Positions 1 to 64,000 of a stretch of DNA of 64,000 nucleotides are shown one piece after another (position 1 is the stretch's first letter; each line of letters starts with the position of its first letter). The DNA is taken from assembly GCA_027310725.1 (NCBI GenBank), contig DAIDAG010000034.1, forward strand, positions 1-64,000, in the 5' to 3' direction. The stretch is from Sideroxydans sp. (GTDB taxonomy: Bacteria > Pseudomonadota > Gammaproteobacteria > Burkholderiales > Gallionellaceae). Below the pieces are notes generated by a model that worked only from the letters and a program-made list of their open reading frames with translations, did not search any database and was not told the DNA's origin. The translations under genes were made by a program, and so were the position numbers.

Positions 1-258
1 AAGGATCATCAGCGCTTTACCATGGCAACCGATATCAAAGTCTATTTCTGCGATCCACAAAGTCCATGGCAACGTGGCTCGAATGAGAATACCAATCGTT
101 TACTTCGGCAATATTTTCCAAAGGGAACAGACTTGTCGATATACTCTCAATCGAAACTCAATGCAGTAGCTCGTCAGTTAAATGAACGACCACGGAAGAC
201 ATTGGATTTTGAAACACCCGCCGAGAGATTTAACGCATGTGTTGCGTTGATCGGTTGA
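1..258 (+). mobile_element. IS30-family transposase, C-terminal part (truncated by window edge)
   Basis: The frame is open from base 1 and ends at a TGA at 256-258. The 85 visible residues carry the C-terminal half of the DDE integrase core of IS30-type transposases: the stretch [19 protein letters not shown] contains the catalytic glutamate (SNEN), followed by [13 protein letters not shown] and [17 protein letters not shown], a near-invariant family ending. The first two catalytic aspartates lie outside the window, so intactness cannot be judged. No terminal inverted repeat could be recognised in the 170 bp downstream. Confidence 0.9.
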
Positions 259-429
259 GCTGACAATCCATGAGATTCGATTCATGCTGCCCCTTTATTC
301 AACGCTGAAACTCGTAATTGGAGGACACCTCTGAGTGACCGGTTCTGGCCGCACAACAACCTTTATTCATCTTACCAGCGACTGGCCGCTGTCCCACCCT
401 TAAGAGTCATAGTGGCCATTGACAGACAT

Positions 430-864
430 TCACGAAACACGATTTCTTGAATCTGGGGTCGAATAACGCCACAGACCCAACACAAACAAGCTAAGTACCA
501 ATATGGTCAAGTAATGCCAAGCAAAACTCCAGTGGACAAGTTTATCGTTAACTTGGTATTCAAAGCTGAACCCACTTTTCTGAATCTTATTGCCAACAAC
601 AAGTTCGGAATCTCTAAACATATAGCCAGGCAAATTGACCTTATTCAAAGTGCCACCGCCTTGTTCAACCGAGTATTGATAAGCACAACGATTATTCAAG
701 GGTTGCTCACAAACAGATTGAACATCCAAAATACGCATGTCGTAATCAACGCCAAATGCGGAAATAACTCCATCGAAGAAAAAAATGCATCCAATAACAC
801 CGGCTGCTAATAAAGCATTATGTGGTCCGGTTACAAAGAATGGCTTTCTCTTCGCTCTATTCAT
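430..864 (-). CDS. Hypothetical membrane protein with two transmembrane segments
   Basis: 144 residues, not recognised as a known family. A basic N-terminus (MNRAKRKPFF) precedes a hydrophobic segment at about residues 15-37. Then comes a polar domain of about 80 residues with two cysteines (C52 and C59), probably periplasmic and able to form a disulfide. A second hydrophobic segment lies at about 117-134, followed by a basic tail. It sits between the IS30 fragment and nasA and shares the strand of the nitrate operon, but there is no evidence that it belongs to it. The overlapping plus-strand frame at 514-810 has no membrane or domain signature and is less likely. Confidence 0.5.
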   Translation of the reverse strand: MNRAKRKPFFVTGPHNALLAAGVIGCIFFFDGVISAFGVDYDMRILDVQSVCEQPLNNRCAYQYSVEQGGGTLNKVNLPGYMFRDSELVVGNKIQKSGFSFEYQVNDKLVHWSFAWHYLTILVLSLFVLGLWRYSTPDSRNRVS

Positions 865-979
865 GATTTTTTGGAGTCATACCTCAACGTCTGCTCCTGG
901 CCGATAACGGAAGTCTACCCATATCTTTTCAGCACCGCAAAGCAGCCATTCGCGGCGAACTCTCGACCAAACATAAAAG

Positions 980-3841
980 TTAAGCTCGGGCACTATCAAG
1001 TAAGCGCCGAATCTCCGGCACGCATGAGCCGCAGCCCGTGCCTGCTTTGAGGCATGCCCCAACCGCTTCGGTGCTATCCAATTCCCTTGTTCGAATGGCA
1101 TCAAGGATGGTTTTCTCGCCCACGTTGAAACAGGCGCACACGTTGCGCCCTGTATCTGCCGAACCACATGGCGGTCGCGCGGCCAGCAAGCCGGCAACGT
1201 CGCCGGATTCGAGTCGTTGCTTGCCAAACAGGCTGCCCAACCATTCCCGCTCCGGCAGACGCTGATCGGTTGCGATAAAGAATATCGCCTCCAGCTTGCC
1301 ATCCCGCAGACTCGCAGCGCGATAACGCCCCATCGATACATCGCGATATTCCAGCCAGTCTGCGGAAGGGTGGCAGCGAAGCTGCCGGGCACCCACCGGT
1401 GTACTCCTTGCGGGCGCTCCGGAATTCTCCAATGCGGCTCGCGCCCAATCGCGCCAATCGTCCGGCGTGACTTCTCCGGCAATCTCATGCCGCCAGTAAC
1501 TTTCGCCCAGTGCACGAGCACAATAGATGGCATCCATGAAATCCAGCCGGGTGCGGCTCAGCACGAATCCCTGCCAGGCGGGCAAATATGGTTCGATTCG
1601 TACCGGCGTGTGCTTCGATTCCGGCTGGCCCGAGATCGGATCGGTGATCGGTGCGGCCAGTGCATCCACCCGTGCAGATCTCGCGTAGGCATCGTTCCAG
1701 TGCATCGGCACAAATACCGAACCCGGACGCTGATCCTCGCTGACTTGCACCCGTGCCAGCATGGTTCCGTTGCGACTCGTCAGACGCGCCAGTCCGCCGT
1801 GCTGCAGTCGATGGAGGTGTGCATCGGACGCATGCACTTGCACAAAGGGCTCCGCTTCCTGCGCATTCAGGCGCGCCACTTTTCCGGTACGGGTCATGGT
1901 GTGCCACTGATCGCGGATCCGACCGGTGTTCAACACCAGCGGGAAATCCTTATCGGCCGCCACCGCCGGCAGGCGGGGAGCAACTGCGATCATGCGAGCC
2001 TTGCCGCTGGGCGTATAGAAATGTCCGTCATCGAACAAACGCGCGGTACCCTGCGGCGCCTGGCGATTCACCGGCCATTGAACAGGCTGCAGCGCGTCAT
2101 ATTCCACGTCGTCCAGTTCGGCCAGCGCACTGATGTCGAAAGCGCGCCCGCCCGTATTCTCGAAGCCCGACAGACGCGCATGCTCCCGGAATATCTCTGC
2201 CGGCCGGGTGTAGGGGAACGCATCGGCAAAGCCCATGCGCTGTGCGACCTGGGTGATGATCCACCAGTCCGGCCTGGCTTCGCCAGCCATAGCCAGCAAG
2301 GATCGCTGCCGCGAAATTCGCCGCTCCGAGTTGGTCACGGTGCCGTCCTTTTCGCCCCAACCTGCGGCCGGCAGCAGAATGTCGGCACATGCGGTCGTGT
2401 CGGTGTGTTGCACGCAGTCGGATACCACGACCAGCTCGCAGCCCAGCAAAGCCGCGCGCACGCGGTCAGCATCCGGCATGCTGACCACCGGATTGGTGCC
2501 CATGATCCACACCGCCTTGATCTTGCCCGATGCAATGGCCTGGAACATCTCTACCGCTTTCAGCCCTGGCGCTTGGGCCATATTAACGTGAACATCGCGT
2601 TGCGATTCGTTCGCCCCTTCGCCCGCGGGCGGGAGATAACCAGCGACTTGGCCAGCGTTGTTTGCTGGGCTAGTCGAATGGCTAGTAGTTCTATCAGGGT
2701 TGGGGGGAGGGAAACGGGCATGCCCGTTGGGAGCATTCCAGAATCGCGCGACCAGATCGATATCCGCCGCGTTGGAGAAATCCATGTGCGCCGCCAGTTG
2801 ATTGGCCAGCCCCCCCACCTCGCGTCCGCCCATGGCATTGGGTTGACCGGTCACCGAAAATGGCCCCATGCCGGGATGTCCGATCCGCCCCGTAGCAAGG
2901 TGCACGTTGATGATCGCATTGCCTTTGTCCACCCCGCTGGAAGACTGGTTGATGCCCTGCGAGAAGATCGTCACGGTGCGCTCGGTACGCGCGAACAGGC
3001 GGAAGAACTCGCTGACTTCGGCCTCCGGAATACCGCAAACCTGCGCCACCTTGGGAATCGAGCCAGCACCACGTGCCGCTTCGAAAGCAGCGGCAAATCC
3101 CTCCACATGCGCCTCAACGTAAGCCAGGTCGAGCGCGTTCTCGCGGCGGATGAAATTCAGCAGGCCGTTGAACAAATGGGCGTCCGATCCCGGTGCGATC
3201 GCCAGGTGCAGATCGGCGATGTCGCAGGTCGACGTGCGGCGCGGATCGATGACCACCACCCGCATGTCGGGCCGCGCCTTCTTCGCGGTGGCCAGCCGTT
3301 GGTAAAGTACGGGGTGCGCCCAGGCATAGTTCGAACCCGTGATGACGACGAGATCGGCGGTCTCGATGTCCTCATAACAGACCGGCACCACATCGGCGCC
3401 GAAGGCGCGCTTGTGCGCAGCCACCGCCGAGGACATGCACAGGCGCGAGTTGGTGTCGATGTTCGCACTGCCGATGAATCCCTTCATCAGCTTGTTGGCG
3501 ACATAGTAGTCTTCGGTCAGCAGCTGGCCGGATACATAGAACGCCACCGCGTCCGGCCCGTGCTCGGCGATGATCTTTCCGAATCCGTGCGCGACCTGGT
3601 CAAGCGCTTCATCCCAGGAAATGCGCTGTCCGTTGGCCAGCGGATACAGCAATCGCCCATCGTGATCCAGCGTCTCGGCCAGCGCGGCCCCTTTGGAACA
3701 CAGGCGCCCGAAATTGGCCGGATGGAATTTATCGCCAGTAAGCACCGTGCCGGCCGCGGTGACACTCGCTGCGACTCCGCAGCCGACCCCGCAATAGGGA
3801 CAGGTGGTGCGGGTGACATTCGGCGTATTCAGGCTTTGCAT
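980..3841 (-). CDS. nasA: Assimilatory nitrate reductase catalytic subunit
   Basis: Cytoplasmic molybdoenzyme that reduces nitrate to nitrite. 953 residues. The N-terminal [4Fe-4S] ligands C14, C17, C21 and C48 are visible (TCPYCGVGCG...GRLCSKG), followed by the large bis-MGD oxidoreductase domain with the NTNSRLCMSSAV motif that supplies the Mo-ligand cysteine, then a molydopterin dinucleotide-binding domain at roughly 680-790. The C-terminus carries a BFD-like [2Fe-2S] domain (CACFNVGEKTI...GTGCGSCVPEI), as in NasA/NarB proteins that take electrons from a reductase or ferredoxin partner. The start overlaps the end of nirD by 13 bp, so the two are translated as one operon. It is the last gene of nrtABC-nirBD-nasA. 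No separate NasC-type reductase is visible in the window. Confidence 0.96.
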   Translation of the reverse strand: MQSLNTPNVTRTTCPYCGVGCGVAASVTAAGTVLTGDKFHPANFGRLCSKGAALAETLDHDGRLLYPLANGQRISWDEALDQVAHGFGKIIAEHGPDAVAFYVSGQLLTEDYYVANKLMKGFIGSANIDTNSRLCMSSAVAAHKRAFGADVVPVCYEDIETADLVVITGSNYAWAHPVLYQRLATAKKARPDMRVVVIDPRRTSTCDIADLHLAIAPGSDAHLFNGLLNFIRRENALDLAYVEAHVEGFAAAFEAARGAGSIPKVAQVCGIPEAEVSEFFRLFARTERTVTIFSQGINQSSSGVDKGNAIINVHLATGRIGHPGMGPFSVTGQPNAMGGREVGGLANQLAAHMDFSNAADIDLVARFWNAPNGHARFPPPNPDRTTSHSTSPANNAGQVAGYLPPAGEGANESQRDVHVNMAQAPGLKAVEMFQAIASGKIKAVWIMGTNPVVSMPDADRVRAALLGCELVVVSDCVQHTDTTACADILLPAAGWGEKDGTVTNSERRISRQRSLLAMAGEARPDWWIITQVAQRMGFADAFPYTRPAEIFREHARLSGFENTGGRAFDISALAELDDVEYDALQPVQWPVNRQAPQGTARLFDDGHFYTPSGKARMIAVAPRLPAVAADKDFPLVLNTGRIRDQWHTMTRTGKVARLNAQEAEPFVQVHASDAHLHRLQHGGLARLTSRNGTMLARVQVSEDQRPGSVFVPMHWNDAYARSARVDALAAPITDPISGQPESKHTPVRIEPYLPAWQGFVLSRTRLDFMDAIYCARALGESYWRHEIAGEVTPDDWRDWARAALENSGAPARSTPVGARQLRCHPSADWLEYRDVSMGRYRAASLRDGKLEAIFFIATDQRLPEREWLGSLFGKQRLESGDVAGLLAARPPCGSADTGRNVCACFNVGEKTILDAIRTRELDSTEAVGACLKAGTGCGSCVPEIRRLLDSARA

Positions 3842-4155
3842 ACCCCTGCCTCTGCTTCGAGAAACAGCACGTCATGTGCAACCCGCACTTCATAGCGCTG
3901 CGCGCAGCCCACATCGGGTGCGACGGCGGAGCCCGATTCCAGGTCGATCACCCAATTGTGCAAAGGACAGGTGACACGCTTGCCATGCACGATGCCCTGC
4001 GCCAGCGGCCCGCCCTTGTGCGGGCAACGGTTGCCTAGTGCGAACACCTGGTCGTCCACACTGCGAAACAGGGCGATCTCGCCGGACGCGGTATTGATCA
4101 CGCGCGAACCCTGACGGGGTATATCGTCCAGCCTGCCGATTTGTATCCAGTTCAT
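3829..4155 (-). CDS. nirD: Nitrite reductase (NADH) small subunit
   Basis: 108-residue Rieske-fold protein that pairs with NirB in cytoplasmic NADH-dependent nitrite reduction to ammonium. Both halves of a Rieske cluster motif are present (CPHKGG and CPLHNW), so this NirD could still bind [2Fe-2S], unlike the cluster-free NirD of E. coli. I place the start at 4155 (MNWIQIGRL), where AAGGAG lies just upstream; the longer frame to 4296 would run deep into nirB. It begins 10 bp after nirB and overlaps nasA by 13 bp. Confidence 0.94.
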   Translation of the reverse strand: MNWIQIGRLDDIPRQGSRVINTASGEIALFRSVDDQVFALGNRCPHKGGPLAQGIVHGKRVTCPLHNWVIDLESGSAVAPDVGCAQRYEVRVAHDVLFLEAEAGVCKA

Positions 4156-4165
4156 TGCGTTCTCC

Positions 4166-6613
4166 TTATTCGATAGTGGCAAGCGGGGTATATTCCTGAG
4201 CGTCTTTTCCCTCGGCACGTTCTTTCCACGGGTCGTCCTGCGAGTAGCGTTGCGACTCAAGGAAGCGCGCGTACAGTTCGCGCCGCTCCGCCGCATCCTC
4301 GACGACGTGCTGTTTGATATAGGCCAGCCCGACGCGCTCTATCCACGGGGCGGTACGTTCCATGTAGTTGGCTTCCTCGCGATAGAGTTGCATGAACGCG
4401 CCGCAGTACTCCAGCACGTCCGCTTCGGTCTCGACCTTGCACAGGAAGTCGGTGACGCGAACCTTGACGCCGCCGTTCCCGCCCACATGTATCTCGTAGC
4501 CGGAGTCCACGCACACCACGCCAAAATCCTTGATGGTGGCTTCGGCGCAGTTGCGCGGGCAGCCTGAAACGGCGATCTTGAATTTGTGCGGCGTCCAGGA
4601 ACCCCAAGTCATCTTCTCGACCTTGATGCCCAGACCGGTCGAGTCCTGCGTACCGAATCGGCACCAGTCGGAGCCAACGCAGGTCTTTACGGTGCGCAAT
4701 GCCTTGCCATAGGCGTGGCCGGAAACGAATCCGGCCTCGACCAGTTCGCCCCACATCCTGGGCAGGTTCTCTTTGGTGATCCCGTACAGGCCGATGCGCT
4801 GTCCGCCGGTGATGTGGACGGTGGGCACTTCATAGCGTTCGGCGATCTCGGCGATCGAGCGCAACTCGGAAGGCGAAGTGACGCCGCCCCAGATACGCGG
4901 TATCACCGAATAGGTGCCGTCCTTCTGGATGTTGGCGTGGACACGTTCGTTGACGAAGCGCGAATGGCTGTCGTCCTCGTATTCGCCCGGCCATGCGGCC
5001 AGCAGATAGTAGTTCAGCACGGGGCGGCACACATGGCAGCCGTCCGGGGTCTTCCAACTCAATGCCTGCATCAGGTCGCGGATCGTCTTCACGCCGAGCT
5101 CGCGGATCGCCTGTTGCACATCCTGGTGCGCATGTTCGGTGCAGCCGCAGATCGGCTTTTTGCTCGGCTTGGCGGAATAATCGCCGCCCACCGTGTTCGC
5201 CAACAGCGCTTCCACGAGTCCGGTGCAGGAGCCGCACGAGGCGGATGCCTTGGTATGCGCGCGCACCTCTTCCAGCGTGAACAGCTTCTTGTCGACGATG
5301 GCATTGACGATCGCACCCTTGCATACGCCGTTGCATCCGCAGATCTCGGCCGTATCCGGCATGTTTGCGACGCTCGATACACCACCCAAGCCGGAATCCC
5401 CCATATGCACCTGCCCGAACAGGAGATGTTCGCGCAATTCGGACACATCCGTTCCGTCGCGCATCATCTGGAAATACCACGGGCCATCCACGGTATCGCC
5501 GTACATCACCGCGCCGCGCAACTTGTTGTCGCGCAGTACCAGTTTCTTGTACACGCCGCGTGCGGAATCTTGCAGCAGCATCTCTTCGTCCAGTGCGCCG
5601 GAATTGAAGTCTCCGGCAGAGAACAGATCGATGCCCGTCACCTTGAGTTTGGTCGATATCGAAGAGCCTTCGTAGCGCATCCCGCCATAACGGGCCAGAT
5701 GATTTGCGGCAACCTTGGCCTGCTCGAACAAGGGTGCGACCAGTCCGTAGGTTTGTCCGCGATGTTGCACGCACTCGCCCACCGAATAGATCTTCGGATC
5801 GTAAGTCTGCATGGTGTCGCTGACCACGATGCCGCGTTCGCAGTGGATTCCGGCCGACTTGGCCAGCGCGATATTGGGGCGGATGCCGGCCGACATCACG
5901 ACCATGTCGGCCGGGATCTCCTCGCCGTCCTTGAAGCGCAGGCCAGTGACGGCCGTCTTGCCGAGTATGGCCTCGGTCTGCCGCGACAGATAGAACTTCA
6001 GGCCGCGTTTTTCCAATGCGTCCTTCAGCAGGTCACCACCAATCTTGTCCAGCTGGCGCTCCATCGGCCATTCGCACAGGTGCACGACCGAAACATCCAT
6101 GCCGCGCAGCGACAGGCCGTTTGCCGCTTCCAGCCCGAGCAGGCCGCCTCCGATCACGACCGCACGCCTGCCCGCTGCGGCCATGCCCAGCATGCTCTCG
6201 ACATCGACGATGCTGCGGTAGCTCAACACGCCGGGCAGGCCGATGCCGGGAACCGGCAGCATGATCGGGTTGGAGCCCGTTGCAATGAGCAGGCGGTCGT
6301 AGGGCACGGTCAACCCGTCTGCCGTCTCGACTGCACAGCCGATCCGGTCGATCCTAGTCACCGTTTTCCCCGCATGCAGGGTGATATGGTTCTGCTCATA
6401 CCAGCTCCAGTCGTTCAGGATCGTGTCTTGGAACGACATCTCGCCGGACAGCACCGGCGACAACAGGATGCGGTTGTAATTGGGCTGCGGCTCTGCGCCG
6501 AACACCGTGATGTCGAATTCATCCGCGGACATCTTGAGCAATTCCTCGATGGTGCGGATACCTGCCATACCGTTGCCGATCACTACCAGTCTTACCCTGT
6601 TCGTTTTCATCAT
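4166..6613 (-). CDS. nirB: Nitrite reductase (NADH) large subunit
   Basis: 815 residues, full length for the family. In order: an FAD/NAD(P)H-binding pyridine nucleotide-disulfide reductase domain (residues 1 to about 300, VVIGNGMAGIRT and VVIGGGLLGLEAANG nucleotide-binding motifs), a BFD-like [2Fe-2S] domain (about 418-470, CGCNGVCKGAIV...ASCGSCTGLV), a second cysteine-rich BFD-like stretch (about 485-535), then the nitrite/sulfite reductase ferredoxin-like and siroheme-[4Fe-4S] domains with cysteines in KTCVGSDWCRFG and SGCPRNCAEA. It reduces nitrite to ammonium with six electrons from NADH. Two adjacent ATGs (6613, 6610) are possible; GAGAGGAG upstream fits the second slightly better. Preceded by an antiterminator-like leader. 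Confidence 0.96.
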   Translation of the reverse strand: MMKTNRVRLVVIGNGMAGIRTIEELLKMSADEFDITVFGAEPQPNYNRILLSPVLSGEMSFQDTILNDWSWYEQNHITLHAGKTVTRIDRIGCAVETADGLTVPYDRLLIATGSNPIMLPVPGIGLPGVLSYRSIVDVESMLGMAAAGRRAVVIGGGLLGLEAANGLSLRGMDVSVVHLCEWPMERQLDKIGGDLLKDALEKRGLKFYLSRQTEAILGKTAVTGLRFKDGEEIPADMVVMSAGIRPNIALAKSAGIHCERGIVVSDTMQTYDPKIYSVGECVQHRGQTYGLVAPLFEQAKVAANHLARYGGMRYEGSSISTKLKVTGIDLFSAGDFNSGALDEEMLLQDSARGVYKKLVLRDNKLRGAVMYGDTVDGPWYFQMMRDGTDVSELREHLLFGQVHMGDSGLGGVSSVANMPDTAEICGCNGVCKGAIVNAIVDKKLFTLEEVRAHTKASASCGSCTGLVEALLANTVGGDYSAKPSKKPICGCTEHAHQDVQQAIRELGVKTIRDLMQALSWKTPDGCHVCRPVLNYYLLAAWPGEYEDDSHSRFVNERVHANIQKDGTYSVIPRIWGGVTSPSELRSIAEIAERYEVPTVHITGGQRIGLYGITKENLPRMWGELVEAGFVSGHAYGKALRTVKTCVGSDWCRFGTQDSTGLGIKVEKMTWGSWTPHKFKIAVSGCPRNCAEATIKDFGVVCVDSGYEIHVGGNGGVKVRVTDFLCKVETEADVLEYCGAFMQLYREEANYMERTAPWIERVGLAYIKQHVVEDAAERRELYARFLESQRYSQDDPWKERAEGKDAQEYTPLATIE

Positions 6614-6632
6614 CCACTCCTCTCAATAAAAA

Positions 6633-6705
6633 GACGCCGCCCGGCTGCAAGCCGGAACGACGCCTTTGTCGTTGATACTTTCCGGGCTCACAACCCGCCG
6701 TTGGG
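6633..6705 (-). promoter_or_regulatory. Candidate NasT/ANTAR-controlled leader with intrinsic terminator, upstream of nirB
   Basis: Read on the minus strand, the nrtC-nirB gap contains CAACGGCGGGTTGTGAG, then a long stem in which AAAGGCGTC pairs with GGCGTCTTT (two G-U pairs) around an inner CGGCT/AGCCG hairpin, followed by a T tract. That is an intrinsic terminator 20-25 nt before the nirB start. The same sequence order (CAACGGCGG...GGACAAAGGCGTC or close variant) recurs before nrtA. ANTAR proteins of the NasT/NasR type bind paired hairpins in such leaders and prevent termination. Assignment is by position, duplication and the nearby nasT gene; loop contacts were not verified. Confidence 0.65.
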
Positions 6706-6746
6706 TCGCTTCCGTTATTTGTCGCTGCTGCTTTCAGCCGGTGAAG

Positions 6747-7538
6747 TCAGGCCGCTTCCTTCGCCTGCTTCTGATACAGGAACTCCAGCACCGCGCCCCG
6801 CAACTGGTGGTAGCGCGCATCGTTCGCCAATGCCAGGCGATTGCGCGGTTTGGGCAGATCGACTGACAGGATTTCGCCTATGGTCGCCGCCGGGCCGTTG
6901 GTCATCATCACGATGCGGTCGGACAACAACACTGCTTCGTCCACATCGTGCGTGACCATCACCACGGTGCTGTTCGTCTCTTTCACGATCTTCATCAGCT
7001 CATCCTGCAGATGTGCGCGCGTCAACGCATCCAGCGCACCGAACGGTTCGTCCATCAGCAATACTTTGGGTTGCATGGAGAGGGCCCGTGCGATGCCGAC
7101 GCGCTGCTTCATGCCGCCGGAGATCTCGTGCGGATACTTGTGCTCCGCATGGCTCAGGTGCACCAGTGAGAGCGCCGCGCCGGTGCGCTGCCGGAGCTGT
7201 TCCCGGTTTTCCGTGGCGCCGAATACGCGTTCCACCGCGAGCAGGACATTCTCGAAGCAGGTCAGCCACGGCAACAAGGAATGGTTCTGGAACACCACTC
7301 CCCGATCCGGGCCGGGCCCCGCGATCTCGCGATCTGCACAGAGCATGATCCCGTCGGTCGGCATCAGCAATCCGGCGATCAGGTTAAGCAGAGTGGATTT
7401 GCCGCAACCCGAGTGCCCGATCAGCGTGACGAATTCGCCCGGATCGATCTTGAGGTCGATGTCCTTGAGCGCGACGAAAGTGCCCTGTCTGGTCTCAAAC
7501 GACATCTGCACATCTTCTATTTGCACATACTTTTTCAT
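6747..7538 (-). CDS. nrtC: Nitrate/nitrite ABC transporter, ATP-binding protein
   Basis: 263-residue single-domain ABC ATPase. Walker A GHSGCGKST, signature-region ISGGMKQRVGIARAL and Walker B VLLMDEPFGALD are all visible, with the GALDALTR extension typical of the nitrate/sulfonate/taurine (NrtC/SsuB/TauB) group. It lacks the C-terminal NrtA-like regulatory domain fused to cyanobacterial NrtC. I start it at 7538 (MKKYVQIEDV) because the upstream extension to 7661 would overlap nrtB. It energises nitrate uptake with NrtA and NrtB and is followed by the nirB leader. Confidence 0.93.
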   Translation of the reverse strand: MKKYVQIEDVQMSFETRQGTFVALKDIDLKIDPGEFVTLIGHSGCGKSTLLNLIAGLLMPTDGIMLCADREIAGPGPDRGVVFQNHSLLPWLTCFENVLLAVERVFGATENREQLRQRTGAALSLVHLSHAEHKYPHEISGGMKQRVGIARALSMQPKVLLMDEPFGALDALTRAHLQDELMKIVKETNSTVVMVTHDVDEAVLLSDRIVMMTNGPAATIGEILSVDLPKPRNRLALANDARYHQLRGAVLEFLYQKQAKEAA

Positions 7539-7549
7539 GGCGTTCCCGA

Positions 7550-8323
7550 TCAATAACTGAATCGTTTGGCGATCTGGACCAGCATCGTCTCCAGCAGCAG
7601 GCCGACGATGCCGACGACGAATATCGCGATGATGATGTGCTCGACGTTCAGGTTGTTCCATTCATCCCACACCCAGAATCCGATGCCCACCCCGCCGGTC
7701 AGCATTTCCGCCGCAACGATCACCAGCCATGCGGTGCCGATCGCAAGACGTATGCCGGTCAGCATGTAGGGCAAGGTGGCCGGGAACAATATCTTGGTGA
7801 AGACCTTCCACTCCGACAGGTTGAGTACCCGCGCCACGTTCAGGTAATCCTGCGGCAACTGGCGCACCCCCATCGCGGTGTTGACGATCATCGGCCAGAT
7901 GCTGGAGATGAAGATCACCCAGATGGCTGCCGGATTGGCCGCCTTGAATACCAGCAGACCGATGGGCAGCCAGGCCAGCGGAGATACCGGCCTGAGCATG
8001 CTCACGATGGGCGAGGTCATCTTGTCGAGGAAGCCAAAGCGCCCGATCATGAACCCGAGCGGAATGCCGATCAGCGCAGCCAGCCCGAAACCGATGCCGA
8101 CCCGTCCCAGCGAATTGAGGATGTTCCAGCCTATGCCCTGATCGTTCGGCCCTTTCCGATAGAACGGATCGCTGAACAGGCTGACGGCCGAATGCCAGGT
8201 CTTGACCGGCCCCGGCAGCGCTTCGCTGTTGTGCGCCAGCAGTGCCCAGACAAGGATGAACAATCCCATGCCGATGAGGGGCGGAACCATATCCTCGGCC
8301 AGGTATTTGTTGATCTTTATCAT
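7550..8323 (-). CDS. nrtB: Nitrate ABC transporter, permease protein
   Basis: 257-residue inner-membrane permease of the BPD_transp_1 (SsuC/TauC/NrtB) family with about six hydrophobic segments and the EAA-like loop (VARVLNLSEWKVFTKILFPA). The start at 8323 (MIKINKYLAED) overlaps the nrtA stop as ATGA, a sign of translational coupling; the longer open frame up to 8617 lies inside nrtA and is not used. It forms the membrane channel of the nitrate importer. Confidence 0.93.
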   Translation of the reverse strand: MIKINKYLAEDMVPPLIGMGLFILVWALLAHNSEALPGPVKTWHSAVSLFSDPFYRKGPNDQGIGWNILNSLGRVGIGFGLAALIGIPLGFMIGRFGFLDKMTSPIVSMLRPVSPLAWLPIGLLVFKAANPAAIWVIFISSIWPMIVNTAMGVRQLPQDYLNVARVLNLSEWKVFTKILFPATLPYMLTGIRLAIGTAWLVIVAAEMLTGGVGIGFWVWDEWNNLNVEHIIIAIFVVGIVGLLLETMLVQIAKRFSY

Positions 8324-9627
8324 GCTCTCACCTTGAAGCTGGCTGCATATTTTTTCGGGTCCTTGCCGTCCCAGACCGTCCCGTCGATCAGCTTGGACGT
8401 GCGCAATACATCTTTGGGGATAGGCACTTTCACCTGGGATGCCGCCTGTTTGTACAAGTCGATCTGGTTGATCTTTTTGGCGACGCCCAGATAATCCGGA
8501 TCTTCCTTGAGCAGGCCCCAACGCTTGTGCTGGGTGAGGAACCACATGCCGTCGGACAGGTATGGGAAGTTGACCGCACCGTCGTTGTAGAACTTCATGT
8601 AGTTCGGGTCGCTCCATTTCCTGCCCAGACCGTCCTCATATTGGCCTTCCATGCGTTGATTGATGATGTCCACCGGACAGTTGATATACGACTTGTCGGC
8701 GATGATCTCTGCGACGCCACGGCGATTGGCCATGACGTCGATATATTTTGAGGCTTCCAGCATGGCCATGATCATGGCCCGGGCCGTGTTGGGATACATG
8801 TGCGCGAATTCAGCCGTCGTACCCAGGACCTTTTCCGGATGGTCTTTCCAGATATCCTGTGTAGTCGCCGCGGTGAATCCGATCTTGTCTGCGATGGCGC
8901 GATTGTTCCAGGGTTCGCCAACGCAGAATCCGTCCATGTTGCCGACGCGCATGTTGGCAACCATCTGGGGCGGCGGTACGGTGATGTTTTTTACGTCCTT
9001 GAGCGGATCGATACCGTAACTGGCCAACCAGTAATACAGCCACATCGCGTGCGTGCCCGTGGGAAAGGTCTGCGCAAAGGTGTAGTCGCGCTTGTCCGTT
9101 TCGATGAGCTTCTTCAGTTTGTCTCCGGTGGTCGCACCTTTATCTTTAAGCTGGTCGGAAAGCGTGATGCCCTGGCCGTTGTTATTGATGCTCATCAAGA
9201 CCGCCATATCTTTCTTGGGACCGCCTATGCCGAGGTGTACACCATAAACCAGGCCGTAAAGCACGTGTGCCGCGTGCAGCTCACCGTTAACCACCTTGTC
9301 GCGAACGGACGCCCAGGATGCTTCCTTGGATGGGATGATCTTGATGCCATACTTTTCGTCGAATTTCATTGTGGAAGCGATCACGACAGAGGCACAATCG
9401 GTCAAGGGGATGAAACCGATCTTGACCTCCTTGAGTTCGGGCGCGTCTGATCCGCCGGCCCAAGCGACCGCACGAGTCCCCATCGGTACCATCGACATGA
9501 TTCCCGCCGCGCCCAGAATTGCCCCTGTCTGTTTCATGAAGTCCCTCCGACCGTTTTGTTCAGGAGATTGCGTCTTTGCTGCTACCGTTGTTTCGCTGTT
9601 CGTCGTTTCTTCGGTTGGCTTATTCAT
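8320..9627 (-). CDS. nrtA: Nitrate ABC transporter, substrate-binding protein (Tat-exported)
   Basis: 435 residues, NrtA/CmpA family periplasmic nitrate-binding protein. After a polar N-terminus of about 35 residues there is a twin-arginine motif (GRRDFMKQTGAILGAAG) typical of Tat export, then the two-lobed binding domain (EVKIGFIPLTDCASVVIAS, MWLYYWLASYGIDP, FCVGEPWNNRAI). The start at 9627 is preceded by AGGAG eight bases upstream; the extension to 9792 would run through the leader and the promoter. It is the first structural gene after the sigma-54 promoter and leader, and the only NrtA/NasS-type protein in the window. Confidence 0.93.
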   Translation of the reverse strand: MNKPTEETTNSETTVAAKTQSPEQNGRRDFMKQTGAILGAAGIMSMVPMGTRAVAWAGGSDAPELKEVKIGFIPLTDCASVVIASTMKFDEKYGIKIIPSKEASWASVRDKVVNGELHAAHVLYGLVYGVHLGIGGPKKDMAVLMSINNNGQGITLSDQLKDKGATTGDKLKKLIETDKRDYTFAQTFPTGTHAMWLYYWLASYGIDPLKDVKNITVPPPQMVANMRVGNMDGFCVGEPWNNRAIADKIGFTAATTQDIWKDHPEKVLGTTAEFAHMYPNTARAMIMAMLEASKYIDVMANRRGVAEIIADKSYINCPVDIINQRMEGQYEDGLGRKWSDPNYMKFYNDGAVNFPYLSDGMWFLTQHKRWGLLKEDPDYLGVAKKINQIDLYKQAASQVKVPIPKDVLRTSKLIDGTVWDGKDPKKYAASFKVRA

Positions 9628-9661
9628 CTTCCAATCTCCTGTAAGGGAATTTCGTGGCTCG

Positions 9662-9752
9662 AAAATCAAAAAGGCGTCCGACTGCGTGTGTACGCAGTGG
9701 GACGCCTTTGTCCTGTATTGCAAATCCTCCGAACCGCCGTTGATTCGTTGAC
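9662..9752 (-). promoter_or_regulatory. Candidate NasT/ANTAR-controlled leader with intrinsic terminator, upstream of nrtA
   Basis: Minus-strand reading: CAACGAATCAACGGCGGTTCGGAGG, a short spacer, then GGACAAAGGCGTCC and a stem-loop CACTGCG-TACACA-CGCAGTC closed by AAAGGCGTCC/GGACGCCTTT and ending in a run of T. It begins only about 12 nt after the predicted transcription start of the sigma-54 promoter. The hairpin with its T run at 9668-9710 is a strong intrinsic terminator. The upstream element CAACGGCGG and the following spacing match the nirB leader, so both are probably read by the same antiterminator, most likely NasT. Confidence 0.7.
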
Positions 9753-9764
9753 AGTCAATGTTCA

Positions 9765-9779
9765 GCAACAGTCGTGCCA
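9765..9779 (-). promoter_or_regulatory. Sigma-54 (-24/-12) promoter of the nrtABC-nirBD-nasA operon
   Basis: The minus strand reads TGGCACGACTGTTGC, matching the consensus TGGCACG-N4-TTGC at every fixed position with the required GG-to-GC spacing. The predicted start near 9753 gives a leader of about 125 nt to nrtA. About 90-105 bp upstream, TGCACCAAAGAAGGTCT (minus strand, 9868-9884) resembles an imperfect NtrC site. Sigma-54 plus NtrC control is the usual arrangement for nitrate assimilation. Confidence 0.85.
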
Positions 9780-9918
9780 GAATGCAGAACACTCACTAAT
9801 CGGCAATTCAATCATCAGGATATATGCAGGTTGCGACTATCAGTCCGGATGGACGGGCAACTATTCAAGACCTTCTTTGGTGCATCGGTTGCCCGATTGG
9901 CCGTTCGACGCACCTTTT

Positions 9919-10494
9919 TCAAGCACTCAATTCCTTGGCAAAAATGATCGCCTCTGCGATTTCCGCCAAACGCTTTCCCTTGCTCATCGCCATATCGCGC
10001 ATCCGTTTATAGGCTTCCGGTTCGCTATAGCCGTGGTCGGCCATCAATATTCCTTTGGCCCGGTCCACCAGCTTGCGTTCGACGAGCTGGCTCTTCGCTT
10101 CCTTCAGTTCGTCACGCAAGCGCTTATGCTCCAGGAATCGCGCCGCCGCCACATGAATGATGCCGCTCAGATCTTCGCTTTGTATCGTATGCGCCACGTA
10201 CGCGCTGACACCGGCGCGCATCGCTTCCTGGATGCTCTGCTGGTCATTCCGCGCACTCAGTACAACCACCGGTTTTTCCAGCGTGGTAGACATCAGGCTG
10301 ATCTGCTCAAGCGTATCCCGCCCCGGCGCATTGGCATCCACGATGATCACGTCCGCTGCGGCCGCCTGTATCGAGCGTTCGTCCACCTGCTCCCAGGCGA
10401 GAATCCCGACGACATCGAATTCGGCCAGTTCAAGACTGGCTTTCAGCCACGCCGCCCGATCCCGGACATCATCTATGATTAGAATTCGTTTCAA
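9919..10494 (-). CDS. nasT: Nitrate-responsive antiterminator, receiver-like plus ANTAR domain
   Basis: 191 residues. An N-terminal CheY-like receiver-type fold (KRILIIDDVRDRAAW, VIIVDANAPGRDT) is followed by a coiled linker and a C-terminal ANTAR RNA-binding domain (about 133-188: LVDRAKGILMADHGYSEPEAYKRM). NasT proteins bind hairpins in nitrate-assimilation leaders and release termination when the nitrate sensor NasS lets them go. I start it at TTG 10494 because GGGAG lies six bases upstream and the length then matches NasT; an ATG at 10539 is the alternative. No cytoplasmic nasS gene is adjacent, which is unusual. Confidence 0.9.
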   Translation of the reverse strand: MKRILIIDDVRDRAAWLKASLELAEFDVVGILAWEQVDERSIQAAAADVIIVDANAPGRDTLEQISLMSTTLEKPVVVLSARNDQQSIQEAMRAGVSAYVAHTIQSEDLSGIIHVAAARFLEHKRLRDELKEAKSQLVERKLVDRAKGILMADHGYSEPEAYKRMRDMAMSKGKRLAEIAEAIIFAKELSA

Positions 10495-10746
10495 CTTGCG
10501 CTCCCTGTTTATGATGAAGGGCAGCAATAAGCGAGCCAAGATACGAGTGCCTGGTTATAAAGGAATTCTCCTGAAAACCCCGATCACCCGTGCACTGGCA
10601 ATGTGCACCATGCAATGTGTTGGTGCGGCAGATCGGATAGGATTGCACGAACATAAAGTATAAAACCGGCTGCCGGGATTCAATGGTTATTGAAGCTGTC
10701 GAGCTCAATCGCCCCTAGGCATCCGAATCAGAGAAAGGGATACATC

Positions 10747-11040
10747 ATGGCATTCGTAGTCGCCGCAATCTGGAAGGCAAAGCCCGGCGAAGAGGGACGC
10801 ATTCGTGGAGTCATCGAAATCATGACGCCATTGTCGCGCAGTGAGCCGGGAAATTTGTTCTATCAAGCCCAGGTTTCGTCACAGGATCCCACACGGTTCT
10901 TTCTGTACGAACAATATACCGATATACGGGCGTACGAAGATCACAAGGCTTCCGAGTACTTCCAGACCCATGTATTCGGCCACGCCATTCAATACCTTGA
11001 GTCCCGAGAGGTCGAAACTTATGAAACCATCGAAGACTGA
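10747..11040 (+). CDS. Antibiotic biosynthesis monooxygenase (ABM/YgiN-like) domain protein
   Basis: 97 residues, a dimeric ferredoxin-like alpha-beta barrel of the ABM superfamily (FVVAAIWKAKPGEEGRIRGVIE, FFLYEQYTDIRAYEDHKAS, then a short C-terminal strand). Small proteins of this type are quinol monooxygenases or heme/autoinducer-modifying enzymes; the substrate cannot be read from sequence. Start at 10747 with GAAAGGGAT upstream. It is divergent from nasT and not evidently coupled to any neighbour. Confidence 0.8.
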   Translation: MAFVVAAIWKAKPGEEGRIRGVIEIMTPLSRSEPGNLFYQAQVSSQDPTRFFLYEQYTDIRAYEDHKASEYFQTHVFGHAIQYLESREVETYETIED

Positions 11041-11542
11041 GAACAGGTCAGCCTTTTTGCAATGAGGCATAGCCTAAAGACTGGCAGACAAGACTGCTCA
11101 TTGAAAAGCCATTAAAGCGATATAGCTCTCCTTAGGCCGGAGACGTCGCACCCGGGCCTTTCAGTACGTTTGCCAAGCAAGGCCCGGAACGAGCCCTGTT
11201 TAAAGCATGGTCAATATGGCCAGTCTGCCAGACCGGACAACCGCCCGACTTGAAACTTGACTACGCTTTCTGAAATATTTGACACCAGAATGCCGACTGA
11301 TCCTGCTGAAATCTCCTCAATTGGAATTCAGCATATTTCTGCACGTCGCTTGAAATGAAATTGAATGAGTATGGAGGCATGCATGATCCATGAAATTTAA
11401 TTCATCCAGTTCATCGCGATGCTTCCCTATAATTATTCCGGTCTGCGGGTGGGTTGTTCTGGGACGCCTACTCCTGGATGCGGCGCCTGAATGACGGCGC
11501 GCAAATCGACAGTCTGGTTTGCATGGAATGACAGGAGGTTAT
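11041..11542. other. Intergenic region with no clear gene
   Basis: About 500 bp. Only very short frames occur, for example a 34-codon frame from ATG 11391 with no credible ribosome-binding site. The last 15 bases carry the strong ACAGGAGGTT binding site of the next gene. A TTGACA-like hexamer near 11279 could be a sigma-70 -35 box, but no convincing partner was found. Confidence 0.5.
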
Positions 11543-12376
11543 ATGAAGAACTCATTACTTATGGCTGTCATGGGCTGTGTAGTGTTTTCATTGTCGGCCT
11601 GCACGACCGTCAAATCCGGAATGGGGGCCATCGAATGGACTCCCGGCAGTGGGACATTGAAAGAGCCCATCGGAGAAGGCTTCCACATCGTCTCTCCTTT
11701 CAGTGAAATCTATCAATACGATCTGCGAGAACAGGAACATCAGGAAAGCCTTGATGTTCTGGCCAACAATGGACTTTCCATAATCCTGGATACTTCGATC
11801 CTTTATAAACCCGTCGATTCCGAGCTTTATCTTCTTCAGACAGAGATCGGACCGGACTATTATCGGATCCTCCTTGGTCCACTTCTCCGTAGCGGGGCGC
11901 GCAAGGTTGTAGGTCGCTACAGTCCGGAAGAGATCTACTCGACAAAACGGGAGGAAGTCGAAAGGGAAATATTTGCCGAGGTTAACAGGAAGCTTCAGTC
12001 CAAACATGTCCAGGTGGATGGAATATTGATCCGCGACGTTCACTTGCCAAAGGTCGTCCAGGAAGCCATCGAGTTGAAACTTCAGCAAGAGCAAAAGGCA
12101 CTCGCGATGCAATTTGTGCTTGATAAGGAAAAGAAGGAAGCGGAGCGCAAGAAGATTGAGGCTGCCGGGATAGCCGATTATCAGCAACTGATCGGCAAAG
12201 GGTTAACTGATGCGCTCCTTCAGTGGAAGCAGATCGAAGCCATCGAGAAACTCGCCCAATCGCCCAACAGCAAGACTATTGTTCTGGATGCCGGCAAAGG
12301 AAACCTTCCGTTGATTCTGGATACGAAAACTTTTGAAACCGAGTCTCAGCTTAATGGCAGCGGGAAAACCCGCTAA
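11543..12376 (+). CDS. SPFH/prohibitin-like lipoprotein
   Basis: 277 residues starting at 11543 directly after AGGAGG. The N-terminus is a lipoprotein signal (MKNSLLMAVMGCVVFSLSAC, lipobox LSAC). Residues about 30-200 match the SPFH/band-7 fold: VSPFSEIYQYDLREQEHQESLDV, LDTSILYKPVDSELYLL, PLLRSGARKVVGRYSPEEIYS. A charged helical stretch rich in E and K (about 180-225) follows, as in prohibitin and HflK/C coiled coils. SPFH proteins form membrane-associated rings; a lipid-anchored form would be tethered to the periplasmic face of a membrane. Role unknown; stands alone. Confidence 0.8.
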   Translation: MKNSLLMAVMGCVVFSLSACTTVKSGMGAIEWTPGSGTLKEPIGEGFHIVSPFSEIYQYDLREQEHQESLDVLANNGLSIILDTSILYKPVDSELYLLQTEIGPDYYRILLGPLLRSGARKVVGRYSPEEIYSTKREEVEREIFAEVNRKLQSKHVQVDGILIRDVHLPKVVQEAIELKLQQEQKALAMQFVLDKEKKEAERKKIEAAGIADYQQLIGKGLTDALLQWKQIEAIEKLAQSPNSKTIVLDAGKGNLPLILDTKTFETESQLNGSGKTR

Positions 12377-12721
12377 TTTTCATTCCGGTCAGCGACTGTT
12401 CAAATTTGCAGATGCCAATGTCAAAAATGGATTTGCCGTAATCGACATTCAATCAATTCGTTCATTGTCTATGCAACGCGGGTATTGCTGATACTTACTT
12501 TCGATCTTAATCTGGTTTATCGGTTCGTTAAAACTCTGGAAGCTGTGGCGGTTGAAACAAACGACTTTACTAAAGTAGTGGTATCGCCACCGACGCATTG
12601 AATATACCAGTGTGGCATATGAGACACGCACGTTTAAGAACGGGGGTATCATTGAACCGATCGTTTTGCAGAACATTTCCGGATACTATCGATTTCCAAT
12701 TTTCAATAGGAAGACCATAAA
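12377..12721. other. Intergenic region upstream of the beta-propeller gene
   Basis: 345 bp without a supported gene. It holds an odd-centred palindrome ACTTTA-C-TAAAGT near 12562, an inverted pair GTGGCG/CGCCAC about 45 bp apart, and GAGACAC at 12621, a string that recurs upstream of other genes of the alcohol cluster. A TGGCAT at 12613 looks like a sigma-54 -24 box but lacks the GC at -12, so no promoter is claimed. Confidence 0.4.
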
Positions 12722-13783
12722 ATGAGCCGCGAGTCCCCAAAAACGTATTTTCGAATTGTGGTGTTACTGATGGTGTTGCCTTTTTCCGCATTTGCCGGAA
12801 GCAAAGGGATTGCCTATGTTTCCGACCAAGAAGGAGCCGTCACAGTCGTTGACCTTGAAACCATGGAAATCAAGGGAGTCCTGGATATAGATGCTAAGGG
12901 GCCTCGCGGAATCGGCGTGACTGAAGATGGAAAATGGCTGGTGACTGCCAACAAAGACGACGGCAACATCTCCGTGATCGACACAGCGACAGGCAGACTG
13001 GTCAAACACGTCGTTATAGGAAAGAACCCTGAGTTTGTACGAGTTCGCGGTGATATTGCTTTCGTCACTTTCGAACCAAGCTTCAAGGCCGGCAAGATTC
13101 CTCAACAAGGTTCAATGGATAAAAGAGAGACTGGCGGCGACGATAAAGTTCCTGGCCACGTAGCAGTAGTTAACCTGACAACTGGCAAGATTTTAGTTGA
13201 TATCGTAGGTAGGCCAGAGACCGAGGGGGTTGAGATTTCCAAAGATGGAAATCAAATTATTGTCGCCAACGAATCGGACAACTCCATTAGCGTACATGAC
13301 GTAAACTCCGGCAAACTGCTCAAGAATATTTCCCTATCACAGTACGGAGAACGTCCGCGTGGCATTAAGTTATCTCCAGATGGTAGTGTTTATGTGACTA
13401 CATTGGAGTTTTCCGCAAAATTGCTTGTTCTTGATAAGAATTTCGAGCTGATCAAGGAAGTTGCTACTGGGAAAACACCGTATGGTGTATCTTTTGACTA
13501 TGATGGAAAGCGAGTATTTGTCGCTACCAACAAGGAGAAGGCATTACAAGTCTTTGACGCCAAAACTTGGGCGAAAATAAAAGATATTCCTACCGGCGAC
13601 CGTTGCTGGCACTTCACCTTTACACCGGATAATCAACAAATTCTGCTGGCTTGCGGAAAATCCAACGAGATATTGGTAATTGATGCTAACCGATTGGAAG
13701 TTACCAAACAAATTAGCGACAGCGGAATGCCATGGGGTATCGTAACTTTCCCAAAATCGATGGGTAGTTTAGATCGCCCTTGA
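12722..13783 (+). CDS. PQQ-associated YVTN-type beta-propeller protein, periplasmic
   Basis: 353 residues with a cleavable signal peptide (VLLMVLPFSAFA, cut near residue 24). The rest is a seven-bladed propeller of repeated units such as GKWLVTANKDDGNISVIDTATG, NQIIVANESDNSISVHDVNSG and KRVFVATNKEKALQVFDAKTW. It closely resembles the beta-propeller family found beside quinoprotein alcohol dehydrogenases (PQQ-dependent catabolism-associated type). The molecular role in those clusters is not established. AGGAAG precedes the ATG. It is the first gene of the alcohol-oxidation region; the 530-bp gap behind it suggests its own transcript. Confidence 0.85.
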   Translation: MSRESPKTYFRIVVLLMVLPFSAFAGSKGIAYVSDQEGAVTVVDLETMEIKGVLDIDAKGPRGIGVTEDGKWLVTANKDDGNISVIDTATGRLVKHVVIGKNPEFVRVRGDIAFVTFEPSFKAGKIPQQGSMDKRETGGDDKVPGHVAVVNLTTGKILVDIVGRPETEGVEISKDGNQIIVANESDNSISVHDVNSGKLLKNISLSQYGERPRGIKLSPDGSVYVTTLEFSAKLLVLDKNFELIKEVATGKTPYGVSFDYDGKRVFVATNKEKALQVFDAKTWAKIKDIPTGDRCWHFTFTPDNQQILLACGKSNEILVIDANRLEVTKQISDSGMPWGIVTFPKSMGSLDRP

Positions 13784-14256
13784 TTAGTTTTCACCAGATA
13801 TTCCATTTCCACGGTCAACCCCGCCTGCGGGGGGGATGACGAGTTTTCGGGCTACTGGACAATCTGGGATCCTCTACCCTTGGATACTCTCGCTCATTAG
13901 GGAAATTAGAAATATCGATAATCTGGCTTTTAATCGATCCATTTTATAGCCCAGTCCCGGTAACCCAAATGCCGAAGCTAACAAGCATCGACACAATGAC
14001 AATAGATATTTCCATCTTATCTCTGTCAATCTCCTAACCGTTCTGCATAGAATTTTACAATTCTGTTGTCTTTTGTAGCACTTGTTCTCCGTCATATGGA
14101 TTTGAACTGTTCACAAATGGGACAAATACATAGCAATGAGACAAGTATGTTTGCCGTGCCTGGTTTAATAAAGCCTATCCCCAATTCCATTTTGAACGCC
14201 TCTACAAGTCATGTAGGACACGATCAATGCATTACCGAAGCCAATTAAACTCTGAT
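13784..14256. other. Intergenic region, regulatory for the pedF unit
   Basis: About 470 bp with no supported gene. A GC-rich hairpin CCCGC-CT-GCGGG (13820-13831) follows the propeller gene and may end its transcript, though no T tract follows. TGTTCACAAATGGGACA (14108-14124) and GAGACA (14138) lie 115-150 bp ahead of the sigma-54 promoter, a plausible activator-binding distance. Confidence 0.4.
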
Positions 14257-14271
14257 TGGCATGGCTATTGC
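14257..14271 (+). promoter_or_regulatory. Sigma-54 (-24/-12) promoter of the cytochrome c-550 gene
   Basis: TGGCATGGCTATTGC fits TGGCAYG-N4-TTGC exactly with correct GG-GC spacing. Predicted transcription start near 14283, 33 nt before the ATG of pedF, leaving room for the GGAGGAGGT ribosome-binding site. The AcoR-type activator encoded at 17201 is the natural candidate partner. Confidence 0.85.
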
Positions 14272-14315
14272 AATATGTTGACCATTCTTTAAAAGTGATA
14301 TGGAGGAGGTTATAA

Positions 14316-14783
14316 ATGAAACAATATAGAAACGTAATCTTTGCTTGTTCATTGTTGGCTGTCGCATTGAGTCCATCACTTGCTTCGGCTCATGGAGACG
14401 TGACACCTCAAGCAGTGGATACCAAAACTTTGCCTGTGTTGGGGTCGGAATGGCTTGATGAAAATCCCTACAGTGGACAAAAGGAAGCGACGAGAATAGG
14501 AACATCAGCGTATGCCCAAAATTGCGCACGTTGCCATGGACTGCAAGCCCAATCGGGCGGTATTGCGCCAGATTTGCGGCTATTGGATCGTGATTGCACA
14601 GATCTCAATGATGCGAAGAAGAAAGCTTGTTATATAGAGACAGATAAATATTTTTTGGTCTCTATTCGCCACGGAAAAGTACGCAATGGCGCTGTGTACA
14701 TGCCACCGTTTGAAGGCTTTTTAAATCAGGAAGCTATGTGGGCTATCAAGACATATCTTGAGTCATTGCGGGTAACCCAATAA
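14316..14783 (+). CDS. pedF: Cytochrome c-550, PedF-like
   Basis: 155 residues with a signal peptide (cut after SLASA) and one CXXCH heme motif (CARCHGL, residues 69-75). The mature start AHGDVTPQAVDT and the segments NPY...IGTSAYAQNCARCHGLQAQSGGIAPDLR and YMPPFEGFLNQEAMWAIKTYL match the cytochrome that accepts electrons from quinoprotein ethanol dehydrogenases in pseudomonads (PedF/ExaB group). Relative to that group it has an insertion of about 20 residues with two extra cysteines (DRDCTDLNDAKKKACYIE), perhaps a disulfide loop. It would shuttle electrons from the PQQ alcohol dehydrogenase to the terminal oxidase. Confidence 0.9.
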   Translation: MKQYRNVIFACSLLAVALSPSLASAHGDVTPQAVDTKTLPVLGSEWLDENPYSGQKEATRIGTSAYAQNCARCHGLQAQSGGIAPDLRLLDRDCTDLNDAKKKACYIETDKYFLVSIRHGKVRNGAVYMPPFEGFLNQEAMWAIKTYLESLRVTQ

Positions 14784-14866
14784 TCGAAACGTATTGCATA
14801 AATCACCTCGAAAGCGTCAATTGATACTGATTGTTTAATATTGCTTATACAAAGAAAAGAGTGCAT

Positions 14867-15703
14867 ATGATGAACAATTTTACTTTTAAAGTACTCGCTG
14901 CCATTTTATCGCTCGCGTGCTTAAGCTCAGTCTCATCAGCGCGAGCCGAGGGCGAGTATTTGAAAATCAAACAATCCGGTACGTTGAAGGTCGCTGTATA
15001 TAAAGATTTCGCACCCTATTCGGCGAGTGACGAGGGCATCGATATTGATATAGCGAACGCACTGGCAAAAAAATTGGGGCTGAAACTGAGCTTGCTTCCA
15101 TTTCAGGCCGGCGATGATGTAAATGATGATTTGAGAAATATGGTTTGGAAGGGCCACTATCTCGGATATGGTCCGGCTGATGTTCTGCTGCACGTGCCGG
15201 TAGATCGGAGGCTGATGGCGCAAAATGATAAAGTTGAAATTTTTGCACCGTATCATCGCGAGACGGTTCGTCTGGTGAGAGATATACGCAAGGTGCCAGA
15301 TTTCGCGAATCTCGATTCGATGGCAGGCAAAAAGATAGGCGTCGAAAAGGTTTCCATGAGTGCTGTCCTGATGCTTGGTGCTGAAGACGGCAAGTTTCGT
15401 GAGAATGTAAAGATCTATTCGACTGCTACGGAAGCGCTTGAACAACTCAAGGCCGGCGAACTGGATGGGGTTCTCGCTACCCGCTCCGAAATTGAATCGG
15501 TTTTGAGAAACGATCCCAATTTTCAAATAAGCAAGGTCGAGTTTCAACGTTTGCCACCCGCAGGTTGGATTGTTGGAATGGCAGTGAAGAAGGATAACAC
15601 CGAGCTTATCAAATTGTTACGAGACTCAACCAATGAATTGGTCGAGTCCGGGGAGATGGCTAAAATATTCGCCAAGCATGGAGTGGAGTTGGTCACGCCA
15701 TGA
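14867..15703 (+). CDS. Quinoprotein-dehydrogenase-associated periplasmic substrate-binding-like protein
   Basis: 278 residues from ATG 14867 (an A/G-rich AAAGAAAAGAG lies just upstream; the TTG at 14831 is not used). A signal peptide ends near SSARAEG. The mature part is a family-3 solute-binding fold (GTLKVAVYKDFAPYSASDEGIDIDIANALAKKLG, VRLVRDIRKVPDFANLDSMAGKKIGVEK, LDGVLATRSEIESVL). Proteins of this kind sit beside PQQ alcohol/methanol dehydrogenases (the XoxJ/MxaJ-like group) without a partner permease and are thought to help cofactor loading or enzyme activation. No ABC permease or ATPase is nearby, supporting that reading. Confidence 0.85.
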   Translation: MMNNFTFKVLAAILSLACLSSVSSARAEGEYLKIKQSGTLKVAVYKDFAPYSASDEGIDIDIANALAKKLGLKLSLLPFQAGDDVNDDLRNMVWKGHYLGYGPADVLLHVPVDRRLMAQNDKVEIFAPYHRETVRLVRDIRKVPDFANLDSMAGKKIGVEKVSMSAVLMLGAEDGKFRENVKIYSTATEALEQLKAGELDGVLATRSEIESVLRNDPNFQISKVEFQRLPPAGWIVGMAVKKDNTELIKLLRDSTNELVESGEMAKIFAKHGVELVTP

Positions 15704-15839
15704 GATTTCAACGGTGTTTCGCGCCCTGACTTGTGAAATCGCTCATGCGTCTTGCCTGTCTGCTGATGCCTAGTACTCTCTGGCATCGTCAGGAATATGA
15801 CGCAGTCGGCGTTTACTTTCTAATTGGAGTAAATAGATA

Positions 15840-16733
15840 ATGAAATTCAAACTCGCAAATTTTCTGGTTCTGCCTCTGCTTGGTGCATCCATTGTATATG
15901 CTGCTGACAACATGCCGCCGCCCCCTTCCCTGAAGCATAAAGGGTCCATCGAGCGTGCCGAAATCAAGCAAGCTACAGCATTGCTGGATCGCGCCGTTGA
16001 TTATCTGCAGAAAAATGGTCCGGAAAATTCTTTTGGTGTGTTCAGCAATCGCCAAGGCCCATTCGTTAGCAATGAATATTATGTATTTGTTGTTGGACTT
16101 GATGGAATTATGTATGCCAGCGGTGGCGCTTCAAGCTCGTTGGTCGGCACAAATGTGCTCAATCTGAGTGATGCATCCGGCATTAATATCGTTCGCGACA
16201 TGCTGGATATTGCCAAGACCAGCGAGTCCGGAGCAATCGAATACCACTGGCTGAACAGTATCGATAATCGAATAGAAAACACGACGACCCAATTTCGCAA
16301 AGTGGGTAAATATCTAGTCTGCGTTGGCTACTACATCCACCGTGCATCGCTCGAAGAAGCGACAGTCATGCTGCACAGGGCAGTTGCATTCCTGAAAAAA
16401 TCTGGCGGCAAGACCGCATATGCGGCATTCAATGATCCCGCGGGCGGTTTCGTCATTAAAGACGAGTATGTTTTTGCCATCGGCCTGGATGATGGAAAGT
16501 ATCGCGCCTCCGGCGCTGCACCTTACCTTACAGGAACAGATGTACGCGAGTTGACTGATGCAGCTGGCAAACCTATCTTCAAAAAGATGATTGAACTCGC
16601 AAAACAAAATGATGGTGGAACTATCGACTACGTCTGGCGTAATCCGGCGACCAACGCCATAGAAAACAAGCACTCCTTGATCCAGCGCGTGGGCAACGTG
16701 CTGCTTGGAGTCGGTTACTACACCAAAGATTAA
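15840..16733 (+). CDS. Secreted protein with two tandem single-Cache domains
   Basis: 297 residues. A signal peptide (to about VYAAD) is followed by two homologous units, about 38-165 and 172-297. Each runs helix (ATALLDRAVDYLQKNG / ATVMLHRAVAFLKKSG), FGVFSNRQGPFVSNEYYVFVVGLDG / YAAFNDPAGGFVIKDEYVFAIGLDD, GTNVLNLSDASG / GTDVRELTDAAG, and VGKYLVCVGYYI / VGNVLLGVGYYT. These are sCache_2-like sensor folds duplicated in one chain, with no membrane or signalling domain, so the protein is a free periplasmic binder. Lying between the binding protein and the AcoR-type regulator, it may sense or buffer a substrate of the alcohol pathway. Function unproven. Confidence 0.8.
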   Translation: MKFKLANFLVLPLLGASIVYAADNMPPPPSLKHKGSIERAEIKQATALLDRAVDYLQKNGPENSFGVFSNRQGPFVSNEYYVFVVGLDGIMYASGGASSSLVGTNVLNLSDASGINIVRDMLDIAKTSESGAIEYHWLNSIDNRIENTTTQFRKVGKYLVCVGYYIHRASLEEATVMLHRAVAFLKKSGGKTAYAAFNDPAGGFVIKDEYVFAIGLDDGKYRASGAAPYLTGTDVRELTDAAGKPIFKKMIELAKQNDGGTIDYVWRNPATNAIENKHSLIQRVGNVLLGVGYYTKD

Positions 16734-16985
16734 GATAAGAACGCGTAGAGGTGGAATCGGGTGCGTGGCTGTTTGCTTCAAGTCCATTCACCAGCTTAAC
16801 TGGCGTCGCAACTTGTGCGTTGTCAACTATCGCTTTGATGCAATGCAAGAATCTCTACGGAATGAAGTGCTTGGGTTGAAATTTCCAAAATAAACCATAT
16901 GGTAAACATTGGATTGTAAAGTTCAACTTCCCATCGGAAGATAAATAAAAATTAATACTGCTTGGGCGACGTATCTGTAGTCTTG

Positions 16986-17012
16986 CATGCTACGCGCTAC
17001 GCGCGTAGCATG
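16986..17012. repeat. Perfect palindrome, 12-bp arms with 3-bp centre
   Basis: CATGCTACGCGC, TAC, then the exact reverse complement GCGCGTAGCATG. It lies 190 bp ahead of the regulator start. It could be an operator or an RNA hairpin. Confidence 0.8.
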
Positions 17013-17093
17013 ATTGGAGCTTGCGCCGTTCTGGCGTCTTTATGCATTGCGCATTCCATTCTTCAAGCTGCATTGGGTCACATGCGCGAGTCA

Positions 17094-17120
17094 TGTTTCG
17101 TTATGAATCATAACGAAACA
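17094..17120. repeat. Perfect palindrome, 12-bp arms with 3-bp centre
   Basis: TGTTTCGTTATG, AAT, then the exact reverse complement CATAACGAAACA. It has the same 12-3-12 geometry as the palindrome 108 bp upstream but a different sequence, and lies 80 bp before the regulator ATG. It is a good candidate operator for autoregulation. Confidence 0.8.
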
Positions 17121-17200
17121 GTTCTCTCATTCAACATTAGCCAAGGAACAGCCTGTAAAAAAATAATTAACTCTCACTGCGGGGAGGAGGTAGCTGATTT

Positions 17201-19216
17201 ATGAAGCGGGAAAAAAACCAAGGAATTAGTAATTCCAACATGAACTCATCAGAGCCCTCGCAATTGCCCAGCGGGCAAACTATGGAGCCCACATCAAGTA
17301 CGCTTTCTGTCTGCGATAGCCTCATCATGATAGAAGAATCGCACCAGCGCTCCGCTGCCTATGGTCTGGACAAAAAAGTAAAGCCGGAGTTCAGCCCCCT
17401 GCACCGCACTGATTTGTCCCTGTTGATTGAAAAAAACCAGCGCTTGCACACGCATGCGGTGCCGGTAATGGAAACACTCTACGAGCAAATCTTCAATACC
17501 CACAACATGGTGCTTCTGACCGATGCCAATGGTGTGATCATGCATTCATTGGGTGACGATGATTTCCTGGAAAAAGCGAATCGTGTCGCGCTCAGTCCCG
17601 GTGTCGCCTGGTCGGAAGAAAGCAAGGGTACAAATGCAATCGGAACCGCGATTGCTGAGCAAAAGCCTATGCTTGTCCATGCTGACGAACATTATTTGTG
17701 TGCCAATCATTTCCTGACTTGCTCTGCTGCACCCATCATAGACTGCCAAGGCAAAGTGATCGGCGTACTGGATGTTTCCGGTGACCAACGCAGTTATCAC
17801 AAACATACGATGGCACTGGTACGCATGTCCGCGCAAATGATCGAAAATCAATTGTTCCTGTCGGCATTTGAGGACGCAATCATCTTGCATTTTCATCCGC
17901 GTCCGGAATTTATCGGAACCTTGATGGAGGGCATCGCATCATTCACTCCCGCTGGTCGCTTCCTTTCCGCCAACAGGGTTGGTCAATTCCAGCTAGGCCT
18001 TTCGCTGGTTGCGCTTCAATCGCACACATTTAGTTCACTGTTTGGTTTGCCGGTTTCCTCTTTGTTTGACCATTACCGCACTGCGACACCCGGCCTGTTG
18101 AGTCTTTGTTTACATAATGGCATACGGGTATTCAGTCGTGCGCAATTAAATCGCACCAATAACGCATTCCAGCATGTTGCCAATACGGCTACTCACGAAC
18201 AAAAGCAAAAGGAAGTTCAGCAAGACAGCCGACGACTGTCCTGTTTACGTTATTTGAACACCGGCGACCCGCAGCTCGCGGCAGTAATCGACAAAGTCAA
18301 AAAGGTGCTGGGACGCGACATTCCCATCTTGATTGTGGGCGAAACTGGCACCGGCAAGGAATTGCTTGCGCAGGCGATTCATAACGATTCTCCGCGGTCG
18401 AAGAGTCCATTCGTCGCGGTAAATTGCGCTTCCATTCCGGAGACATTGATCGAGTCGGAACTGTTTGGTTATACAGATGGCGCTTTTACCGGTGCCCGCA
18501 AGAAAGGCAGTATTGGCAAAATCTTGCAAGCCAACGGGGGAACTCTGTTTCTGGACGAAATTGGCGATATGCCGCTCAATCTTCAGTCACGTCTGTTACG
18601 CGTACTTCAGGAACGCCTGGTCACACCGCTTGGCAGTACCCAATCAATAGCCGTCAATGTCGAACTGATCTGCGCAACCAATTGCGATCTGCGGGCCATG
18701 ATAGCCAAGAATGAATTTCGCGAAGACCTGTATTACCGTATCAACGGATTGGTGGTAAGACTGCCCCCTCTTCGCGAACGAACCGATCTCGAACCTGTGA
18801 TAGAAAAAATTCTCGCTGCCGAACCAAGCGGTGTTCCCCATGTGGTTTCGCCTGAAATTATGAAATTGTTCAAGCGTCATCGCTGGCCGGGAAACTTTCG
18901 CCAGTTGTCGAATCTTTTGCGCACGGCAATGGTAATTGCCGGTGATGAAAAGGAGATACGGCGCGAACATTTGCCGGATGATTTTCTTGAAGATGTCGAA
19001 GCTTCCAAGACCGAATGCATTGGCGATAGCATCGAAAGAAATGAAACCGTCAATATCGCCGATCACTCGATCATCAGCCATGCCAATCTTGAGAAAATAA
19101 AAATTTCCACCATTCAAAAGATTCTGGAAGAGAACGACGGCAATGTATCGGCGACCGCCAAAATGCTTGGCGTATCACGCAATACCATCTATCGCCACAA
19201 CGCGACCAAGAAATAA
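17201..19216 (+). CDS. AcoR-type sigma-54-dependent transcriptional activator
   Basis: 671 residues. N-terminal GAF-type sensory domain (about 80-220, GVAWSEESKGTNAIGTAI, the usual AcoR signature), a linker, then the AAA+ sigma-54 interaction domain: Walker A GETGTGKE (380-387), GAFTGA loop (427-432) contacting sigma-54, Walker B TLFLDEIGD (448-456), arginine-finger region FREDLYYRIN. A Fis-type helix-turn-helix lies at 640-668 (NVSATAKMLGVSRNTIYRH). No phosphorylatable receiver domain, so it should respond directly to a small molecule. AcoR/ExaD-type relatives control acetoin or alcohol catabolism. Several -24/-12 promoters around it make it the likely master regulator of this region. Strong GGAGGAGGT binding site. 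Confidence 0.93.
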   Translation: MKREKNQGISNSNMNSSEPSQLPSGQTMEPTSSTLSVCDSLIMIEESHQRSAAYGLDKKVKPEFSPLHRTDLSLLIEKNQRLHTHAVPVMETLYEQIFNTHNMVLLTDANGVIMHSLGDDDFLEKANRVALSPGVAWSEESKGTNAIGTAIAEQKPMLVHADEHYLCANHFLTCSAAPIIDCQGKVIGVLDVSGDQRSYHKHTMALVRMSAQMIENQLFLSAFEDAIILHFHPRPEFIGTLMEGIASFTPAGRFLSANRVGQFQLGLSLVALQSHTFSSLFGLPVSSLFDHYRTATPGLLSLCLHNGIRVFSRAQLNRTNNAFQHVANTATHEQKQKEVQQDSRRLSCLRYLNTGDPQLAAVIDKVKKVLGRDIPILIVGETGTGKELLAQAIHNDSPRSKSPFVAVNCASIPETLIESELFGYTDGAFTGARKKGSIGKILQANGGTLFLDEIGDMPLNLQSRLLRVLQERLVTPLGSTQSIAVNVELICATNCDLRAMIAKNEFREDLYYRINGLVVRLPPLRERTDLEPVIEKILAAEPSGVPHVVSPEIMKLFKRHRWPGNFRQLSNLLRTAMVIAGDEKEIRREHLPDDFLEDVEASKTECIGDSIERNETVNIADHSIISHANLEKIKISTIQKILEENDGNVSATAKMLGVSRNTIYRHNATKK

Positions 19217-19349
19217 TGCTCCGTATACGTTGATCGCGTTACGTAGTGCCCATCATATAAACAGACAGTCTGAATTTTATTAGACGGAATTGCTGCGGCT
19301 GTACGTTATGCCATTGTTGATCTCATTTAACTGATTACCTCGAATCAAG

Positions 19350-19364
19350 TGGCACACTATTTGC
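19350..19364 (+). promoter_or_regulatory. Sigma-54 (-24/-12) promoter of the PqqU-like receptor gene
   Basis: TGGCACACTATTTGC: all consensus positions of the -24 (TGGCAC) and -12 (TTGC) boxes with correct spacing. It overlaps the longest possible reading frame of the downstream gene (which could begin at GTG 19349), so that frame's true start must lie after the transcription start near 19376; ATG 19421 fits. Confidence 0.85.
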
Positions 19365-19420
19365 ATGGTTTGCCATGCACCATGCAGGTATTCCGATCAA
19401 CTCACCCACATGAAAATACG

Positions 19421-21553
19421 ATGAATAACTCAAATTATATTGGCATTAATCAAGCTATCCAGTTGCGCAGGCGTGCTGTTGCAAAGACTGTCCTGCTCTG
19501 CATGCTCCCGCTGGTCGAAACCAATGCAGGCGCACAAGATAACCAGCTCGATACGATGGTGGTAACCGCCAGCAGAACCGAGCAGCGCATCATGGACACA
19601 GCAGCTTCTATCAGCGTGGTGAATTCTCAGCAGATTCATGACGGGCAACCGGAACAAAATCTGTCTGAGCCACTTCAACGCGTCCCCGGAATTTTTGCGT
19701 TGAACCGTCAAAACTATGCACAGGACCTATTGATTTCCTCCCGCGGCTTTGGTGCCAACTCAACCTTTGGTTCGCGTGGCATCAAGATATTTGTTGACGG
19801 CATACCAGGTACGGCAGCGGATGGTCAGGGTCAGATTTCTCATGTCGATCTTGCTTCTGCGGATCATATAGAAGTCATGCGCGGTCCGTTTTCTGTACTG
19901 TACGGGAACTCGGCCGGCGGGGTTATCAATGTGTTTACGGAAAACGGAAAACCGGGTGCGGAGGCTACACCCTATTTCTCAGTCGGATCTTACGGACAGG
20001 TCAAGTATGGACTTAAGATTGATGGAGAAAAGAACAACATCAATTACGTGCTGGATGATGGTGCCTTGCATACCGATGGTTACCGTGATCATAGCAACGC
20101 TGATCGAAAAAACGAGAATGCCAAGCTGGTCTTGAAATTTGGCGAAAACACCTCGGTGACAGTAGTCGCTAATAACGTCAATCTGAGCGCATCGGATCCT
20201 CTCGGCCTGACAGCTTCGCAGTTGCGGAGTGATCCCCGTGCTGCCGGTACGGGAGCGTTGGCTTTTGACACGCGCAAAAGCGTTGATCAGGCTCAGGGTG
20301 GGCTGGTGATAACCCAGCGTATCAGTGAAAGCGATTCGATTACGCTAACCCCGTATTACGGTGACCGCCACGTTATTCAATATCTTGCCACAACATTCAA
20401 TGGCGTAATCAATCTGGATCGGCAGTATTATGGTATGAATAGTAAATGGCTTCATACAGGGGAAATTGGATCCATTCCGTTAAAACTGGTCACCGGCGTA
20501 GACAGCAACCAGAATAAGGATCATCGGCTCACCTTCAACAATAATGCCGGGCAACAGGTGGTCTCACCAACCACCGACCAGGTATACGATATGGAAGCGC
20601 GGAATCTGGACGAATATATCCAGGGCGAATTGCGCCCGACAGATCGGCTTGCTTTCACGGCGGGCGCACGGCAATCGAAAACCACATTGAGCGCAATCAG
20701 TGAGAATTCGCTACCCACTTTGGGCTCCCATGATTATCAAGCAATGACCGGCATGGCCTCCGCGCAATATTATGTGCAGGAAAATACAAATGTATATCTG
20801 TCATATGGCTCAGGATTTGACACTCCCACGCTTAACCAGGTTTTCTACAGCCCAGCTTATGTGAATGCGGCTCCCGGTTCTGTACCAAATACAGGCAACA
20901 TCGGCTTGCTGGCAGCACGCACGCAGCAACTGGAGATTGGATCCAAGAGCGAAATTACCGGTGTTGCGCAGGTTAAGGTTGCCTTGTTTGATGCTGAGAC
21001 AACGGATGATATCGTCGTAGCTTCGAGCAATTTCGGTAAGACTGCTTTTATGAATGCACCCAAGACAAGTCGCAAAGGAATGGAGCTGGATGCGCAGTGG
21101 CAATTGCCCTATCAATTGCAGGCAAGCATGGCCTATACTTTGGTCAATGCGACAGTTGAGCAGGCTTACACGGAAACAATTAACACTAGACAGGTTACAG
21201 TCAACAACGGCAATAGAATACCCGGTGTGCCCAGACAGGGGCTATTTGCCGAAATGGTTTGGCGCAAGCCGGATAAATCTCTTGAATATGGGGTCGAGGG
21301 GAGAGCTGCAGGCAGTATTGCGGCAAATGACTTGAACCAGGCTTATTCAAGTGGCTACGGGATTATGAATCTGCGGGCGATTGTCAGACAAAATATCGGT
21401 GGTTGGTCACTGACTGAGTTTGCACGAGTCGATAACGTGTTCGACCGCTTCTATGTGGGCTCAGTCATCGTCAACCAGGCAGCCAGCCAGTTTTACGAAG
21501 GTGCGCCCGGGCGCAATTGGTTAGCCGGGGGCAAGGCCACTTACAAGTTTTAA
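19421..21553 (+). CDS. TonB-dependent outer-membrane receptor, PqqU/YncD-like (candidate PQQ importer)
   Basis: 710 residues from ATG 19421. A signal peptide ends near NAGAQD and is followed directly by the TonB box-like DTMVVTAS. Plug domain: LSEPLQRVPGIFALNRQNYAQDL, ISSRGFGANSTFGSRGIKIFVDGIP, IEVMRGPFSVLYGNSAGGVINVF. The 22-strand barrel ends in RVDNVFDRFYVGSVIVNQ and a C-terminal aromatic (TYKF). The plug and the last strands match E. coli YncD, reported as the PQQ receptor PqqU, more closely than siderophore receptors. Being driven by a sigma-54 promoter next to a PQQ dehydrogenase supports PQQ uptake. No pqq biosynthesis gene is in the window. Confidence 0.85.
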   Translation: MNNSNYIGINQAIQLRRRAVAKTVLLCMLPLVETNAGAQDNQLDTMVVTASRTEQRIMDTAASISVVNSQQIHDGQPEQNLSEPLQRVPGIFALNRQNYAQDLLISSRGFGANSTFGSRGIKIFVDGIPGTAADGQGQISHVDLASADHIEVMRGPFSVLYGNSAGGVINVFTENGKPGAEATPYFSVGSYGQVKYGLKIDGEKNNINYVLDDGALHTDGYRDHSNADRKNENAKLVLKFGENTSVTVVANNVNLSASDPLGLTASQLRSDPRAAGTGALAFDTRKSVDQAQGGLVITQRISESDSITLTPYYGDRHVIQYLATTFNGVINLDRQYYGMNSKWLHTGEIGSIPLKLVTGVDSNQNKDHRLTFNNNAGQQVVSPTTDQVYDMEARNLDEYIQGELRPTDRLAFTAGARQSKTTLSAISENSLPTLGSHDYQAMTGMASAQYYVQENTNVYLSYGSGFDTPTLNQVFYSPAYVNAAPGSVPNTGNIGLLAARTQQLEIGSKSEITGVAQVKVALFDAETTDDIVVASSNFGKTAFMNAPKTSRKGMELDAQWQLPYQLQASMAYTLVNATVEQAYTETINTRQVTVNNGNRIPGVPRQGLFAEMVWRKPDKSLEYGVEGRAAGSIAANDLNQAYSSGYGIMNLRAIVRQNIGGWSLTEFARVDNVFDRFYVGSVIVNQAASQFYEGAPGRNWLAGGKATYKF

Positions 21554-21595
21554 AAATACTTTGTATTACTTGAGGGCTCGTATTATCGATCACAT

Positions 21596-21632
21596 GGCTT
21601 AAACCGATGGCTTTTACCCGTTGGTTTAAGCC
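21596..21632. terminator. Hairpin after the PqqU-like gene
   Basis: GGCTTAAACC and its exact reverse complement GGTTTAAGCC enclose a 17-nt loop, 43 bp after the stop codon. No T tract follows, so it may act as an RNA-stabilising hairpin or a weak terminator. Confidence 0.5.
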
Positions 21633-21944
21633 CTGAAAGTTCAGTAAGCGCGAGGTGAAGAATAAACCATAACCCAGCTTTGCTGGTGTTGCGCATTTAG
21701 CCTGCGAACAAGATAACCTTGATCTTGCGCCCGGCTGCATAACCCGCTTGCTTTAGCAGGTGGTTGTTAAGCGATCCGGCATCAATACAATCACTATTCG
21801 TTCTGCATGAGCCAAGAGCACTCATATGAATCGCAAAACGAGAACAGAAAATAATATGCAGCACGGTGCTGGTGCGATCATTACATACAACAGGCCTATA
21901 AAGGCATGCGGAATAAATTCTAAGATCACGCTGATTCCGGGTGC
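21633..21944. other. Gap between convergent genes, no gene seen
   Basis: About 310 bp between the receptor hairpin and the porin terminator. Short inverted repeats occur (CCAGCTTTGCTGG near 21674, CTTGATCTTG-type near 21717), but no coding sequence with a start signal. Confidence 0.4.
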
Positions 21945-21979
21945 GAAAAAAAAGAACGGCCAACCGAAGGTGGCCGTTC
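21945..21979 (-). terminator. Intrinsic terminator of the porin gene
   Basis: On the minus strand the nine-base arms GAACGGCCA and TGGCCGTTC close a small loop and are followed by eight T residues. It begins about 32 bp after the porin stop. Confidence 0.9.
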
Positions 21980-22010
21980 AACTCAACTAAGAAACTGGAC
22001 TAAGTTAGAA

Positions 22011-23177
22011 TTAAAACTTGTGTGCCAGACCAAAGTCGACGCCTGTGCTACCGAAACCAGTTGCCGCACCTGGACCACCATCAAGTGAGTTGGTATAGCC
22101 TGAGTAAGCCATCGTGCCTTTTCCCCCTGTCCCATTATCGATCTTGGCAAAATCCGCATACAAGTTAGTCACCTTGGATAGAGTGTAGTCCAAACCGAGG
22201 GAGAATTTGCTCAGGTTACCCATGCCTAAAACACCTGTTCCGTTGTTAGCGTCATTAATCTTGCCGTAGGAAACTTTGCCCAGGAAATTGCCGCCAAAAG
22301 GAGCAGTCGCGCCGAGCGTCCAGCTCTTCGTATCCCAAACGGAGGCAGTGTCATCCTTTACTGATTCCCAATAGCCTAAAACCTTGGCAACGCCGAAGTC
22401 GTAAGAACCGCCAAGGACGTTGATTGCAATACCTGACTGAGCGGCGCCATTCGTATCAGCTTTTTCGTAGTCATACGTCAAACTGATCGGACCGTTATTG
22501 TATTGCGGTGCAATCGCATACAGATGAGTGTTGCCATCCATCGCGCTGGCAGTGGGTGTACAGCCAGCGGTATAGCATGTAGCGGCGGGTTTAATTTGTG
22601 TCAAGCCAGTCAGGTTGAATGTATATGCGGCAAGAACACTGAAGCCATCGGCGAAGGTCGGGGAGATATAGGCAACGGCGTTGTCTGCACGAGTCTGATG
22701 AATTTGCAGGTCAGCAAATTCACCGACCGACCCCAGACCGAACGCATTGTACTTACCTGCAAAGGTGTAACGAGCGCCGTCAAGACGTCCGGCGACGGCC
22801 GTACCAAAACCGCCAGTCAGGCCAACAAAAGCGTGTCCGGATGTCAATCCGCCCCCGGCCAGGGTGCCCCCGGCTGTACCATTAGATGATGGGCTATTCG
22901 CCTGTGAACTGAAGTCAAGGATAGCCTTGACGTCAAAAATATACTTGACACCATTCTCGAGGTCTTCGCTGCCCTTGAAACCCAGATAGCTATCGCCAGA
23001 CACACCAGAATCCAGGGTTGTGGCGGTACCGTTTGAATTGACGTTTCCGCTGCTGCCGCTGCGGCTGACCACGCCCATATCGGCGTTGCCGTAGATTGTC
23101 GCGTCAGCGAAGGCAGAACCTGCAACGAGACCACTGAATGCGCCAGCGATTGCAAGCGCGATAATTTTCATTTGCAT
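22011..23177 (-). CDS. Gram-negative porin
   Basis: 388 residues. A signal peptide (MKIIALAIAGAFSGLVAGSAFA) precedes a 16-strand general porin of the betaproteobacterial type: ATIYGNADMGVVSRS at the mature start, LGFKGSEDLENGVKYIFDVK, GLTGGFGTAVAGRLDG, and the C-terminal VDFGLAHKF with terminal phenylalanine needed for BAM assembly. It forms trimeric diffusion channels in the outer membrane. A second in-frame ATG at 23171 is equally possible. It follows the alcohol dehydrogenase gene on the same strand after 159 bp and ends at a strong terminator, so it could serve substrate entry for that enzyme. Confidence 0.93.
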   Translation of the reverse strand: MQMKIIALAIAGAFSGLVAGSAFADATIYGNADMGVVSRSGSSGNVNSNGTATTLDSGVSGDSYLGFKGSEDLENGVKYIFDVKAILDFSSQANSPSSNGTAGGTLAGGGLTSGHAFVGLTGGFGTAVAGRLDGARYTFAGKYNAFGLGSVGEFADLQIHQTRADNAVAYISPTFADGFSVLAAYTFNLTGLTQIKPAATCYTAGCTPTASAMDGNTHLYAIAPQYNNGPISLTYDYEKADTNGAAQSGIAINVLGGSYDFGVAKVLGYWESVKDDTASVWDTKSWTLGATAPFGGNFLGKVSYGKINDANNGTGVLGMGNLSKFSLGLDYTLSKVTNLYADFAKIDNGTGGKGTMAYSGYTNSLDGGPGAATGFGSTGVDFGLAHKF

Positions 23178-23336
23178 AATTTAATCCCCTAAAAAATTGA
23201 TATCAATAATTAATGTCAGTTTTATGATCATCGGTTAGCGTTTGATCCGGCCAGGTAAAATTTGAAGTCGTAGGCTCCGTCATTGTGCGATTTGGCGAGC
23301 AGGCAAGTTCAAACATAATCTGATCGGATCAAGTGA

Positions 23337-25085
23337 TCACTTGGATGAGAGTTTGAAAACCCAAACTGAACCACCTTGTTCCAGGAAGTTGACTTTCTTG
23401 GCAACTTCACCTCCCCACAACGGTACCGCACCGCCCCAACCGGACACTACGGCAACATACTGGGTATCACCGTCCTTCCATGTCACCGGAGGTGCAACAA
23501 CGCCGGAACCGGTCTGGAATTTCCAGAGTTCTTTTCCTGTTTTTGCGTCCAACGCTTTCAGGTATCCTTCAGGCGTTCCGTAAAACACCAGGCCGCCGGC
23601 CGTCGTCATTACCCCACCCCAAAGCGGCGCGTTGTTTTTAACTTCCCATTCAATCTTGCCTGTCTTTGGATTGACCGCGCGCAAAGCGCCGATGTAATCA
23701 TCGAAGATCGGATGGATGGTAAAGCCCGCGCCCAGGAAAGCGCCGCCTTTCTTGTAGGTAACTGGCTCATTCCAGATATCCATGCCCCACTCGTTAGCCG
23801 GAACGTAGAACAGTTTGGTTTGCGGACTATAGGCCATCGGCATCTGATTCTTGGCGCCGAGGAAAGCCGGTGCAGCAAATACGGTCTCTCCCTTTTCGCC
23901 CTCTTTACCTTTGGTCGGATCGCCAGGACGTCCGTTCTCATTGTAAATAGGACGGCCAGTTTTCAGATCAATGCCGGAAGCCCAGGTGATTTTCTTGACG
24001 AATGGAAAGGCGTTTTCCAATTTGCCATTGGTGGCATCAATCACATAAAAGAAACCGTTACGATCTGCTTTTGCGCCATACCGTTTGCCATCCATGTTGA
24101 AGGTGACAAACTCGTTGACTCCGTCGTAATCCCAGCCATCGTGCGGCGTAGTCTGATAGCTCCATTTGATCTGCCCCGAGTCCAGATCCAGGGCAACAGT
24201 GGACGAAGAATACAGGTTGTCGCCAGGCCGCAACCAGCTGTTCCATGGAGCTGGATTCCCTGTTCCAAAGTAGGCCAGACCGGTCGAATTATCATAAGTC
24301 CCGCCAAGCCAGGTTGCACTACCGCCGGTTTTCCACGTATCGCCAGGCCAGGTTTTGTTGGTGGTTCCGGTAACACCGTTTGCTGTCGCGTTACCGTCTT
24401 TATCGTACTTGTAGCCCATTTGACCTTCAATCATAGGACGCATCCAGATTAGCTGGCCGGTCCGCGGATTGCGAGCCTCAACACGTCCTATGACGCCGAA
24501 TTCGCCGCCGGATACACCGGTTAGCAACAATCCTTTGGCAATAAGTGGCGCGGCAGATATGGAATAGCCGGCAGCATAATCGTCAACCTTTTCTTTCCAG
24601 ACAATCTTGCCGGTATCCTGATTCAACGCAACCAGTTGCGCGTCGAGCGTGCCAAAAATTACCAGATTGTCGTACAAGGCTGCGCCCCGGTTAACAACGT
24701 CACAGCAAGGCATGATCCCTTCGGGGAGACGATGTTCGTATTTCCATAACTTGGTGCCGGTCTTCATATCGATTGCATAGATGCGAGAATACGAAGCGGT
24801 TACAAACATTTTCCCGTTATAAATTAACGGTTGTGACTCTTGTCCGCGTTGCTTTTCACCTCCGAACGAAAACGACCAAGCCGGCGTGAGCTTGCTCACG
24901 GTTTTGGTATTAATTTGCGTCAATGGAGAGAAACGTTGTGCTTCCGTCCCCATCCCCCACGACAACACGTCGTTCGTCGTTTTGGCATCGTTCTCAATCA
25001 TCGCATCGGTTACGCCTGCTGCGTGAGCTGCAAAAGAACTGCTTACCAAAACGCTGAACAGTGCCCCTAAAAGCTTTTTATTCAT
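23337..25085 (-). CDS. PQQ-dependent alcohol dehydrogenase, lanthanide-type (ExaF/PedH-like)
   Basis: 582 residues from ATG 25085 (GGGAGG upstream; the longer frame to 25169 runs across the promoter). A Sec signal peptide ends near AAHAAG. Eight-bladed quinoprotein propeller with W-motifs. The vicinal disulfide of PQQ alcohol dehydrogenases is present ([12 protein letters not shown]127-C128). The catalytic region reads [14 protein letters not shown]319 is the catalytic base and D321, two residues on, is the extra aspartate that marks lanthanide-dependent enzymes (calcium forms have Ala or Ser). Overall sequence is nearest to ethanol dehydrogenases ExaA/PedE/PedH rather than methanol XoxF. It oxidises alcohols or aldehydes in the periplasm and passes electrons to cytochrome c-550. 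Confidence 0.92.
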
Positions 25086-25149
25086 ATTCAACCTCCCTGT
25101 TTTAGTCGGAAATGTCACGAAATTTATTGCACCTGCGCGGAACCTGAAG

Positions 25150-25164
25150 GCAAATTGCATGCCA
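25150..25164 (-). promoter_or_regulatory. Sigma-54 (-24/-12) promoter of the alcohol dehydrogenase gene
   Basis: The minus strand reads TGGCATGCAATTTGC, an exact match to TGGCAYG-N4-TTGC. Predicted start near 25138, about 53 nt ahead of ATG 25085. It lies in the divergent region shared with the NosR-like gene, so one activator-binding site could serve both directions. Confidence 0.87.
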
Positions 25165-25448
25165 CCCATTTAAGGTACTTGTCCTGCTGCTCATTTGGAT
25201 CGGCCACTACTAACGTAAGTCTCTAAAAAAATGGATTTTCGTTATAGGTGTGAGTCTTTGGCGATATTTTTATCGTTGGGATTAAATTTTGGCTTCCAGA
25301 GATATTGATGAAATCGGGGTTTTATGACGAACGTCGACTGTCACAATATGGATCGACCGTTCCATTACGAGACACAACGTGAACAATTATTTATTTGAAG
25401 ACCATGTTCAAAATGCAACACATCCACGAGATAGGCTGAACAACGAAT
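25165..25448. promoter_or_regulatory. Divergent control region between alcohol dehydrogenase and NosR-like genes
   Basis: About 285 bp between two outward-facing sigma-54 promoters. GAGACACAACGTGAACA (25369-25385) and TGTTCAAAATGCAACA (25405-25420, near-palindromic TGTT-N8-AACA) are candidate activator sites. No coding frame with a start signal. Confidence 0.45.
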
Positions 25449-25463
25449 TGGCATAGATTATGC
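25449..25463 (+). promoter_or_regulatory. Probable sigma-54 promoter of the NosR-like gene
   Basis: TGGCATAGATTATGC has the -24 TGGCA and the -12 GC at the correct distance; TTGC is ATGC here, one mismatch. Predicted start near 25475, 49 nt before ATG 25524. Confidence 0.6.
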
Positions 25464-25523
25464 CTACTTGTGCAAATAATATTAATACAGAAGAAATAGC
25501 TGGTCTCAAGTAAAGGCGTACGC

Positions 25524-27695
25524 ATGAAAAAACAGACACACCTTCTCGATTCAATATTGCGCAATTGGAATTTACGGCGGACATCTGTCGTGCAGCTTTG
25601 GTCATTCCTGGGCTGTCTATTGTGTTTATTGAACGCATCCGCCACGTTGGCCGGTGTGATGACGCACGAGGAATTGGTAAAGCGCTACCCGCCCCCCTAT
25701 ATTGTGGGTGAAAAGGACATCAACACGCCGGTATGGCCAATCTATCAACAGAATGCCACTGAAAACAGATTGGTAGGTTATGTCTTTGAATCAATCGATC
25801 TGGCGCCCATTCCGGGTTTTGCCGGCGTACCGTTCAATCTTTTGATCACACTCGACCCGCAGGGCAGCTTCCTGGATGTAAAAGTTCTTTCGCAACATGA
25901 ACCGGTCTTTGTCGACGGTCTTGGTGAAGGTCCGCTCATTTCATTCATCAATCAATATAAAGGCCTATCGCTCAAGCAAAACATGAGGATATTGACCGGT
26001 TCCAATAGTGCGAAGAACTTGTCAGATGAATCAGCCCAGTTGGACGGCATCACAAAGGCGACCGCTTCCGTACACATTATTAACCAAACTATCCTTTCTT
26101 CTGCACTCAGGGTGGCGCGAAAGAAGCTCGGCTTTGCCGAAGGCCGCGATCCGGAGTTGATGGGACGGGTCAAGCCGGACGTTTTGGAATCGCACAGCAT
26201 TAGCGATCTGGTCAATTCCGGTTTGATTGAGCATGTCATATTGAGCAATGCCGAAATCGAAAAGAAATTTATCGGAACCAAAGGAAGTGGACTGGATGCC
26301 GATGCAGTCGCGCACCCCAAAGATACCTTCTTGGATTTATATATGGCTTATGTTTCGGTCCCGAGCATCGGCCGGAATTTATTGAGCGAAGCGGCATGGA
26401 AGAAACTGCAAAACAGGCTGGAACCCGGAGATCAAGCCATTCTGATCATGTCGAAAGGGCGCTACAGCATTATCGCCGAGGACTTTGTTCGTGGCGGCAC
26501 GTCTGATCGGATTATTTTGAAACAGGATAATTTGCCGATTGAAATGCGGGATTTGAATCTGGATCTTGAGGTGAAGACAAATTCGGGGATGGAAATGGGG
26601 AGCGTCACCGTTTTTAAAATCAACAGTCAGGCAGGACTGGATCCGTCCAGGCCTCTCGATTTTGTGTTGCCGGTGACACGCTACAAAGGGATTATTTTCC
26701 CGGAGAAAATCAATCAGGACTTTACTTTCAGTTTTACGCTTCCTGCGCGTTTTTATACCGCGCCGGAGAGCGACAACAAATCCTGGGTTGGTATTTGGCA
26801 CGACAAGCTGGGAGAAATTATCGTTCTTATAATTGGCTTGGCGATCTTGACACTCGCGCTCGTGTTTCAAAAAATACTGGTTGCGGAAGAGCGCCGTTTC
26901 AAAACGTTTAGGAATTTTTATCTCCTATTCACCCTGTTCTTCATTGGTTGGTATGCGCAGGGTCAACTGTCCATAGTTAACCTTACCGGCCTGTTGCAGG
27001 CAGTGGCAGCTGTCCGCAGCCTCGGTTACTTTCTTTACGACCCGGTCACGATGATTCTGTTGATCTTTGTTTGCATCTCTCTGGTGGTGTGGGGACGCGG
27101 AACATTTTGCGGCTGGTTATGCCCTTTTGGTGCGCTACAGGAATTTACGGCCAAAATCGGCAAGTTGCTTAAGCTCCCGCAAATCCGGCTCAAGCCAACA
27201 ACAGATACCCGGCTGAAATGGCTTAAATACCTAGTGCTGGCGGTAATTCTGGTCAGCGCAATTTTTTCGTCGCACATCACCGACATGGTCGTTGAGATCG
27301 AACCGTTCAAGACAGCAATTACGCTCAATTTCATGCGCTCCTGGCCCTTTGTTTTGTACGCCATTGGTTTGCTCGTGGCCAACATGGTTGTGTACAAATT
27401 TTTCTGCCGCTTTTTATGTCCTTTCGGCGCCGGCCTTGCAGTGCTGGGGCGTTTCCGGATACTGGACTGGATACCGCGCCGAAAAGAGTGCGGGAAGCCG
27501 TGCCAAATTTGCCGTCACCAATGCGCCTATCAGGCAATTGCGCGGGACGGCAAGATTCAATACGAGGAATGCTTCCAGTGCATGGATTGCGTAATCGTAT
27601 ATGCAAGCGATGAAAAATGTGCGCCGCTCATGCTGGAAAAAAGGCGCGCACGTATCGTTCCAATTGTGGATACGCACACTTCAAAAGGGATGTGA
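25524..27695 (+). CDS. NosR/NirI-family membrane flavoprotein with polyferredoxin domain
   Basis: 723 residues, full NosR length. Signal segment to about residue 43; a periplasmic FMN-binding domain with the flavinylation motif DGITKATAS (174-182, T180 the probable covalent FMN site added by ApbE) and the family hallmark VFVDGLGEGPL; then about five membrane helices (from residue 430 on). Two CX3CP motifs (C529/C533 and C628/C632) and two C-terminal [4Fe-4S] clusters (C656, C660, C663, C667; C683, C686, C689, C699) complete the domain order. NosR passes electrons from quinol to nitrous oxide reductase, but no nosZ, nosD or nosL is in the window. Divergent from the alcohol dehydrogenase, it may exchange electrons with that system instead. 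Confidence 0.88.
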   Translation: MKKQTHLLDSILRNWNLRRTSVVQLWSFLGCLLCLLNASATLAGVMTHEELVKRYPPPYIVGEKDINTPVWPIYQQNATENRLVGYVFESIDLAPIPGFAGVPFNLLITLDPQGSFLDVKVLSQHEPVFVDGLGEGPLISFINQYKGLSLKQNMRILTGSNSAKNLSDESAQLDGITKATASVHIINQTILSSALRVARKKLGFAEGRDPELMGRVKPDVLESHSISDLVNSGLIEHVILSNAEIEKKFIGTKGSGLDADAVAHPKDTFLDLYMAYVSVPSIGRNLLSEAAWKKLQNRLEPGDQAILIMSKGRYSIIAEDFVRGGTSDRIILKQDNLPIEMRDLNLDLEVKTNSGMEMGSVTVFKINSQAGLDPSRPLDFVLPVTRYKGIIFPEKINQDFTFSFTLPARFYTAPESDNKSWVGIWHDKLGEIIVLIIGLAILTLALVFQKILVAEERRFKTFRNFYLLFTLFFIGWYAQGQLSIVNLTGLLQAVAAVRSLGYFLYDPVTMILLIFVCISLVVWGRGTFCGWLCPFGALQEFTAKIGKLLKLPQIRLKPTTDTRLKWLKYLVLAVILVSAIFSSHITDMVVEIEPFKTAITLNFMRSWPFVLYAIGLLVANMVVYKFFCRFLCPFGAGLAVLGRFRILDWIPRRKECGKPCQICRHQCAYQAIARDGKIQYEECFQCMDCVIVYASDEKCAPLMLEKRRARIVPIVDTHTSKGM

Positions 27696-27870
27696 CGCGA
27701 AATACCTCGCGGAGAAATACGTTAATTTCAAGCCTCACCCGGTTTGGGGTGATGAATGATTACCGATTAGCACAAACAGATGCGCTGAAACCAATGCGTC
27801 TTGCTGTTGAACACTCCATGTCGGGCCGAAAGACGTGGTTGCAGAGACAAGAAAAATTTTCGAGCCGGCC
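27696..27870. other. Gap between the NosR-like gene and the next sigma-54 promoter
   Basis: 175 bp. Contains TGTTGAACACTCCATGTC (27805-27822) and GAGACA (27844), similar to strings upstream of the other sigma-54 promoters. No gene seen. Confidence 0.35.
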
Positions 27871-27885
27871 TGGCATGATGATTGC
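27871..27885 (+). promoter_or_regulatory. Sigma-54 (-24/-12) promoter of the DUF779-TonB receptor unit
   Basis: TGGCATGATGATTGC matches TGGCAYG-N4-TTGC exactly. Predicted start near 27897, giving an unusually long leader of about 180 nt to the DUF779 start. A 77-codon frame within it (27964-28197) has no family features and overlaps DUF779. Confidence 0.8.
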
Positions 27886-28075
27886 TGCACCAACGGCATG
27901 GTACTTATGGTTATGAATCAATTAACCCCAAAGTAGCTCAACCGCATAGGGTTTATTGCAAACATGAACGTGGCTAGTTACGGTAAGCAGTGCGTACCGA
28001 CCCTTTTTTGCAGCGTCACGAGAATGCCGATCTGCTGCAATACATATTCCAGATATCTACTGCGCGTTGAACATT

Positions 28076-28450
28076 ATGAAACCTATGACAGAAAATTTGT
28101 TTACACGAGTTGTCGCGACAGACAGCGCATTGGCGCTACTTGCATTGCTGCGGGAAAAGCACGGTCCATTGCTGTTTTATCAACCAGGAGGACCTAACGA
28201 CTGTAGCACTCTGATGTGTTATGCGTTGGGCGAATTCAGTGCCGGCAGTGACGAAGTCTATCTGGACAACCTTGATGGCATGCCTTTTTACGTGGAGCAT
28301 GAAAAGTTCGAACTCTGGAAGCGTTCTCAACTGACCATCGATGTGGTCAATGATACCGGTGCAACCGACTCGCTTGATCATGGTACCGGAAAGCACTTCT
28401 TGACGCGCTCGCGCCTGCTGTCAGATGAGGAGAATAAGTTGCTGGAGTAA
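28076..28450 (+). CDS. DUF779 protein, aldehyde/alcohol-metabolism associated
   Basis: 124 residues from ATG 28076 (TTG 28067 and ATG 28085 also possible; no strong binding site). Matches DUF779 throughout: RVVATDSALALLALLREKHGPLLFYQPGG, LMCYALGEF, DEVYLDNLDGMPFYVEHEKFELWK, LTIDVVNDTG, GKHFLTRSRLLSDEE. DUF779 genes usually lie next to aldehyde or alcohol dehydrogenase genes under AcoR-type control; their biochemical role is unknown. The usual cysteine pair after GG (GGCCDGSSPMC) is altered to GGPNDCSTLMC, so a metal site built on those cysteines may be changed. Confidence 0.85.
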   Translation: MKPMTENLFTRVVATDSALALLALLREKHGPLLFYQPGGPNDCSTLMCYALGEFSAGSDEVYLDNLDGMPFYVEHEKFELWKRSQLTIDVVNDTGATDSLDHGTGKHFLTRSRLLSDEENKLLE

Positions 28451-28547
28451 TCGAATATTGCGGAACCGCATCACACTGCCGACCGGGGCTGAATTCAAGC
28501 CAGACATTGTTGAGATATTGAGTGAGTGCACCCGAAAGTAATTGCCA

Positions 28548-30839
28548 ATGATTCGTCCCTTGAAACCATTGCATGCATCCGGAAGGGTAATTTCCCGGAA
28601 ATCGTTGCCCAATGTCATCCAAGTGACACTGAGTGGGCTGGCGCTCATGCTTCAAGTACAAACTTGCGCTGCCGAAACGGAAACCAATGGCGAACAGGTA
28701 CTTCCGGATATTATCGTGACAGCCACGATGCCACTTCCCGGCCTCGGCCTGCCGTTGCGGGATGTTGCAGCCAACCTGCAGACAGTCAAAGGCGAAGAAG
28801 TTGAGCGGCAACACTCCGGCAATATCACCGAGTACCTGGAGCAAAATATGGGTAGTGTGACGATCAACTCAGCCCAGGGAAACCCCTATCAGCCGGATGT
28901 CAGCTTTCGCGGTTTCACCGCTTCGCCGCTGTTGGGGACTCCGCAGGGTCTGTCGGTTTTTCAGGACGGTGTCCGTATCAACGAGCCATTTGGCGATGTC
29001 GTCAACTGGGATTTGCTGCCGCAGTCGGCGATCGCAAATCTTCAGATCATTCCAGGTACAAATCCGATATTCGGATTGAATACATTAGGCGGTGCAATTG
29101 CGATTACGACAAAAGGTGGGCGAACCAACCCGGGGGGGCAGATAGAGATGTCGGACGGTTCCTTCGGTCGAAAAACAATCGAATTTGAGAAGGGCGGCGC
29201 GACCGATAATCTGGACTATTTTGTCACTGCCAACGATGCAACGGATCATGGTTGGGCCGAGCACAATGCAAGCCGGATCAAGCAGATGTTCGGCAAGGTC
29301 GGCTATCAGGATGCCGATACGAGCGCAAATATGAGCCTGACCGCAGCAAACAACGCTATGCAGGGCACGCAAACCATTCCGCGCTCTTTTCTCAACAATC
29401 CCGGTCAGGCTTACACCTATCCGGATCAGAACGTTAACCGGGCTGCACTCTGGAGCTTTTCCGGCAGTCATTTTTATAATGACGACGTGCAGTTGACAAC
29501 CAATGCTTATTCTCGAAACTACAGCAACGCAAATTCCAGCAGCAACGTAAACGGCAATTATGGTGTAAACAATTCGATTGAGGCTACAAATGCATTTTCA
29601 ACGATAGACCAGAACAGTTACGGGATTGGCTTTCAACTCAGTTATCTGGGGAAACTCGCTGCCATGGAAAATCAGTTTGTGACTGGAATCTCCGGCGATT
29701 TTGCGGATTCCATCTTCAAGAATTTCAGCCAGAATGCCCAATTTACCGCGGACCGAAATACGGTGGGTATCGACCAATTTGTACTCGGGACTGATGCCAA
29801 AACCTATAACAGCAATCTCGGTATTTTCATGTCCGATACCTTGTCGCTCAACCGGCAATGGTCGATTACTACATCCGGTCGTTACAATGATGCGCGCGTC
29901 ACCATCAACGACCAGACCGGAATGCAGCCACTACTGAATGGCGATCATGTATTTTCGCGTTTCAATCCCGGGCTGGGCACGACCTACAATCCCAAGCCGG
30001 GACTAACCTTCTATACAAACTACAACGAAGGCATGCGCGCGCCCACAGCCATCGAACTTGCTTGCGCAGACCCAAGCGCGCCTTGTTCACTACCGAATGA
30101 TTTTATTGCCGATCCGGCCTTGAATCCGGTGATTGCCAGAACAGCCGAGTTCGGAGCACGCGGAAATTTTGGCGACGGGTCGAAATGGAGCGCGTCGGCA
30201 TTTCGGACTACTCTGGACAATGACATCGAATTTGTAAGCAGTAGCGGTGCCACGACCAACACAGGGTATTTTCAGAATGTCGGACAGACACGCAGACAAG
30301 GTATCGAGGTCGCGGCCAATACTATCGTGGGGAAACTTGGTGTCGGCATGAGCTATAGCTACATTGATGCAAGCTATCAGACACCCTTTGTCGAGCAGAG
30401 TGCGAGCAATTCGAGCGCAAACGCCAATGGTAATATTAACGTGCAACCGGGCAACAAGATACCTGGCATTCCGCGAAACACCTTCAAGCTACTTCTGGAT
30501 TATGCAGCGATGCCACAGTGGGACATCGGTGCTAATCTTTTGTACCGCAGCGCAATTTTTGCGCGAGGAGACGAAAATAACCAGGACATAAATGGCATGA
30601 TTGCCGGTTACTCTGTGGTCAATATGTTTACGAACTATGCGCTCTCCAAGCATCTGCAACTGTTCGCGCGCGTGGACAATTTGTTTAACAGGCAATATGC
30701 GGACTTTGGTGTTCTTGGGCAAAACTTCTTCAACGGCCCCGGACACACCTTCGATGGAAACAACATTAGCAACGAGCAATTCATTGCTCCAAGCGCACCG
30801 CGCGGCGGATGGATAGGTTTAAGATATTTGTGGATGTGA
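28548..30839 (+). CDS. TonB-dependent outer-membrane receptor, ligand unknown
   Basis: 763 residues from ATG 28548. Signal peptide to about CAAET; TonB box-like PDIIVTAT; plug with LEQNMGSVTINSAQGNPYQ, SFRGFTASPLLGTPQGLSVFQDGVRINE and IIPGTNPIFGLNTLGGAIAITTKGG; barrel with a carboxy-terminal WIGLRYLWM. It is not of the PqqU/YncD type. It follows DUF779 after 97 bp, downstream of the same sigma-54 promoter, so it is part of the alcohol regulon. Possible ligands include a lanthanide chelator, since the dehydrogenase appears lanthanide-dependent, or another metal complex; the sequence does not decide. Confidence 0.88.
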   Translation: MIRPLKPLHASGRVISRKSLPNVIQVTLSGLALMLQVQTCAAETETNGEQVLPDIIVTATMPLPGLGLPLRDVAANLQTVKGEEVERQHSGNITEYLEQNMGSVTINSAQGNPYQPDVSFRGFTASPLLGTPQGLSVFQDGVRINEPFGDVVNWDLLPQSAIANLQIIPGTNPIFGLNTLGGAIAITTKGGRTNPGGQIEMSDGSFGRKTIEFEKGGATDNLDYFVTANDATDHGWAEHNASRIKQMFGKVGYQDADTSANMSLTAANNAMQGTQTIPRSFLNNPGQAYTYPDQNVNRAALWSFSGSHFYNDDVQLTTNAYSRNYSNANSSSNVNGNYGVNNSIEATNAFSTIDQNSYGIGFQLSYLGKLAAMENQFVTGISGDFADSIFKNFSQNAQFTADRNTVGIDQFVLGTDAKTYNSNLGIFMSDTLSLNRQWSITTSGRYNDARVTINDQTGMQPLLNGDHVFSRFNPGLGTTYNPKPGLTFYTNYNEGMRAPTAIELACADPSAPCSLPNDFIADPALNPVIARTAEFGARGNFGDGSKWSASAFRTTLDNDIEFVSSSGATTNTGYFQNVGQTRRQGIEVAANTIVGKLGVGMSYSYIDASYQTPFVEQSASNSSANANGNINVQPGNKIPGIPRNTFKLLLDYAAMPQWDIGANLLYRSAIFARGDENNQDINGMIAGYSVVNMFTNYALSKHLQLFARVDNLFNRQYADFGVLGQNFFNGPGHTFDGNNISNEQFIAPSAPRGGWIGLRYLWM

Positions 30840-30960
30840 GAGATTCGCCTTGATGGTATAAAAACACTCAATTAAAGGGATGTGCCAGAGTACTATGAAG
30901 TGAAGAGGAGACAGATTCCTGGCAGCCAGTTCTGCCATAACTTTCAAGAGGTATTTCATC

Positions 30961-31185
30961 GTGAATGCAAATCGTTTCAATTCGATCATGGATGTCACCA
31001 GAAACAAAGCGAAAGTGACCACCCATGTTGGCAAGCGGCCTTCGGAGAGAGTTATTACGACTGAAAAGAAGAAGTTGAATATGGTGAACGTTCGATCTGA
31101 TTCAGTATCTGTCAACAATACTTCCGGCCCTGTCTTCAGCAAAGGAATTGAGGTGAATGCATTTTCATGTGGAGGATTTATCTGA
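30961..31185 (+). CDS. Possible small protein coupled to cytochrome b561 gene
   Basis: 74 residues from GTG 30961, with AGAGG nine bases upstream. The stop overlaps the next start as TGATG (31183-31187), which suggests translational coupling. The product is basic and polar (VTRNKAKVTTHVGKRPSERVITTEKKKLN) with no recognised domain, signal or membrane segment. It could be an accidental frame; the overlap is the main argument for it. Confidence 0.35.
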   Translation: MNANRFNSIMDVTRNKAKVTTHVGKRPSERVITTEKKKLNMVNVRSDSVSVNNTSGPVFSKGIEVNAFSCGGFI

Positions 31186-31754
31186 TGAACTCAAAATCTG
31201 CTGGAGATACTACTGATGGCCGCGAACGTTACACCTTGCTGGCGATTGTCTTGCATTGGGTGTTCGCATTTCTGGTAATAGGCATGTTATTTTTAGGCTA
31301 TTACATGGTGGACTTGCCGAAAGGGACACCCAATCGGGCATTTTATTTCAACCTGCATAAATCGTTCGGTGTGCTGGCAGGTGTGCTGATATTGTTGCGC
31401 TTGTACTGGCGTTTGACGCACCCTGTAGCTCTTCTATCGACCGGCATACAACGCTGGACGGACAAGGCGGCGTGGTGGAACCATCGACTGCTGTATCTTT
31501 GCATGGTGCTTCAGCCGGCGACTGGTTATTTATCGTCGTCGTTCAATAAATATGGGGTTAAGTTCTTCGGAGTTGCTCTTCCTAGCTGGGGTTGGGAAAA
31601 TGCACAACTCCGCGATTTATTCATGAATTTTCACCATCTGATATCAATCTTGCTTGTAGCGCTCATAGTGATTCATGTTTTAGCGGCATTCAAGCATCTG
31701 TTATTGGATAAAGACCAGGTATTACAACGAATGCTTCCTTGGAGTGAAAAATAG
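31185..31754 (+). CDS. Cytochrome b561 family membrane protein
   Basis: 189 residues from ATG 31185, preceded by GGAGG. Four hydrophobic helices (about 21-45, 59-79, 105-125, 149-172). Helix histidines in AIVLHWVFA, FNLHKSFGVL, WWNHRLLYL and NFHHLISILLVALIVIHVLAAFKH can ligate two b hemes, as in the prokaryotic b561/YodB family. These proteins exchange electrons between periplasmic donors or acceptors and the quinone pool. As the last gene of the alcohol region it may connect the quinoprotein chain to quinone. Confidence 0.88.
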   Translation: MNSKSAGDTTDGRERYTLLAIVLHWVFAFLVIGMLFLGYYMVDLPKGTPNRAFYFNLHKSFGVLAGVLILLRLYWRLTHPVALLSTGIQRWTDKAAWWNHRLLYLCMVLQPATGYLSSSFNKYGVKFFGVALPSWGWENAQLRDLFMNFHHLISILLVALIVIHVLAAFKHLLLDKDQVLQRMLPWSEK

Positions 31755-31842
31755 ACTAAGCGATATGTGACCTGAAGTGGCTCCGCTTGATTGAATTGAA
31801 TAGGGCTTTCTATTTCTTAAGTGGATGCCTTGCGGTTAATGC

Positions 31843-32221
31843 CTACGCTGCTTTTTTGCATTGCAGGCAGGTTTTTGAAGTAAAGCTCATCCGGTGTTTT
31901 GTTGTCATTTGTCGATTCGGCGGGCAGATCTTCTTCCGATGTGCCTTGCATTGCTGCATTAGCGGCAGCTTATGGGTTTGGTCGATCATTTCTTTACGCT
32001 CAGTAATCCCGCCCTGGTGAGCCCTTTTTCTGAAAAATCCTTCTCCAGTCTCGGCGGGATCGACTCCTTCAAATCCTAACTGGCTCATATCCATTTCATC
32101 CACAAAGACATCGGCGACTCGAACCGGATTGGCCTCAGCAACGTAGTCATCGATGAGTTGTTAACAAGGTTGCTTGATTGCGATCTTTGCCTTTGATGAA
32201 CTGCTTGATGTGCGCTCCCAT
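31843..32221 (-). pseudogene. IS1182-family transposase remnant
   Basis: Read on the minus strand from ATG 32221, the start FIKGKDRNQATLL is followed, after a frameshift, by DDYVAEANPVRVADVFVDEMDMSQLGFEGVDPAETG. These are the conserved first 60 residues of IS1182-type transposases. After AETG the family sequence is lost, with only a cysteine-containing tail (TCLQCKKAA) resembling the C-terminal region. The frameshift and missing catalytic core show a decayed, internally deleted copy. The rest of 31755-32228 holds no other gene. Confidence 0.7.
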
Positions 32222-32228
32222 AAAAGAG

Positions 32229-33005
32229 TTATTTTCCTAGCGGTAAGGAAACAACTGTCTTAACCACCCATCGTTCGGAAAAATCATTCCAGCCGTGCCC
32301 AATTCCAATGTTTAAGTCCATATTCTTTGCTTTCATGTCAACGACAGCGAAGGTCTGCTGGCTTTGTTGATTTAGGGGACCAATATGGCTAATAGGTCCT
32401 AAATCGCCATAGTGTTCAATGCCCAAGCTGTAGCTTGGATCAACTTGGTAAGCGATCTTGAATTTGGCTGCAGAATCCAGTTGCGATGATCCATTACCCG
32501 AAATCATGGAGCCGATTTCAGGATTGGCAGCTACCGTTAGTCGACCGGTTCGATATCCCAACACCAGCTTGAATTCTGCATCAAGGTTGTTTGTGGATAA
32601 TGTTGCCGGAAGGCGACCTGCTTCAAACAACCCACCGAGAAACAGCCCATCAACGTCTTCATTATCAGGGCGAATCGGAATGGTTAACAAACCTATCCGT
32701 CCTCCGTCAGCCCTCGCTTCTCCGTTAAGTCCTACTGTTGAATATAATTGAAAATCGATCTGTGTATCTTTTGTGATTCCATAAGAAATATCCGGGCTGG
32801 CTTGGAGCAAGTGGAAGGTTGGACGCAGCCCTTCGGCAGCAGGCTTGTTGGAGCCGGATATGGTGTAGCTTGAAATAACATCAACCCGATATTCGCCCGG
32901 CCGATTGAGTTCATCTAATTGCACTTCAAGCTCGTCAGGCAGTGCCTGCACCAAATGGCTTGTCGAAAAAAGGACGAACAGCACAAAAAGCTGTAAGGAA
33001 CGCAT
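32229..33005 (-). CDS. Putative outer-membrane beta-barrel protein
   Basis: 258 residues. A signal peptide (MRSLQLFVLFVLFSTSHLVQA) is followed by alternating polar/hydrophobic strands (YRVDVISSYTISG, TQIDFQLYSTVGL, AEFKLVLGYRTGRLTVAANPEIGS, AKFKIAYQVDPSYSLGIEHYGDLG, MDLNIGIGHGWND, WVVKTVVSLPLG), the pattern of a small outer-membrane barrel. The specific family was not recognised. It lies 145 bp after the small membrane protein gene on the same strand as amt. Confidence 0.65.
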   Translation of the reverse strand: MRSLQLFVLFVLFSTSHLVQALPDELEVQLDELNRPGEYRVDVISSYTISGSNKPAAEGLRPTFHLLQASPDISYGITKDTQIDFQLYSTVGLNGEARADGGRIGLLTIPIRPDNEDVDGLFLGGLFEAGRLPATLSTNNLDAEFKLVLGYRTGRLTVAANPEIGSMISGNGSSQLDSAAKFKIAYQVDPSYSLGIEHYGDLGPISHIGPLNQQSQQTFAVVDMKAKNMDLNIGIGHGWNDFSERWVVKTVVSLPLGK

Positions 33006-33150
33006 AAAATTTGTGCTGCAATACTGAGATGATTAAGTATAGCAGCGGCCATAAACTAACCGGCGATACGATACCAGTCAACAGTTGTATCCCGATCGCT
33101 GTATTTACTTTTTTTATCAATTTTCGCGTGAAGCGATTATTTCCACATTA

Positions 33151-33249
33151 TCATTCCGGGAAATACTTTTTCTTGTGCAAATAGATTAGAGTCCCAAGAA
33201 ATCCAAACACCCAAGTCCATAACAATACCAATCCAATATAGCTACTCAT
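33151..33249 (-). CDS. Small single-span membrane protein (32 residues)
   Basis: ATG 33249 is preceded by ATGGAGAAAGCA, a good ribosome-binding site with proper spacing. The product begins MSSYIGLVLLWTWVFGFLG, has one hydrophobic helix (about residues 4-24), and ends HKKKYFPE, so the positive charges place the C-terminus in the cytoplasm. It lies in the amt to outer-membrane-protein gap on the same strand. Not recognised as a known family; codon use and start signal make it more likely real than chance. Confidence 0.55.
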   Translation of the reverse strand: MSSYIGLVLLWTWVFGFLGTLIYLHKKKYFPE

Positions 33250-33377
33250 TGCTTTCTCCATATTTCAAATTAATGAAGGTTTCCGGTTTCGCAATAACCA
33301 GTTGAGACTGCCTAGTTCATCCAGACTGACTTTATTGTTTCGTAAAAAAATTCATTGTCACGAAACGTCAATCACAC

Positions 33378-34580
33378 TTACCAACCTGACTCGCGCTCCG
33401 GCGTAGCGGTGATCTTGTGGATACTAAGGTCAGCACCGTTGAATTCCTCTTCCTGAGTAAGACGAATACCAATGGTTTTTTTCAGCAGCCCATACACGAT
33501 GAAACCGCCAATCAATGCGATGGCGATGCCCAGCAGGGTGCCGATAAGTTGCGACATGATGCTTACCCCCCCGATACCGCCCAGAGCTTTTGCACCAAAG
33601 ATACCTGCCGCGATGCCGCCCCATGCGCCACACAGTCCGTGCAGAGGCCACACACCGAGTACGTCGTCGATCTTCCAGCGGTTCTGTGTGAGCGTGAACA
33701 TCCAGACAAACAGTCCGCCTGCCACACCGCCGGTGATTAAAGCGCCAAGAGGATGCATCAAATCGGAACCGGCGCACACTGCCACCAACCCGGCCAGGGG
33801 ACCGTTATGCACAAAGCCGGGGTCGTTCCTGCCGGCCCACAGGGCGACCAGCGTGCCGCCAACCATTGCCATCAGGGAATTCACCGCGACCAGGCCGCTG
33901 ATCTTGTCTATGGTCTGTGCCGACATGACATTGAAACCGAACCAGCCGACAGTCAGCACCCACGCTCCGAGCGCCAGAAAGGGGATACTGGAAGGGGGAT
34001 GAGCGGAGATGCGACCATCCTTGTTGTAACGCCCATGGCGCGAACCGAGCATCAGCACGGCTGCCAGGCCTATCCAGCCGCCTACCGCATGCACGACCAC
34101 GGAGCCTGCGAAATCGTGGAACTCAGCACCGAAGTTTGCGCTCAGCCAGTCCTGAATACCGAAACGATGGTTCCAGGCAATGCCCTCGAAGAAGGGATAG
34201 ACGAAGCCGACCAGCACGAAAGTCGCGGCAAGCATGGGATTGAAACGTGCCCGTTCCGCCACGCCGCCGGAAACGATGGCGGGAATAGCGGCTGCGAAAG
34301 TCAGCAGGAAGAAGAATTTGACCAGCTCATACCCATTCTTCTGGGCCAATTCTTCCGCACCCGAAAAGAAATTCACACCGTAAGCGATGCTGTAACCGAT
34401 AAAAAAATAGGCAAGCGTGGAAATGGCAAAATCGGAAAGTATCTTCACCAATGCGTTGACCTGATTTTTTTTCCGTACGGTACCGAGTTCCAGAAATGCG
34501 AACCCGGCGTGCATCGCAAGCACCATTATGGCGCCCAGTAAAATGAACAATGCATCAGTTCCGACCTTCAGGTTTTCCAT
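33378..34580 (-). CDS. amt: Ammonium transporter, Amt/Mep/Rh family
   Basis: 400 residues from ATG 34580 (TGGAGATG upstream; the longer frame to 34643 crosses the promoter). Eleven predicted membrane helices, no N-terminal signal peptide. Family hallmarks are visible: DALFILLGAIMVLAMHAGFAFLELG, FDFAGSVVVHAVGG-type pore motif (HDFAGSVVVHAVGGWIGL, first pore histidine) and GVWPLHGLCGAWGGIAAGIFG (second pore histidine). It imports ammonium. No glnK lies next to it within the window. Confidence 0.95.
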   Translation of the reverse strand: MENLKVGTDALFILLGAIMVLAMHAGFAFLELGTVRKKNQVNALVKILSDFAISTLAYFFIGYSIAYGVNFFSGAEELAQKNGYELVKFFFLLTFAAAIPAIVSGGVAERARFNPMLAATFVLVGFVYPFFEGIAWNHRFGIQDWLSANFGAEFHDFAGSVVVHAVGGWIGLAAVLMLGSRHGRYNKDGRISAHPPSSIPFLALGAWVLTVGWFGFNVMSAQTIDKISGLVAVNSLMAMVGGTLVALWAGRNDPGFVHNGPLAGLVAVCAGSDLMHPLGALITGGVAGGLFVWMFTLTQNRWKIDDVLGVWPLHGLCGAWGGIAAGIFGAKALGGIGGVSIMSQLIGTLLGIAIALIGGFIVYGLLKKTIGIRLTQEEEFNGADLSIHKITATPERESGW

Positions 34581-34616
34581 ATCATCTCCAAATAAGTGCG
34601 ATCCGGCGGAACGCAT

Positions 34617-34631
34617 GCAAGCACCATGCCA
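34617..34631 (-). promoter_or_regulatory. Sigma-54 (-24/-12) promoter of amt
   Basis: The minus strand reads TGGCATGGTGCTTGC, an exact -24/-12 match. Predicted start near 34605, 25 nt before ATG 34580. Confidence 0.87.
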
Positions 34632-34695
34632 GACAAATCGCACATTGATTTATTTGGTAATTTTGTTTTTCAGATGATATTTAAGGATGGATAAA

Positions 34696-34711
34696 TCACC
34701 AATATGGTGCC
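34696..34711. promoter_or_regulatory. NtrC-like binding site upstream of amt
   Basis: TCACCAATATGGTGC shows the CACC-N5-GGTG symmetry of the NtrC consensus TGCACY-N5-GGTGCA. A second half-site TGCACC lies at 34725-34730. Their position 65-115 bp upstream of the -24 box suits an enhancer. Confidence 0.65.
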
Positions 34712-34741
34712 TGTTAAAAAATAATGCACCATAATCATGCC

Positions 34742-35296
34742 TTATTTCGGTGCGGGCCAGCCCCCATCCAACGCCTTCTCCAGCCAGAACAGGCCGACGA
34801 TGGTCTTGCTATCCGTGATCTTGCCCAGCCGTATCCATTCGATGGCGTCATTCAGGGAGAGCTCGAACACTTCGAGGAATTCGCCATCGTCCAACTTGCT
34901 CCCCACATGCTTCAATCCGCGTGCAAGGAAGTACTCCATACGTTCGTCGGAATAGCCGATGCACGGCCAGGCTGTGGTGAGATGTATCCATTCGCGCGCC
35001 ACGTAGCCGGTCTCTTCCAGAAGTTCGCGCTGGGCCGTAACGAGGATATCTTCGCCATCGTCGATCTTGCCTGCCGGTAGTTCTATGAATTCGCGATGCA
35101 GGGGATAGCGAAATTGTCGCTCCATCACCAGATTGCCGTTGTCCAGCATGGCAAGCATCGCGACGGCGCCGGGATGGGTGATGTATTCGCGCGTGCTCTT
35201 GCTGCCGTCCGGCAACAACACCGTGTCCTTGAGCACTTCGATGAAACCACCGTCGTACATCACTTGGCTATCCAGTTGCTTCTCGGTCAGATCCAT
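34742..35296 (-). CDS. NUDIX hydrolase, ADP-ribose pyrophosphatase-like
   Basis: 184 residues from ATG 35296 (GGGGAGA sits at proper distance; ATG 35302 is too close to it). The Nudix box lies at about residues 82-104: GKIDDGEDILVTAQRELLEETGY, following GX5EX7REUXEEXGU. An N-terminal beta strand (VMYDGGFIEVLKDTVLLPDG) and ITHPGAVAMLAMLDNGNLVMERQFRYP are typical of ADP-ribose pyrophosphatases (NudF type). It hydrolyses nucleoside diphosphate derivatives in the cytoplasm. It lies between amt and the nuo operon on the same strand. Confidence 0.9.
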   Translation of the reverse strand: MDLTEKQLDSQVMYDGGFIEVLKDTVLLPDGSKSTREYITHPGAVAMLAMLDNGNLVMERQFRYPLHREFIELPAGKIDDGEDILVTAQRELLEETGYVAREWIHLTTAWPCIGYSDERMEYFLARGLKHVGSKLDDGEFLEVFELSLNDAIEWIRLGKITDSKTIVGLFWLEKALDGGWPAPK

Positions 35297-35314
35297 ATTC
35301 ATTCTCCCCAAACG

Positions 35315-35340
35315 AACACTCCCGCCGTGGCGGGAGTGTT
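35315..35340. terminator. Strong hairpin between nuoN and the NUDIX gene
   Basis: AACACTCCCGCC and GGCGGGAGTGTT pair perfectly around GT. It lies 20 bp after the nuoN stop. No T tract follows on the minus strand, so termination strength is uncertain. Confidence 0.6.
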
Positions 35341-35360
35341 CATTCAAAACATGTATTCAA

Positions 35361-36809
35361 TCAGTGCAACAAAGATTGTTGCACCGAGACGGCGCACACA
35401 GACATCAGCGTATTGGGCAGCAAGCCAAGAGCCAGCACCGCCAGTCCGTTGATGGAAATAAGCAGGCTGCTGTCCGGCTGGATGTAGAGCTTTTCGTGGC
35501 TCTCCGGCGCATCGAAATACATCAGCTTGACGATACGCAGGTAGTAGAAGGCGCCGATCAGCGAGAACAGCACAGCCAACACGACCAGCGGCAAATGCCC
35601 TGTCTGGACCGCCGCGTTCAGCACGGAGAACTTGGCATAGAACCCAACCGTCGGCGGCACACCTGCCATGGAGAACATCAACAGCAGCATCATGAAGGCC
35701 AGCCACGGGCTGCGCTGGTTGAGTCCCTTGAAGTCGTTCAGGTTGTCCGCCTCGAAACCTTCGCGCGACAACAGCATGATCATGCCGAAACCTCCCAGAC
35801 TCATCAACACATAGACCACGGCATAGAACATGGAGGAACCGTAACCCTCGACCGTCCCGCTCAACACGCCGATGAGCAGGAAACCCATATGGGCGATGGT
35901 CGAATAAGCGAACATGCGTTTGAGGTTGGTCTGCGCGATGGCGGTGATGTTACCCACGGCCATCGACAACACGGCCAGGATCATCAACATCCCGGACCAG
36001 TCGATCATCAGCGGTTGCAGCGCTTCTACCAGAAGCCGCATGATGAAAGCGAAGGCCGCCAGTTTGGGTGCGGAGCCGATGAACATCGTCATCGCGGTAG
36101 GCGCGCCCTGATATACGTCGGGCACCCACATATGGAACGGAACAGCGCCAATCTTGAACGCCAATCCTGCGACGATGAAGGCCAGACCGAACACCAATAG
36201 CTGTTTGTTCGCCGTGCCTTGATGGATGACTTCGGCAATGCGGTTCACGTCCAGCGAGCCGGTCGCGCCATAAAGCATGGACATGCCATAGAGCAGGAAG
36301 CCGGAAGCCATCGCGCCGAGGATAAAGTATTTCATCGCCGATTCGGTGGCAACTGCCGAGTCGCGTTGCAACGCAACCAGGGTATACAGGCTCAATGCGA
36401 GCACTTCCAGACCGAGATACAGGGAGAGGAAGTTGCTGGCGGAGATCATCACCATCATGCCTAGTGTGGCAAACAGCACCAGCGCGAGGAATTCGCCGGT
36501 GAACAGTCCGCGTGCCATCAGGTAACTGCGCGAATATACCAGCATCATGGAAACCGACAGGTAGGTCAGCAGCTTGAGCACGTCCGACATGAGATCGTCC
36601 ACGAACATATGGTGGAATATATGCACGATGCCGTCCTCATGCGTCGATACCGTGATCAGAGAGCAGCCAAGCAAGCTGAGTTGCACCAGCAGGTAAGTGA
36701 GTGTCTTGGTGTGATTCACGATGAACAGATCCGTGATGAGGATTGTGCACACCATCACAAGCAGGAATATCTCTGCGTAGGCCGGGGACAGGGAGGAGAG
36801 AAGATTCAT
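35361..36809 (-). CDS. nuoN: NADH-quinone oxidoreductase subunit N
   Basis: 482 residues, about 14 membrane helices. One of the three antiporter-like proton-pumping subunits in the membrane arm of complex I. The proton-antiporter domain is recognised by [43 protein letters not shown] and [15 protein letters not shown]; the pump glutamate and lysines of the family are in place (K in [10 protein letters not shown] in LKRMFAYS). Last gene of the nuo operon, eight bases after nuoM. Confidence 0.95.
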
Positions 36810-36816
36810 GTTTTCC

Positions 36817-38310
36817 TCAATTCAAAACTTTGGGAGTAGCCAGATGCACCAGCAGATCGTTCACCGTTGTATGCATGATGTCGGCGAACGGCAAGGGATA
36901 CAAACCCATGCCCAACACAGCGACCGTCAGCAAGACGAAGACGAGTTTCTCGCGTCCCCCGATGTCGCGCAGATGGGCGACATGGTCGTTGGTAATGGCA
37001 CCGAAAATCACGCGTTTGTACATCCACAGCGTATAGGCCGCGCCGAAGATCAGCGTGCTGGCGGCGAGGAAGGCATACCAGAAGTTGGCTTTCACGGCTC
37101 CCATGATGACCATGAATTCGCCCACGAATCCGCTGGTACCCGGCAAACCGCTGTTGGCCATGGCGAACAGCATGAAGAACGCGGCGAATACCGGCATTTT
37201 CTTTGCCACACCGCCGTAGTCGACGATCTGGCGAGAGTGAACGCGGTCGTACAACACGCCGATGCACAGGAACAGCGCGCCCGCCACGAATCCGTGCGAG
37301 ATCATCTGCAACAACGCGCCTTCCATTCCGTAGGCGTTAAAAATGAAGAACCCGAGGGTAACGAAACCCATGTGTGAAATGGAAGAATAGGCGACCAGTT
37401 TCTTCATGTCGGACTGCGTCAGCGCAACCAGGCCGATATACACCACCGCGATCAACGACAACGTGATCATGACCGGAGCCAGATAGTGGCTGGCATCCGG
37501 CACAATGGGCAGGGAGAAGCGGATGAAGCCGTAAGCACCAACCTTCAACATGATCGCCGCCAGCACGACGGAGCCCCCGGTCGGCGCTTCAACGTGCGCA
37601 TCAGGCAACCAGGTGTGTACCGGAAACATCGGCACCTTCACCGAGAAAGCCATGAAGAACGCGATGAAGACCAGTATCTGCGCGGACAGCGATGGCATCG
37701 CCATACGATGAAAGTCCAGAATCTCGAAACTTCCGCCGGACTGGTGATACAGATACAGCAAGGCAACCAGCATCAACAGCGAACCGAGCAAGGTATAGAG
37801 AAAGAACTTGAGTGCGGCGTACACGCGGTTCGGACCGCCCCACACGCCGATGATGATGAACATCGGGATCAGCATCGCTTCCCAGAACACGTAGAACAGC
37901 ATCGCGTCCAGCGCGACGAACACGCCATTGACCAGACCCGACATGATCAGGAACGCCGCCATGTATTGCGCCACGCGCTTCTCGATGACTTTCCAGCCGG
38001 CGATCACCACCAGCGGGGTGAAGAAGCTGTTAAGCAGAACGAACAGTACCGAGATGCCGTCCACGCCGAGGTGGTAGTGGATGTTGAAACGTATGATCCA
38101 GTCTTTCATCTCGACGAACTGCATGTCGCTGGTCATGCGGTCGAATCCGGTATACAGCGGGATCGTGACCAGGAAGCTCAGGATCGCACCAACCAAAGCG
38201 ACGGTACGCGCCATTTTTGCATTGCGGTCATTGCCGGTAGCCAGCACCAGCAAACCGAAAAGGATGGGCAACCAGATGGCAGCGCTTAACAGTGGATATC
38301 CGAAAATCAT
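36817..38310 (-). CDS. nuoM: NADH-quinone oxidoreductase subunit M
   Basis: 497 residues, about 14 helices, antiporter-like proton-pumping subunit. Family blocks: [40 protein letters not shown] (membrane glutamate in FWEA), [30 protein letters not shown] and [15 protein letters not shown]. Starts 32 bp after the nuoL stop. Confidence 0.95.
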
Positions 38311-38342
38311 GCTTGTTCCTTCAGCTCTTCTCTAGTGTTGCC

Positions 38343-40349
38343 TTATTCGAACCATGTCCGCACTGTCAGCAGTGCAGAAACGCCGATGATCATCCAGAAT
38401 GCGTAGTGATAGACATAGCCGGTCTGGAAACCGCGCAGCACGCCGGAGAACATGCCCACAACCTTGGCCGAGCCGTTCACGAAGAAGCCGTCGATCAATT
38501 TCACGTCGCCGAACTTCCACAACAGGCGACTTGCACCGCGCGCGCCGCCCGCAAAGAACCAGTCGTTGAAGCGGTCGAAGTAGTACTTGTTGTCCAGCAC
38601 GGTATAGATGACTGAGAACTTCTGCTTGATGGTTGCCGGGATGTCCGGTCGCTTCATATATAGGAACCACGCACTGCCCGCTCCTGCCAGCGCCAGCCAG
38701 AACGGCAAGGAAACCAGCGCATGCAACGCCATGGCAAAAGCGCCGTGAAATTCTTCACGCATCTCAACCAGCGCATGATGGTTGGAACCGATGTAGATGG
38801 CATCGAGGAAGTAGTCGCCGAACAACATCGGCTCGATCGTGATGAAGCCGATCAACACGGACGGGATAGCCAGCAATATCAGCGGCAATGTGACTACCCA
38901 CGACGTCTCATGCGGCTTTTGCCCGGGTGCCAGACCGTGATGTTCGTCATGACTATGGTCGTCATGACCATGATGCTCCTTGCCGAAACGTTCCTCGCCG
39001 TGAAACACGAGGAAGTACATGCGGAAGGAATAGAAGGCCGTGACGAATACCCCCGCAACTACGGCAAAATAAGCAAATCCGGAACCGGGCAAGGTCGACA
39101 TGCCGACTGCTTCGATGATGCTGTCCTTGGAATAAAAGCCGGAGAAGAACGGTGTCCCGATCAATGCAAGAGAACCGATCAAAGAAGTGATCCAGGTGAT
39201 CGGCATATATTTGCGCAGACCACCCATGTTGCGGATGTCCTGGTCATGGTGCATGGCCATGATGACCGAACCGGCGGCCAGGAACAACAGCGCCTTGAAG
39301 AAGGCGTGCGTCATCAGATGGAATACGGCCGCAGAATACGCCGACGCACCGAGCGCTACAGTCATGTAACCGAGTTGCGACAGGGTGGAATACGCCACCA
39401 CGCGCTTGATGTCGTTCTGGATGATGCCGAGGAAGCCCATGAACAACGCGGTGATCGCGCCGATGACCATCACGAAGGACAAGGCCGTATCGGACAACTC
39501 GAACAGCGGCGACATGCGCGCCACCATGAAGATACCGGCGGTCACCATGGTCGCGGCATGAATCAGGGCGGAGATCGGGGTCGGGCCTTCCATCGAATCG
39601 GGCAGCCACACATGCAGAGGGAACTGCGCGCTCTTGCCCATCGCGCCGATGAACAGCAGGATGCAGATCGCGGTCAGCAGGCCCACGGAGACACCGGGGA
39701 TGGGTGCCATGTCGTTGACATAATTATGTGCATTGGCAAACACAGACTGGTAATCCAGCGTGCCGAACACCATCAGTACCAGACCGATACCGAGCAGGAA
39801 ACCGAAGTCGCCGACGCGGTTGACCAGGAATGCCTTCAGGTTGGCGTAGATCGCCGTGGGGCGTGTGTACCAGAAACCGATCAGCAGATAGGACACCAGA
39901 CCCACGGCTTCCCAGCCGAAGAACAGTTGCATGAAGTTGTTGGCCATCACCAGCATCAGCATGGAGAAGGTGAACAGCGAGATGTAACTGAAGAAACGCT
40001 GGTAGCCGGGATCTTCTGCCATGTATCCGATGGTGTAGATGTGCACCATCAGCGAGACGAAGGTCACCACCAGCATCATCATCACGGTCAGCCGGTCGAT
40101 CAGGAAGCCGACTTCGAAGCTGGTAATGTCGGAAGACATCCACTTGTATACCGTGCCGTTGAACAAATGCCCTGCCATCACATCCTGATAGATCGCCAGC
40201 GAGGCAAAGAAGGACACGGCGACCAGCGCGATCGTGATCCGGTGCGACCACGCACGTCCCAGCACGTTACCGAACAGTCCGGCAGCAAGAGCGCCGACCA
40301 GCGGGGCCAGGGGAACCAGTAAATACAGACTCTGCATTTCCATGCGCAT
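38343..40349 (-). CDS. nuoL: NADH-quinone oxidoreductase subunit L
   Basis: 668 residues, about 16 helices; distal proton-pumping subunit with the long amphipathic lateral helix in its C-terminal part. Blocks seen: RFFSYISLFTFSMLMLVMANNF, LFFGWEAVGLVSYLLIGFW, MGKSAQFPLHVWLPDSMEGPTPISALIHAATMVTAG and IKRVVAYSTLSQLGYM. A histidine-rich loop (HHGHDDHSHDEHHG, about 485-498) may bind metal. Start chosen at 40349, which overlaps the nuoK stop by one base (TGATG). Confidence 0.95.
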   Translation of the reverse strand: MRMEMQSLYLLVPLAPLVGALAAGLFGNVLGRAWSHRITIALVAVSFFASLAIYQDVMAGHLFNGTVYKWMSSDITSFEVGFLIDRLTVMMMLVVTFVSLMVHIYTIGYMAEDPGYQRFFSYISLFTFSMLMLVMANNFMQLFFGWEAVGLVSYLLIGFWYTRPTAIYANLKAFLVNRVGDFGFLLGIGLVLMVFGTLDYQSVFANAHNYVNDMAPIPGVSVGLLTAICILLFIGAMGKSAQFPLHVWLPDSMEGPTPISALIHAATMVTAGIFMVARMSPLFELSDTALSFVMVIGAITALFMGFLGIIQNDIKRVVAYSTLSQLGYMTVALGASAYSAAVFHLMTHAFFKALLFLAAGSVIMAMHHDQDIRNMGGLRKYMPITWITSLIGSLALIGTPFFSGFYSKDSIIEAVGMSTLPGSGFAYFAVVAGVFVTAFYSFRMYFLVFHGEERFGKEHHGHDDHSHDEHHGLAPGQKPHETSWVVTLPLILLAIPSVLIGFITIEPMLFGDYFLDAIYIGSNHHALVEMREEFHGAFAMALHALVSLPFWLALAGAGSAWFLYMKRPDIPATIKQKFSVIYTVLDNKYYFDRFNDWFFAGGARGASRLLWKFGDVKLIDGFFVNGSAKVVGMFSGVLRGFQTGYVYHYAFWMIIGVSALLTVRTWFE

Positions 40350-40660
40350 CAACCTTTCAAGCTGCCGAGTTCATCCACATTGATAGTGTGCAGGTTACGG
40401 AACAGCACCACCAGGATTGCCAGACCGATAGCCGCTTCTGCCGCCGCCACGGTGAGGATAAAGAATACGAACACCTGACCCGCCGGATCGTTCAGGTAAT
40501 GGGAGAAGGCGATGAAATTGGTGTTCACCGCCAGCAACATCAACTCGATCGCCATCAGCAACACGATCAGGTTCTTGCGGTTCAGGAAGATGCCAACCAC
40601 GCTGATGGCGAACAGCACGGCGCTCAACACCAGATAATGCGACAGACCCAGATTCAACAT
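40349..40660 (-). CDS. nuoK: NADH-quinone oxidoreductase subunit K
   Basis: 103 residues, three helices, standard size. Conserved membrane glutamates lie in [19 protein letters not shown] and in [14 protein letters not shown]. Part of the proton path near the quinone site. Confidence 0.95.
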
Positions 40661-40675
40661 ATTCCCCCCTTTGCT

Positions 40676-41320
40676 TTAATCTGCAGTATGGCCATTCGGC
40701 AGCGCGGCCGGGTTTTTCTCCGTACCCGCTTTGTGTGCGGACGGTACGGAAACGATGCGCACGCGGTCCTGCCTTCTAACCTTGATCTGTTCGCCGATGT
40801 TCTGCCTCTTGGTATCGCGTCGTTTGCGCAAAGTCAGCGCGATCGCGGCTATCATCGCTATCAGCAACAGCACCGCAGCCAGCTCGAACGGATAGACATA
40901 ATCGGTATAGATCAGACGACCCAACTCTTTGGTATTGCTGTAATCGGCAGCATGTTTGACGGCGGTCATCCCGGCGGAGGTTTCCTTTGCTCCCAGCACC
41001 CACACCATCTGCACCCCAATCAAGCCGGCCAGCAAGAGCCCCACCGGTAGCCAGCGCCAGAAACCCAGGCGCAACTTCTCGATATTGATATCCAGCATCA
41101 TCACCACAAACAGGAACAGCACCATCACCGCCCCGACATACACCAGTACCAGCGCAATGGCGAGGAACTCGGCCTCAAGCAACATCCAGATGCCCGCGCA
41201 GCTGATAAAGGCCAGCACCAGAAATAACACTGCATGCAGCGGATTGCGCGAGGTGATGACGCGCAACGCCGCGAAGACGGTCACCGCGGCAAACAGATAG
41301 AACAGGGTTTCAATGTGCAT
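40676..41320 (-). CDS. nuoJ: NADH-quinone oxidoreductase subunit J
   Basis: 214 residues with five helices (AVTVFAALRVITSRNPLHAVLFLVLAFISCAGIWMLLEAEFLAIALVLVYVGAVMVLFLFVVMMLD is the family core, summarised here by its LYVGAVMVLF-like segment LVYVGAVMVLFLFVVMM). The C-terminus has a basic tail of about 45 residues (LTLRKRRDTKRQN...), longer than in E. coli. Confidence 0.94.
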   Translation of the reverse strand: MHIETLFYLFAAVTVFAALRVITSRNPLHAVLFLVLAFISCAGIWMLLEAEFLAIALVLVYVGAVMVLFLFVVMMLDINIEKLRLGFWRWLPVGLLLAGLIGVQMVWVLGAKETSAGMTAVKHAADYSNTKELGRLIYTDYVYPFELAAVLLLIAMIAAIALTLRKRRDTKRQNIGEQIKVRRQDRVRIVSVPSAHKAGTEKNPAALPNGHTAD

Positions 41321-41334
41321 ATGGCATCCTCTGA

Positions 41335-41823
41335 TTACCGATACTTGGCATCGGCAGCCCGATCCTTGGCGATCTGCTCTTCATATTTGTCGCCTATCGC
41401 CAACAACATGGGCTTGGTGTAATACAGATCACCGCGCTTCTCGCCGTGATACTCGTATATGCGCGTTTCGACGATCGCATCCACTGGGCAGGATTCTTCG
41501 CAGAAGCCGCAGAAAATGCATTTGACCAGGTCGATATCGTATTGCGTAGTGCGGCGCGTACCGTCTTCACGCTCAGCCACTTCGATCTTGATGGCAAGTG
41601 CCGGACATACGGCTTCGCACAGTTTGCAGCCGATACAGCGCTCCTCGCCATTGGGATAGCGGCGTTGCGCATGCAAACCGCGGAAGCGGAAACTTTGCGG
41701 CGTCTTTTCCTCCGGATACTCCACAGTGATATGGCGCGCGAAAAAATAATGCCCGGTCACCGAGAAACCCTTGAGAAACTCGAGCAGCAAAAAACTCTTG
41801 AAGAAATTAATGAGGTTTTTCAT
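41335..41823 (-). CDS. nuoI: NADH-quinone oxidoreductase subunit I
   Basis: 162 residues, membrane-associated ferredoxin-like subunit that carries clusters N6a and N6b. Two CX2CX2CX3CP motifs: [16 protein letters not shown] and [16 protein letters not shown]. An N-terminal amphipathic helix ([19 protein letters not shown]) docks to the membrane arm. Confidence 0.96.
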
Positions 41824-41841
41824 TTTTCTATCCTCGCTTGC

Positions 41842-42942
41842 TTACCACAACCAATACGGCGTCTGCATCCACGCGGCCACCACGACCACCCATACCAGCG
41901 TGAGGGGGATGAATACTTTCCAGCCCAGGCGCATCAGCTGGTCGTAGCGATAGCGCGGGAACGTCGCGCGGAACCAAAGGAACATGAACATGAAGATGAA
42001 CATCTTGCCGACCATCCAGAACAAGCCGGGAATATGATCGGTGAACGCGCCCAATAGCGGCCAGTTATGGAACGGATTGAGCCAGCCGCCAAGGAACAAA
42101 ACGGTAGCCAAAGCCGCAATCAATATCATATTGGCATATTCAGCCAGGAAGAAGATTGCAAAGCCCATGCCGGAATATTCCACATGGAAACCGGCAACAA
42201 TTTCGGACTCGCCTTCGGCCATGTCGAACGGCGCGCGATTGGTCTCGGCCACGCCCGCAATGAAATACACCACGAACATCGGGAACAACGGGATGAAATA
42301 CCAGTGGAACAGACCGTAACCGCCGTCCTGCCCGTGCACGATATCGCCCAGATTCATGCTCTGCGCCGCCAGCAGCACGCACACCAGGGCAAAGCCCATG
42401 GCCAACTCATACGAGACGATCTGTGCTGCAGAACGCAAGGATCCGAGGAATGCGTACTTGGAGTTTGACGACCACCCGGCGATGATGATGCCATATACCC
42501 CAAGCGAGGTCATCGTCAGCAGATAGAGCAATCCGGCATTCACGTTCGCCAAAATCAAATTATCGCCGAAGGGTACGACCGCCCACGCTGCCAATGCGGT
42601 TGATAGCGACAATACCGGTGCCAATAAGAACAGGAATTTGTTGGCGCGAGTCGGGATGATGATTTCCTTGCACAGCAGCTTGACGCCATCGGCGATCGGT
42701 TGCAGCAACCCCCACCAACCCACACGGTTGGGGCCGGGCCGTACCTGCATGAAACCCAATATCTTGCGTTCTGCCAACGTGAAGTAAGCCACGCCGATCA
42801 TGACGGGCGCAATGATCGCGACTATCTTCAGCACCGTCCAAATCACCGGCCACACGGGGCCAATATAGCGCCACAACACATCCCAGAGTCCGAACAGGTT
42901 CCAGAACCATTGAAAGAATTGCAGGATCTGGGCTTCCATCAT
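41842..42942 (-). CDS. nuoH: NADH-quinone oxidoreductase subunit H
   Basis: 366 residues, eight helices, joins the peripheral and membrane arms and forms much of the quinone chamber. Blocks: [46 protein letters not shown]-type segment ([21 protein letters not shown]) and the acidic quinone loop [20 protein letters not shown]. Overlaps the end of nuoG by four bases (two adjacent ATGs at 42942 and 42939). Confidence 0.95.
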
Positions 42943-45248
42943 GCACGCTCCACGGTGATCGTTCCAAACATCGCGCCCAACGCGGCAGTCGCTGTATGAC
43001 CAGTCGCCACGCGCACCACGCCCCTGGGTAATTTATCGTCCACTTCCGCAAGCAGGTTGACGCTACCTTGACCCTGGCTGATCTTGGCCGCTGTACCGGC
43101 CTGCAGGCCAAGTTTCTTCAGTTCTTCGCTATGCATCCATGCCTTGGGCGGCGCCGCGTCGGAAGTAGCTTGCAACGGTGCAGAACGGCGCACGACGGCA
43201 TCTGTCGCGTAGATCGGAACGTCGCTCACCCGCTGCAGACCGCTCGCTGCTGGAGATGGTTTTGCTTCCACCCCCCCGATGGCATTGTTCAATCTGGCAG
43301 TGACATCGATATCCTTCAGCGTTTCGTCGCGCACCGCTTCCGACGTGTCCTGATTGAAACCGTCCAGCTTCAGCAGGTTGCCCAGCACGCGCAACACTTT
43401 CCATGCAGGACGTGCCTCGCCCAATGGCTTGACTGCCCCCTTGAAGCTTTGCACGCGGCCTTCTGTGCTGACAAATGTGCCCGAGGTCTCAGTGAAAGGG
43501 GCGATGGGCAGCAGCACGTCGGCGTATTCCATTGCGCTGTGCTTGTAGGCAGACAGTACGATCACGGTATCGGCGGTCTTAATCGACGCGATGGCTTGCT
43601 GCGGATCGGCGCAATCCAGTTCCGGTTCTACGTTCAGCAACACATAGGCTTTGCGCGGGTTCGCCAGCATGGAAGCGGCATTCAGACCTTTCGCACCCGG
43701 CGTGGCTTGCGCCAGGTAACCGCCGACACTGTTCGCCGCCTCACCGAAGAAACCGAATTTGCCGTTGCTCAGCGCCGCGATCTGTTGCGCCAATGCCTGC
43801 AATTGTGCAGCCTGCGGATGTTGTTGAGCGAAGTTGCCGAGCAGTACGGCGACATGTTGGCCACCAGCCAGGCTCTTGGCAATAGCCGCCGCTTCGCCGC
43901 TTGTATTCTGTGCGCCCTGCTTTTCAGCCATTAGCGCCTTGGAGACCTGGGTCAATGTCTCGACCATTGCATCCGGCGCAACGATGCCTTTGTTCGCGAC
44001 TTTCATCAACAGGTCGTCATCGGCAGAATGGATGATGTTGGCTTGCGCACCCTTTTTCACCGCCAGCCTGATACGTGCAGCCAGCAAGGGATGATCCTTG
44101 CGCAGGAAGCTACCGACGATCAGGAAACGGTCGGCTCGGCTGATATCGGCGACCGACATGCCGAGCCAGGGCGCACCCTGCTGTTTGCTGTCGCTGCTGA
44201 AATCGGATTGGCGCAGACGGAAATCCACGTTCTGGCTGCCGATGCCGCGCATGAGTTTCTGCAACAGGTAGAGTTCTTCCAGTGTGGAGTTGGCTGTCGC
44301 CAGTGCACCGACCTGCTCGACCCCCGCTTCTTCGGAAATTTGACGCAAACCGTTCGCCGCGTACTCCAGCGCGACTTGCCATTCCACTTCCAGCCATTTT
44401 CCGTCCTGCTTGACCATCGGTTTGGTCAGGCGGTCGGCTGTATTCAGGCCTTCATAAGCAAAGCGATCCCTGTCGGACAGCCAGCACTCGTTGATATCTT
44501 CGTTCTCGATAGGCAAAACGCGCAGCACGCGGTTGTTCTTGGTCTGCACTGCGAGATTGGATCCGAGGCTGTCATGCGCACTCACCGAACGACGGCGCGA
44601 CAATTCCCACGAACGCGCCTTGTAGCGGAACGGCTTGCTTGTCAGCGCGCCAACCGGGCACAGGTCGATCATATTGCCGGACAATTCGGAATTCACCGCA
44701 CCGGAAACGAAAGACAGGATCTCTGCGTGTTCGCCGCGGAACGCCTGTCCTAACTCCATCTGCCCGCCGATCTCCTGACCGAAGCGCACACAGCGGGTAC
44801 AGTTGATGCAGCGGCTCATCTCTTCCGCCGACACCAGCGGCCCGATGTCTTTGCTCAGCACCATGCGTTTTTCTTCGTGATAGCGGGAATGTCCTCCGCC
44901 GTAGCCAATCGACATGTCCTGCAGCGTGCACTCGCCGCCCTGATCGCAGATCGGGCAATCCAGCGGATGATTGATCAGCAGGAATTCCATCACACCTTTT
45001 TGCGCCTTCACTGCCTGCTCGGAATGCGTGAACACCTTCATGCCTTCGGCCACCGGTGTGGCGCAGGCGGGTAACGGCTTCGGCGCCTTCTCCACTTGCA
45101 CCAGGCACATGCGGCAATTGGCAGCGATGGAAAGTTTCTTGTGGTAGCAGAAATGCGGGATGGTGATGCCGGCTGAATGCGCGGCCTCGATCACGGTCGA
45201 ACCGTTTTCAGTCTGTATCTGCTTGCCGTCAATTTCAATATTGATCAT
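42939..45248 (-). CDS. nuoG: NADH-quinone oxidoreductase subunit G
   Basis: 769 residues. N-terminal [2Fe-2S] ferredoxin domain ([22 protein letters not shown]), a His-Cys [4Fe-4S] region ([18 protein letters not shown]) and a further cluster motif ([16 protein letters not shown], with [11 protein letters not shown]), then a molybdopterin-oxidoreductase-like domain that no longer binds Mo. Iron-sulfur subunit of the peripheral arm carrying electrons from NuoF toward NuoI. Confidence 0.95.
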
Positions 45249-45268
45249 TACTCACCCGTCCGTCAGCC

Positions 45269-46534
45269 TTACACCAAGCAGCGTTTGTGTTCGATGTGAT
45301 ATTCGAACTCTGCTCGGTAATGTTTGAGGAAACCCTGCACCGGCCACGCCGCTGCATCACCCAATGCGCAAATCGTGCGTCCGGCGATGTTGCCGCACAA
45401 ATCGAGCAGCAGATCCAGATCTTCCGGCCTGCCTTCGCCGTGTTCGATACGGTGGATGATGCGGTACAGCCAGCCGGTGCCTTCACGGCACGGTGTGCAT
45501 TGACCGCAGGATTCTTCGTAATAGAAATAGGACAGGCGCTCCAGCGCCTTTACCATACAGGTGGTCTCGTCCATCACGATGATGGCGCCGGTCCCCAGAT
45601 AGGAGCCCGCCTTTTGCACCGAGTCGAAATCCATGTTGAGATCCATCATGATCTCGGCCGGCAGCACCGGCATGGATGAACCGCCGGGAATCACTGCCTT
45701 CAACTTATGCCCGTTACGCACTCCCCCGGCCATTTCAAGCAGCTTCTTGAATGGTGTGCCCAGCGGCACTTCGAAGTTGCCGGGCTTGTTAACATGGCCC
45801 GACACCGAGAATAGCTTGACGCCGCCACTGTTGGTCACACCCAGACTGGCAAACTTTTGCCCGCCTTCGCGAATGATGTAAGGAATGCTGGCAAAAGTTT
45901 CGGTATTGTTGATGGTGGTCGGTTTGCCGTACAGACCAAAACTGGCGGGGAAAGGCGGCTTGAAACGCGGCTGGCCTTTTTTGCCCTCGAGAGATTCGAG
46001 CAATGCCGTCTCTTCGCCGCAGACGTAGGCGCCATAGCCCATGTGGTTGTGCAGATCGAACTCGAAATCGAAACCGAGGATTTTTTTTCCCAGGTAGCCC
46101 GCTTTGCGTGCTTCTTCGCAAGCCTCTTCCATGCGCTCGTAGGCTTCGAATATCTCGCCATGCACATAGTTGTAGCCGGTCTTCACGCCCATGGTGTAGG
46201 CGGCGATGGCCATGCCTTCAATCAGTTGGTGAGGGTTGTATCGCAGGATATCGCGATCTTTGCAGGTACCCGGCTCGCCTTCGTCCGAATTGCATACCAG
46301 ATACTTTTCGCCTTCATAGTTGCGCGGCATGAAGCTCCACTTCAAACCGGTAGGGAAGCCCGCACCGCCGCGACCCCGCAGGCCGGAATTCTTCACTTCC
46401 GCGATGATCGCTTCCGGCGCTATTTTCTCGGTCAGTATCTTGCGCAGCGCCTGATAACCGCCGACTTTCAGATAGTTCTCCAGCGTCCACGGCTGGTCGA
46501 AATGCATCGTGGTGAGAATGATGGGTTCGCTCAT
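45269..46534 (-). CDS. nuoF: NADH-quinone oxidoreductase subunit F
   Basis: 421 residues. NADH- and FMN-binding subunit: [18 protein letters not shown] (NADH/FMN glycine-rich loop), [32 protein letters not shown]-like segment ([22 protein letters not shown]) and the C-terminal [4Fe-4S] cluster ligands [15 protein letters not shown] plus a later cysteine ([19 protein letters not shown]). Overlaps nuoE by four bases. Confidence 0.96.
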
Positions 46535-47010
46535 TGCTTATCCAGTTCTGCCAGAATCTGGTCGATCTTTTCGCTGGTCAAACGACCGCACAGCTTCTTG
46601 TTGTTGATGGTGAACATCGGCGCATCCACACAGGCACCCATGCACTCTCCCTCGCGCAGGCCGAATCTTCCGTCCGCGGTGACTTCACCCGGGCCGATGC
46701 CGAGCCTTTTGTTCAGATGTGCCAGCGTATCGTCGGAACCGCACAATTGGCACGACAGGTTGGTACACACTGTCAGCGTGTACTTGCCCATCGGTTTGAG
46801 CTGGTACATGTGGTAGAAAGTCGCCACTTCGTACACGGCCATCTGCGGCATGCCCAGATATACGGCGATGTCTGCCATGTCTTCGGGAGCGATCCACCCT
46901 TTTTCATCCTGCACGAATCGCAACGCCGCCATCACGGCTGACTGGCGCTGATCGGCAGGGTACTTCTTCAGCTCTTTGTCGATGAGCGTAGTGATCTGTT
47001 GGGATAACAT
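46531..47010 (-). CDS. nuoE: NADH-quinone oxidoreductase subunit E
   Basis: 159 residues, thioredoxin-like [2Fe-2S] subunit beside NuoF. Cluster N1a ligands are in [12 protein letters not shown] and [14 protein letters not shown]. The stop/start pairs with nuoF and nuoD overlap, consistent with a single tightly coupled transcript. Confidence 0.95.
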
Positions 47011-48263
47011 CAGCGGTCTATCTCCCCGAAAACGATGTCCTGCGTACCGATGATGGCCACCACATCGGCGATCATGTGACCACGCACCATCTCGTCCAAA
47101 CCGGACAGATGGGGGAACCCGGCCGACCGTATCTTCATGCGATATGGTTTGTTCGCACCATCCGACACCATATAGATGCCGAACTCACCTTTGGAATGCT
47201 CGACGGCGGCATACGCCTCGCCCGCGGGCACATGAAAACCTTCGCTGAACAACTTGAAATGGTGGATCAGTTCTTCCATATTCTGCTTCATGGACTCGCG
47301 ATTGGGCGGCGCGAACTTGAGATCATTCGTCATCACCGGTCCCGGATTCTTGCGCAGCCAATCGATACATTGCCTGATGATACGGTTGCTTTGCCTCATC
47401 TCCTCAACGCGCACCAGATATCGATCGTAGCAATCGCCCTCGACACCTACCGGGATATCGAAGTCGATACGGTCATAAACTTCGTAAGGCTGTTTTTTGC
47501 GCAGGTCCCACACCACACCCGAGCCGCGCAGCATCGGACCGGTAAAACCCAGTGCCAGCGCACGTTCCGGCGACACGACACCGATACCCACCGTACGCTG
47601 TTTCCAAATGCGGTTGTCGGTCAGCAGCGTCTCGTATTCGTCAATATGGCCGGGGAAACGGTTGGTGAAGTCTTCCATGAAATCAAGCAAAGAACCCTGG
47701 CGGCTCTCGTTCATCTTCTTCACCGCCGCCGCGTTGTGGATCTTGCTCGCCTGGTATTGCGGCATGGAATCCGGCAGGTCGCGATACACACCGCCGGGAC
47801 GGTAGTAAGACGCATGCAAACGTGCGCCGGAAACCGCCTCGTAGGCATCCATCAAATCTTCGCGCTCGCGGAAGGTGTAAAACATCGGGGACATTGCGCC
47901 ACAGTCGAGGGCGGAAGCGCCTAGCCACAACAGATGGTTCAGGATACGCGTGATCTCGTCGAACATGACGCGTATGTACTGCGCCCTGACCGGCACTTCG
48001 ATGCCCGCCAGCTTCTCGATCGCCATCACATAAGCGTGCTCGTTGAGCATCATGGACACGTAGTCCAATCGATCCATGTAAGGGACAGACTGCAGAAAAG
48101 TCTTGTGCTCGGCTAGTTTCTCGGTCGCGCGGTGCAACAGCCCGATGTGCGGGTCGGCACGTTCTATAACTTCGCCATCAAGCTCCAGCACCAGACGCAA
48201 CACGCCGTGCGCCGCAGGGTGCTGAGGACCAAAATTCATGGTGTAGTTTTTTATCTCAGCCAT
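47010..48263 (-). CDS. nuoD: NADH-quinone oxidoreductase subunit D
   Basis: 417 residues, 49-kDa-type subunit forming the quinone site with NuoB. Blocks: [22 protein letters not shown] (quinone-site His), [37 protein letters not shown], and C-terminal DIVFGEIDR. The start at 48263 has GGCGGAG upstream. The first 36 bases around this start are duplicated 134 bp upstream (see the repeat entries). Confidence 0.96.
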
Positions 48264-48266
48264 AAC
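48231..48266. repeat. 36-bp direct repeat, copy 1 (5' end of nuoD)
   Basis: Identical over 36 bp to 48365-48400. Covers the start codon and first 11 codons of nuoD ([11 protein letters not shown]). Confidence 0.9.
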
Positions 48267-48364
48267 TCCGCCTATCTCGACACCAGGTTCAACATGCGTT
48301 CACCATGGATTTCAGTGAAGGCTAACTTGCACAAGCAAGTTAAGCCCAAAGGGCGGCCGTAACT

Positions 48365-48400
48365 AAAATTCATGGTGTAGTTTTTTATCTCAGCCATAAC
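48365..48400. repeat. 36-bp direct repeat, copy 2 (partial nuoD duplication in nuoC-nuoD gap)
   Basis: Repeats the nuoD start and first codons. On the minus strand this copy would encode [11 protein letters not shown] followed by about 29 unrelated codons and a stop just before the true nuoD binding site. Between the copies there is a small hairpin AACTTGC-ACAA-GCAAGTT. The result is a 155-bp gap in an otherwise tightly packed operon. Confidence 0.9.
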
Positions 48401-48418
48401 GTTGCCTTTTTTGTTCTG

Positions 48419-49048
48419 TTAGGAACGACCGTAATTCTCTTCGCGCATCGTGCGCGGCGTGATCTCGCGCGGCTCCACTGTCACCGGCTCGTAGACCACA
48501 CGCTGCTGCGCGGCGTCGTACCGCATCTCTACGGTGCCGGATAACGGAAAGTCCTTGCGGAACGGGTTGCCGACAAATCCGTAATCGGTGAGGATGCGGC
48601 GCAGGTCGGGGTGGCCGACGAAAATAATGCCGAACAGGTCGAATGCCTCGCGCTCATACCAGTTGGCGGACGGCCATATTCCGGTGACTGAATTCAAAAC
48701 CGGCATCGCGTCATCGTCCGCATATACACGGACGCGCAGACGAATGTTGTGAGTGACTGACAGCAGGTGATAGACAGCAGCAAATCTGGCACCAACGCGC
48801 GGCGCATCGGGCAGATACTTGCCGTCCTCGCACAACTCGCTGCCATAGGTTGAATAATCGATGCCGCATACATCGACCAGCGCTTCGAAACGCAGATCGG
48901 CATCGTCGCGCAGGCGAGTGAAAACACCGAGCATATCGGCGGCATTGACCACCAGAGTAAGTTCGCCCAAGTATTCAACCAGACTGACAACTTTGCCCGA
49001 GAAAGCCTCGTTCAGATTTGCGGAGAGTATGTTCAGGTCGGTAGCCAT
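48419..49048 (-). CDS. nuoC: NADH-quinone oxidoreductase subunit C
   Basis: 209 residues, 30-kDa-type subunit, separate from NuoD (not fused as in E. coli). Blocks: [82 protein letters not shown] (the family signature, from [14 protein letters not shown] on). Confidence 0.95.
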
Positions 49049-49054
49049 ATCATC

Positions 49055-49534
49055 CTATCGCGCAATGGTGTTGGTGCGTTTGATCTTGTTCTGCAACTGG
49101 ATGATGCCGTAGATCAGCGCCTCGGCAGTCGGCGGACAACCGGGAACGTAGATGTCCACCGGCACGATACGGTCGCATCCGCGCACTACCGAGTAGGAAT
49201 AATGGTAATAACCGCCACCGTTGGCACAGGAACCCATCGATATCACATAACGAGGTTCGGCCATTTGGTCATAGACTTTACGCAAGGCCGGCGCCATCTT
49301 GTTGCACAGCGTTCCCGCCACGATCATCAAGTCCGATTGCCTTGGGCTTGGGCGAAAAACCTCGGCTCCAAAACGGGACAAGTCGTAACGGGGCGCCACT
49401 GCATGCATCATCTCCACTGCACAGCAGGCCAGACCAAAAGTCATCGGCCACAGCGAACCGGTACGAACATAGTTGATCACCGCATCGGCATTGGCTGTGA
49501 TGAACCCTTTATTCAGAACGCCTTCTATTCCCAT
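49055..49534 (-). CDS. nuoB: NADH-quinone oxidoreductase subunit B
   Basis: 159 residues from ATG 49534 (AAGGAG seven bases upstream; the frame to 49555 would extend into nuoA). Carries cluster N2, the direct electron donor to quinone: ligands in [14 protein letters not shown] (adjacent cysteines), [13 protein letters not shown] and [11 protein letters not shown]. Confidence 0.95.
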
Positions 49535-49881
49535 TCCAAGGCTCCTTTCATCCATTCATAAATAAAGCCAACCACGAGGATGGCCAAAAAGATCATCATG
49601 GAAACAAAACCGAAGGTTCCGATCTCTTTGAGCACGATCGCCCATGGAAAAAGAAAGGCGATTTCAAGATCGAACAGGATGAAGAGGATGGCTACAAGAT
49701 AAAAACGCACGTCGAACTTCATGCGCGCGTCTTCGAATGCTTCGAAACCGCATTCATAGGGAGAGTTTTTTTTGTCGTCCGGGCGGTTAGGGCCGATCAG
49801 CCCGCCCAATGCCAAAGGCAATACGCCTATCAAAAGCGCAATGATGATGAACAGCAGAACCGGAAAATAATTTTCCAACAT
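49525..49881 (-). CDS. nuoA: NADH-quinone oxidoreductase subunit A
   Basis: 118 residues from ATG 49881 ([11 protein letters not shown]), three helices. Blocks: [49 protein letters not shown], in which the cysteine and acidic residues lie near the quinone channel. First gene of the operon, overlapping nuoB by ten bases; the operon promoter should lie upstream, near or within the tRNA gap. Confidence 0.95.
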
Positions 49882-49987
49882 ATCTTGAGTCCCCTCCTCA
49901 GTTGGCTCCTGATGCAGCTCAGAACAGAATGCTATTCTAGTCTTGTTTCTTATCAACCTTCAGCTTGCCGGCCTCGGTTTTTCGTTT

Positions 49988-50074
49988 TGGTGCGGGGCAA
50001 GGGACTCGAACCCTCACGTCCTTACGGACACAGCCACCTCAAGGCTGCGCGTCTACCAATTCCGCCAACTCCGC
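49988..50074 (-). tRNA. tRNA-Leu, anticodon GAG
   Basis: 87 nt including a genome-encoded CCA. On the minus strand: acceptor GCGGAGT, D loop AATTGGTAGA, anticodon stem CAGCC/GGCTG with loop TTGAGGT (GAG anticodon), a long variable arm TGTCCGTAAGGACG as in class II tRNAs, and T arm GGTTCGAGTCC. The acceptor stem shows one A-C mismatch (position 5 with 68). Leu(GAG) next to secG is common in betaproteobacteria. Confidence 0.95.
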
Positions 50075-50099
50075 ATGTTGCTTGTTATTGTTATTTTTA

Positions 50100-50447
50100 T
50101 TATTTTGGTATTTGTTGCGATTTCGAATCGCCTGTTTCAGCAGCTGCCGACGCAGGCATAGACTGCTGCTGCAGTTTTTGCACGTCAACTTTATCCAGCA
50201 CGCTCTGCTCTTTGGAAGGACGCGAATATATATAAGTCAACGAAAGACTGGTGATGAAGAATATCGTCGCCGCTATCGCCGTGCTACGACTCAGAAAATT
50301 GGCTGAACCACTAGATCCGAACAAACTCCCTGCGGAACCGGAGCCGAAAGCCGCCCCCATATCCGCTCCCTTGCCGTGCTGGATCAATACCAAACCGATC
50401 AACACTACCGCGGTTATCACATGCACTACCCAAACTAGATTTTCCAC
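50100..50447 (-). CDS. secG: Preprotein translocase subunit SecG
   Basis: 115 residues, two helices (about 3-22 and 55-76). Core [39 protein letters not shown] is the usual SecG loop and second-helix region. The C-terminal tail is polar, rich in Gln, Ser and Lys. Stimulates SecYEG-dependent protein export. In the usual order between tpiA and tRNA-Leu. Confidence 0.92.
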
Positions 50448-50477
50448 AAACCACTCCGAAACGAATCAATCACTTAC

Positions 50478-51230
50478 CTACTGACCTGCGCGGCAGATCC
50501 CCAAAAACTCTTCGGCGACCAACGCTGCTCCACCGATCAATCCGCCATCTATATCCTCCATAGCGAACAACGCCGGCGCGTTAGCCGCCTTTACGCTACC
50601 ACCATACAGTATAACCAATCCTTCGGCCACATGCGCATCATGCCCGGCCACACGCCGGCGAATGAAGGCATGCACTGCCTGCGCCTGCTCCTGCGAAGCA
50701 GTCTTGCCGGTGCCGATCGCCCATACCGGCTCGTACGCTACAACCGCCTTACCCAAAGCCGGCACTCCGACCAGTGCAATGACCGCATCCAACTGTTCGG
50801 CGACGACTGATTCCGTGTCGCCATTCTCGCGCTGCTCCAGCGTCTCGCCCACACAAAGTATGGGAATCAAACCTGCGCTTTGAGCTGCCGCGAACTTCTC
50901 TGCCACCAATCGACTGGTCTCGCCGTAAATGTTGCGTCGCTCTGAATGTCCAACTATTACATAAGTACATCCAAATTCCACCAGCATGGAAGCGGAAACC
51001 TCACCGGTAAATGCCCCTTTTTCGAGCTGGTGTACGTCCTGTGCACCCCACTTTACAGCCGAAGCGGTTAATTCCTGTTTAAGTTGCGCCAGATAGGGAA
51101 AAGGACAGCAGACCGCAATATCCACACGTGACAATTGTGCAGAACCGCTCTTTATGGCGGACAGCAGCGACTCGTTCTGAGCCAGCGATCCATGCATTTT
51201 CCAATTTCCAACTACCAGTTTGCGACGCAT
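50478..51230 (-). CDS. tpiA: Triose-phosphate isomerase
   Basis: 250 residues from ATG 51230. Interconverts dihydroxyacetone phosphate and glyceraldehyde 3-phosphate in the cytoplasm. The TIM barrel has N11/K13 in GNWKMHG, catalytic histidine in VIVGHSERR, catalytic glutamate in VVAYEPVWAIGTGKTAS, and the phosphate loop YGGSVKAANA. No strong ribosome-binding site; the frame is also open to 51293, but the MRRKLVVGNWKMHG start fits the family. Confidence 0.95.
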   Translation of the reverse strand: MRRKLVVGNWKMHGSLAQNESLLSAIKSGSAQLSRVDIAVCCPFPYLAQLKQELTASAVKWGAQDVHQLEKGAFTGEVSASMLVEFGCTYVIVGHSERRNIYGETSRLVAEKFAAAQSAGLIPILCVGETLEQRENGDTESVVAEQLDAVIALVGVPALGKAVVAYEPVWAIGTGKTASQEQAQAVHAFIRRRVAGHDAHVAEGLVILYGGSVKAANAPALFAMEDIDGGLIGGAALVAEEFLGICRAGQ

Positions 51231-51354
51231 CAGGATCAATTTCCGCCTTTGACCGAAGGCGGCGATAGTACCGATGAAAACTAAAATGGTCAATCCGGGC
51301 GCTTCCCCACCGCCAAAGTTTGCTTATCCTCCGCCAGTATCGCCGCTTCGCCGA

Positions 51355-51384
51355 TTGTTACATTGTGTAATAATTATGTAACAA
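51355..51384 (+). promoter_or_regulatory. Pho-box-like element upstream of pstS
   Basis: Three copies of a TGTWAYA motif at about one helical turn apart: TGTTACA (51356), TGTAATA (51366) and TGTAACA (51377), resembling tandem PhoB half-sites (CTGTCAT at 11-bp spacing). The outer two also form an inverted repeat TGTTACAT/ATGTAACA. It ends 73 bp before the pstS start. Confidence 0.6.
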
Positions 51385-51457
51385 ACACGCATTAAGATGC
51401 GTTTCGCTACAAACGGCAAGCAAACGAATCATCCTTAAAATTGGGAGAAAAACTGAA

Positions 51458-52504
51458 ATGACCAAACTGAACCGTCTTCTAAGCAGTATCGGGCTGTCTG
51501 CCGCATTGCTGTCTGCTGGCGCTGCATATGCCGGCGATATTACCGGCGCAGGCGCCACCTTCCCTTACCCGATCTATGCCAAATGGGCTGAAGCCTACAA
51601 AGCTCAAACCGACGTGGGCATGAACTACCAGTCTATCGGCTCCGGTGGCGGTATCAAGCAGATCCAGGCCAAGACCGTGGACTTTGGCGCAACCGATGCT
51701 CCCCTGAACGAAAGTGAATTGGCCGCCTCCGGATTGACCCAGTTCCCTGCCGTGATGGGTGGCGTGGTGCCGGTCGTCAACATCAATGGTGTCGATGCAG
51801 GCAAACTGAAACTGGACGGCAAAGTATTGGCCGATATCTTCCAGGGCAAGATCACAAAATGGAGTGATCCGCGCATTGCAGCAGACAACGCAGGTATTGC
51901 CTTGCCGAATGAGGACATCACCGTGGTACACCGCGCCGACGGTTCCGGCACCACTTTCATCTTCACCACTTACCTGTCGCAAGTCAGTGCGGACTGGAAG
52001 AAAAGCATAGGTGCTGACAAAGCTGTGGCATGGCCTGTTGGTACTGGCGGCAAGGGCAACGAAGGCGTCGCTTCTTACGTCCAACGCATCAAGAATTCCA
52101 TCGGTTATGTGGAATACGCCTACGCCCTGCAAAACAAGATGTCCTTCACTCAAATGAAGAACCGCGACGGACAGTTCGTCAAACCCGACGATAGCAGCTT
52201 CAAGGCTGCAGCTGCCAATGCCAAATGGGATGCCAACAAAGGTTTCTATGAAATCCTGACCAACGAACCGGGTAAGGACAGCTGGCCCATCACTGGCGCC
52301 ACCTTCATCCTGGTATACAAGACTGCGGAAAAGGCGGACAACGCAAAGGAAGTGCTGAAGTTCTTCGACTGGGCATTCAGCAATGGCGACAAGCTGGCTT
52401 CGGACCTGGACTACGTGCCGCTTCCAGCCAATCTGAAGAAGATGATCCGCGACGCCTGGAAAGTCCAAGTCAAGGATGCATCAGGCAAAGCACTGTGGAA
52501 GTAA
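51458..52504 (+). CDS. pstS: Phosphate ABC transporter, substrate-binding protein
   Basis: 348 residues. A signal peptide (to about AAYAGD) is followed by the high-affinity phosphate-binding fold: ITGAGATFPYPIYAKWAEAYK, GSGGGIKQIQAKTVDFGATDAPL and HRADGSGTTFIFTTYLSQVS, with the serine, threonine, arginine and aspartate residues that hold phosphate. A GGGAG precedes the ATG. Delivers phosphate to PstCAB in the inner membrane. Confidence 0.96.
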   Translation: MTKLNRLLSSIGLSAALLSAGAAYAGDITGAGATFPYPIYAKWAEAYKAQTDVGMNYQSIGSGGGIKQIQAKTVDFGATDAPLNESELAASGLTQFPAVMGGVVPVVNINGVDAGKLKLDGKVLADIFQGKITKWSDPRIAADNAGIALPNEDITVVHRADGSGTTFIFTTYLSQVSADWKKSIGADKAVAWPVGTGGKGNEGVASYVQRIKNSIGYVEYAYALQNKMSFTQMKNRDGQFVKPDDSSFKAAAANAKWDANKGFYEILTNEPGKDSWPITGATFILVYKTAEKADNAKEVLKFFDWAFSNGDKLASDLDYVPLPANLKKMIRDAWKVQVKDASGKALWK

Positions 52505-52528
52505 GCAACACGTTCTAAGTTATAATTG

Positions 52529-52557
52529 CGGGGGCACAAAACGCCCCCGTAATTTTT
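52529..52557 (+). terminator. Hairpin with T tract between pstS and pstC
   Basis: CGGGGGC and GCCCCCG close a seven-base loop and are followed by TAATTTTTC. Probably an attenuator that keeps pstS mRNA more abundant than pstCAB, a common arrangement. Confidence 0.85.
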
Positions 52558-52578
52558 CAAACTCCTCAAAATCGAATT

Positions 52579-53541
52579 ATGCCGACGTTCCTACAAGAAG
52601 CGCGCCTTAAACGACAAGTCGTTCAAGACCTGTTGTTCCGCAATCTGACACGTCTTGCAGCTTTCGCGGTACTGGCCTTGCTTGCAGCGATCATCGCTTC
52701 GCTGGTCGTGGGCAGCATGCCCGCCATTCACGCCTTTGGTTTCGGGTTTCTGACCAGCTCCGTGTGGGATCCGGTCAAGGACGAATATGGGGCCCTGATT
52801 CCCATCGTCGGCACTCTGGTTACTTCGGGCATCGCGCTGTTGATCGCGATCCCTGTCAGTTTCGGCATCGCCATCTTTTTGACCGAACTCTCGCCAAACT
52901 GGCTGCGCCGTCCGCTGGGCATCGCCGTCGAACTGCTGGCCGGCATCCCCAGCATCATTTACGGCATGTGGGGACTGTTTGTTTTTGCCCCGCTGTTCGG
53001 CGATTACGTTGAACCCTGGATCAACAACCATATCGGAAAAATGCCTTTCATCGGGCCATTTTTCTCCGGCCCGCCCATGGGCATCGGCATGCTCACTGCC
53101 GGCATCATCCTGGCGATCATGGTTATCCCTTTTATCGCTTCGGTGATGCGCGATGTTTTCGATGTCGTACCCGCTATGCTCAAGGAGTCCGCCTATGGCC
53201 TGGGCTCAACAACATGGGAAGTGATGTGGAATGTGGTACTGCCATATACCAGGATAGGCGTGGTTGGCGGCATCATGCTAGGCCTCGGACGTGCGCTGGG
53301 TGAAACGATGGCCGTCACTTTCGTCATCGGAAACGCAAACCAGCTGAACAAATCCCTGTTCATGCCAGGCAACAGCATCGCATCGGCCCTGGCCAACGAA
53401 TTCAACGAAGCCGTGGGAACGTTATATACATCATCTCTTATCGAGCTCGGCCTGATCCTGTTCTTCATCACATTTGTCGTACTTTCACTCGCTCGCCTCC
53501 TGCTGCTCAAGATGGCGCAACGCGAAGGACATGGAGCCTGA
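52579..53541 (+). CDS. pstC: Phosphate ABC transporter permease PstC
   Basis: 320 residues, about six helices. MetI-like permease with [51 protein letters not shown] and the EAA-loop [23 protein letters not shown]. Inner-membrane half of the phosphate channel with PstA. Longer periplasmic loop between helices 3 and 4. Confidence 0.95.
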
Positions 53542-53542
53542 C

Positions 53543-54394
53543 ATGTCGTACTCGTACCTATACGCCCGTCGTCGCATCGTCAACATGGTCAGCCTGAGCA
53601 TCTCGGTGTTCACCATGTTGTTCGGATTGTTCTGGCTGGGCTGGATACTGTGGACTCTGCTGGACAATGGCTTGCCGGGCCTCAGCCTGCATGTATTCAC
53701 GCAAAGCACACCGCCGCCCGGCAGCAATGGCGGATTGATCAACGCCATCGTCGGCAGCTTGATGATGGTCTTTGTCGGGGTCCTCATTGGCACCCCGATA
53801 GGCATACTTGCCGGCACCTACCTTGCCGAATTCGGCCAGCGAGGCTGGCTCGCTCCGCTCACCCGTTTCATTAACGACATCCTGCTGTCCGCGCCATCCA
53901 TTGTCATCGGTATCTTTGTATATGCGGTCTATGTTGCCAAGGTCGGGCACTTCGCCGGCTGGGGCGGTGCATTCGCCCTCGCCATCCTGGTTATTCCGGT
54001 CGTCCTCCGCACCACCGAGAACATGCTGCGTCTCGTCCCCAACAGCCTGCGCGAAGCGGCGGCGGCGCTGGGCGCGCCACAATGGAAAGTGATCAGCTTC
54101 GTCACCCTGCGTGCAGCTCGCGCCGGGATACTGACCGGCATACTGCTGGCCGTCGCGCGTATCAGCGGTGAAACAGCACCGCTGTTGTTCACCGCGCTCA
54201 ACAACCAGTTCTGGTCGAGCGACATGAACAAGCCTTTATCCAACCTGCCCGTGGTCATCTTCCAGTTCGCGATGAGCCCATACGAGGACTGGCAAAAACT
54301 CGCCTGGGCGGGTGCATTGATCATCACCCTGAGCGTACTCACCCTGAACATTCTGGCGCGGGTATTGTTCCGCCAGAAAGCGAATTCCCAATGA
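53543..54394 (+). CDS. pstA: Phosphate ABC transporter permease PstA
   Basis: 283 residues from ATG 53543 (GGAG six bases upstream; frame open earlier within pstC). Six helices. MetI-like motifs [46 protein letters not shown] and [22 protein letters not shown]. Starts one base after the pstC stop. Confidence 0.95.
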
Positions 54395-54405
54395 GGATCG
54401 AAGAA

Positions 54406-55182
54406 ATGACAGCCGAGCAAATCATCTCCGCGCCAAAAGTGATCGTGCGCGACCTGAACTTTTATTACGGGGCCGATCGCGCGCTGAAAGACATCAATCT
54501 GGTCATTCCGGAAAAGATGGTCACTGCCTTCATCGGCCCCTCCGGTTGCGGCAAATCCACCCTGCTGCGCACTTTCAACCGCATGTACGAGCTATATCCC
54601 AAGCAACGCGCCACGGGAGAAATACTGCTGGACGGAGAGAACCTGCTGGACAAGAAGCAGGACCTCAACACCCTGCGCGCCAAGATCGGCATGGTGTTCC
54701 AGAAACCCACCCCGTTCCCGATGTCCATCTACGACAACATCACCTTCGGCGTGAAGCTGTATGAGAGACTCAGCAGCCACGAAATGGATGATCGCGTGGA
54801 ATGGGCGCTGAAGAAAGCCGCACTGTGGAATGAAGTCAAAGACAAACTGAACCAGAGCGGCACCGGTCTCTCCGGCGGCCAGCAACAGCGCCTGTGCATC
54901 GCGCGCGCCATCGCCGTCAAACCGCAAGTGTTGCTGCTGGATGAACCCACCTCGGCGCTAGACCCGATCTCTACCGCGCACATCGAGAAGCTGATCGATG
55001 AATTGAAGAAAGACTTCACCATCGTCATCGTTACCCACAACATGCAGCAGGCTGCTCGCGTTTCGGACTTTACGGCTTATATGTATCTGGGGGATCTGAT
55101 CGAGTTTGGGGATACCAGTACGGTGTTTACTAATCCGAAGAGGAAAGAGACTGAGGATTACATCACCGGACGTTTTGGTTAA
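54406..55182 (+). CDS. pstB: Phosphate ABC transporter ATP-binding protein
   Basis: 258 residues from ATG 54406, with GAGG nine bases upstream; ATG 54391, overlapping the pstA stop as ATGA, is the alternative. Walker [10 protein letters not shown], signature [19 protein letters not shown], Walker [16 protein letters not shown], and PstB-specific [21 protein letters not shown] and [16 protein letters not shown]. Powers phosphate import. No phoU follows in the window; the next region is repetitive. Confidence 0.95.
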
Positions 55183-55202
55183 TCCACTCCATACCGCTCG
55201 TC

Positions 55203-55941
55203 CGTAGGGTGGGCACGTTTCTGTGCCCACGCGGATTCTCCAAAATCAACTTCAAAACCGTCGGGGGTAGCCCGACAGCTAGTTACTTTCTTTTGCATCG
55301 CCAAAAGAAAGTAACTCAAGAAAAGGCGACCCCAATCCGCCATCCCTTCGGGATTCCCTGCGTTGCTCGACGGGTCAGGCTTCCTCATAAACTCGCACGA
55401 TCCGCTGCGCGTCCACGTGCTCAAACATTTTGGTTACGACATAACCTAAAGGTTAGTCTCCACCGCAACATGCCGTTGGCATGTTGTCGTCAGAATTCCC
55501 TGACCGGCCTCCGCTACTCGGTGGCGGAACAGGGGAGGGAAAAGCGAAACCAAACGCTTTTGGATGTGGGCGCAAAGCGCCCACCTATTTAACAAATGAC
55601 AGCGTGGGCACTTGTGCCCACCCTACTATGTTTTTGAATTTCTTTTCCCCTGTGCGCCGCCTCGATATTTCACAAACAAGAGGGGCTGCGCAACTCGCCC
55701 TGGCGGGGCACACAAACCGTGCCCCACTGCGGAACTCAAACAGTGCTCGCCTAAACCTCCGCTTGTTTGCGAAATATCGAGGGAACCCCGTAGGGGCGGC
55801 GCACCGGGGGCGACTTCTTTTGGTTACTTTTCTTGGCAAGACAAGAAAAGTGACTTGTTGCCGGGCAACCCCCGGCAACAATAGCCATGCTAGGATGCTT
55901 GAAAATTGCAGCTGACAACCTAACATCATTAGGCCTATCCA
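55203..55941. repeat. Cluster of intergenic inverted repeats
   Basis: About 740 bp without a convincing gene. It holds several palindromic units. GTAGGGTGGGCAC...GTGCCCACGC at 55204-55232 has an inverted partner at 55602-55627. GTTACTTTCTTTTG/CAAAAGAAAGTAAC pairs perfectly at 55281-55314. CTCGATATTTCACAAACAAG near 55661 is inverted, with one mismatch, about 90 bp later and encloses a GGGGCAC/GTGCCCC hairpin. A related GTTACTTTTCTTG/CAAGAAAAGTGAC hairpin is at 55823-55854. Repeats of this type are widespread extragenic elements in betaproteobacteria; open frames here are by-products. Confidence 0.75.
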
Positions 55942-56547
55942 ATGACTGAAACTGATAAATCTTGGGAAAAATTCTTACACCCTGAAACGTTAAGAAATAA
56001 CTTAATCGCAATTTCTCTTTTCATCACAGCGTTTGAAATGTTTAAAGACAGAGTTGTCGAAAAGCCTGAATCATTTTTCACCAACGGTTTTAAAGAAGAT
56101 GGCCTTATAGTTGATGAAGAATATAAAACAGAGGTTCTCGCTCTCTCAAAAAGCAAGCTGTATGCATCTTTACTTTGGTTTAAAAAATTAGAGGTCATCG
56201 ACGAATCAGACATTGTCATCTTCGACTCCATCCGACAACACCGCAATGAAGTAGCCCATGAACCGATGGAGTTTCTAGCTAACTCGAAACGCAATTTTGA
56301 TTCTGCAAAATTTCAGGACCTAATTACGCTTCTGGCAAAAATAGAAAAGTGGTGGCTTATTAATTTCGAACTTTCTATTGACCCAGATATGCTCCCTGAA
56401 GGAGCGAACTTAGATGAAGTGTTACCTGGCCCAATCTGGAGCCTGCAACTAATGCTCGATATTGCGCAGGGTAATGAACCTGAAGAGGGGTACTATTACA
56501 AAGCCTTCAAGCAGGCCAAATCTAACAACTCACCCAACGAGAACTAG
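55942..56547 (+). CDS. HEPN-like protein of unknown function
   Basis: 201 residues, mostly helical, acidic. The stretch FDSIRQHRNEVAHEPMEF (about 93-110) has the R-X4-H signature (RNEVAH) of HEPN domains, which are often RNases in toxin-antitoxin, anti-phage or stress systems. No partner antitoxin or nucleotidyltransferase gene is adjacent. Base composition is clearly more AT-rich than in the flanking core genes, and the gene is inserted between repeats and glmM, so recent acquisition is likely. Assignment rests on one motif and helical character only. Confidence 0.6.
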   Translation: MTETDKSWEKFLHPETLRNNLIAISLFITAFEMFKDRVVEKPESFFTNGFKEDGLIVDEEYKTEVLALSKSKLYASLLWFKKLEVIDESDIVIFDSIRQHRNEVAHEPMEFLANSKRNFDSAKFQDLITLLAKIEKWWLINFELSIDPDMLPEGANLDEVLPGPIWSLQLMLDIAQGNEPEEGYYYKAFKQAKSNNSPNEN

Positions 56548-56582
56548 CTCAATAAAAATACACCAGCAATTAATTTGAACAC

Positions 56583-57938
56583 TTACCCCGCCACTTCCTT
56601 CACCACCCCCGCAATCCTCTCCGCCCACAACTTAACCTGCACCCCATCCTCCCCCTCCACCATCACCCTGAGTAACGGTTCGGTGCCGGATGGACGCAAC
56701 AACACCCGCCCTTTGCCGTTCAAGTCGCGCTCGGCCTTGGCCACTTCCGCCTTGACGGGCGTGAGTTCCAGCAGCTCGACCGCCTTGCCTTTCACTTTGA
56801 CGTTAATGAGGATTTGAGGGTACATGTGCAGGTCGGTTGTGGCTTGCGCCAAGGTCTGCTGCTTCATGCGCAAAGCACACAGCACTTGCAGCGCGGAAAC
56901 GATACCGTCGCCGGTGCTGTGTTTGTCCAGGCAGATGATGTGCCCCGAATTCTCGCCGCCAAGCTGCCATTTCTTTTCCAGCAAGACTTCCATCACGTAG
57001 CGGTCGCCCACTTTGGCGCGCGCAAACGGGATGCCCAGCTTCTGCATGGCGTGTTCGAAAGCAAGGTTGGTCATCAGCGTACCCACGACGCCGCCATGCA
57101 ATGTTCCCAACGCCTGGCGGTGCCTGGCGATGATATAGAGCAATTGGTCGCCGTCGTAAAGCTTTCCTTCAGCATCGACCATGATCAGACGGTCGCCGTC
57201 GCCGTCGAGCGCGAGACCGATATCGGCGTGTTGTTCTTTTACCGCTTGCTGCAGGTTCTTGGGCGATGTCGCGCCGTAGCCGTCATTGATGTTCTTGCCA
57301 TTCGGCTCCGCGCCGATGGCAACGACATCTGCCCCGAGTTCATGGAAGACGTGGCGCGCGATGTGATAAGTCGCACCATGCGCACTGTCCACCACGATCT
57401 TGAGCCCGCGCAAATTCATGTCGGCCGGGAACGTGCTCTTGCAGAACTCGATATAGCGACCGACCGCATCGTCGATGCGCTTGGCTTTGCCCAGACTGCC
57501 GGAAGGATTGGTCTGCATCGCGTTATCCAGTTCGGCCTCGATGGCCCGCTCGACCTCATCCGGCAATTTCATACCGCTGCCCGAGAAGAACTTGATGCCG
57601 TTATCGTCGAACGGATTGTGCGATGCGGAGATGACCACCCCTGCCTGCAAACGCAGCGCCCGCGTCAGGTAAGCCACTGCGGGAGTCGGTATCGGTCCGG
57701 CCAGGTAAACGTCGATGCCGGCTGCGATGAGTCCTGCTTCCAGTGCCGACTCCAGCATGTAGCCGGAGATGCGCGTGTCCTTGCCGATCAATACTCCCGG
57801 ACGCTCGCTCTGCGCATGCTCGGTTTTTGCCAACACCTTGCCCGCGGCGTAGCCCAGCAGCATCACGAATTGCGGCGTGATGGGATGCTCTCCCACGCGC
57901 CCGCGCACGCCATCGGTACCGAAATATTTTCTGCTCAT
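56583..57938 (-). CDS. glmM: Phosphoglucosamine mutase
   Basis: 451 residues. Converts glucosamine 6-phosphate to glucosamine 1-phosphate for peptidoglycan and LPS precursors. N-terminal [13 protein letters not shown], phospho-serine loop [19 protein letters not shown] (S about 102), metal loop [13 protein letters not shown], sugar loop [12 protein letters not shown] and phosphate loop [17 protein letters not shown] are all present. One base separates it from folP. Confidence 0.96.
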
Positions 57939-57939
57939 C

Positions 57940-58761
57940 TCATCCCTCGTTTAATGTATTCCATATCTTCAAGGCATCGGCGGTCTCTCGCACATCGTGA
58001 ACACGCACGATGGATGCACCGCGCTGCACCGCCAACAACGCTGACACCACGCTCGCAGCAATCCTGTCGCCCACTTCACGTCCCGTGATCGCACCCAGCA
58101 TGGATTTTCGCGACAGTCCGGCCAGAACCGGCACACCCAAAGTACCGAATGCTGCCAGGCCGCGCAACAGGTCGAGATTATGCGCCAGCGTCTTGCCAAA
58201 TCCAAAGCCGGGGTCGATCACGATACGCTCACGTGCGATGCCGGCAATTTCCGCAGCGGCCATGCGTTCACGCAGGAAATTGCCTACCTCGTCGGTAACG
58301 TTCTGATACGCCGGCTGCTCCTGCATGGTCTGCGGCTTGCCTTGTTTGTGCATCAGGCACACGGCAGCATCGCTCCCGGCGACCACTGCCAGCGCCCCCT
58401 CCGTTTGCAATGCGTTGATGTCGTTGACCATACTCGCACCTGCCACCAAGGCAGCGCGCATCACTCCAGGTTTGTAAGTGTCGACGGAGATCGGGACGGA
58501 AATGCCGCGCAAGCCTTCGATCACGTGCAGTACGCGGTCCAGTTCCTCCTGCTCGCTGACTATCGCCGCACCGGGACGCGTTGACTCTCCCCCGATATCC
58601 AGGATGTCCGCACCGTCTTCAATCAGCTTCATAGCATGGGCAATCGCGTCGCCGGCGGATAGGTGACGCCCGCCATCTGAAAACGAATCCGGCGTAACGT
58701 TGACGATTCCCATCACGAGCGGGCGCGAAAGATCGAACTGGAATTTACCGCAGTGGAACAT
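57940..58761 (-). CDS. folP: Dihydropteroate synthase
   Basis: 273 residues, TIM-barrel enzyme that joins p-aminobenzoate to the pterin in folate synthesis. Signatures: [50 protein letters not shown] and the pterin/phosphate site [22 protein letters not shown]. Follows ftsH after 32 bp in the usual ftsH-folP-glmM order. Confidence 0.96.
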
Positions 58762-58793
58762 ATGAAAACGGGGGCCAAGCCCCCGTGTGTAAG

Positions 58794-60692
58794 TTAAACG
58801 CCTTCAGCCGGCTTGTTGGTCGCCGTTGCCGTCGGGGTTTCATCCTTCGGCGGCTCGGGCGCTTTGTTGCTCTGGCTCGGCCTGGGTGGACGCGGCGGAT
58901 TGCCCGCCATGATGTCGTTGATCTGGTCGGCGTCGATAGTTTCCCACTCCAGCAAAGCCTTGGTCATGGCTTCGATCTTGTCGCGATTCGCTTCGATCAG
59001 GCTGCGCGCCAACGCGTATTGCTGGTCGATAATGCGACGAATCTCCATGTCCACCTTCTGCATGGTCGCTTCGGAGATATTCTTGTGCGAAGTCACCGAG
59101 CGCCCGAGGAACACTTCACCTTCGTTTTCGGCGTACACCATCGGACCCAGCGCATCGGACATGCCCCACTGCGTGACCATCTTGCGTGTCATGTCGGTGG
59201 CGCGTTCGAAGTCGTTGGATGCACCAGTCGTCATCTGGTGCATGAATATTTCTTCCGCAATACGTCCGCCGAACAGCACCGCGATCGTGGACAGGATGCG
59301 ATCCTTGTCCATGCTGTAGCGGTCTTCCGACGGCAATTGCATGGTCAACCCCAGCGCGCGGCCGCGCGGGATGATGGTGACTTTGTGCACCGGATCGGTC
59401 TTGGGCATCAGCTTTGCCACCACGGCATGGCCGGACTCGTGATACGCCGTGTTGCGGCGTTCCTCTTCCGGCATGATCATGGATTTTCGCTCCGCGCCCA
59501 TCATGATCTTGTCCTTGGCTGCTTCAAAATCTTCCATATCGACGAAACGTTTGCCGCGCCGCGCGGCAAACAGGGCGGACTCGTTCACCAGATTGGCCAG
59601 ATCGGCACCGGACATGCCGGGCGTGCCGCGTGCCAGGATATCGGCCTTGACGTCGGGAGCCACCGGAACTTTACGCATGTGCACCATAAGGATCTGCTCA
59701 CGGCCGCGGATATCCGGCAGCGGCACCACGACCTGACGGTCGAAACGGCCGGGACGCAGCAATGCGGGGTCGAGCACATCGGGACGGTTGGTGGCGGCGA
59801 TCACGATCACGCCGGACGCACCTTCGAAACCGTCCATTTCCACCAGCAGCGCGTTCAGTGTTTGCTCGCGCTCATCATTACCGCCGCCCAGTCCTGCGCC
59901 GCGCTGGCGACCGACCGCGTCGATCTCGTCAATGAATACGATACAGGGCGACTGCTTTTTGGCCTGTTCGAACATGTCGCGCACGCGCGCCGCACCGACG
60001 CCGACGAACATTTCGACGAAATCGGAACCGGAAATGGAGAAGAACGGCACCTTGGCTTCGCCCGCAATGGCCTTGGCCAGCAGTGTCTTACCCGTACCTG
60101 GACTGCCCACCATCAGCACGCCGCGCGGAATACGTCCGCCCAAGTTCTGGAACTTTGTCGGATCGCGCAGGAAATCGACCAGTTCGGAGACTTCCTCCTT
60201 GGCTTCGTCGCAACCGGCCACATCGGCGAAAGTCACGCGTTCCTTGGCATCGTCCAGCATGCGCGCCTTGCTCTTGCCGAACGAAAAAGCGCCGCCGCCC
60301 TTGCCGCCCTGCATCTGGCGCATGAAGAATATCCACACGCCGATCAGCAACAGCATCGGGAACCACGATACAAAGATGCTCATCAGGAAGGACTGTTCCT
60401 CTTCCGGCTTGGCTTCGATCTTCACACCGTTCTTGAGCAGGTCGGAAACCAGCCACAGGTCGCTGGGCGCATAGGTCGTGATGCGCTTGCCGTCGGTGGT
60501 CGTCGCTTTCAGGGTACGGCCTTCGATAGTCACCTTCTCGATATGGCCCGATTTCACTTCATCGAGAAATTGCGAATAATCCAGTTGCGCTTGCGCCGTC
60601 GATTGCTGGCGCGCGTTGAATTGATTGAAGACGGTCATCAGCACCAATGCGACAACCAGCCAGATTCCGACACTTTTGAATAAATTGTTCAC
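58794..60692 (-). CDS. ftsH: ATP-dependent zinc metalloprotease FtsH
   Basis: 632 residues. Two N-terminal helices flank a periplasmic domain (about 5-21 and 100-120), then an AAA+ domain (Walker [14 protein letters not shown], Walker [17 protein letters not shown], second region of homology [20 protein letters not shown]) and the M41 peptidase with zinc motif HESGHAVVA. Inner-membrane hexamer degrading misfolded membrane proteins and short-lived regulators. C-terminal 40 residues are Pro/Lys/Thr-rich and disordered. Confidence 0.96.
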
Positions 60693-60747
60693 ACATGCTC
60701 CTTATGAGCGGTAATACCGAAGTTGCATTAGACACTGTCCGGGGCTA

Positions 60748-61368
60748 TTACTCAAGCTTGCCCAGCCCCACCAAATACTGCTCGCTACTGCGGTCGCGCG
60801 ATGCTTTCGGCTTGCGCGTAACCACTTTTGAAAAGTGGTTACGCGCAAGCTTCAGATAATCCTCAAACCCAACGCCCTGAAACACCTTCACCAGAAACGA
60901 TCCACCCGGCGCCAAATGGTGGACCGCGAAATCCAGCGCCAGTTCAGCCAGATGCATGGCACGCGCCTGATCGGCCGAACTCACACCGCTGATATTGGGT
61001 GCCATGTCCGAAATTACAAGGCCGATCTGGCGCCCTTCCAGCTTTTCCTCGAGTTGAGCCAGTACGCTTTCTTCGCGGAAATCGCCCTGAATGAACTCCA
61101 CCCGCGGTAGCGGATGCAAGGGGAGCAGGTCCAGCGCGATGATGCGCCCTTGCTGACCGAGTTTGCTTGCGACCACCTGACACCACCCGCCGGGCGTCGC
61201 CCCCAGGTCCACCACCACCATGCCGGGCTTGATGAGGTGGTCGCGTTCGTCTATTTCCAACAGCTTGTATGCAGCCCGGGAACGATACCCGTCCTTCTGT
61301 GCCTGCTGCACATAAGGGTCGTTTACATGCTCGCGCATCCATTGTTTGCTGGTTTTAGAAGCCTTCAT
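60748..61368 (-). CDS. rlmE: 23S rRNA 2'-O-methyltransferase RlmE (FtsJ/RrmJ)
   Basis: 206 residues. SAM-dependent methylation of U2552 in 23S rRNA. Motifs: [12 protein letters not shown] with the catalytic lysine, [14 protein letters not shown] (SAM loop), [12 protein letters not shown] with the catalytic Asp, [16 protein letters not shown] with the second lysine, and [19 protein letters not shown]. Transcribed divergently from yhbY. Its 3' part contains a perfect 41-nt palindrome. Confidence 0.95.
60810..60850. repeat. Perfect 41-nt palindrome inside rlmE
   Basis: Arms GCTTGCGCGTAACCACTTTT and AAAAGTGGTTACGCGCAAGC are exact reverse complements around a single G. They encode the conserved [14 protein letters not shown] stretch of RlmE. 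Confidence 0.9.
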
Positions 61369-61408
61369 CGTTTAGAATCCGCGCCTTAAATCAGGAAAAC
61401 CACTCATC

Positions 61409-61756
61409 ATGTTATCTCTCTCCGTTTTACAGCGCCGCGACCTCAAGGCGCGCGCGCATGCACTCAATCCTGTCGTCATCATCGGCAACGCCGGCCTGAC
61501 GCCTGCCGTTCTGGATGAAATCGAGCGCAGCCTGAAAAGCCATGATCTGCTGAAGATCCGCGTCATGAACGACGACCGGGAAGCGCGTGCAGCGATGTTG
61601 CAGGAGATATGCGAACAACTGAAGGCAGGCCCGGTACAGCACATAGGCAAGATACTGGTCGTGTTTCGCCCTCTGGAGGTTCCAATCGCCAAGCCCCCCA
61701 AACGTCGCCAGGGCAAGGCCGTTCAAAGCAAAAAACAACTCGGCAGCCGCACCTGA
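61409..61756 (+). CDS. yhbY: YhbY-type ribosome assembly RNA-binding protein
   Basis: 115 residues. CRS1-YhbY (CRM) domain: QRRDLKARAHALNPVVIIGNAGLTPAVLDEIERSL with the GxxG-like loop (GNAG), then KIRV...VGKILVVFRP-type strand (IGKILVVFRPLE). Binds pre-50S particles in E. coli. Has a basic C-terminal extension of about 18 residues (KPPKRRQGKAVQSKK). Divergent from rlmE with a 40-bp gap. Confidence 0.92.
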   Translation: MLSLSVLQRRDLKARAHALNPVVIIGNAGLTPAVLDEIERSLKSHDLLKIRVMNDDREARAAMLQEICEQLKAGPVQHIGKILVVFRPLEVPIAKPPKRRQGKAVQSKKQLGSRT

Positions 61757-61757
61757 T

Positions 61758-61778
61758 CCTTCCCGATACCCGGGAAGG
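61758..61778. terminator. Hairpin between convergent yhbY and greA
   Basis: CCTTCCCG and CGGGAAGG pair around ATACC, directly after the yhbY stop. It lacks a T tract on either strand, so it is a weak or Rho-assisted terminator at best. Confidence 0.5.
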
Positions 61779-61788
61779 AAAAACCTGA

Positions 61789-62265
61789 CTAAACGTATTG
61801 AACTTCCACCACTTCGTATTCGCGGATTCCGCCCGGCGCCCGCACTTCCGCGATATCTCCAACCACCTTGCCTATCAATGCCCGTGCAATCGGTGAGCTG
61901 ATGGAAATCTTGCGTTTCTTGATGTCGGCTTCATCGTCGCCGACGATCTGGTAGGTCACGACATCGCCGTTGTTGGCGTCTTCCAGGATCACGGTCGAAC
62001 CGAACACGCAGCGTCCGTCCGCATTGAGCGTTTTCGGGTCGATGACCTGCGCACTGCCCAGCTTGAATTCCAGCTCGACGATGCGTCCTTCGACGAACGA
62101 CTGGCGCTCCTTGGCCGCTTCATATTCGGCGTTTTCCGATAGATCACCCTGCGCACGCGCTTCAGAAATGGCGTTGATGACCGAAGGTCTGTCCACCGTC
62201 TTCAGGCGGTGCAACTCCTGGCGCAATAACTCGGCGCCGTTCACAGTCAAAGGAACTTTACTCAT
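61789..62265 (-). CDS. greA: Transcription elongation factor GreA
   Basis: 158 residues. N-terminal coiled-coil (GAELLRQELHRLKTVDRPSVINAISEARAQGDLSENAEYEAAKERQSFVEGRI) carries the acidic tip DLSENAEY that stimulates RNA-cleavage by RNA polymerase; C-terminal FKBP-like domain with ISSPIARALIGKVVGD. Lies 27 bp behind carB, the common carB-greA arrangement. Confidence 0.95.
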   Translation of the reverse strand: MSKVPLTVNGAELLRQELHRLKTVDRPSVINAISEARAQGDLSENAEYEAAKERQSFVEGRIVELEFKLGSAQVIDPKTLNADGRCVFGSTVILEDANNGDVVTYQIVGDDEADIKKRKISISSPIARALIGKVVGDIAEVRAPGGIREYEVVEVQYV

Positions 62266-62291
62266 GCCGCTTTCCCCTTCTTTCTATTTTT

Positions 62292-64000
<1,709 letters not shown>

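Follow-up and report, generated by a model that had tools for sequence, protein, structure and literature searches.

Gene content of the locus

Within the window, the 64-kb stretch of a Sideroxydans sp. contig that was analysed here, genes for quinoprotein-dependent alcohol oxidation lie on both strands around one regulatory gene. The PQQ alcohol dehydrogenase, of the lanthanide type (PedH-like; 23337–25085, minus strand; TIGR03075, 758.6 bits) and predicted from its sequence to be lanthanide-dependent, carries the motif WDYDG, which aligns with PDB entries 6zcv, 6dam and 4mae, whereas 1flg reads WDFSG, with Ser at the position of the extra Asp. This Asp (WD[YF]D) is the extra metal-binding residue of lanthanide-dependent alcohol dehydrogenases (PedH/XoxF type); it is present in the window protein and in 33 of 33 covered matches. 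The closest PDB entries are 6zcv/6zcw, which we take to be PedH. A porin (22011–23177, minus strand; PF13609) is possibly read through from the dehydrogenase gene; in locus L050, both a sigma-54 site and an upstream activating sequence (UAS) precede a porin gene. On the opposite strand, 25524–27695 encodes a membrane protein with 4Fe-4S motifs (PF12801), which we call only NosR-like because its 591.2 bits fall below the NF046105 cut-off of 1000; the motif D-G-[IV]-[TSA]-K-A-T occurs in 17 of 17 covered sequences among its 18 orthologues.

To the left, on the plus strand, lie genes for the PedF cytochrome c-550 (14316–14783; TIGR04494, 194.4 bits, above the cut-off of 122), a periplasmic solute-binding protein (14867–15703; PF00497) and a secreted Cache-domain protein (15840–16733; PF08269/PF17200). 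The solute-binding protein gene, which had its own sigma-54 site in 0 of 48 cases, is probably co-transcribed with pedF, and its product is not of the MxaJ/XoxJ type by TIGR03871 (27 bits against a cut-off of 212). A YVTN beta-propeller gene farther left (12722–13783, plus strand; PQQ_ABC_repeats-like, below cut-off at 144.6 of 287.3 bits for TIGR03866) is a doubtful member of the regulon: a sigma-54 promoter preceded none of seven orthologues, and the gene was not found within 40 kb around the corresponding module of G082, a genome of the same genus.

The regulatory gene (17201–19216, plus strand) encodes a GAF sensor domain, an AAA+ domain with the GAFTGA loop and a Fis-type helix-turn-helix (PF01590, PF00158, PF02954). 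The name AcoR, given to it in the initial annotation, thus holds for the domain architecture; it is an architecture label, since no AcoR-specific profile reached its cut-off for this protein. Sigma-54 itself was encoded in all three near-complete same-genus genomes searched; rpoN was not found in the present assembly, which is 65% complete, and two PF04552 matches proved to be other proteins.

Downstream of the activator, a TonB-dependent receptor (TonB1; 19421–21553, plus strand) has E. coli YncD/PqqU as its nearest PDB chains. The PqqU signature comprises an aromatic residue at 99, R304 and R365 in E. coli numbering (PMC12124388); TonB1 has F116, R316 and R369, and the signature is present in seven of seven TonB1 relatives. 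With 527.8 bits against the NCBIfam PqqU equivalog cut-off of 1200, the protein is named PqqU-type and is not a certified equivalog. To the right, all on the plus strand, follow genes for a DUF779 protein (28076–28450; PF05610), a second TonB-dependent receptor (TonB2; 28548–30839; NF041535, 131 of 1200 bits) and a cytochrome b561 (31185–31754; PF01292), the last present in G076 and not found within 40 kb of the G082 module. TonB2 was rejected as a second PqqU, having L, N and T at the signature positions. The genome also encodes PQQ synthesis.

Putative sigma-54 promoters ahead of separate transcription units

Four exact and one near-consensus -24/-12 promoter had been proposed for these genes, and scanning the window recovered each of them, oriented toward the gene claimed. 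On the plus strand, TGGCATGGCTATTGCA (14257–14272; 16/16 positions kept in G082) precedes the pedF operon, TGGCACACTATTTGCA (19350–19365; 15/16) TonB1/pqqU and TGGCATGATGATTGCT (27871–27886; identical in G082, G076 and L009) DUF779-TonB2, while TGGCATGCAATTTGCC (25149–25164, minus strand; 16/16) precedes the dehydrogenase gene. The site of the NosR-like gene, TGGCATAGATTATGCC (25450–25465, plus strand; 16/16), has one mismatch in the -12 element, being one base off TTGC. The GG-N10-GC core (GG at -24, GC at -12) is intact in all five, and in G082 79 of their 80 positions are kept, as compared to 1072 of 1334 for the remainder of these regions. With the mechanically called ORF starts at 19349 (GTG) and 25169 (ATG), two of the promoters would fall inside genes; start codons at 19421 and 25085 instead place the sites 58 and 66 bp upstream, a spacing much as in relatives.

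The exact pattern TGGC-N7-TTGC occurs 11 times in the window versus 4.55 ± 1.96 times in shuffled sequence (0 of 100 shuffles reached 11), and a wrong-spacing control, TGGC-N6-TTGC, gave four matches versus 4.68 expected. Besides the four sites ahead of the genes above, these 11 comprise three before nitrogen-type genes and four others. Across the 3.03-Mb assembly, TGGCAYRN4TTGCH was found 21 times, versus three for the reversed pattern, with six of the 21 inside the window. The sites at 9764 and 34616, both among these six, and at 10523 precede genes for an NMT1-like binding protein, an ammonium transporter and an ANTAR regulator, from which we infer nitrogen promoters. A loose search (two mismatches to TGGCACGN4TTGCW) returned 22 matches versus 15.6; since 10 of 100 shuffles reached 22, the loose motif by itself is weak.

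For comparison across relatives, 80 loci were fetched with the activator, laboratory strains of Collimonas and Herbaspirillum being among their sources. A score threshold of 14 did not separate upstream from reversed regions (pedF, 48 versus 25 of 48), so 18.5, matched in 5.5% of random 410-bp stretches, was adopted for the orthologue counts together with reversed controls. These counts are not independent because the loci, six of them near-identical Ralstonia, share descent: an upstream site was found for pedF in 47 of 48 scored orthologues (0/48 in reversed controls), for the dehydrogenase in 19 of 27 (one reversed), for TonB1 in six of seven (and also in C8 and G030) and for the NosR-like gene in eight of 18, being absent from the other 10. 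In seven of the eight dehydrogenase orthologues lacking a site, DUF779 lies directly upstream. As to DUF779-TonB2, the promoter in the window is exact, and L009 alone among 29 scored orthologues (80 loci) has a site; the distance to the ATG is 192 bp in the window and 182 bp in L009.

A palindromic enhancer-like motif

A palindrome resembling TGTTCCA-N3-TGGAACA was learned from the pedF regions of other genomes, and separate de novo searches of 36 pedF and 34 non-pedF regions each recovered it. With a model built on pedF regions only, the three best matches in the window lie before pedF, before acoR and between the dehydrogenase and NosR-like genes. The top match, TGTTCACAAATGGGACAA (14108–14125, plus strand), keeps 17 of 18 positions in G082; the second, an overlapping palindrome before acoR (17094–17120), is less conserved (22/27) and weaker in C8 (10.1); a tandem pair between the dehydrogenase and NosR-like genes (25339–25374) is kept at 36 of 36. 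At a score of at least 10, the same model detected the motif in 11 of 13 upstream regions of dehydrogenase genes, as compared to 2.9% of random regions, and in relatives at five of nine NosR-like, three of six TonB1-type and three of four Cache-domain genes. Even where no divergent pedF adjoins it, acoR is preceded by the motif in 19 of 37 cases versus 3.5%. An initial background estimate was too high (8.6–15.5%), as it still contained regulon regions, and masked random regions were used instead. Among the genome's other sigma-54-like sites, 0 of 20 examined (of 28) carry the motif at a score of at least 7.

Single scores within the window are modest (empirical p = 0.0165 for pedF and 0.0175 for the dehydrogenase/NosR-like pair), and training the model on every gene class gave a less clean ranking: two unrelated positions, 43596 (16.3) and 34711 (15.2), score about as high as the pedF site (15.8) and higher than the dehydrogenase/NosR-like sites (12.9 and 10.5), and eight window positions score at least 12 versus 3.9 expected. 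Counting exact palindromes gave nothing clear. For neither the pqqU nor the DUF779 promoter of the window was a UAS detected within 260 bp (6.5 and 1.1). UAS-like sites without a promoter also exist (L094, 14.2): at the pqq cluster they precede a gene for a histidine kinase, and nothing scoring at least 18.5 lies in between. We do not claim this cluster for the regulon.

Probable control by one activator, and its alternatives

An arrangement in which several distinct sigma-54 units surround a single GAF-AAA-Fis activator, as initially proposed, is conserved in relatives, with the UAS-like motif at pedF, acoR and the dehydrogenase/NosR-like pair. Most likely, judging from these motifs, the single activator controls pedF, the dehydrogenase and the NosR-like gene. 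Support for the further claim that it serves all units extends to those that carry the enhancer-like motif and does not reach TonB1 and DUF779-TonB2, for which none was found within 260 bp. Their promoters are conserved, yet no enhancer was seen at pqqU in the window, L013 or L050, nor at DUF779 in the window. With five further strong sigma-54 activator matches in the assembly besides the 17201 protein and its near-copy in C8, a second activator responding to cofactor, metal or nitrogen state might drive pqqU and DUF779-TonB2, leaving pedF, the dehydrogenase and the NosR-like gene to the AcoR-type protein. We regard this as unlikely, given that in related loci the enhancer precedes three of six pqqU-type genes at a score of at least 10 (pedF-only model), that G082 keeps the units as one module elsewhere, and that enhancers can act from greater distance or from within acoR.

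Far less probable still is that a LuxR-type regulator or two-component system drives the promoters while the local activator controls something else. Such an arrangement has a precedent in Azospirillum exaA, to judge from its citation in PMC6115532, and a histidine kinase/LuxR-type pair does follow the pqq genes of this genome (L094); however, no such pair is among the annotated island genes, and the enhancer motif adjoins acoR itself in loci with differing neighbours. That the -24/-12 sites are chance matches and the genes are transcribed from sigma-70 promoters is hardly credible: the loose search does lie little above chance and threshold-level sites do occur in one of every 18 or so random stretches, but the pedF counts upstream and reversed, the near-complete retention of promoter positions in G082 and the enhancers upstream of the sites all argue against it.

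Overall, we consider it probable that the locus is a self-contained regulon that moves horizontally and serves alcohol oxidation in the periplasm, with its own GAF activator acting with sigma-54 on separate transcripts that include pqqU and DUF779-TonB2, a case that is computational throughout. Compared with three genomes of its genus, the region stands out as an inserted segment of low GC, and in G082 the units lie together as one module at a different genome position. Its flanks do not form an empty site in G057 and G082, relatives assembled into one contig each, where they lie far apart, so insertion is visible only as homology ends, in four stretches of the three genomes.

In such a regulon, the GAF-domain activator would sense alcohol or its aldehyde and occupy the palindromes before pedF, acoR and the dehydrogenase/NosR-like pair, as the association with the motif suggests. 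Together with sigma-54 RNA polymerase, it would fire the -24/-12 promoters. Separate transcripts would then cover pedF-sbp-cache, pqqU, DUF779-TonB2, the NosR-like gene and the dehydrogenase gene, the last perhaps extending into the porin gene. The dehydrogenase would oxidise alcohol and pass electrons to PedF, PqqU would import PQQ, the NosR-like protein may aid electron flow or maturation, and TonB2 might, speculatively, take up a different ligand, for instance a chelated metal. More tentatively, the locus could be a mobile, self-regulated island for lanthanide-dependent alcohol oxidation in which one activator makes PQQ import, together with a second outer-membrane receptor that may take up a metal complex, dependent on alcohol being present. 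Were this so, cofactor and metal scavenging would track enzyme demand rather than PQQ synthesis. If the regulon as a whole is as proposed, one testable enhancer motif would predict it across many Burkholderiales, and the movement of an alcohol-oxidation module among genomes with its own switch, electron carrier and cofactor importer would be explained. In our literature search, both the timing of bacterial PQQ import and the control of lanthanide-type alcohol dehydrogenases outside Pseudomonas appeared little studied.

Comparison with known systems

The ped genes of Pseudomonas putida and exaA-exaB of P. aeruginosa share with the window a PQQ dehydrogenase, a PedF cytochrome and a periplasmic binding protein. 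Control of ped is ascribed to PedS2/PedR2, AgmR and kinases in the parts of PMC12997753 and PMC6115532 accessible to us, whereas in the window the activator is AcoR-type, several units carry sigma-54 promoters, and pqqU and a NosR-like gene are present as well. Sigma-54 dependence of a quinoprotein alcohol dehydrogenase, with DUF779, YVTN and PedF genes close by, is known from exaA of Azospirillum brasilense Sp7 (PMC12826043, consulted in part); unlike the window, exaA is paired with a LuxR-type regulator (cited in PMC6115532), and an AcoR-type multi-promoter regulon with pqqU is absent from its description in the accessible portions of both papers. In Ralstonia solanacearum, according to the sections available of PMC4676750, cells need rpoN1 to grow on ethanol, and exaC is the predicted target of an AcoR homologue; this resembles the window in pairing an AcoR-type activator with RpoN for ethanol, but the aldehyde dehydrogenase is its sole predicted target. 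RpoN-dependent ethanol growth in Ralstonia and sigma-54-dependent exaA in Azospirillum are thus already known; new here is a mobile, multi-unit version of sigma-54 control of alcohol oxidation, PqqU included. Our literature search, with subscription papers mostly outside its reach, returned no AcoR/sigma-54 regulon containing pqqU.

TonB1 shares the signature residues with its nearest PDB match, PqqU (YncD) of E. coli, differing in a K at the R536 position and in adjoining a dehydrogenase regulon, in a genome also encoding PQQ synthesis. BmoR of Thauera butanivorans controls butane monooxygenase, unlike the window regulon. The likeness between the two, by description and not by site sequence, would lie in a sigma-54 activator that responds to alcohol and has a remote inverted-repeat site, for BmoR at PBMO (PMC8899819). 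At a Cupriavidus metallidurans locus (L115), the activator homologue is 56% identical and none of the other 14 query proteins has a match within 9 kb; near 12.6 kb of this locus, a -24/-12 site accompanies a UAS (17.6).

A conserved set of predicted sigma-54 promoters in the alcohol-oxidation module

Between ~13.9 and 31.8 kb of the window, we annotated genes for a PedF cytochrome c-550 (TIGR04494, above cut-off), a family 3 solute-binding protein (14867–15703), a secreted Cache protein (15840–16733), a sigma-54 activator with GAF, AAA+ and Fis domains and a GAFTGA motif (acoR, 17201–19216, + strand), a PqqU-like TonB receptor (TonB1, 19421–21553, +), a porin, a PQQ alcohol dehydrogenase (23337–25085, −), a NosR-like membrane protein with 4Fe-4S motifs, a DUF779 protein (28076–28450), a second TonB receptor (TonB2, 28548–30839, +) and cytochrome b561 (31185–31754). 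The four exact and one near-consensus −24/−12 sites claimed in the initial annotation were all found where it had placed them, ahead of pedF (14257), pqqU (19350), the dehydrogenase (25149), the NosR-like gene (25450, one mismatch) and DUF779-TonB2 (27871). With ORF starts shifted to 19421 and 25085, matching relatives, the pqqU and dehydrogenase promoters fall outside genes.

The window contains 11 exact matches to TGGC-N7-TTGC versus 4.55 expected, a count reached in 0/100 shuffles; a looser site search in the window was not significant (22 versus 15.6 expected; 10/100 shuffles). Across the assembly, TGGCAYRN4TTGCH has 21 matches versus 3 for the reversed pattern, six of the 21 inside the window, and TGGCNYGN4TTGCW has 23 versus 6, with five inside. 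Three further strong sites, all on the minus strand, flank the island that carries the module and most plausibly serve as nitrogen promoters: 9764–9779 ahead of an NMT1-like binding protein, 10523–10538 ahead of an ANTAR response regulator and 34616–34631 ahead of an ammonium transporter. Elsewhere in the bin, two related proteins (ORFs of 412 and 434 aa; loci L089 on contig C36 and L090 on C11) match the RpoN DNA-binding domain above cut-off (36.6 and 33.2 bits) without a further Pfam match, and show by eye a GIY-YIG-like stretch at the end; they possibly form a separate family reusing this fold.

Of the genomes compared, G082, a same-genus assembly in one contig, is the closest, with acoR (96% identical) and the dehydrogenase (97%) at 1.956–1.964 Mb. 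All five promoters are kept there (16/16, 15/16, 16/16, 16/16 and 16/16; 79/80 positions), against a background of 1072/1334 for the remaining positions of the four intergenic regions that contain them. Of the enhancer-like palindromes (UAS), that of pedF is kept at 17/18 positions, the tandem pair between the dehydrogenase and NosR-like genes at 36/36, and that of acoR at just 22/27. The dehydrogenase site, DUF779 site and tandem pair are all kept in same-genus G076, whose sites scoring at least 18.5 do not include the NosR-like one; in G030, a site precedes pqqU and a UAS (19.5) precedes acoR.

An activator scan confirmed 383 related stretches, mostly from Oxalobacteraceae and other Burkholderiales, and orthologues of window genes lie nearby in many of the best 80 that were kept. 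Sites were counted at a threshold of 18.5 from 350 bp before to 60 bp after the projected start, a span in which 5.5% of random 410-bp stretches score; orthologues below the identity floor, aligned only past residue 60 or starting <250 bp from a locus end were left out. Among these best 80 of 383 loci, a site accompanies pedF in 48/48 orthologues (reversed sequences, 0), 47 of them upstream and one, in L073, inside the gene. Corresponding counts are 19/27 (reversed, 1) for the dehydrogenase, 6/7 (0) for TonB1, 8/18 (0) for the NosR-like gene, including one site 5 bp from the start in L049, 3/5 (0) for cache and 23/82 (2) for acoR; six Ralstonia loci with identical pedF and dehydrogenase sites are not independent. 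The seventh TonB1 gene (L029) stands behind a cytochrome b561-yvtn pair with the site at the pair's first gene. In seven of the eight loci lacking a dehydrogenase site, DUF779 is directly upstream, so the dehydrogenase may belong to another unit there. Within the same 80 loci, sites were found for 1/29 DUF779 (reversed, 0), 2/8 TonB2 (0) and 1/12 cytochrome b561 genes (0), and were absent at yvtn (0/7; 1) and the solute-binding protein gene (0/48; 2), the last fitting co-transcription with pedF.

A shared enhancer motif points to control by the activator

An EM search of 75 de-duplicated sequences preceding sigma-54 sites, including five window regions, returned a palindrome of approximately TGTTCCA-N3-TGGAACA, with log-likelihoods of 298 to 380 versus 60 to 71 for shuffled controls, which had fewer seeds, the values being inflated by shared descent. 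With the window excluded, it was recovered separately from 36 pedF and 34 non-pedF regions. The three top matches of the pedF-only model in the 64-kb window lie at 14108 (pedF), 17094 (acoR) and 25357 (dehydrogenase/NosR-like). Scores of at least 10, reached by 2.9% of 4000 masked random regions, were found upstream of 11/13 dehydrogenase (Mann–Whitney p = 4e-9), 3/4 cache (7e-4), 5/9 NosR-like (6e-3) and 3/6 TonB1 genes (0.02). Among the best 80 of 383 loci, the motif precedes acoR in 44/45 with a divergent pedF, regions that overlap the training set, and in 19/37 without one (background, 3.5%). None of 20 other sigma-54-like sites of the genome (of 28 listed; several perhaps not real promoters) had the motif at 7 or above, the top score being 6.5.

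The all-class model, also built without the window, ranks window sites less cleanly: unrelated sites at 43596 and 34711 score level with that of pedF and outrank the dehydrogenase/NosR-like ones, and eight positions reach at least 12 versus 3.9 expected. Single window regions have motif p values of ~0.02, the amtB promoter scores 11.0, and high scores also occur outside expected places in G082 and G076 and without a promoter in L094. At 10980–11400 of the latter (contig C28 of the bin), UAS-like palindromes 20 bp apart, with no recognisable −24/−12 site, precede genes for a UhpB-like kinase and LuxR-type regulator adjoining pqq genes. On a Cupriavidus metallidurans megaplasmid (L115, ~12587–12670), a UAS-like palindrome (17.6) is close to a −24/−12 site and an AcoR-type gene, around which the other queried genes are absent; is this another target type for the activator family?

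The proposed coordinated sigma-54/activator system stands mostly as described. On sequence grounds, pedF, the dehydrogenase and the NosR-like gene are well supported as predicted targets of the activator, pqqU is a probable target and DUF779-TonB2 a possible one; the motif is missing at the window's pqqU (6.5) and DUF779 (1.1) promoters.

The kind of control is already known from precedents: growth of Ralstonia solanacearum on ethanol needs rpoN1 and exaC is a predicted target of an AcoR homologue (PMC4676750), and Azospirillum exaA depends on sigma-54 together with a regulator of the LuxR type, a result cited in PMC6115532 and PMC12826043. The Pseudomonas ped regulators (PMC12997753) differ from the window's. 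The literature searched showed no mobile island on which several sigma-54 units with a common enhancer motif are combined with PqqU, a NosR-like protein and a dehydrogenase of the lanthanide type.

The module lies on a low-GC island

GC content is 42–52% at 11 to 33 kb versus 53–60% in 4-kb bins outside 8–36 kb. Same-genus homology (flanks 89–96% identical) ends at 10,497 (G057) or 11,115 (G076) and begins again at 33,091 (G082) or 33,150 (G076), the ends of the low-GC segment (~11100–33100) coinciding with homology stops in three same-genus genomes; in G082 the module is at a different place. Counting the window's genome, the dehydrogenase (at least 90% identity) is present in 3/34 same-genus genomes and the activator in 2/34, and the activator at 70% or above in three of 60 sampled family genomes (the window's, G030 and G036, the last being one record with locus L050). 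Contig C8 of the same bin (L093, G000:C8:1-6732) carries acoR, TonB1 and porin at ~85% DNA identity, representing either another strain or a second copy.

Dehydrogenase, NosR-like protein and receptors

The dehydrogenase, the one member of its family found in the 65%-complete assembly, is nearest to 6zcv/6zcw (labelled quinoprotein ethanol dehydrogenase), which we take to be PedH of P. putida. In the alignment, the Asp of its WDYDG recurs in 6zcv, 6dam and 4mae and is Ser in 1flg; among the best 80 of 383 loci this lanthanide-type Asp is kept in 33/33 covered matches (34 rows, one uncovered, one a 41% identical paralogue). In the L009 orthologue, WDFDAMTE replaces WDYDGVNE next to the metal site. 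The NosR-like protein has D-G-[IV]-[TSA]-K-A-T, presumably a relative of the flavin-attachment motif, kept in 17/17 covered of 18 orthologues; it also has cysteine clusters.

Compared with the PqqU signature (PMC12124388), TonB1 has F at 99, R304, R365 and K274, with K replacing R536, and F/R/R is kept in 7/7 relatives. PqqB, PqqC and PqqE are also encoded in the genome, so PqqU here is no substitute for PQQ synthesis; according to PMC12124388, the genes for PqqU and for PQQ synthesis generally lack synteny, four cases in Burkholderiales being exceptions. For E. coli yncD (pqqU), a table in PMC4591121 lists a sigma-54 binding site within the gene and a different downstream gene, which is not evidence of regulation.

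TonB2 was rejected as a PqqU, having L/N/T at the signature positions, and is a candidate metal-complex receptor. Among the best 80 of 383 loci, several from Burkholderiales have its relatives next to genes for PedF or the dehydrogenase; in four Collimonas loci (L012, L015, L016 and L017), for instance, the relative lies directly behind the solute-binding protein gene.
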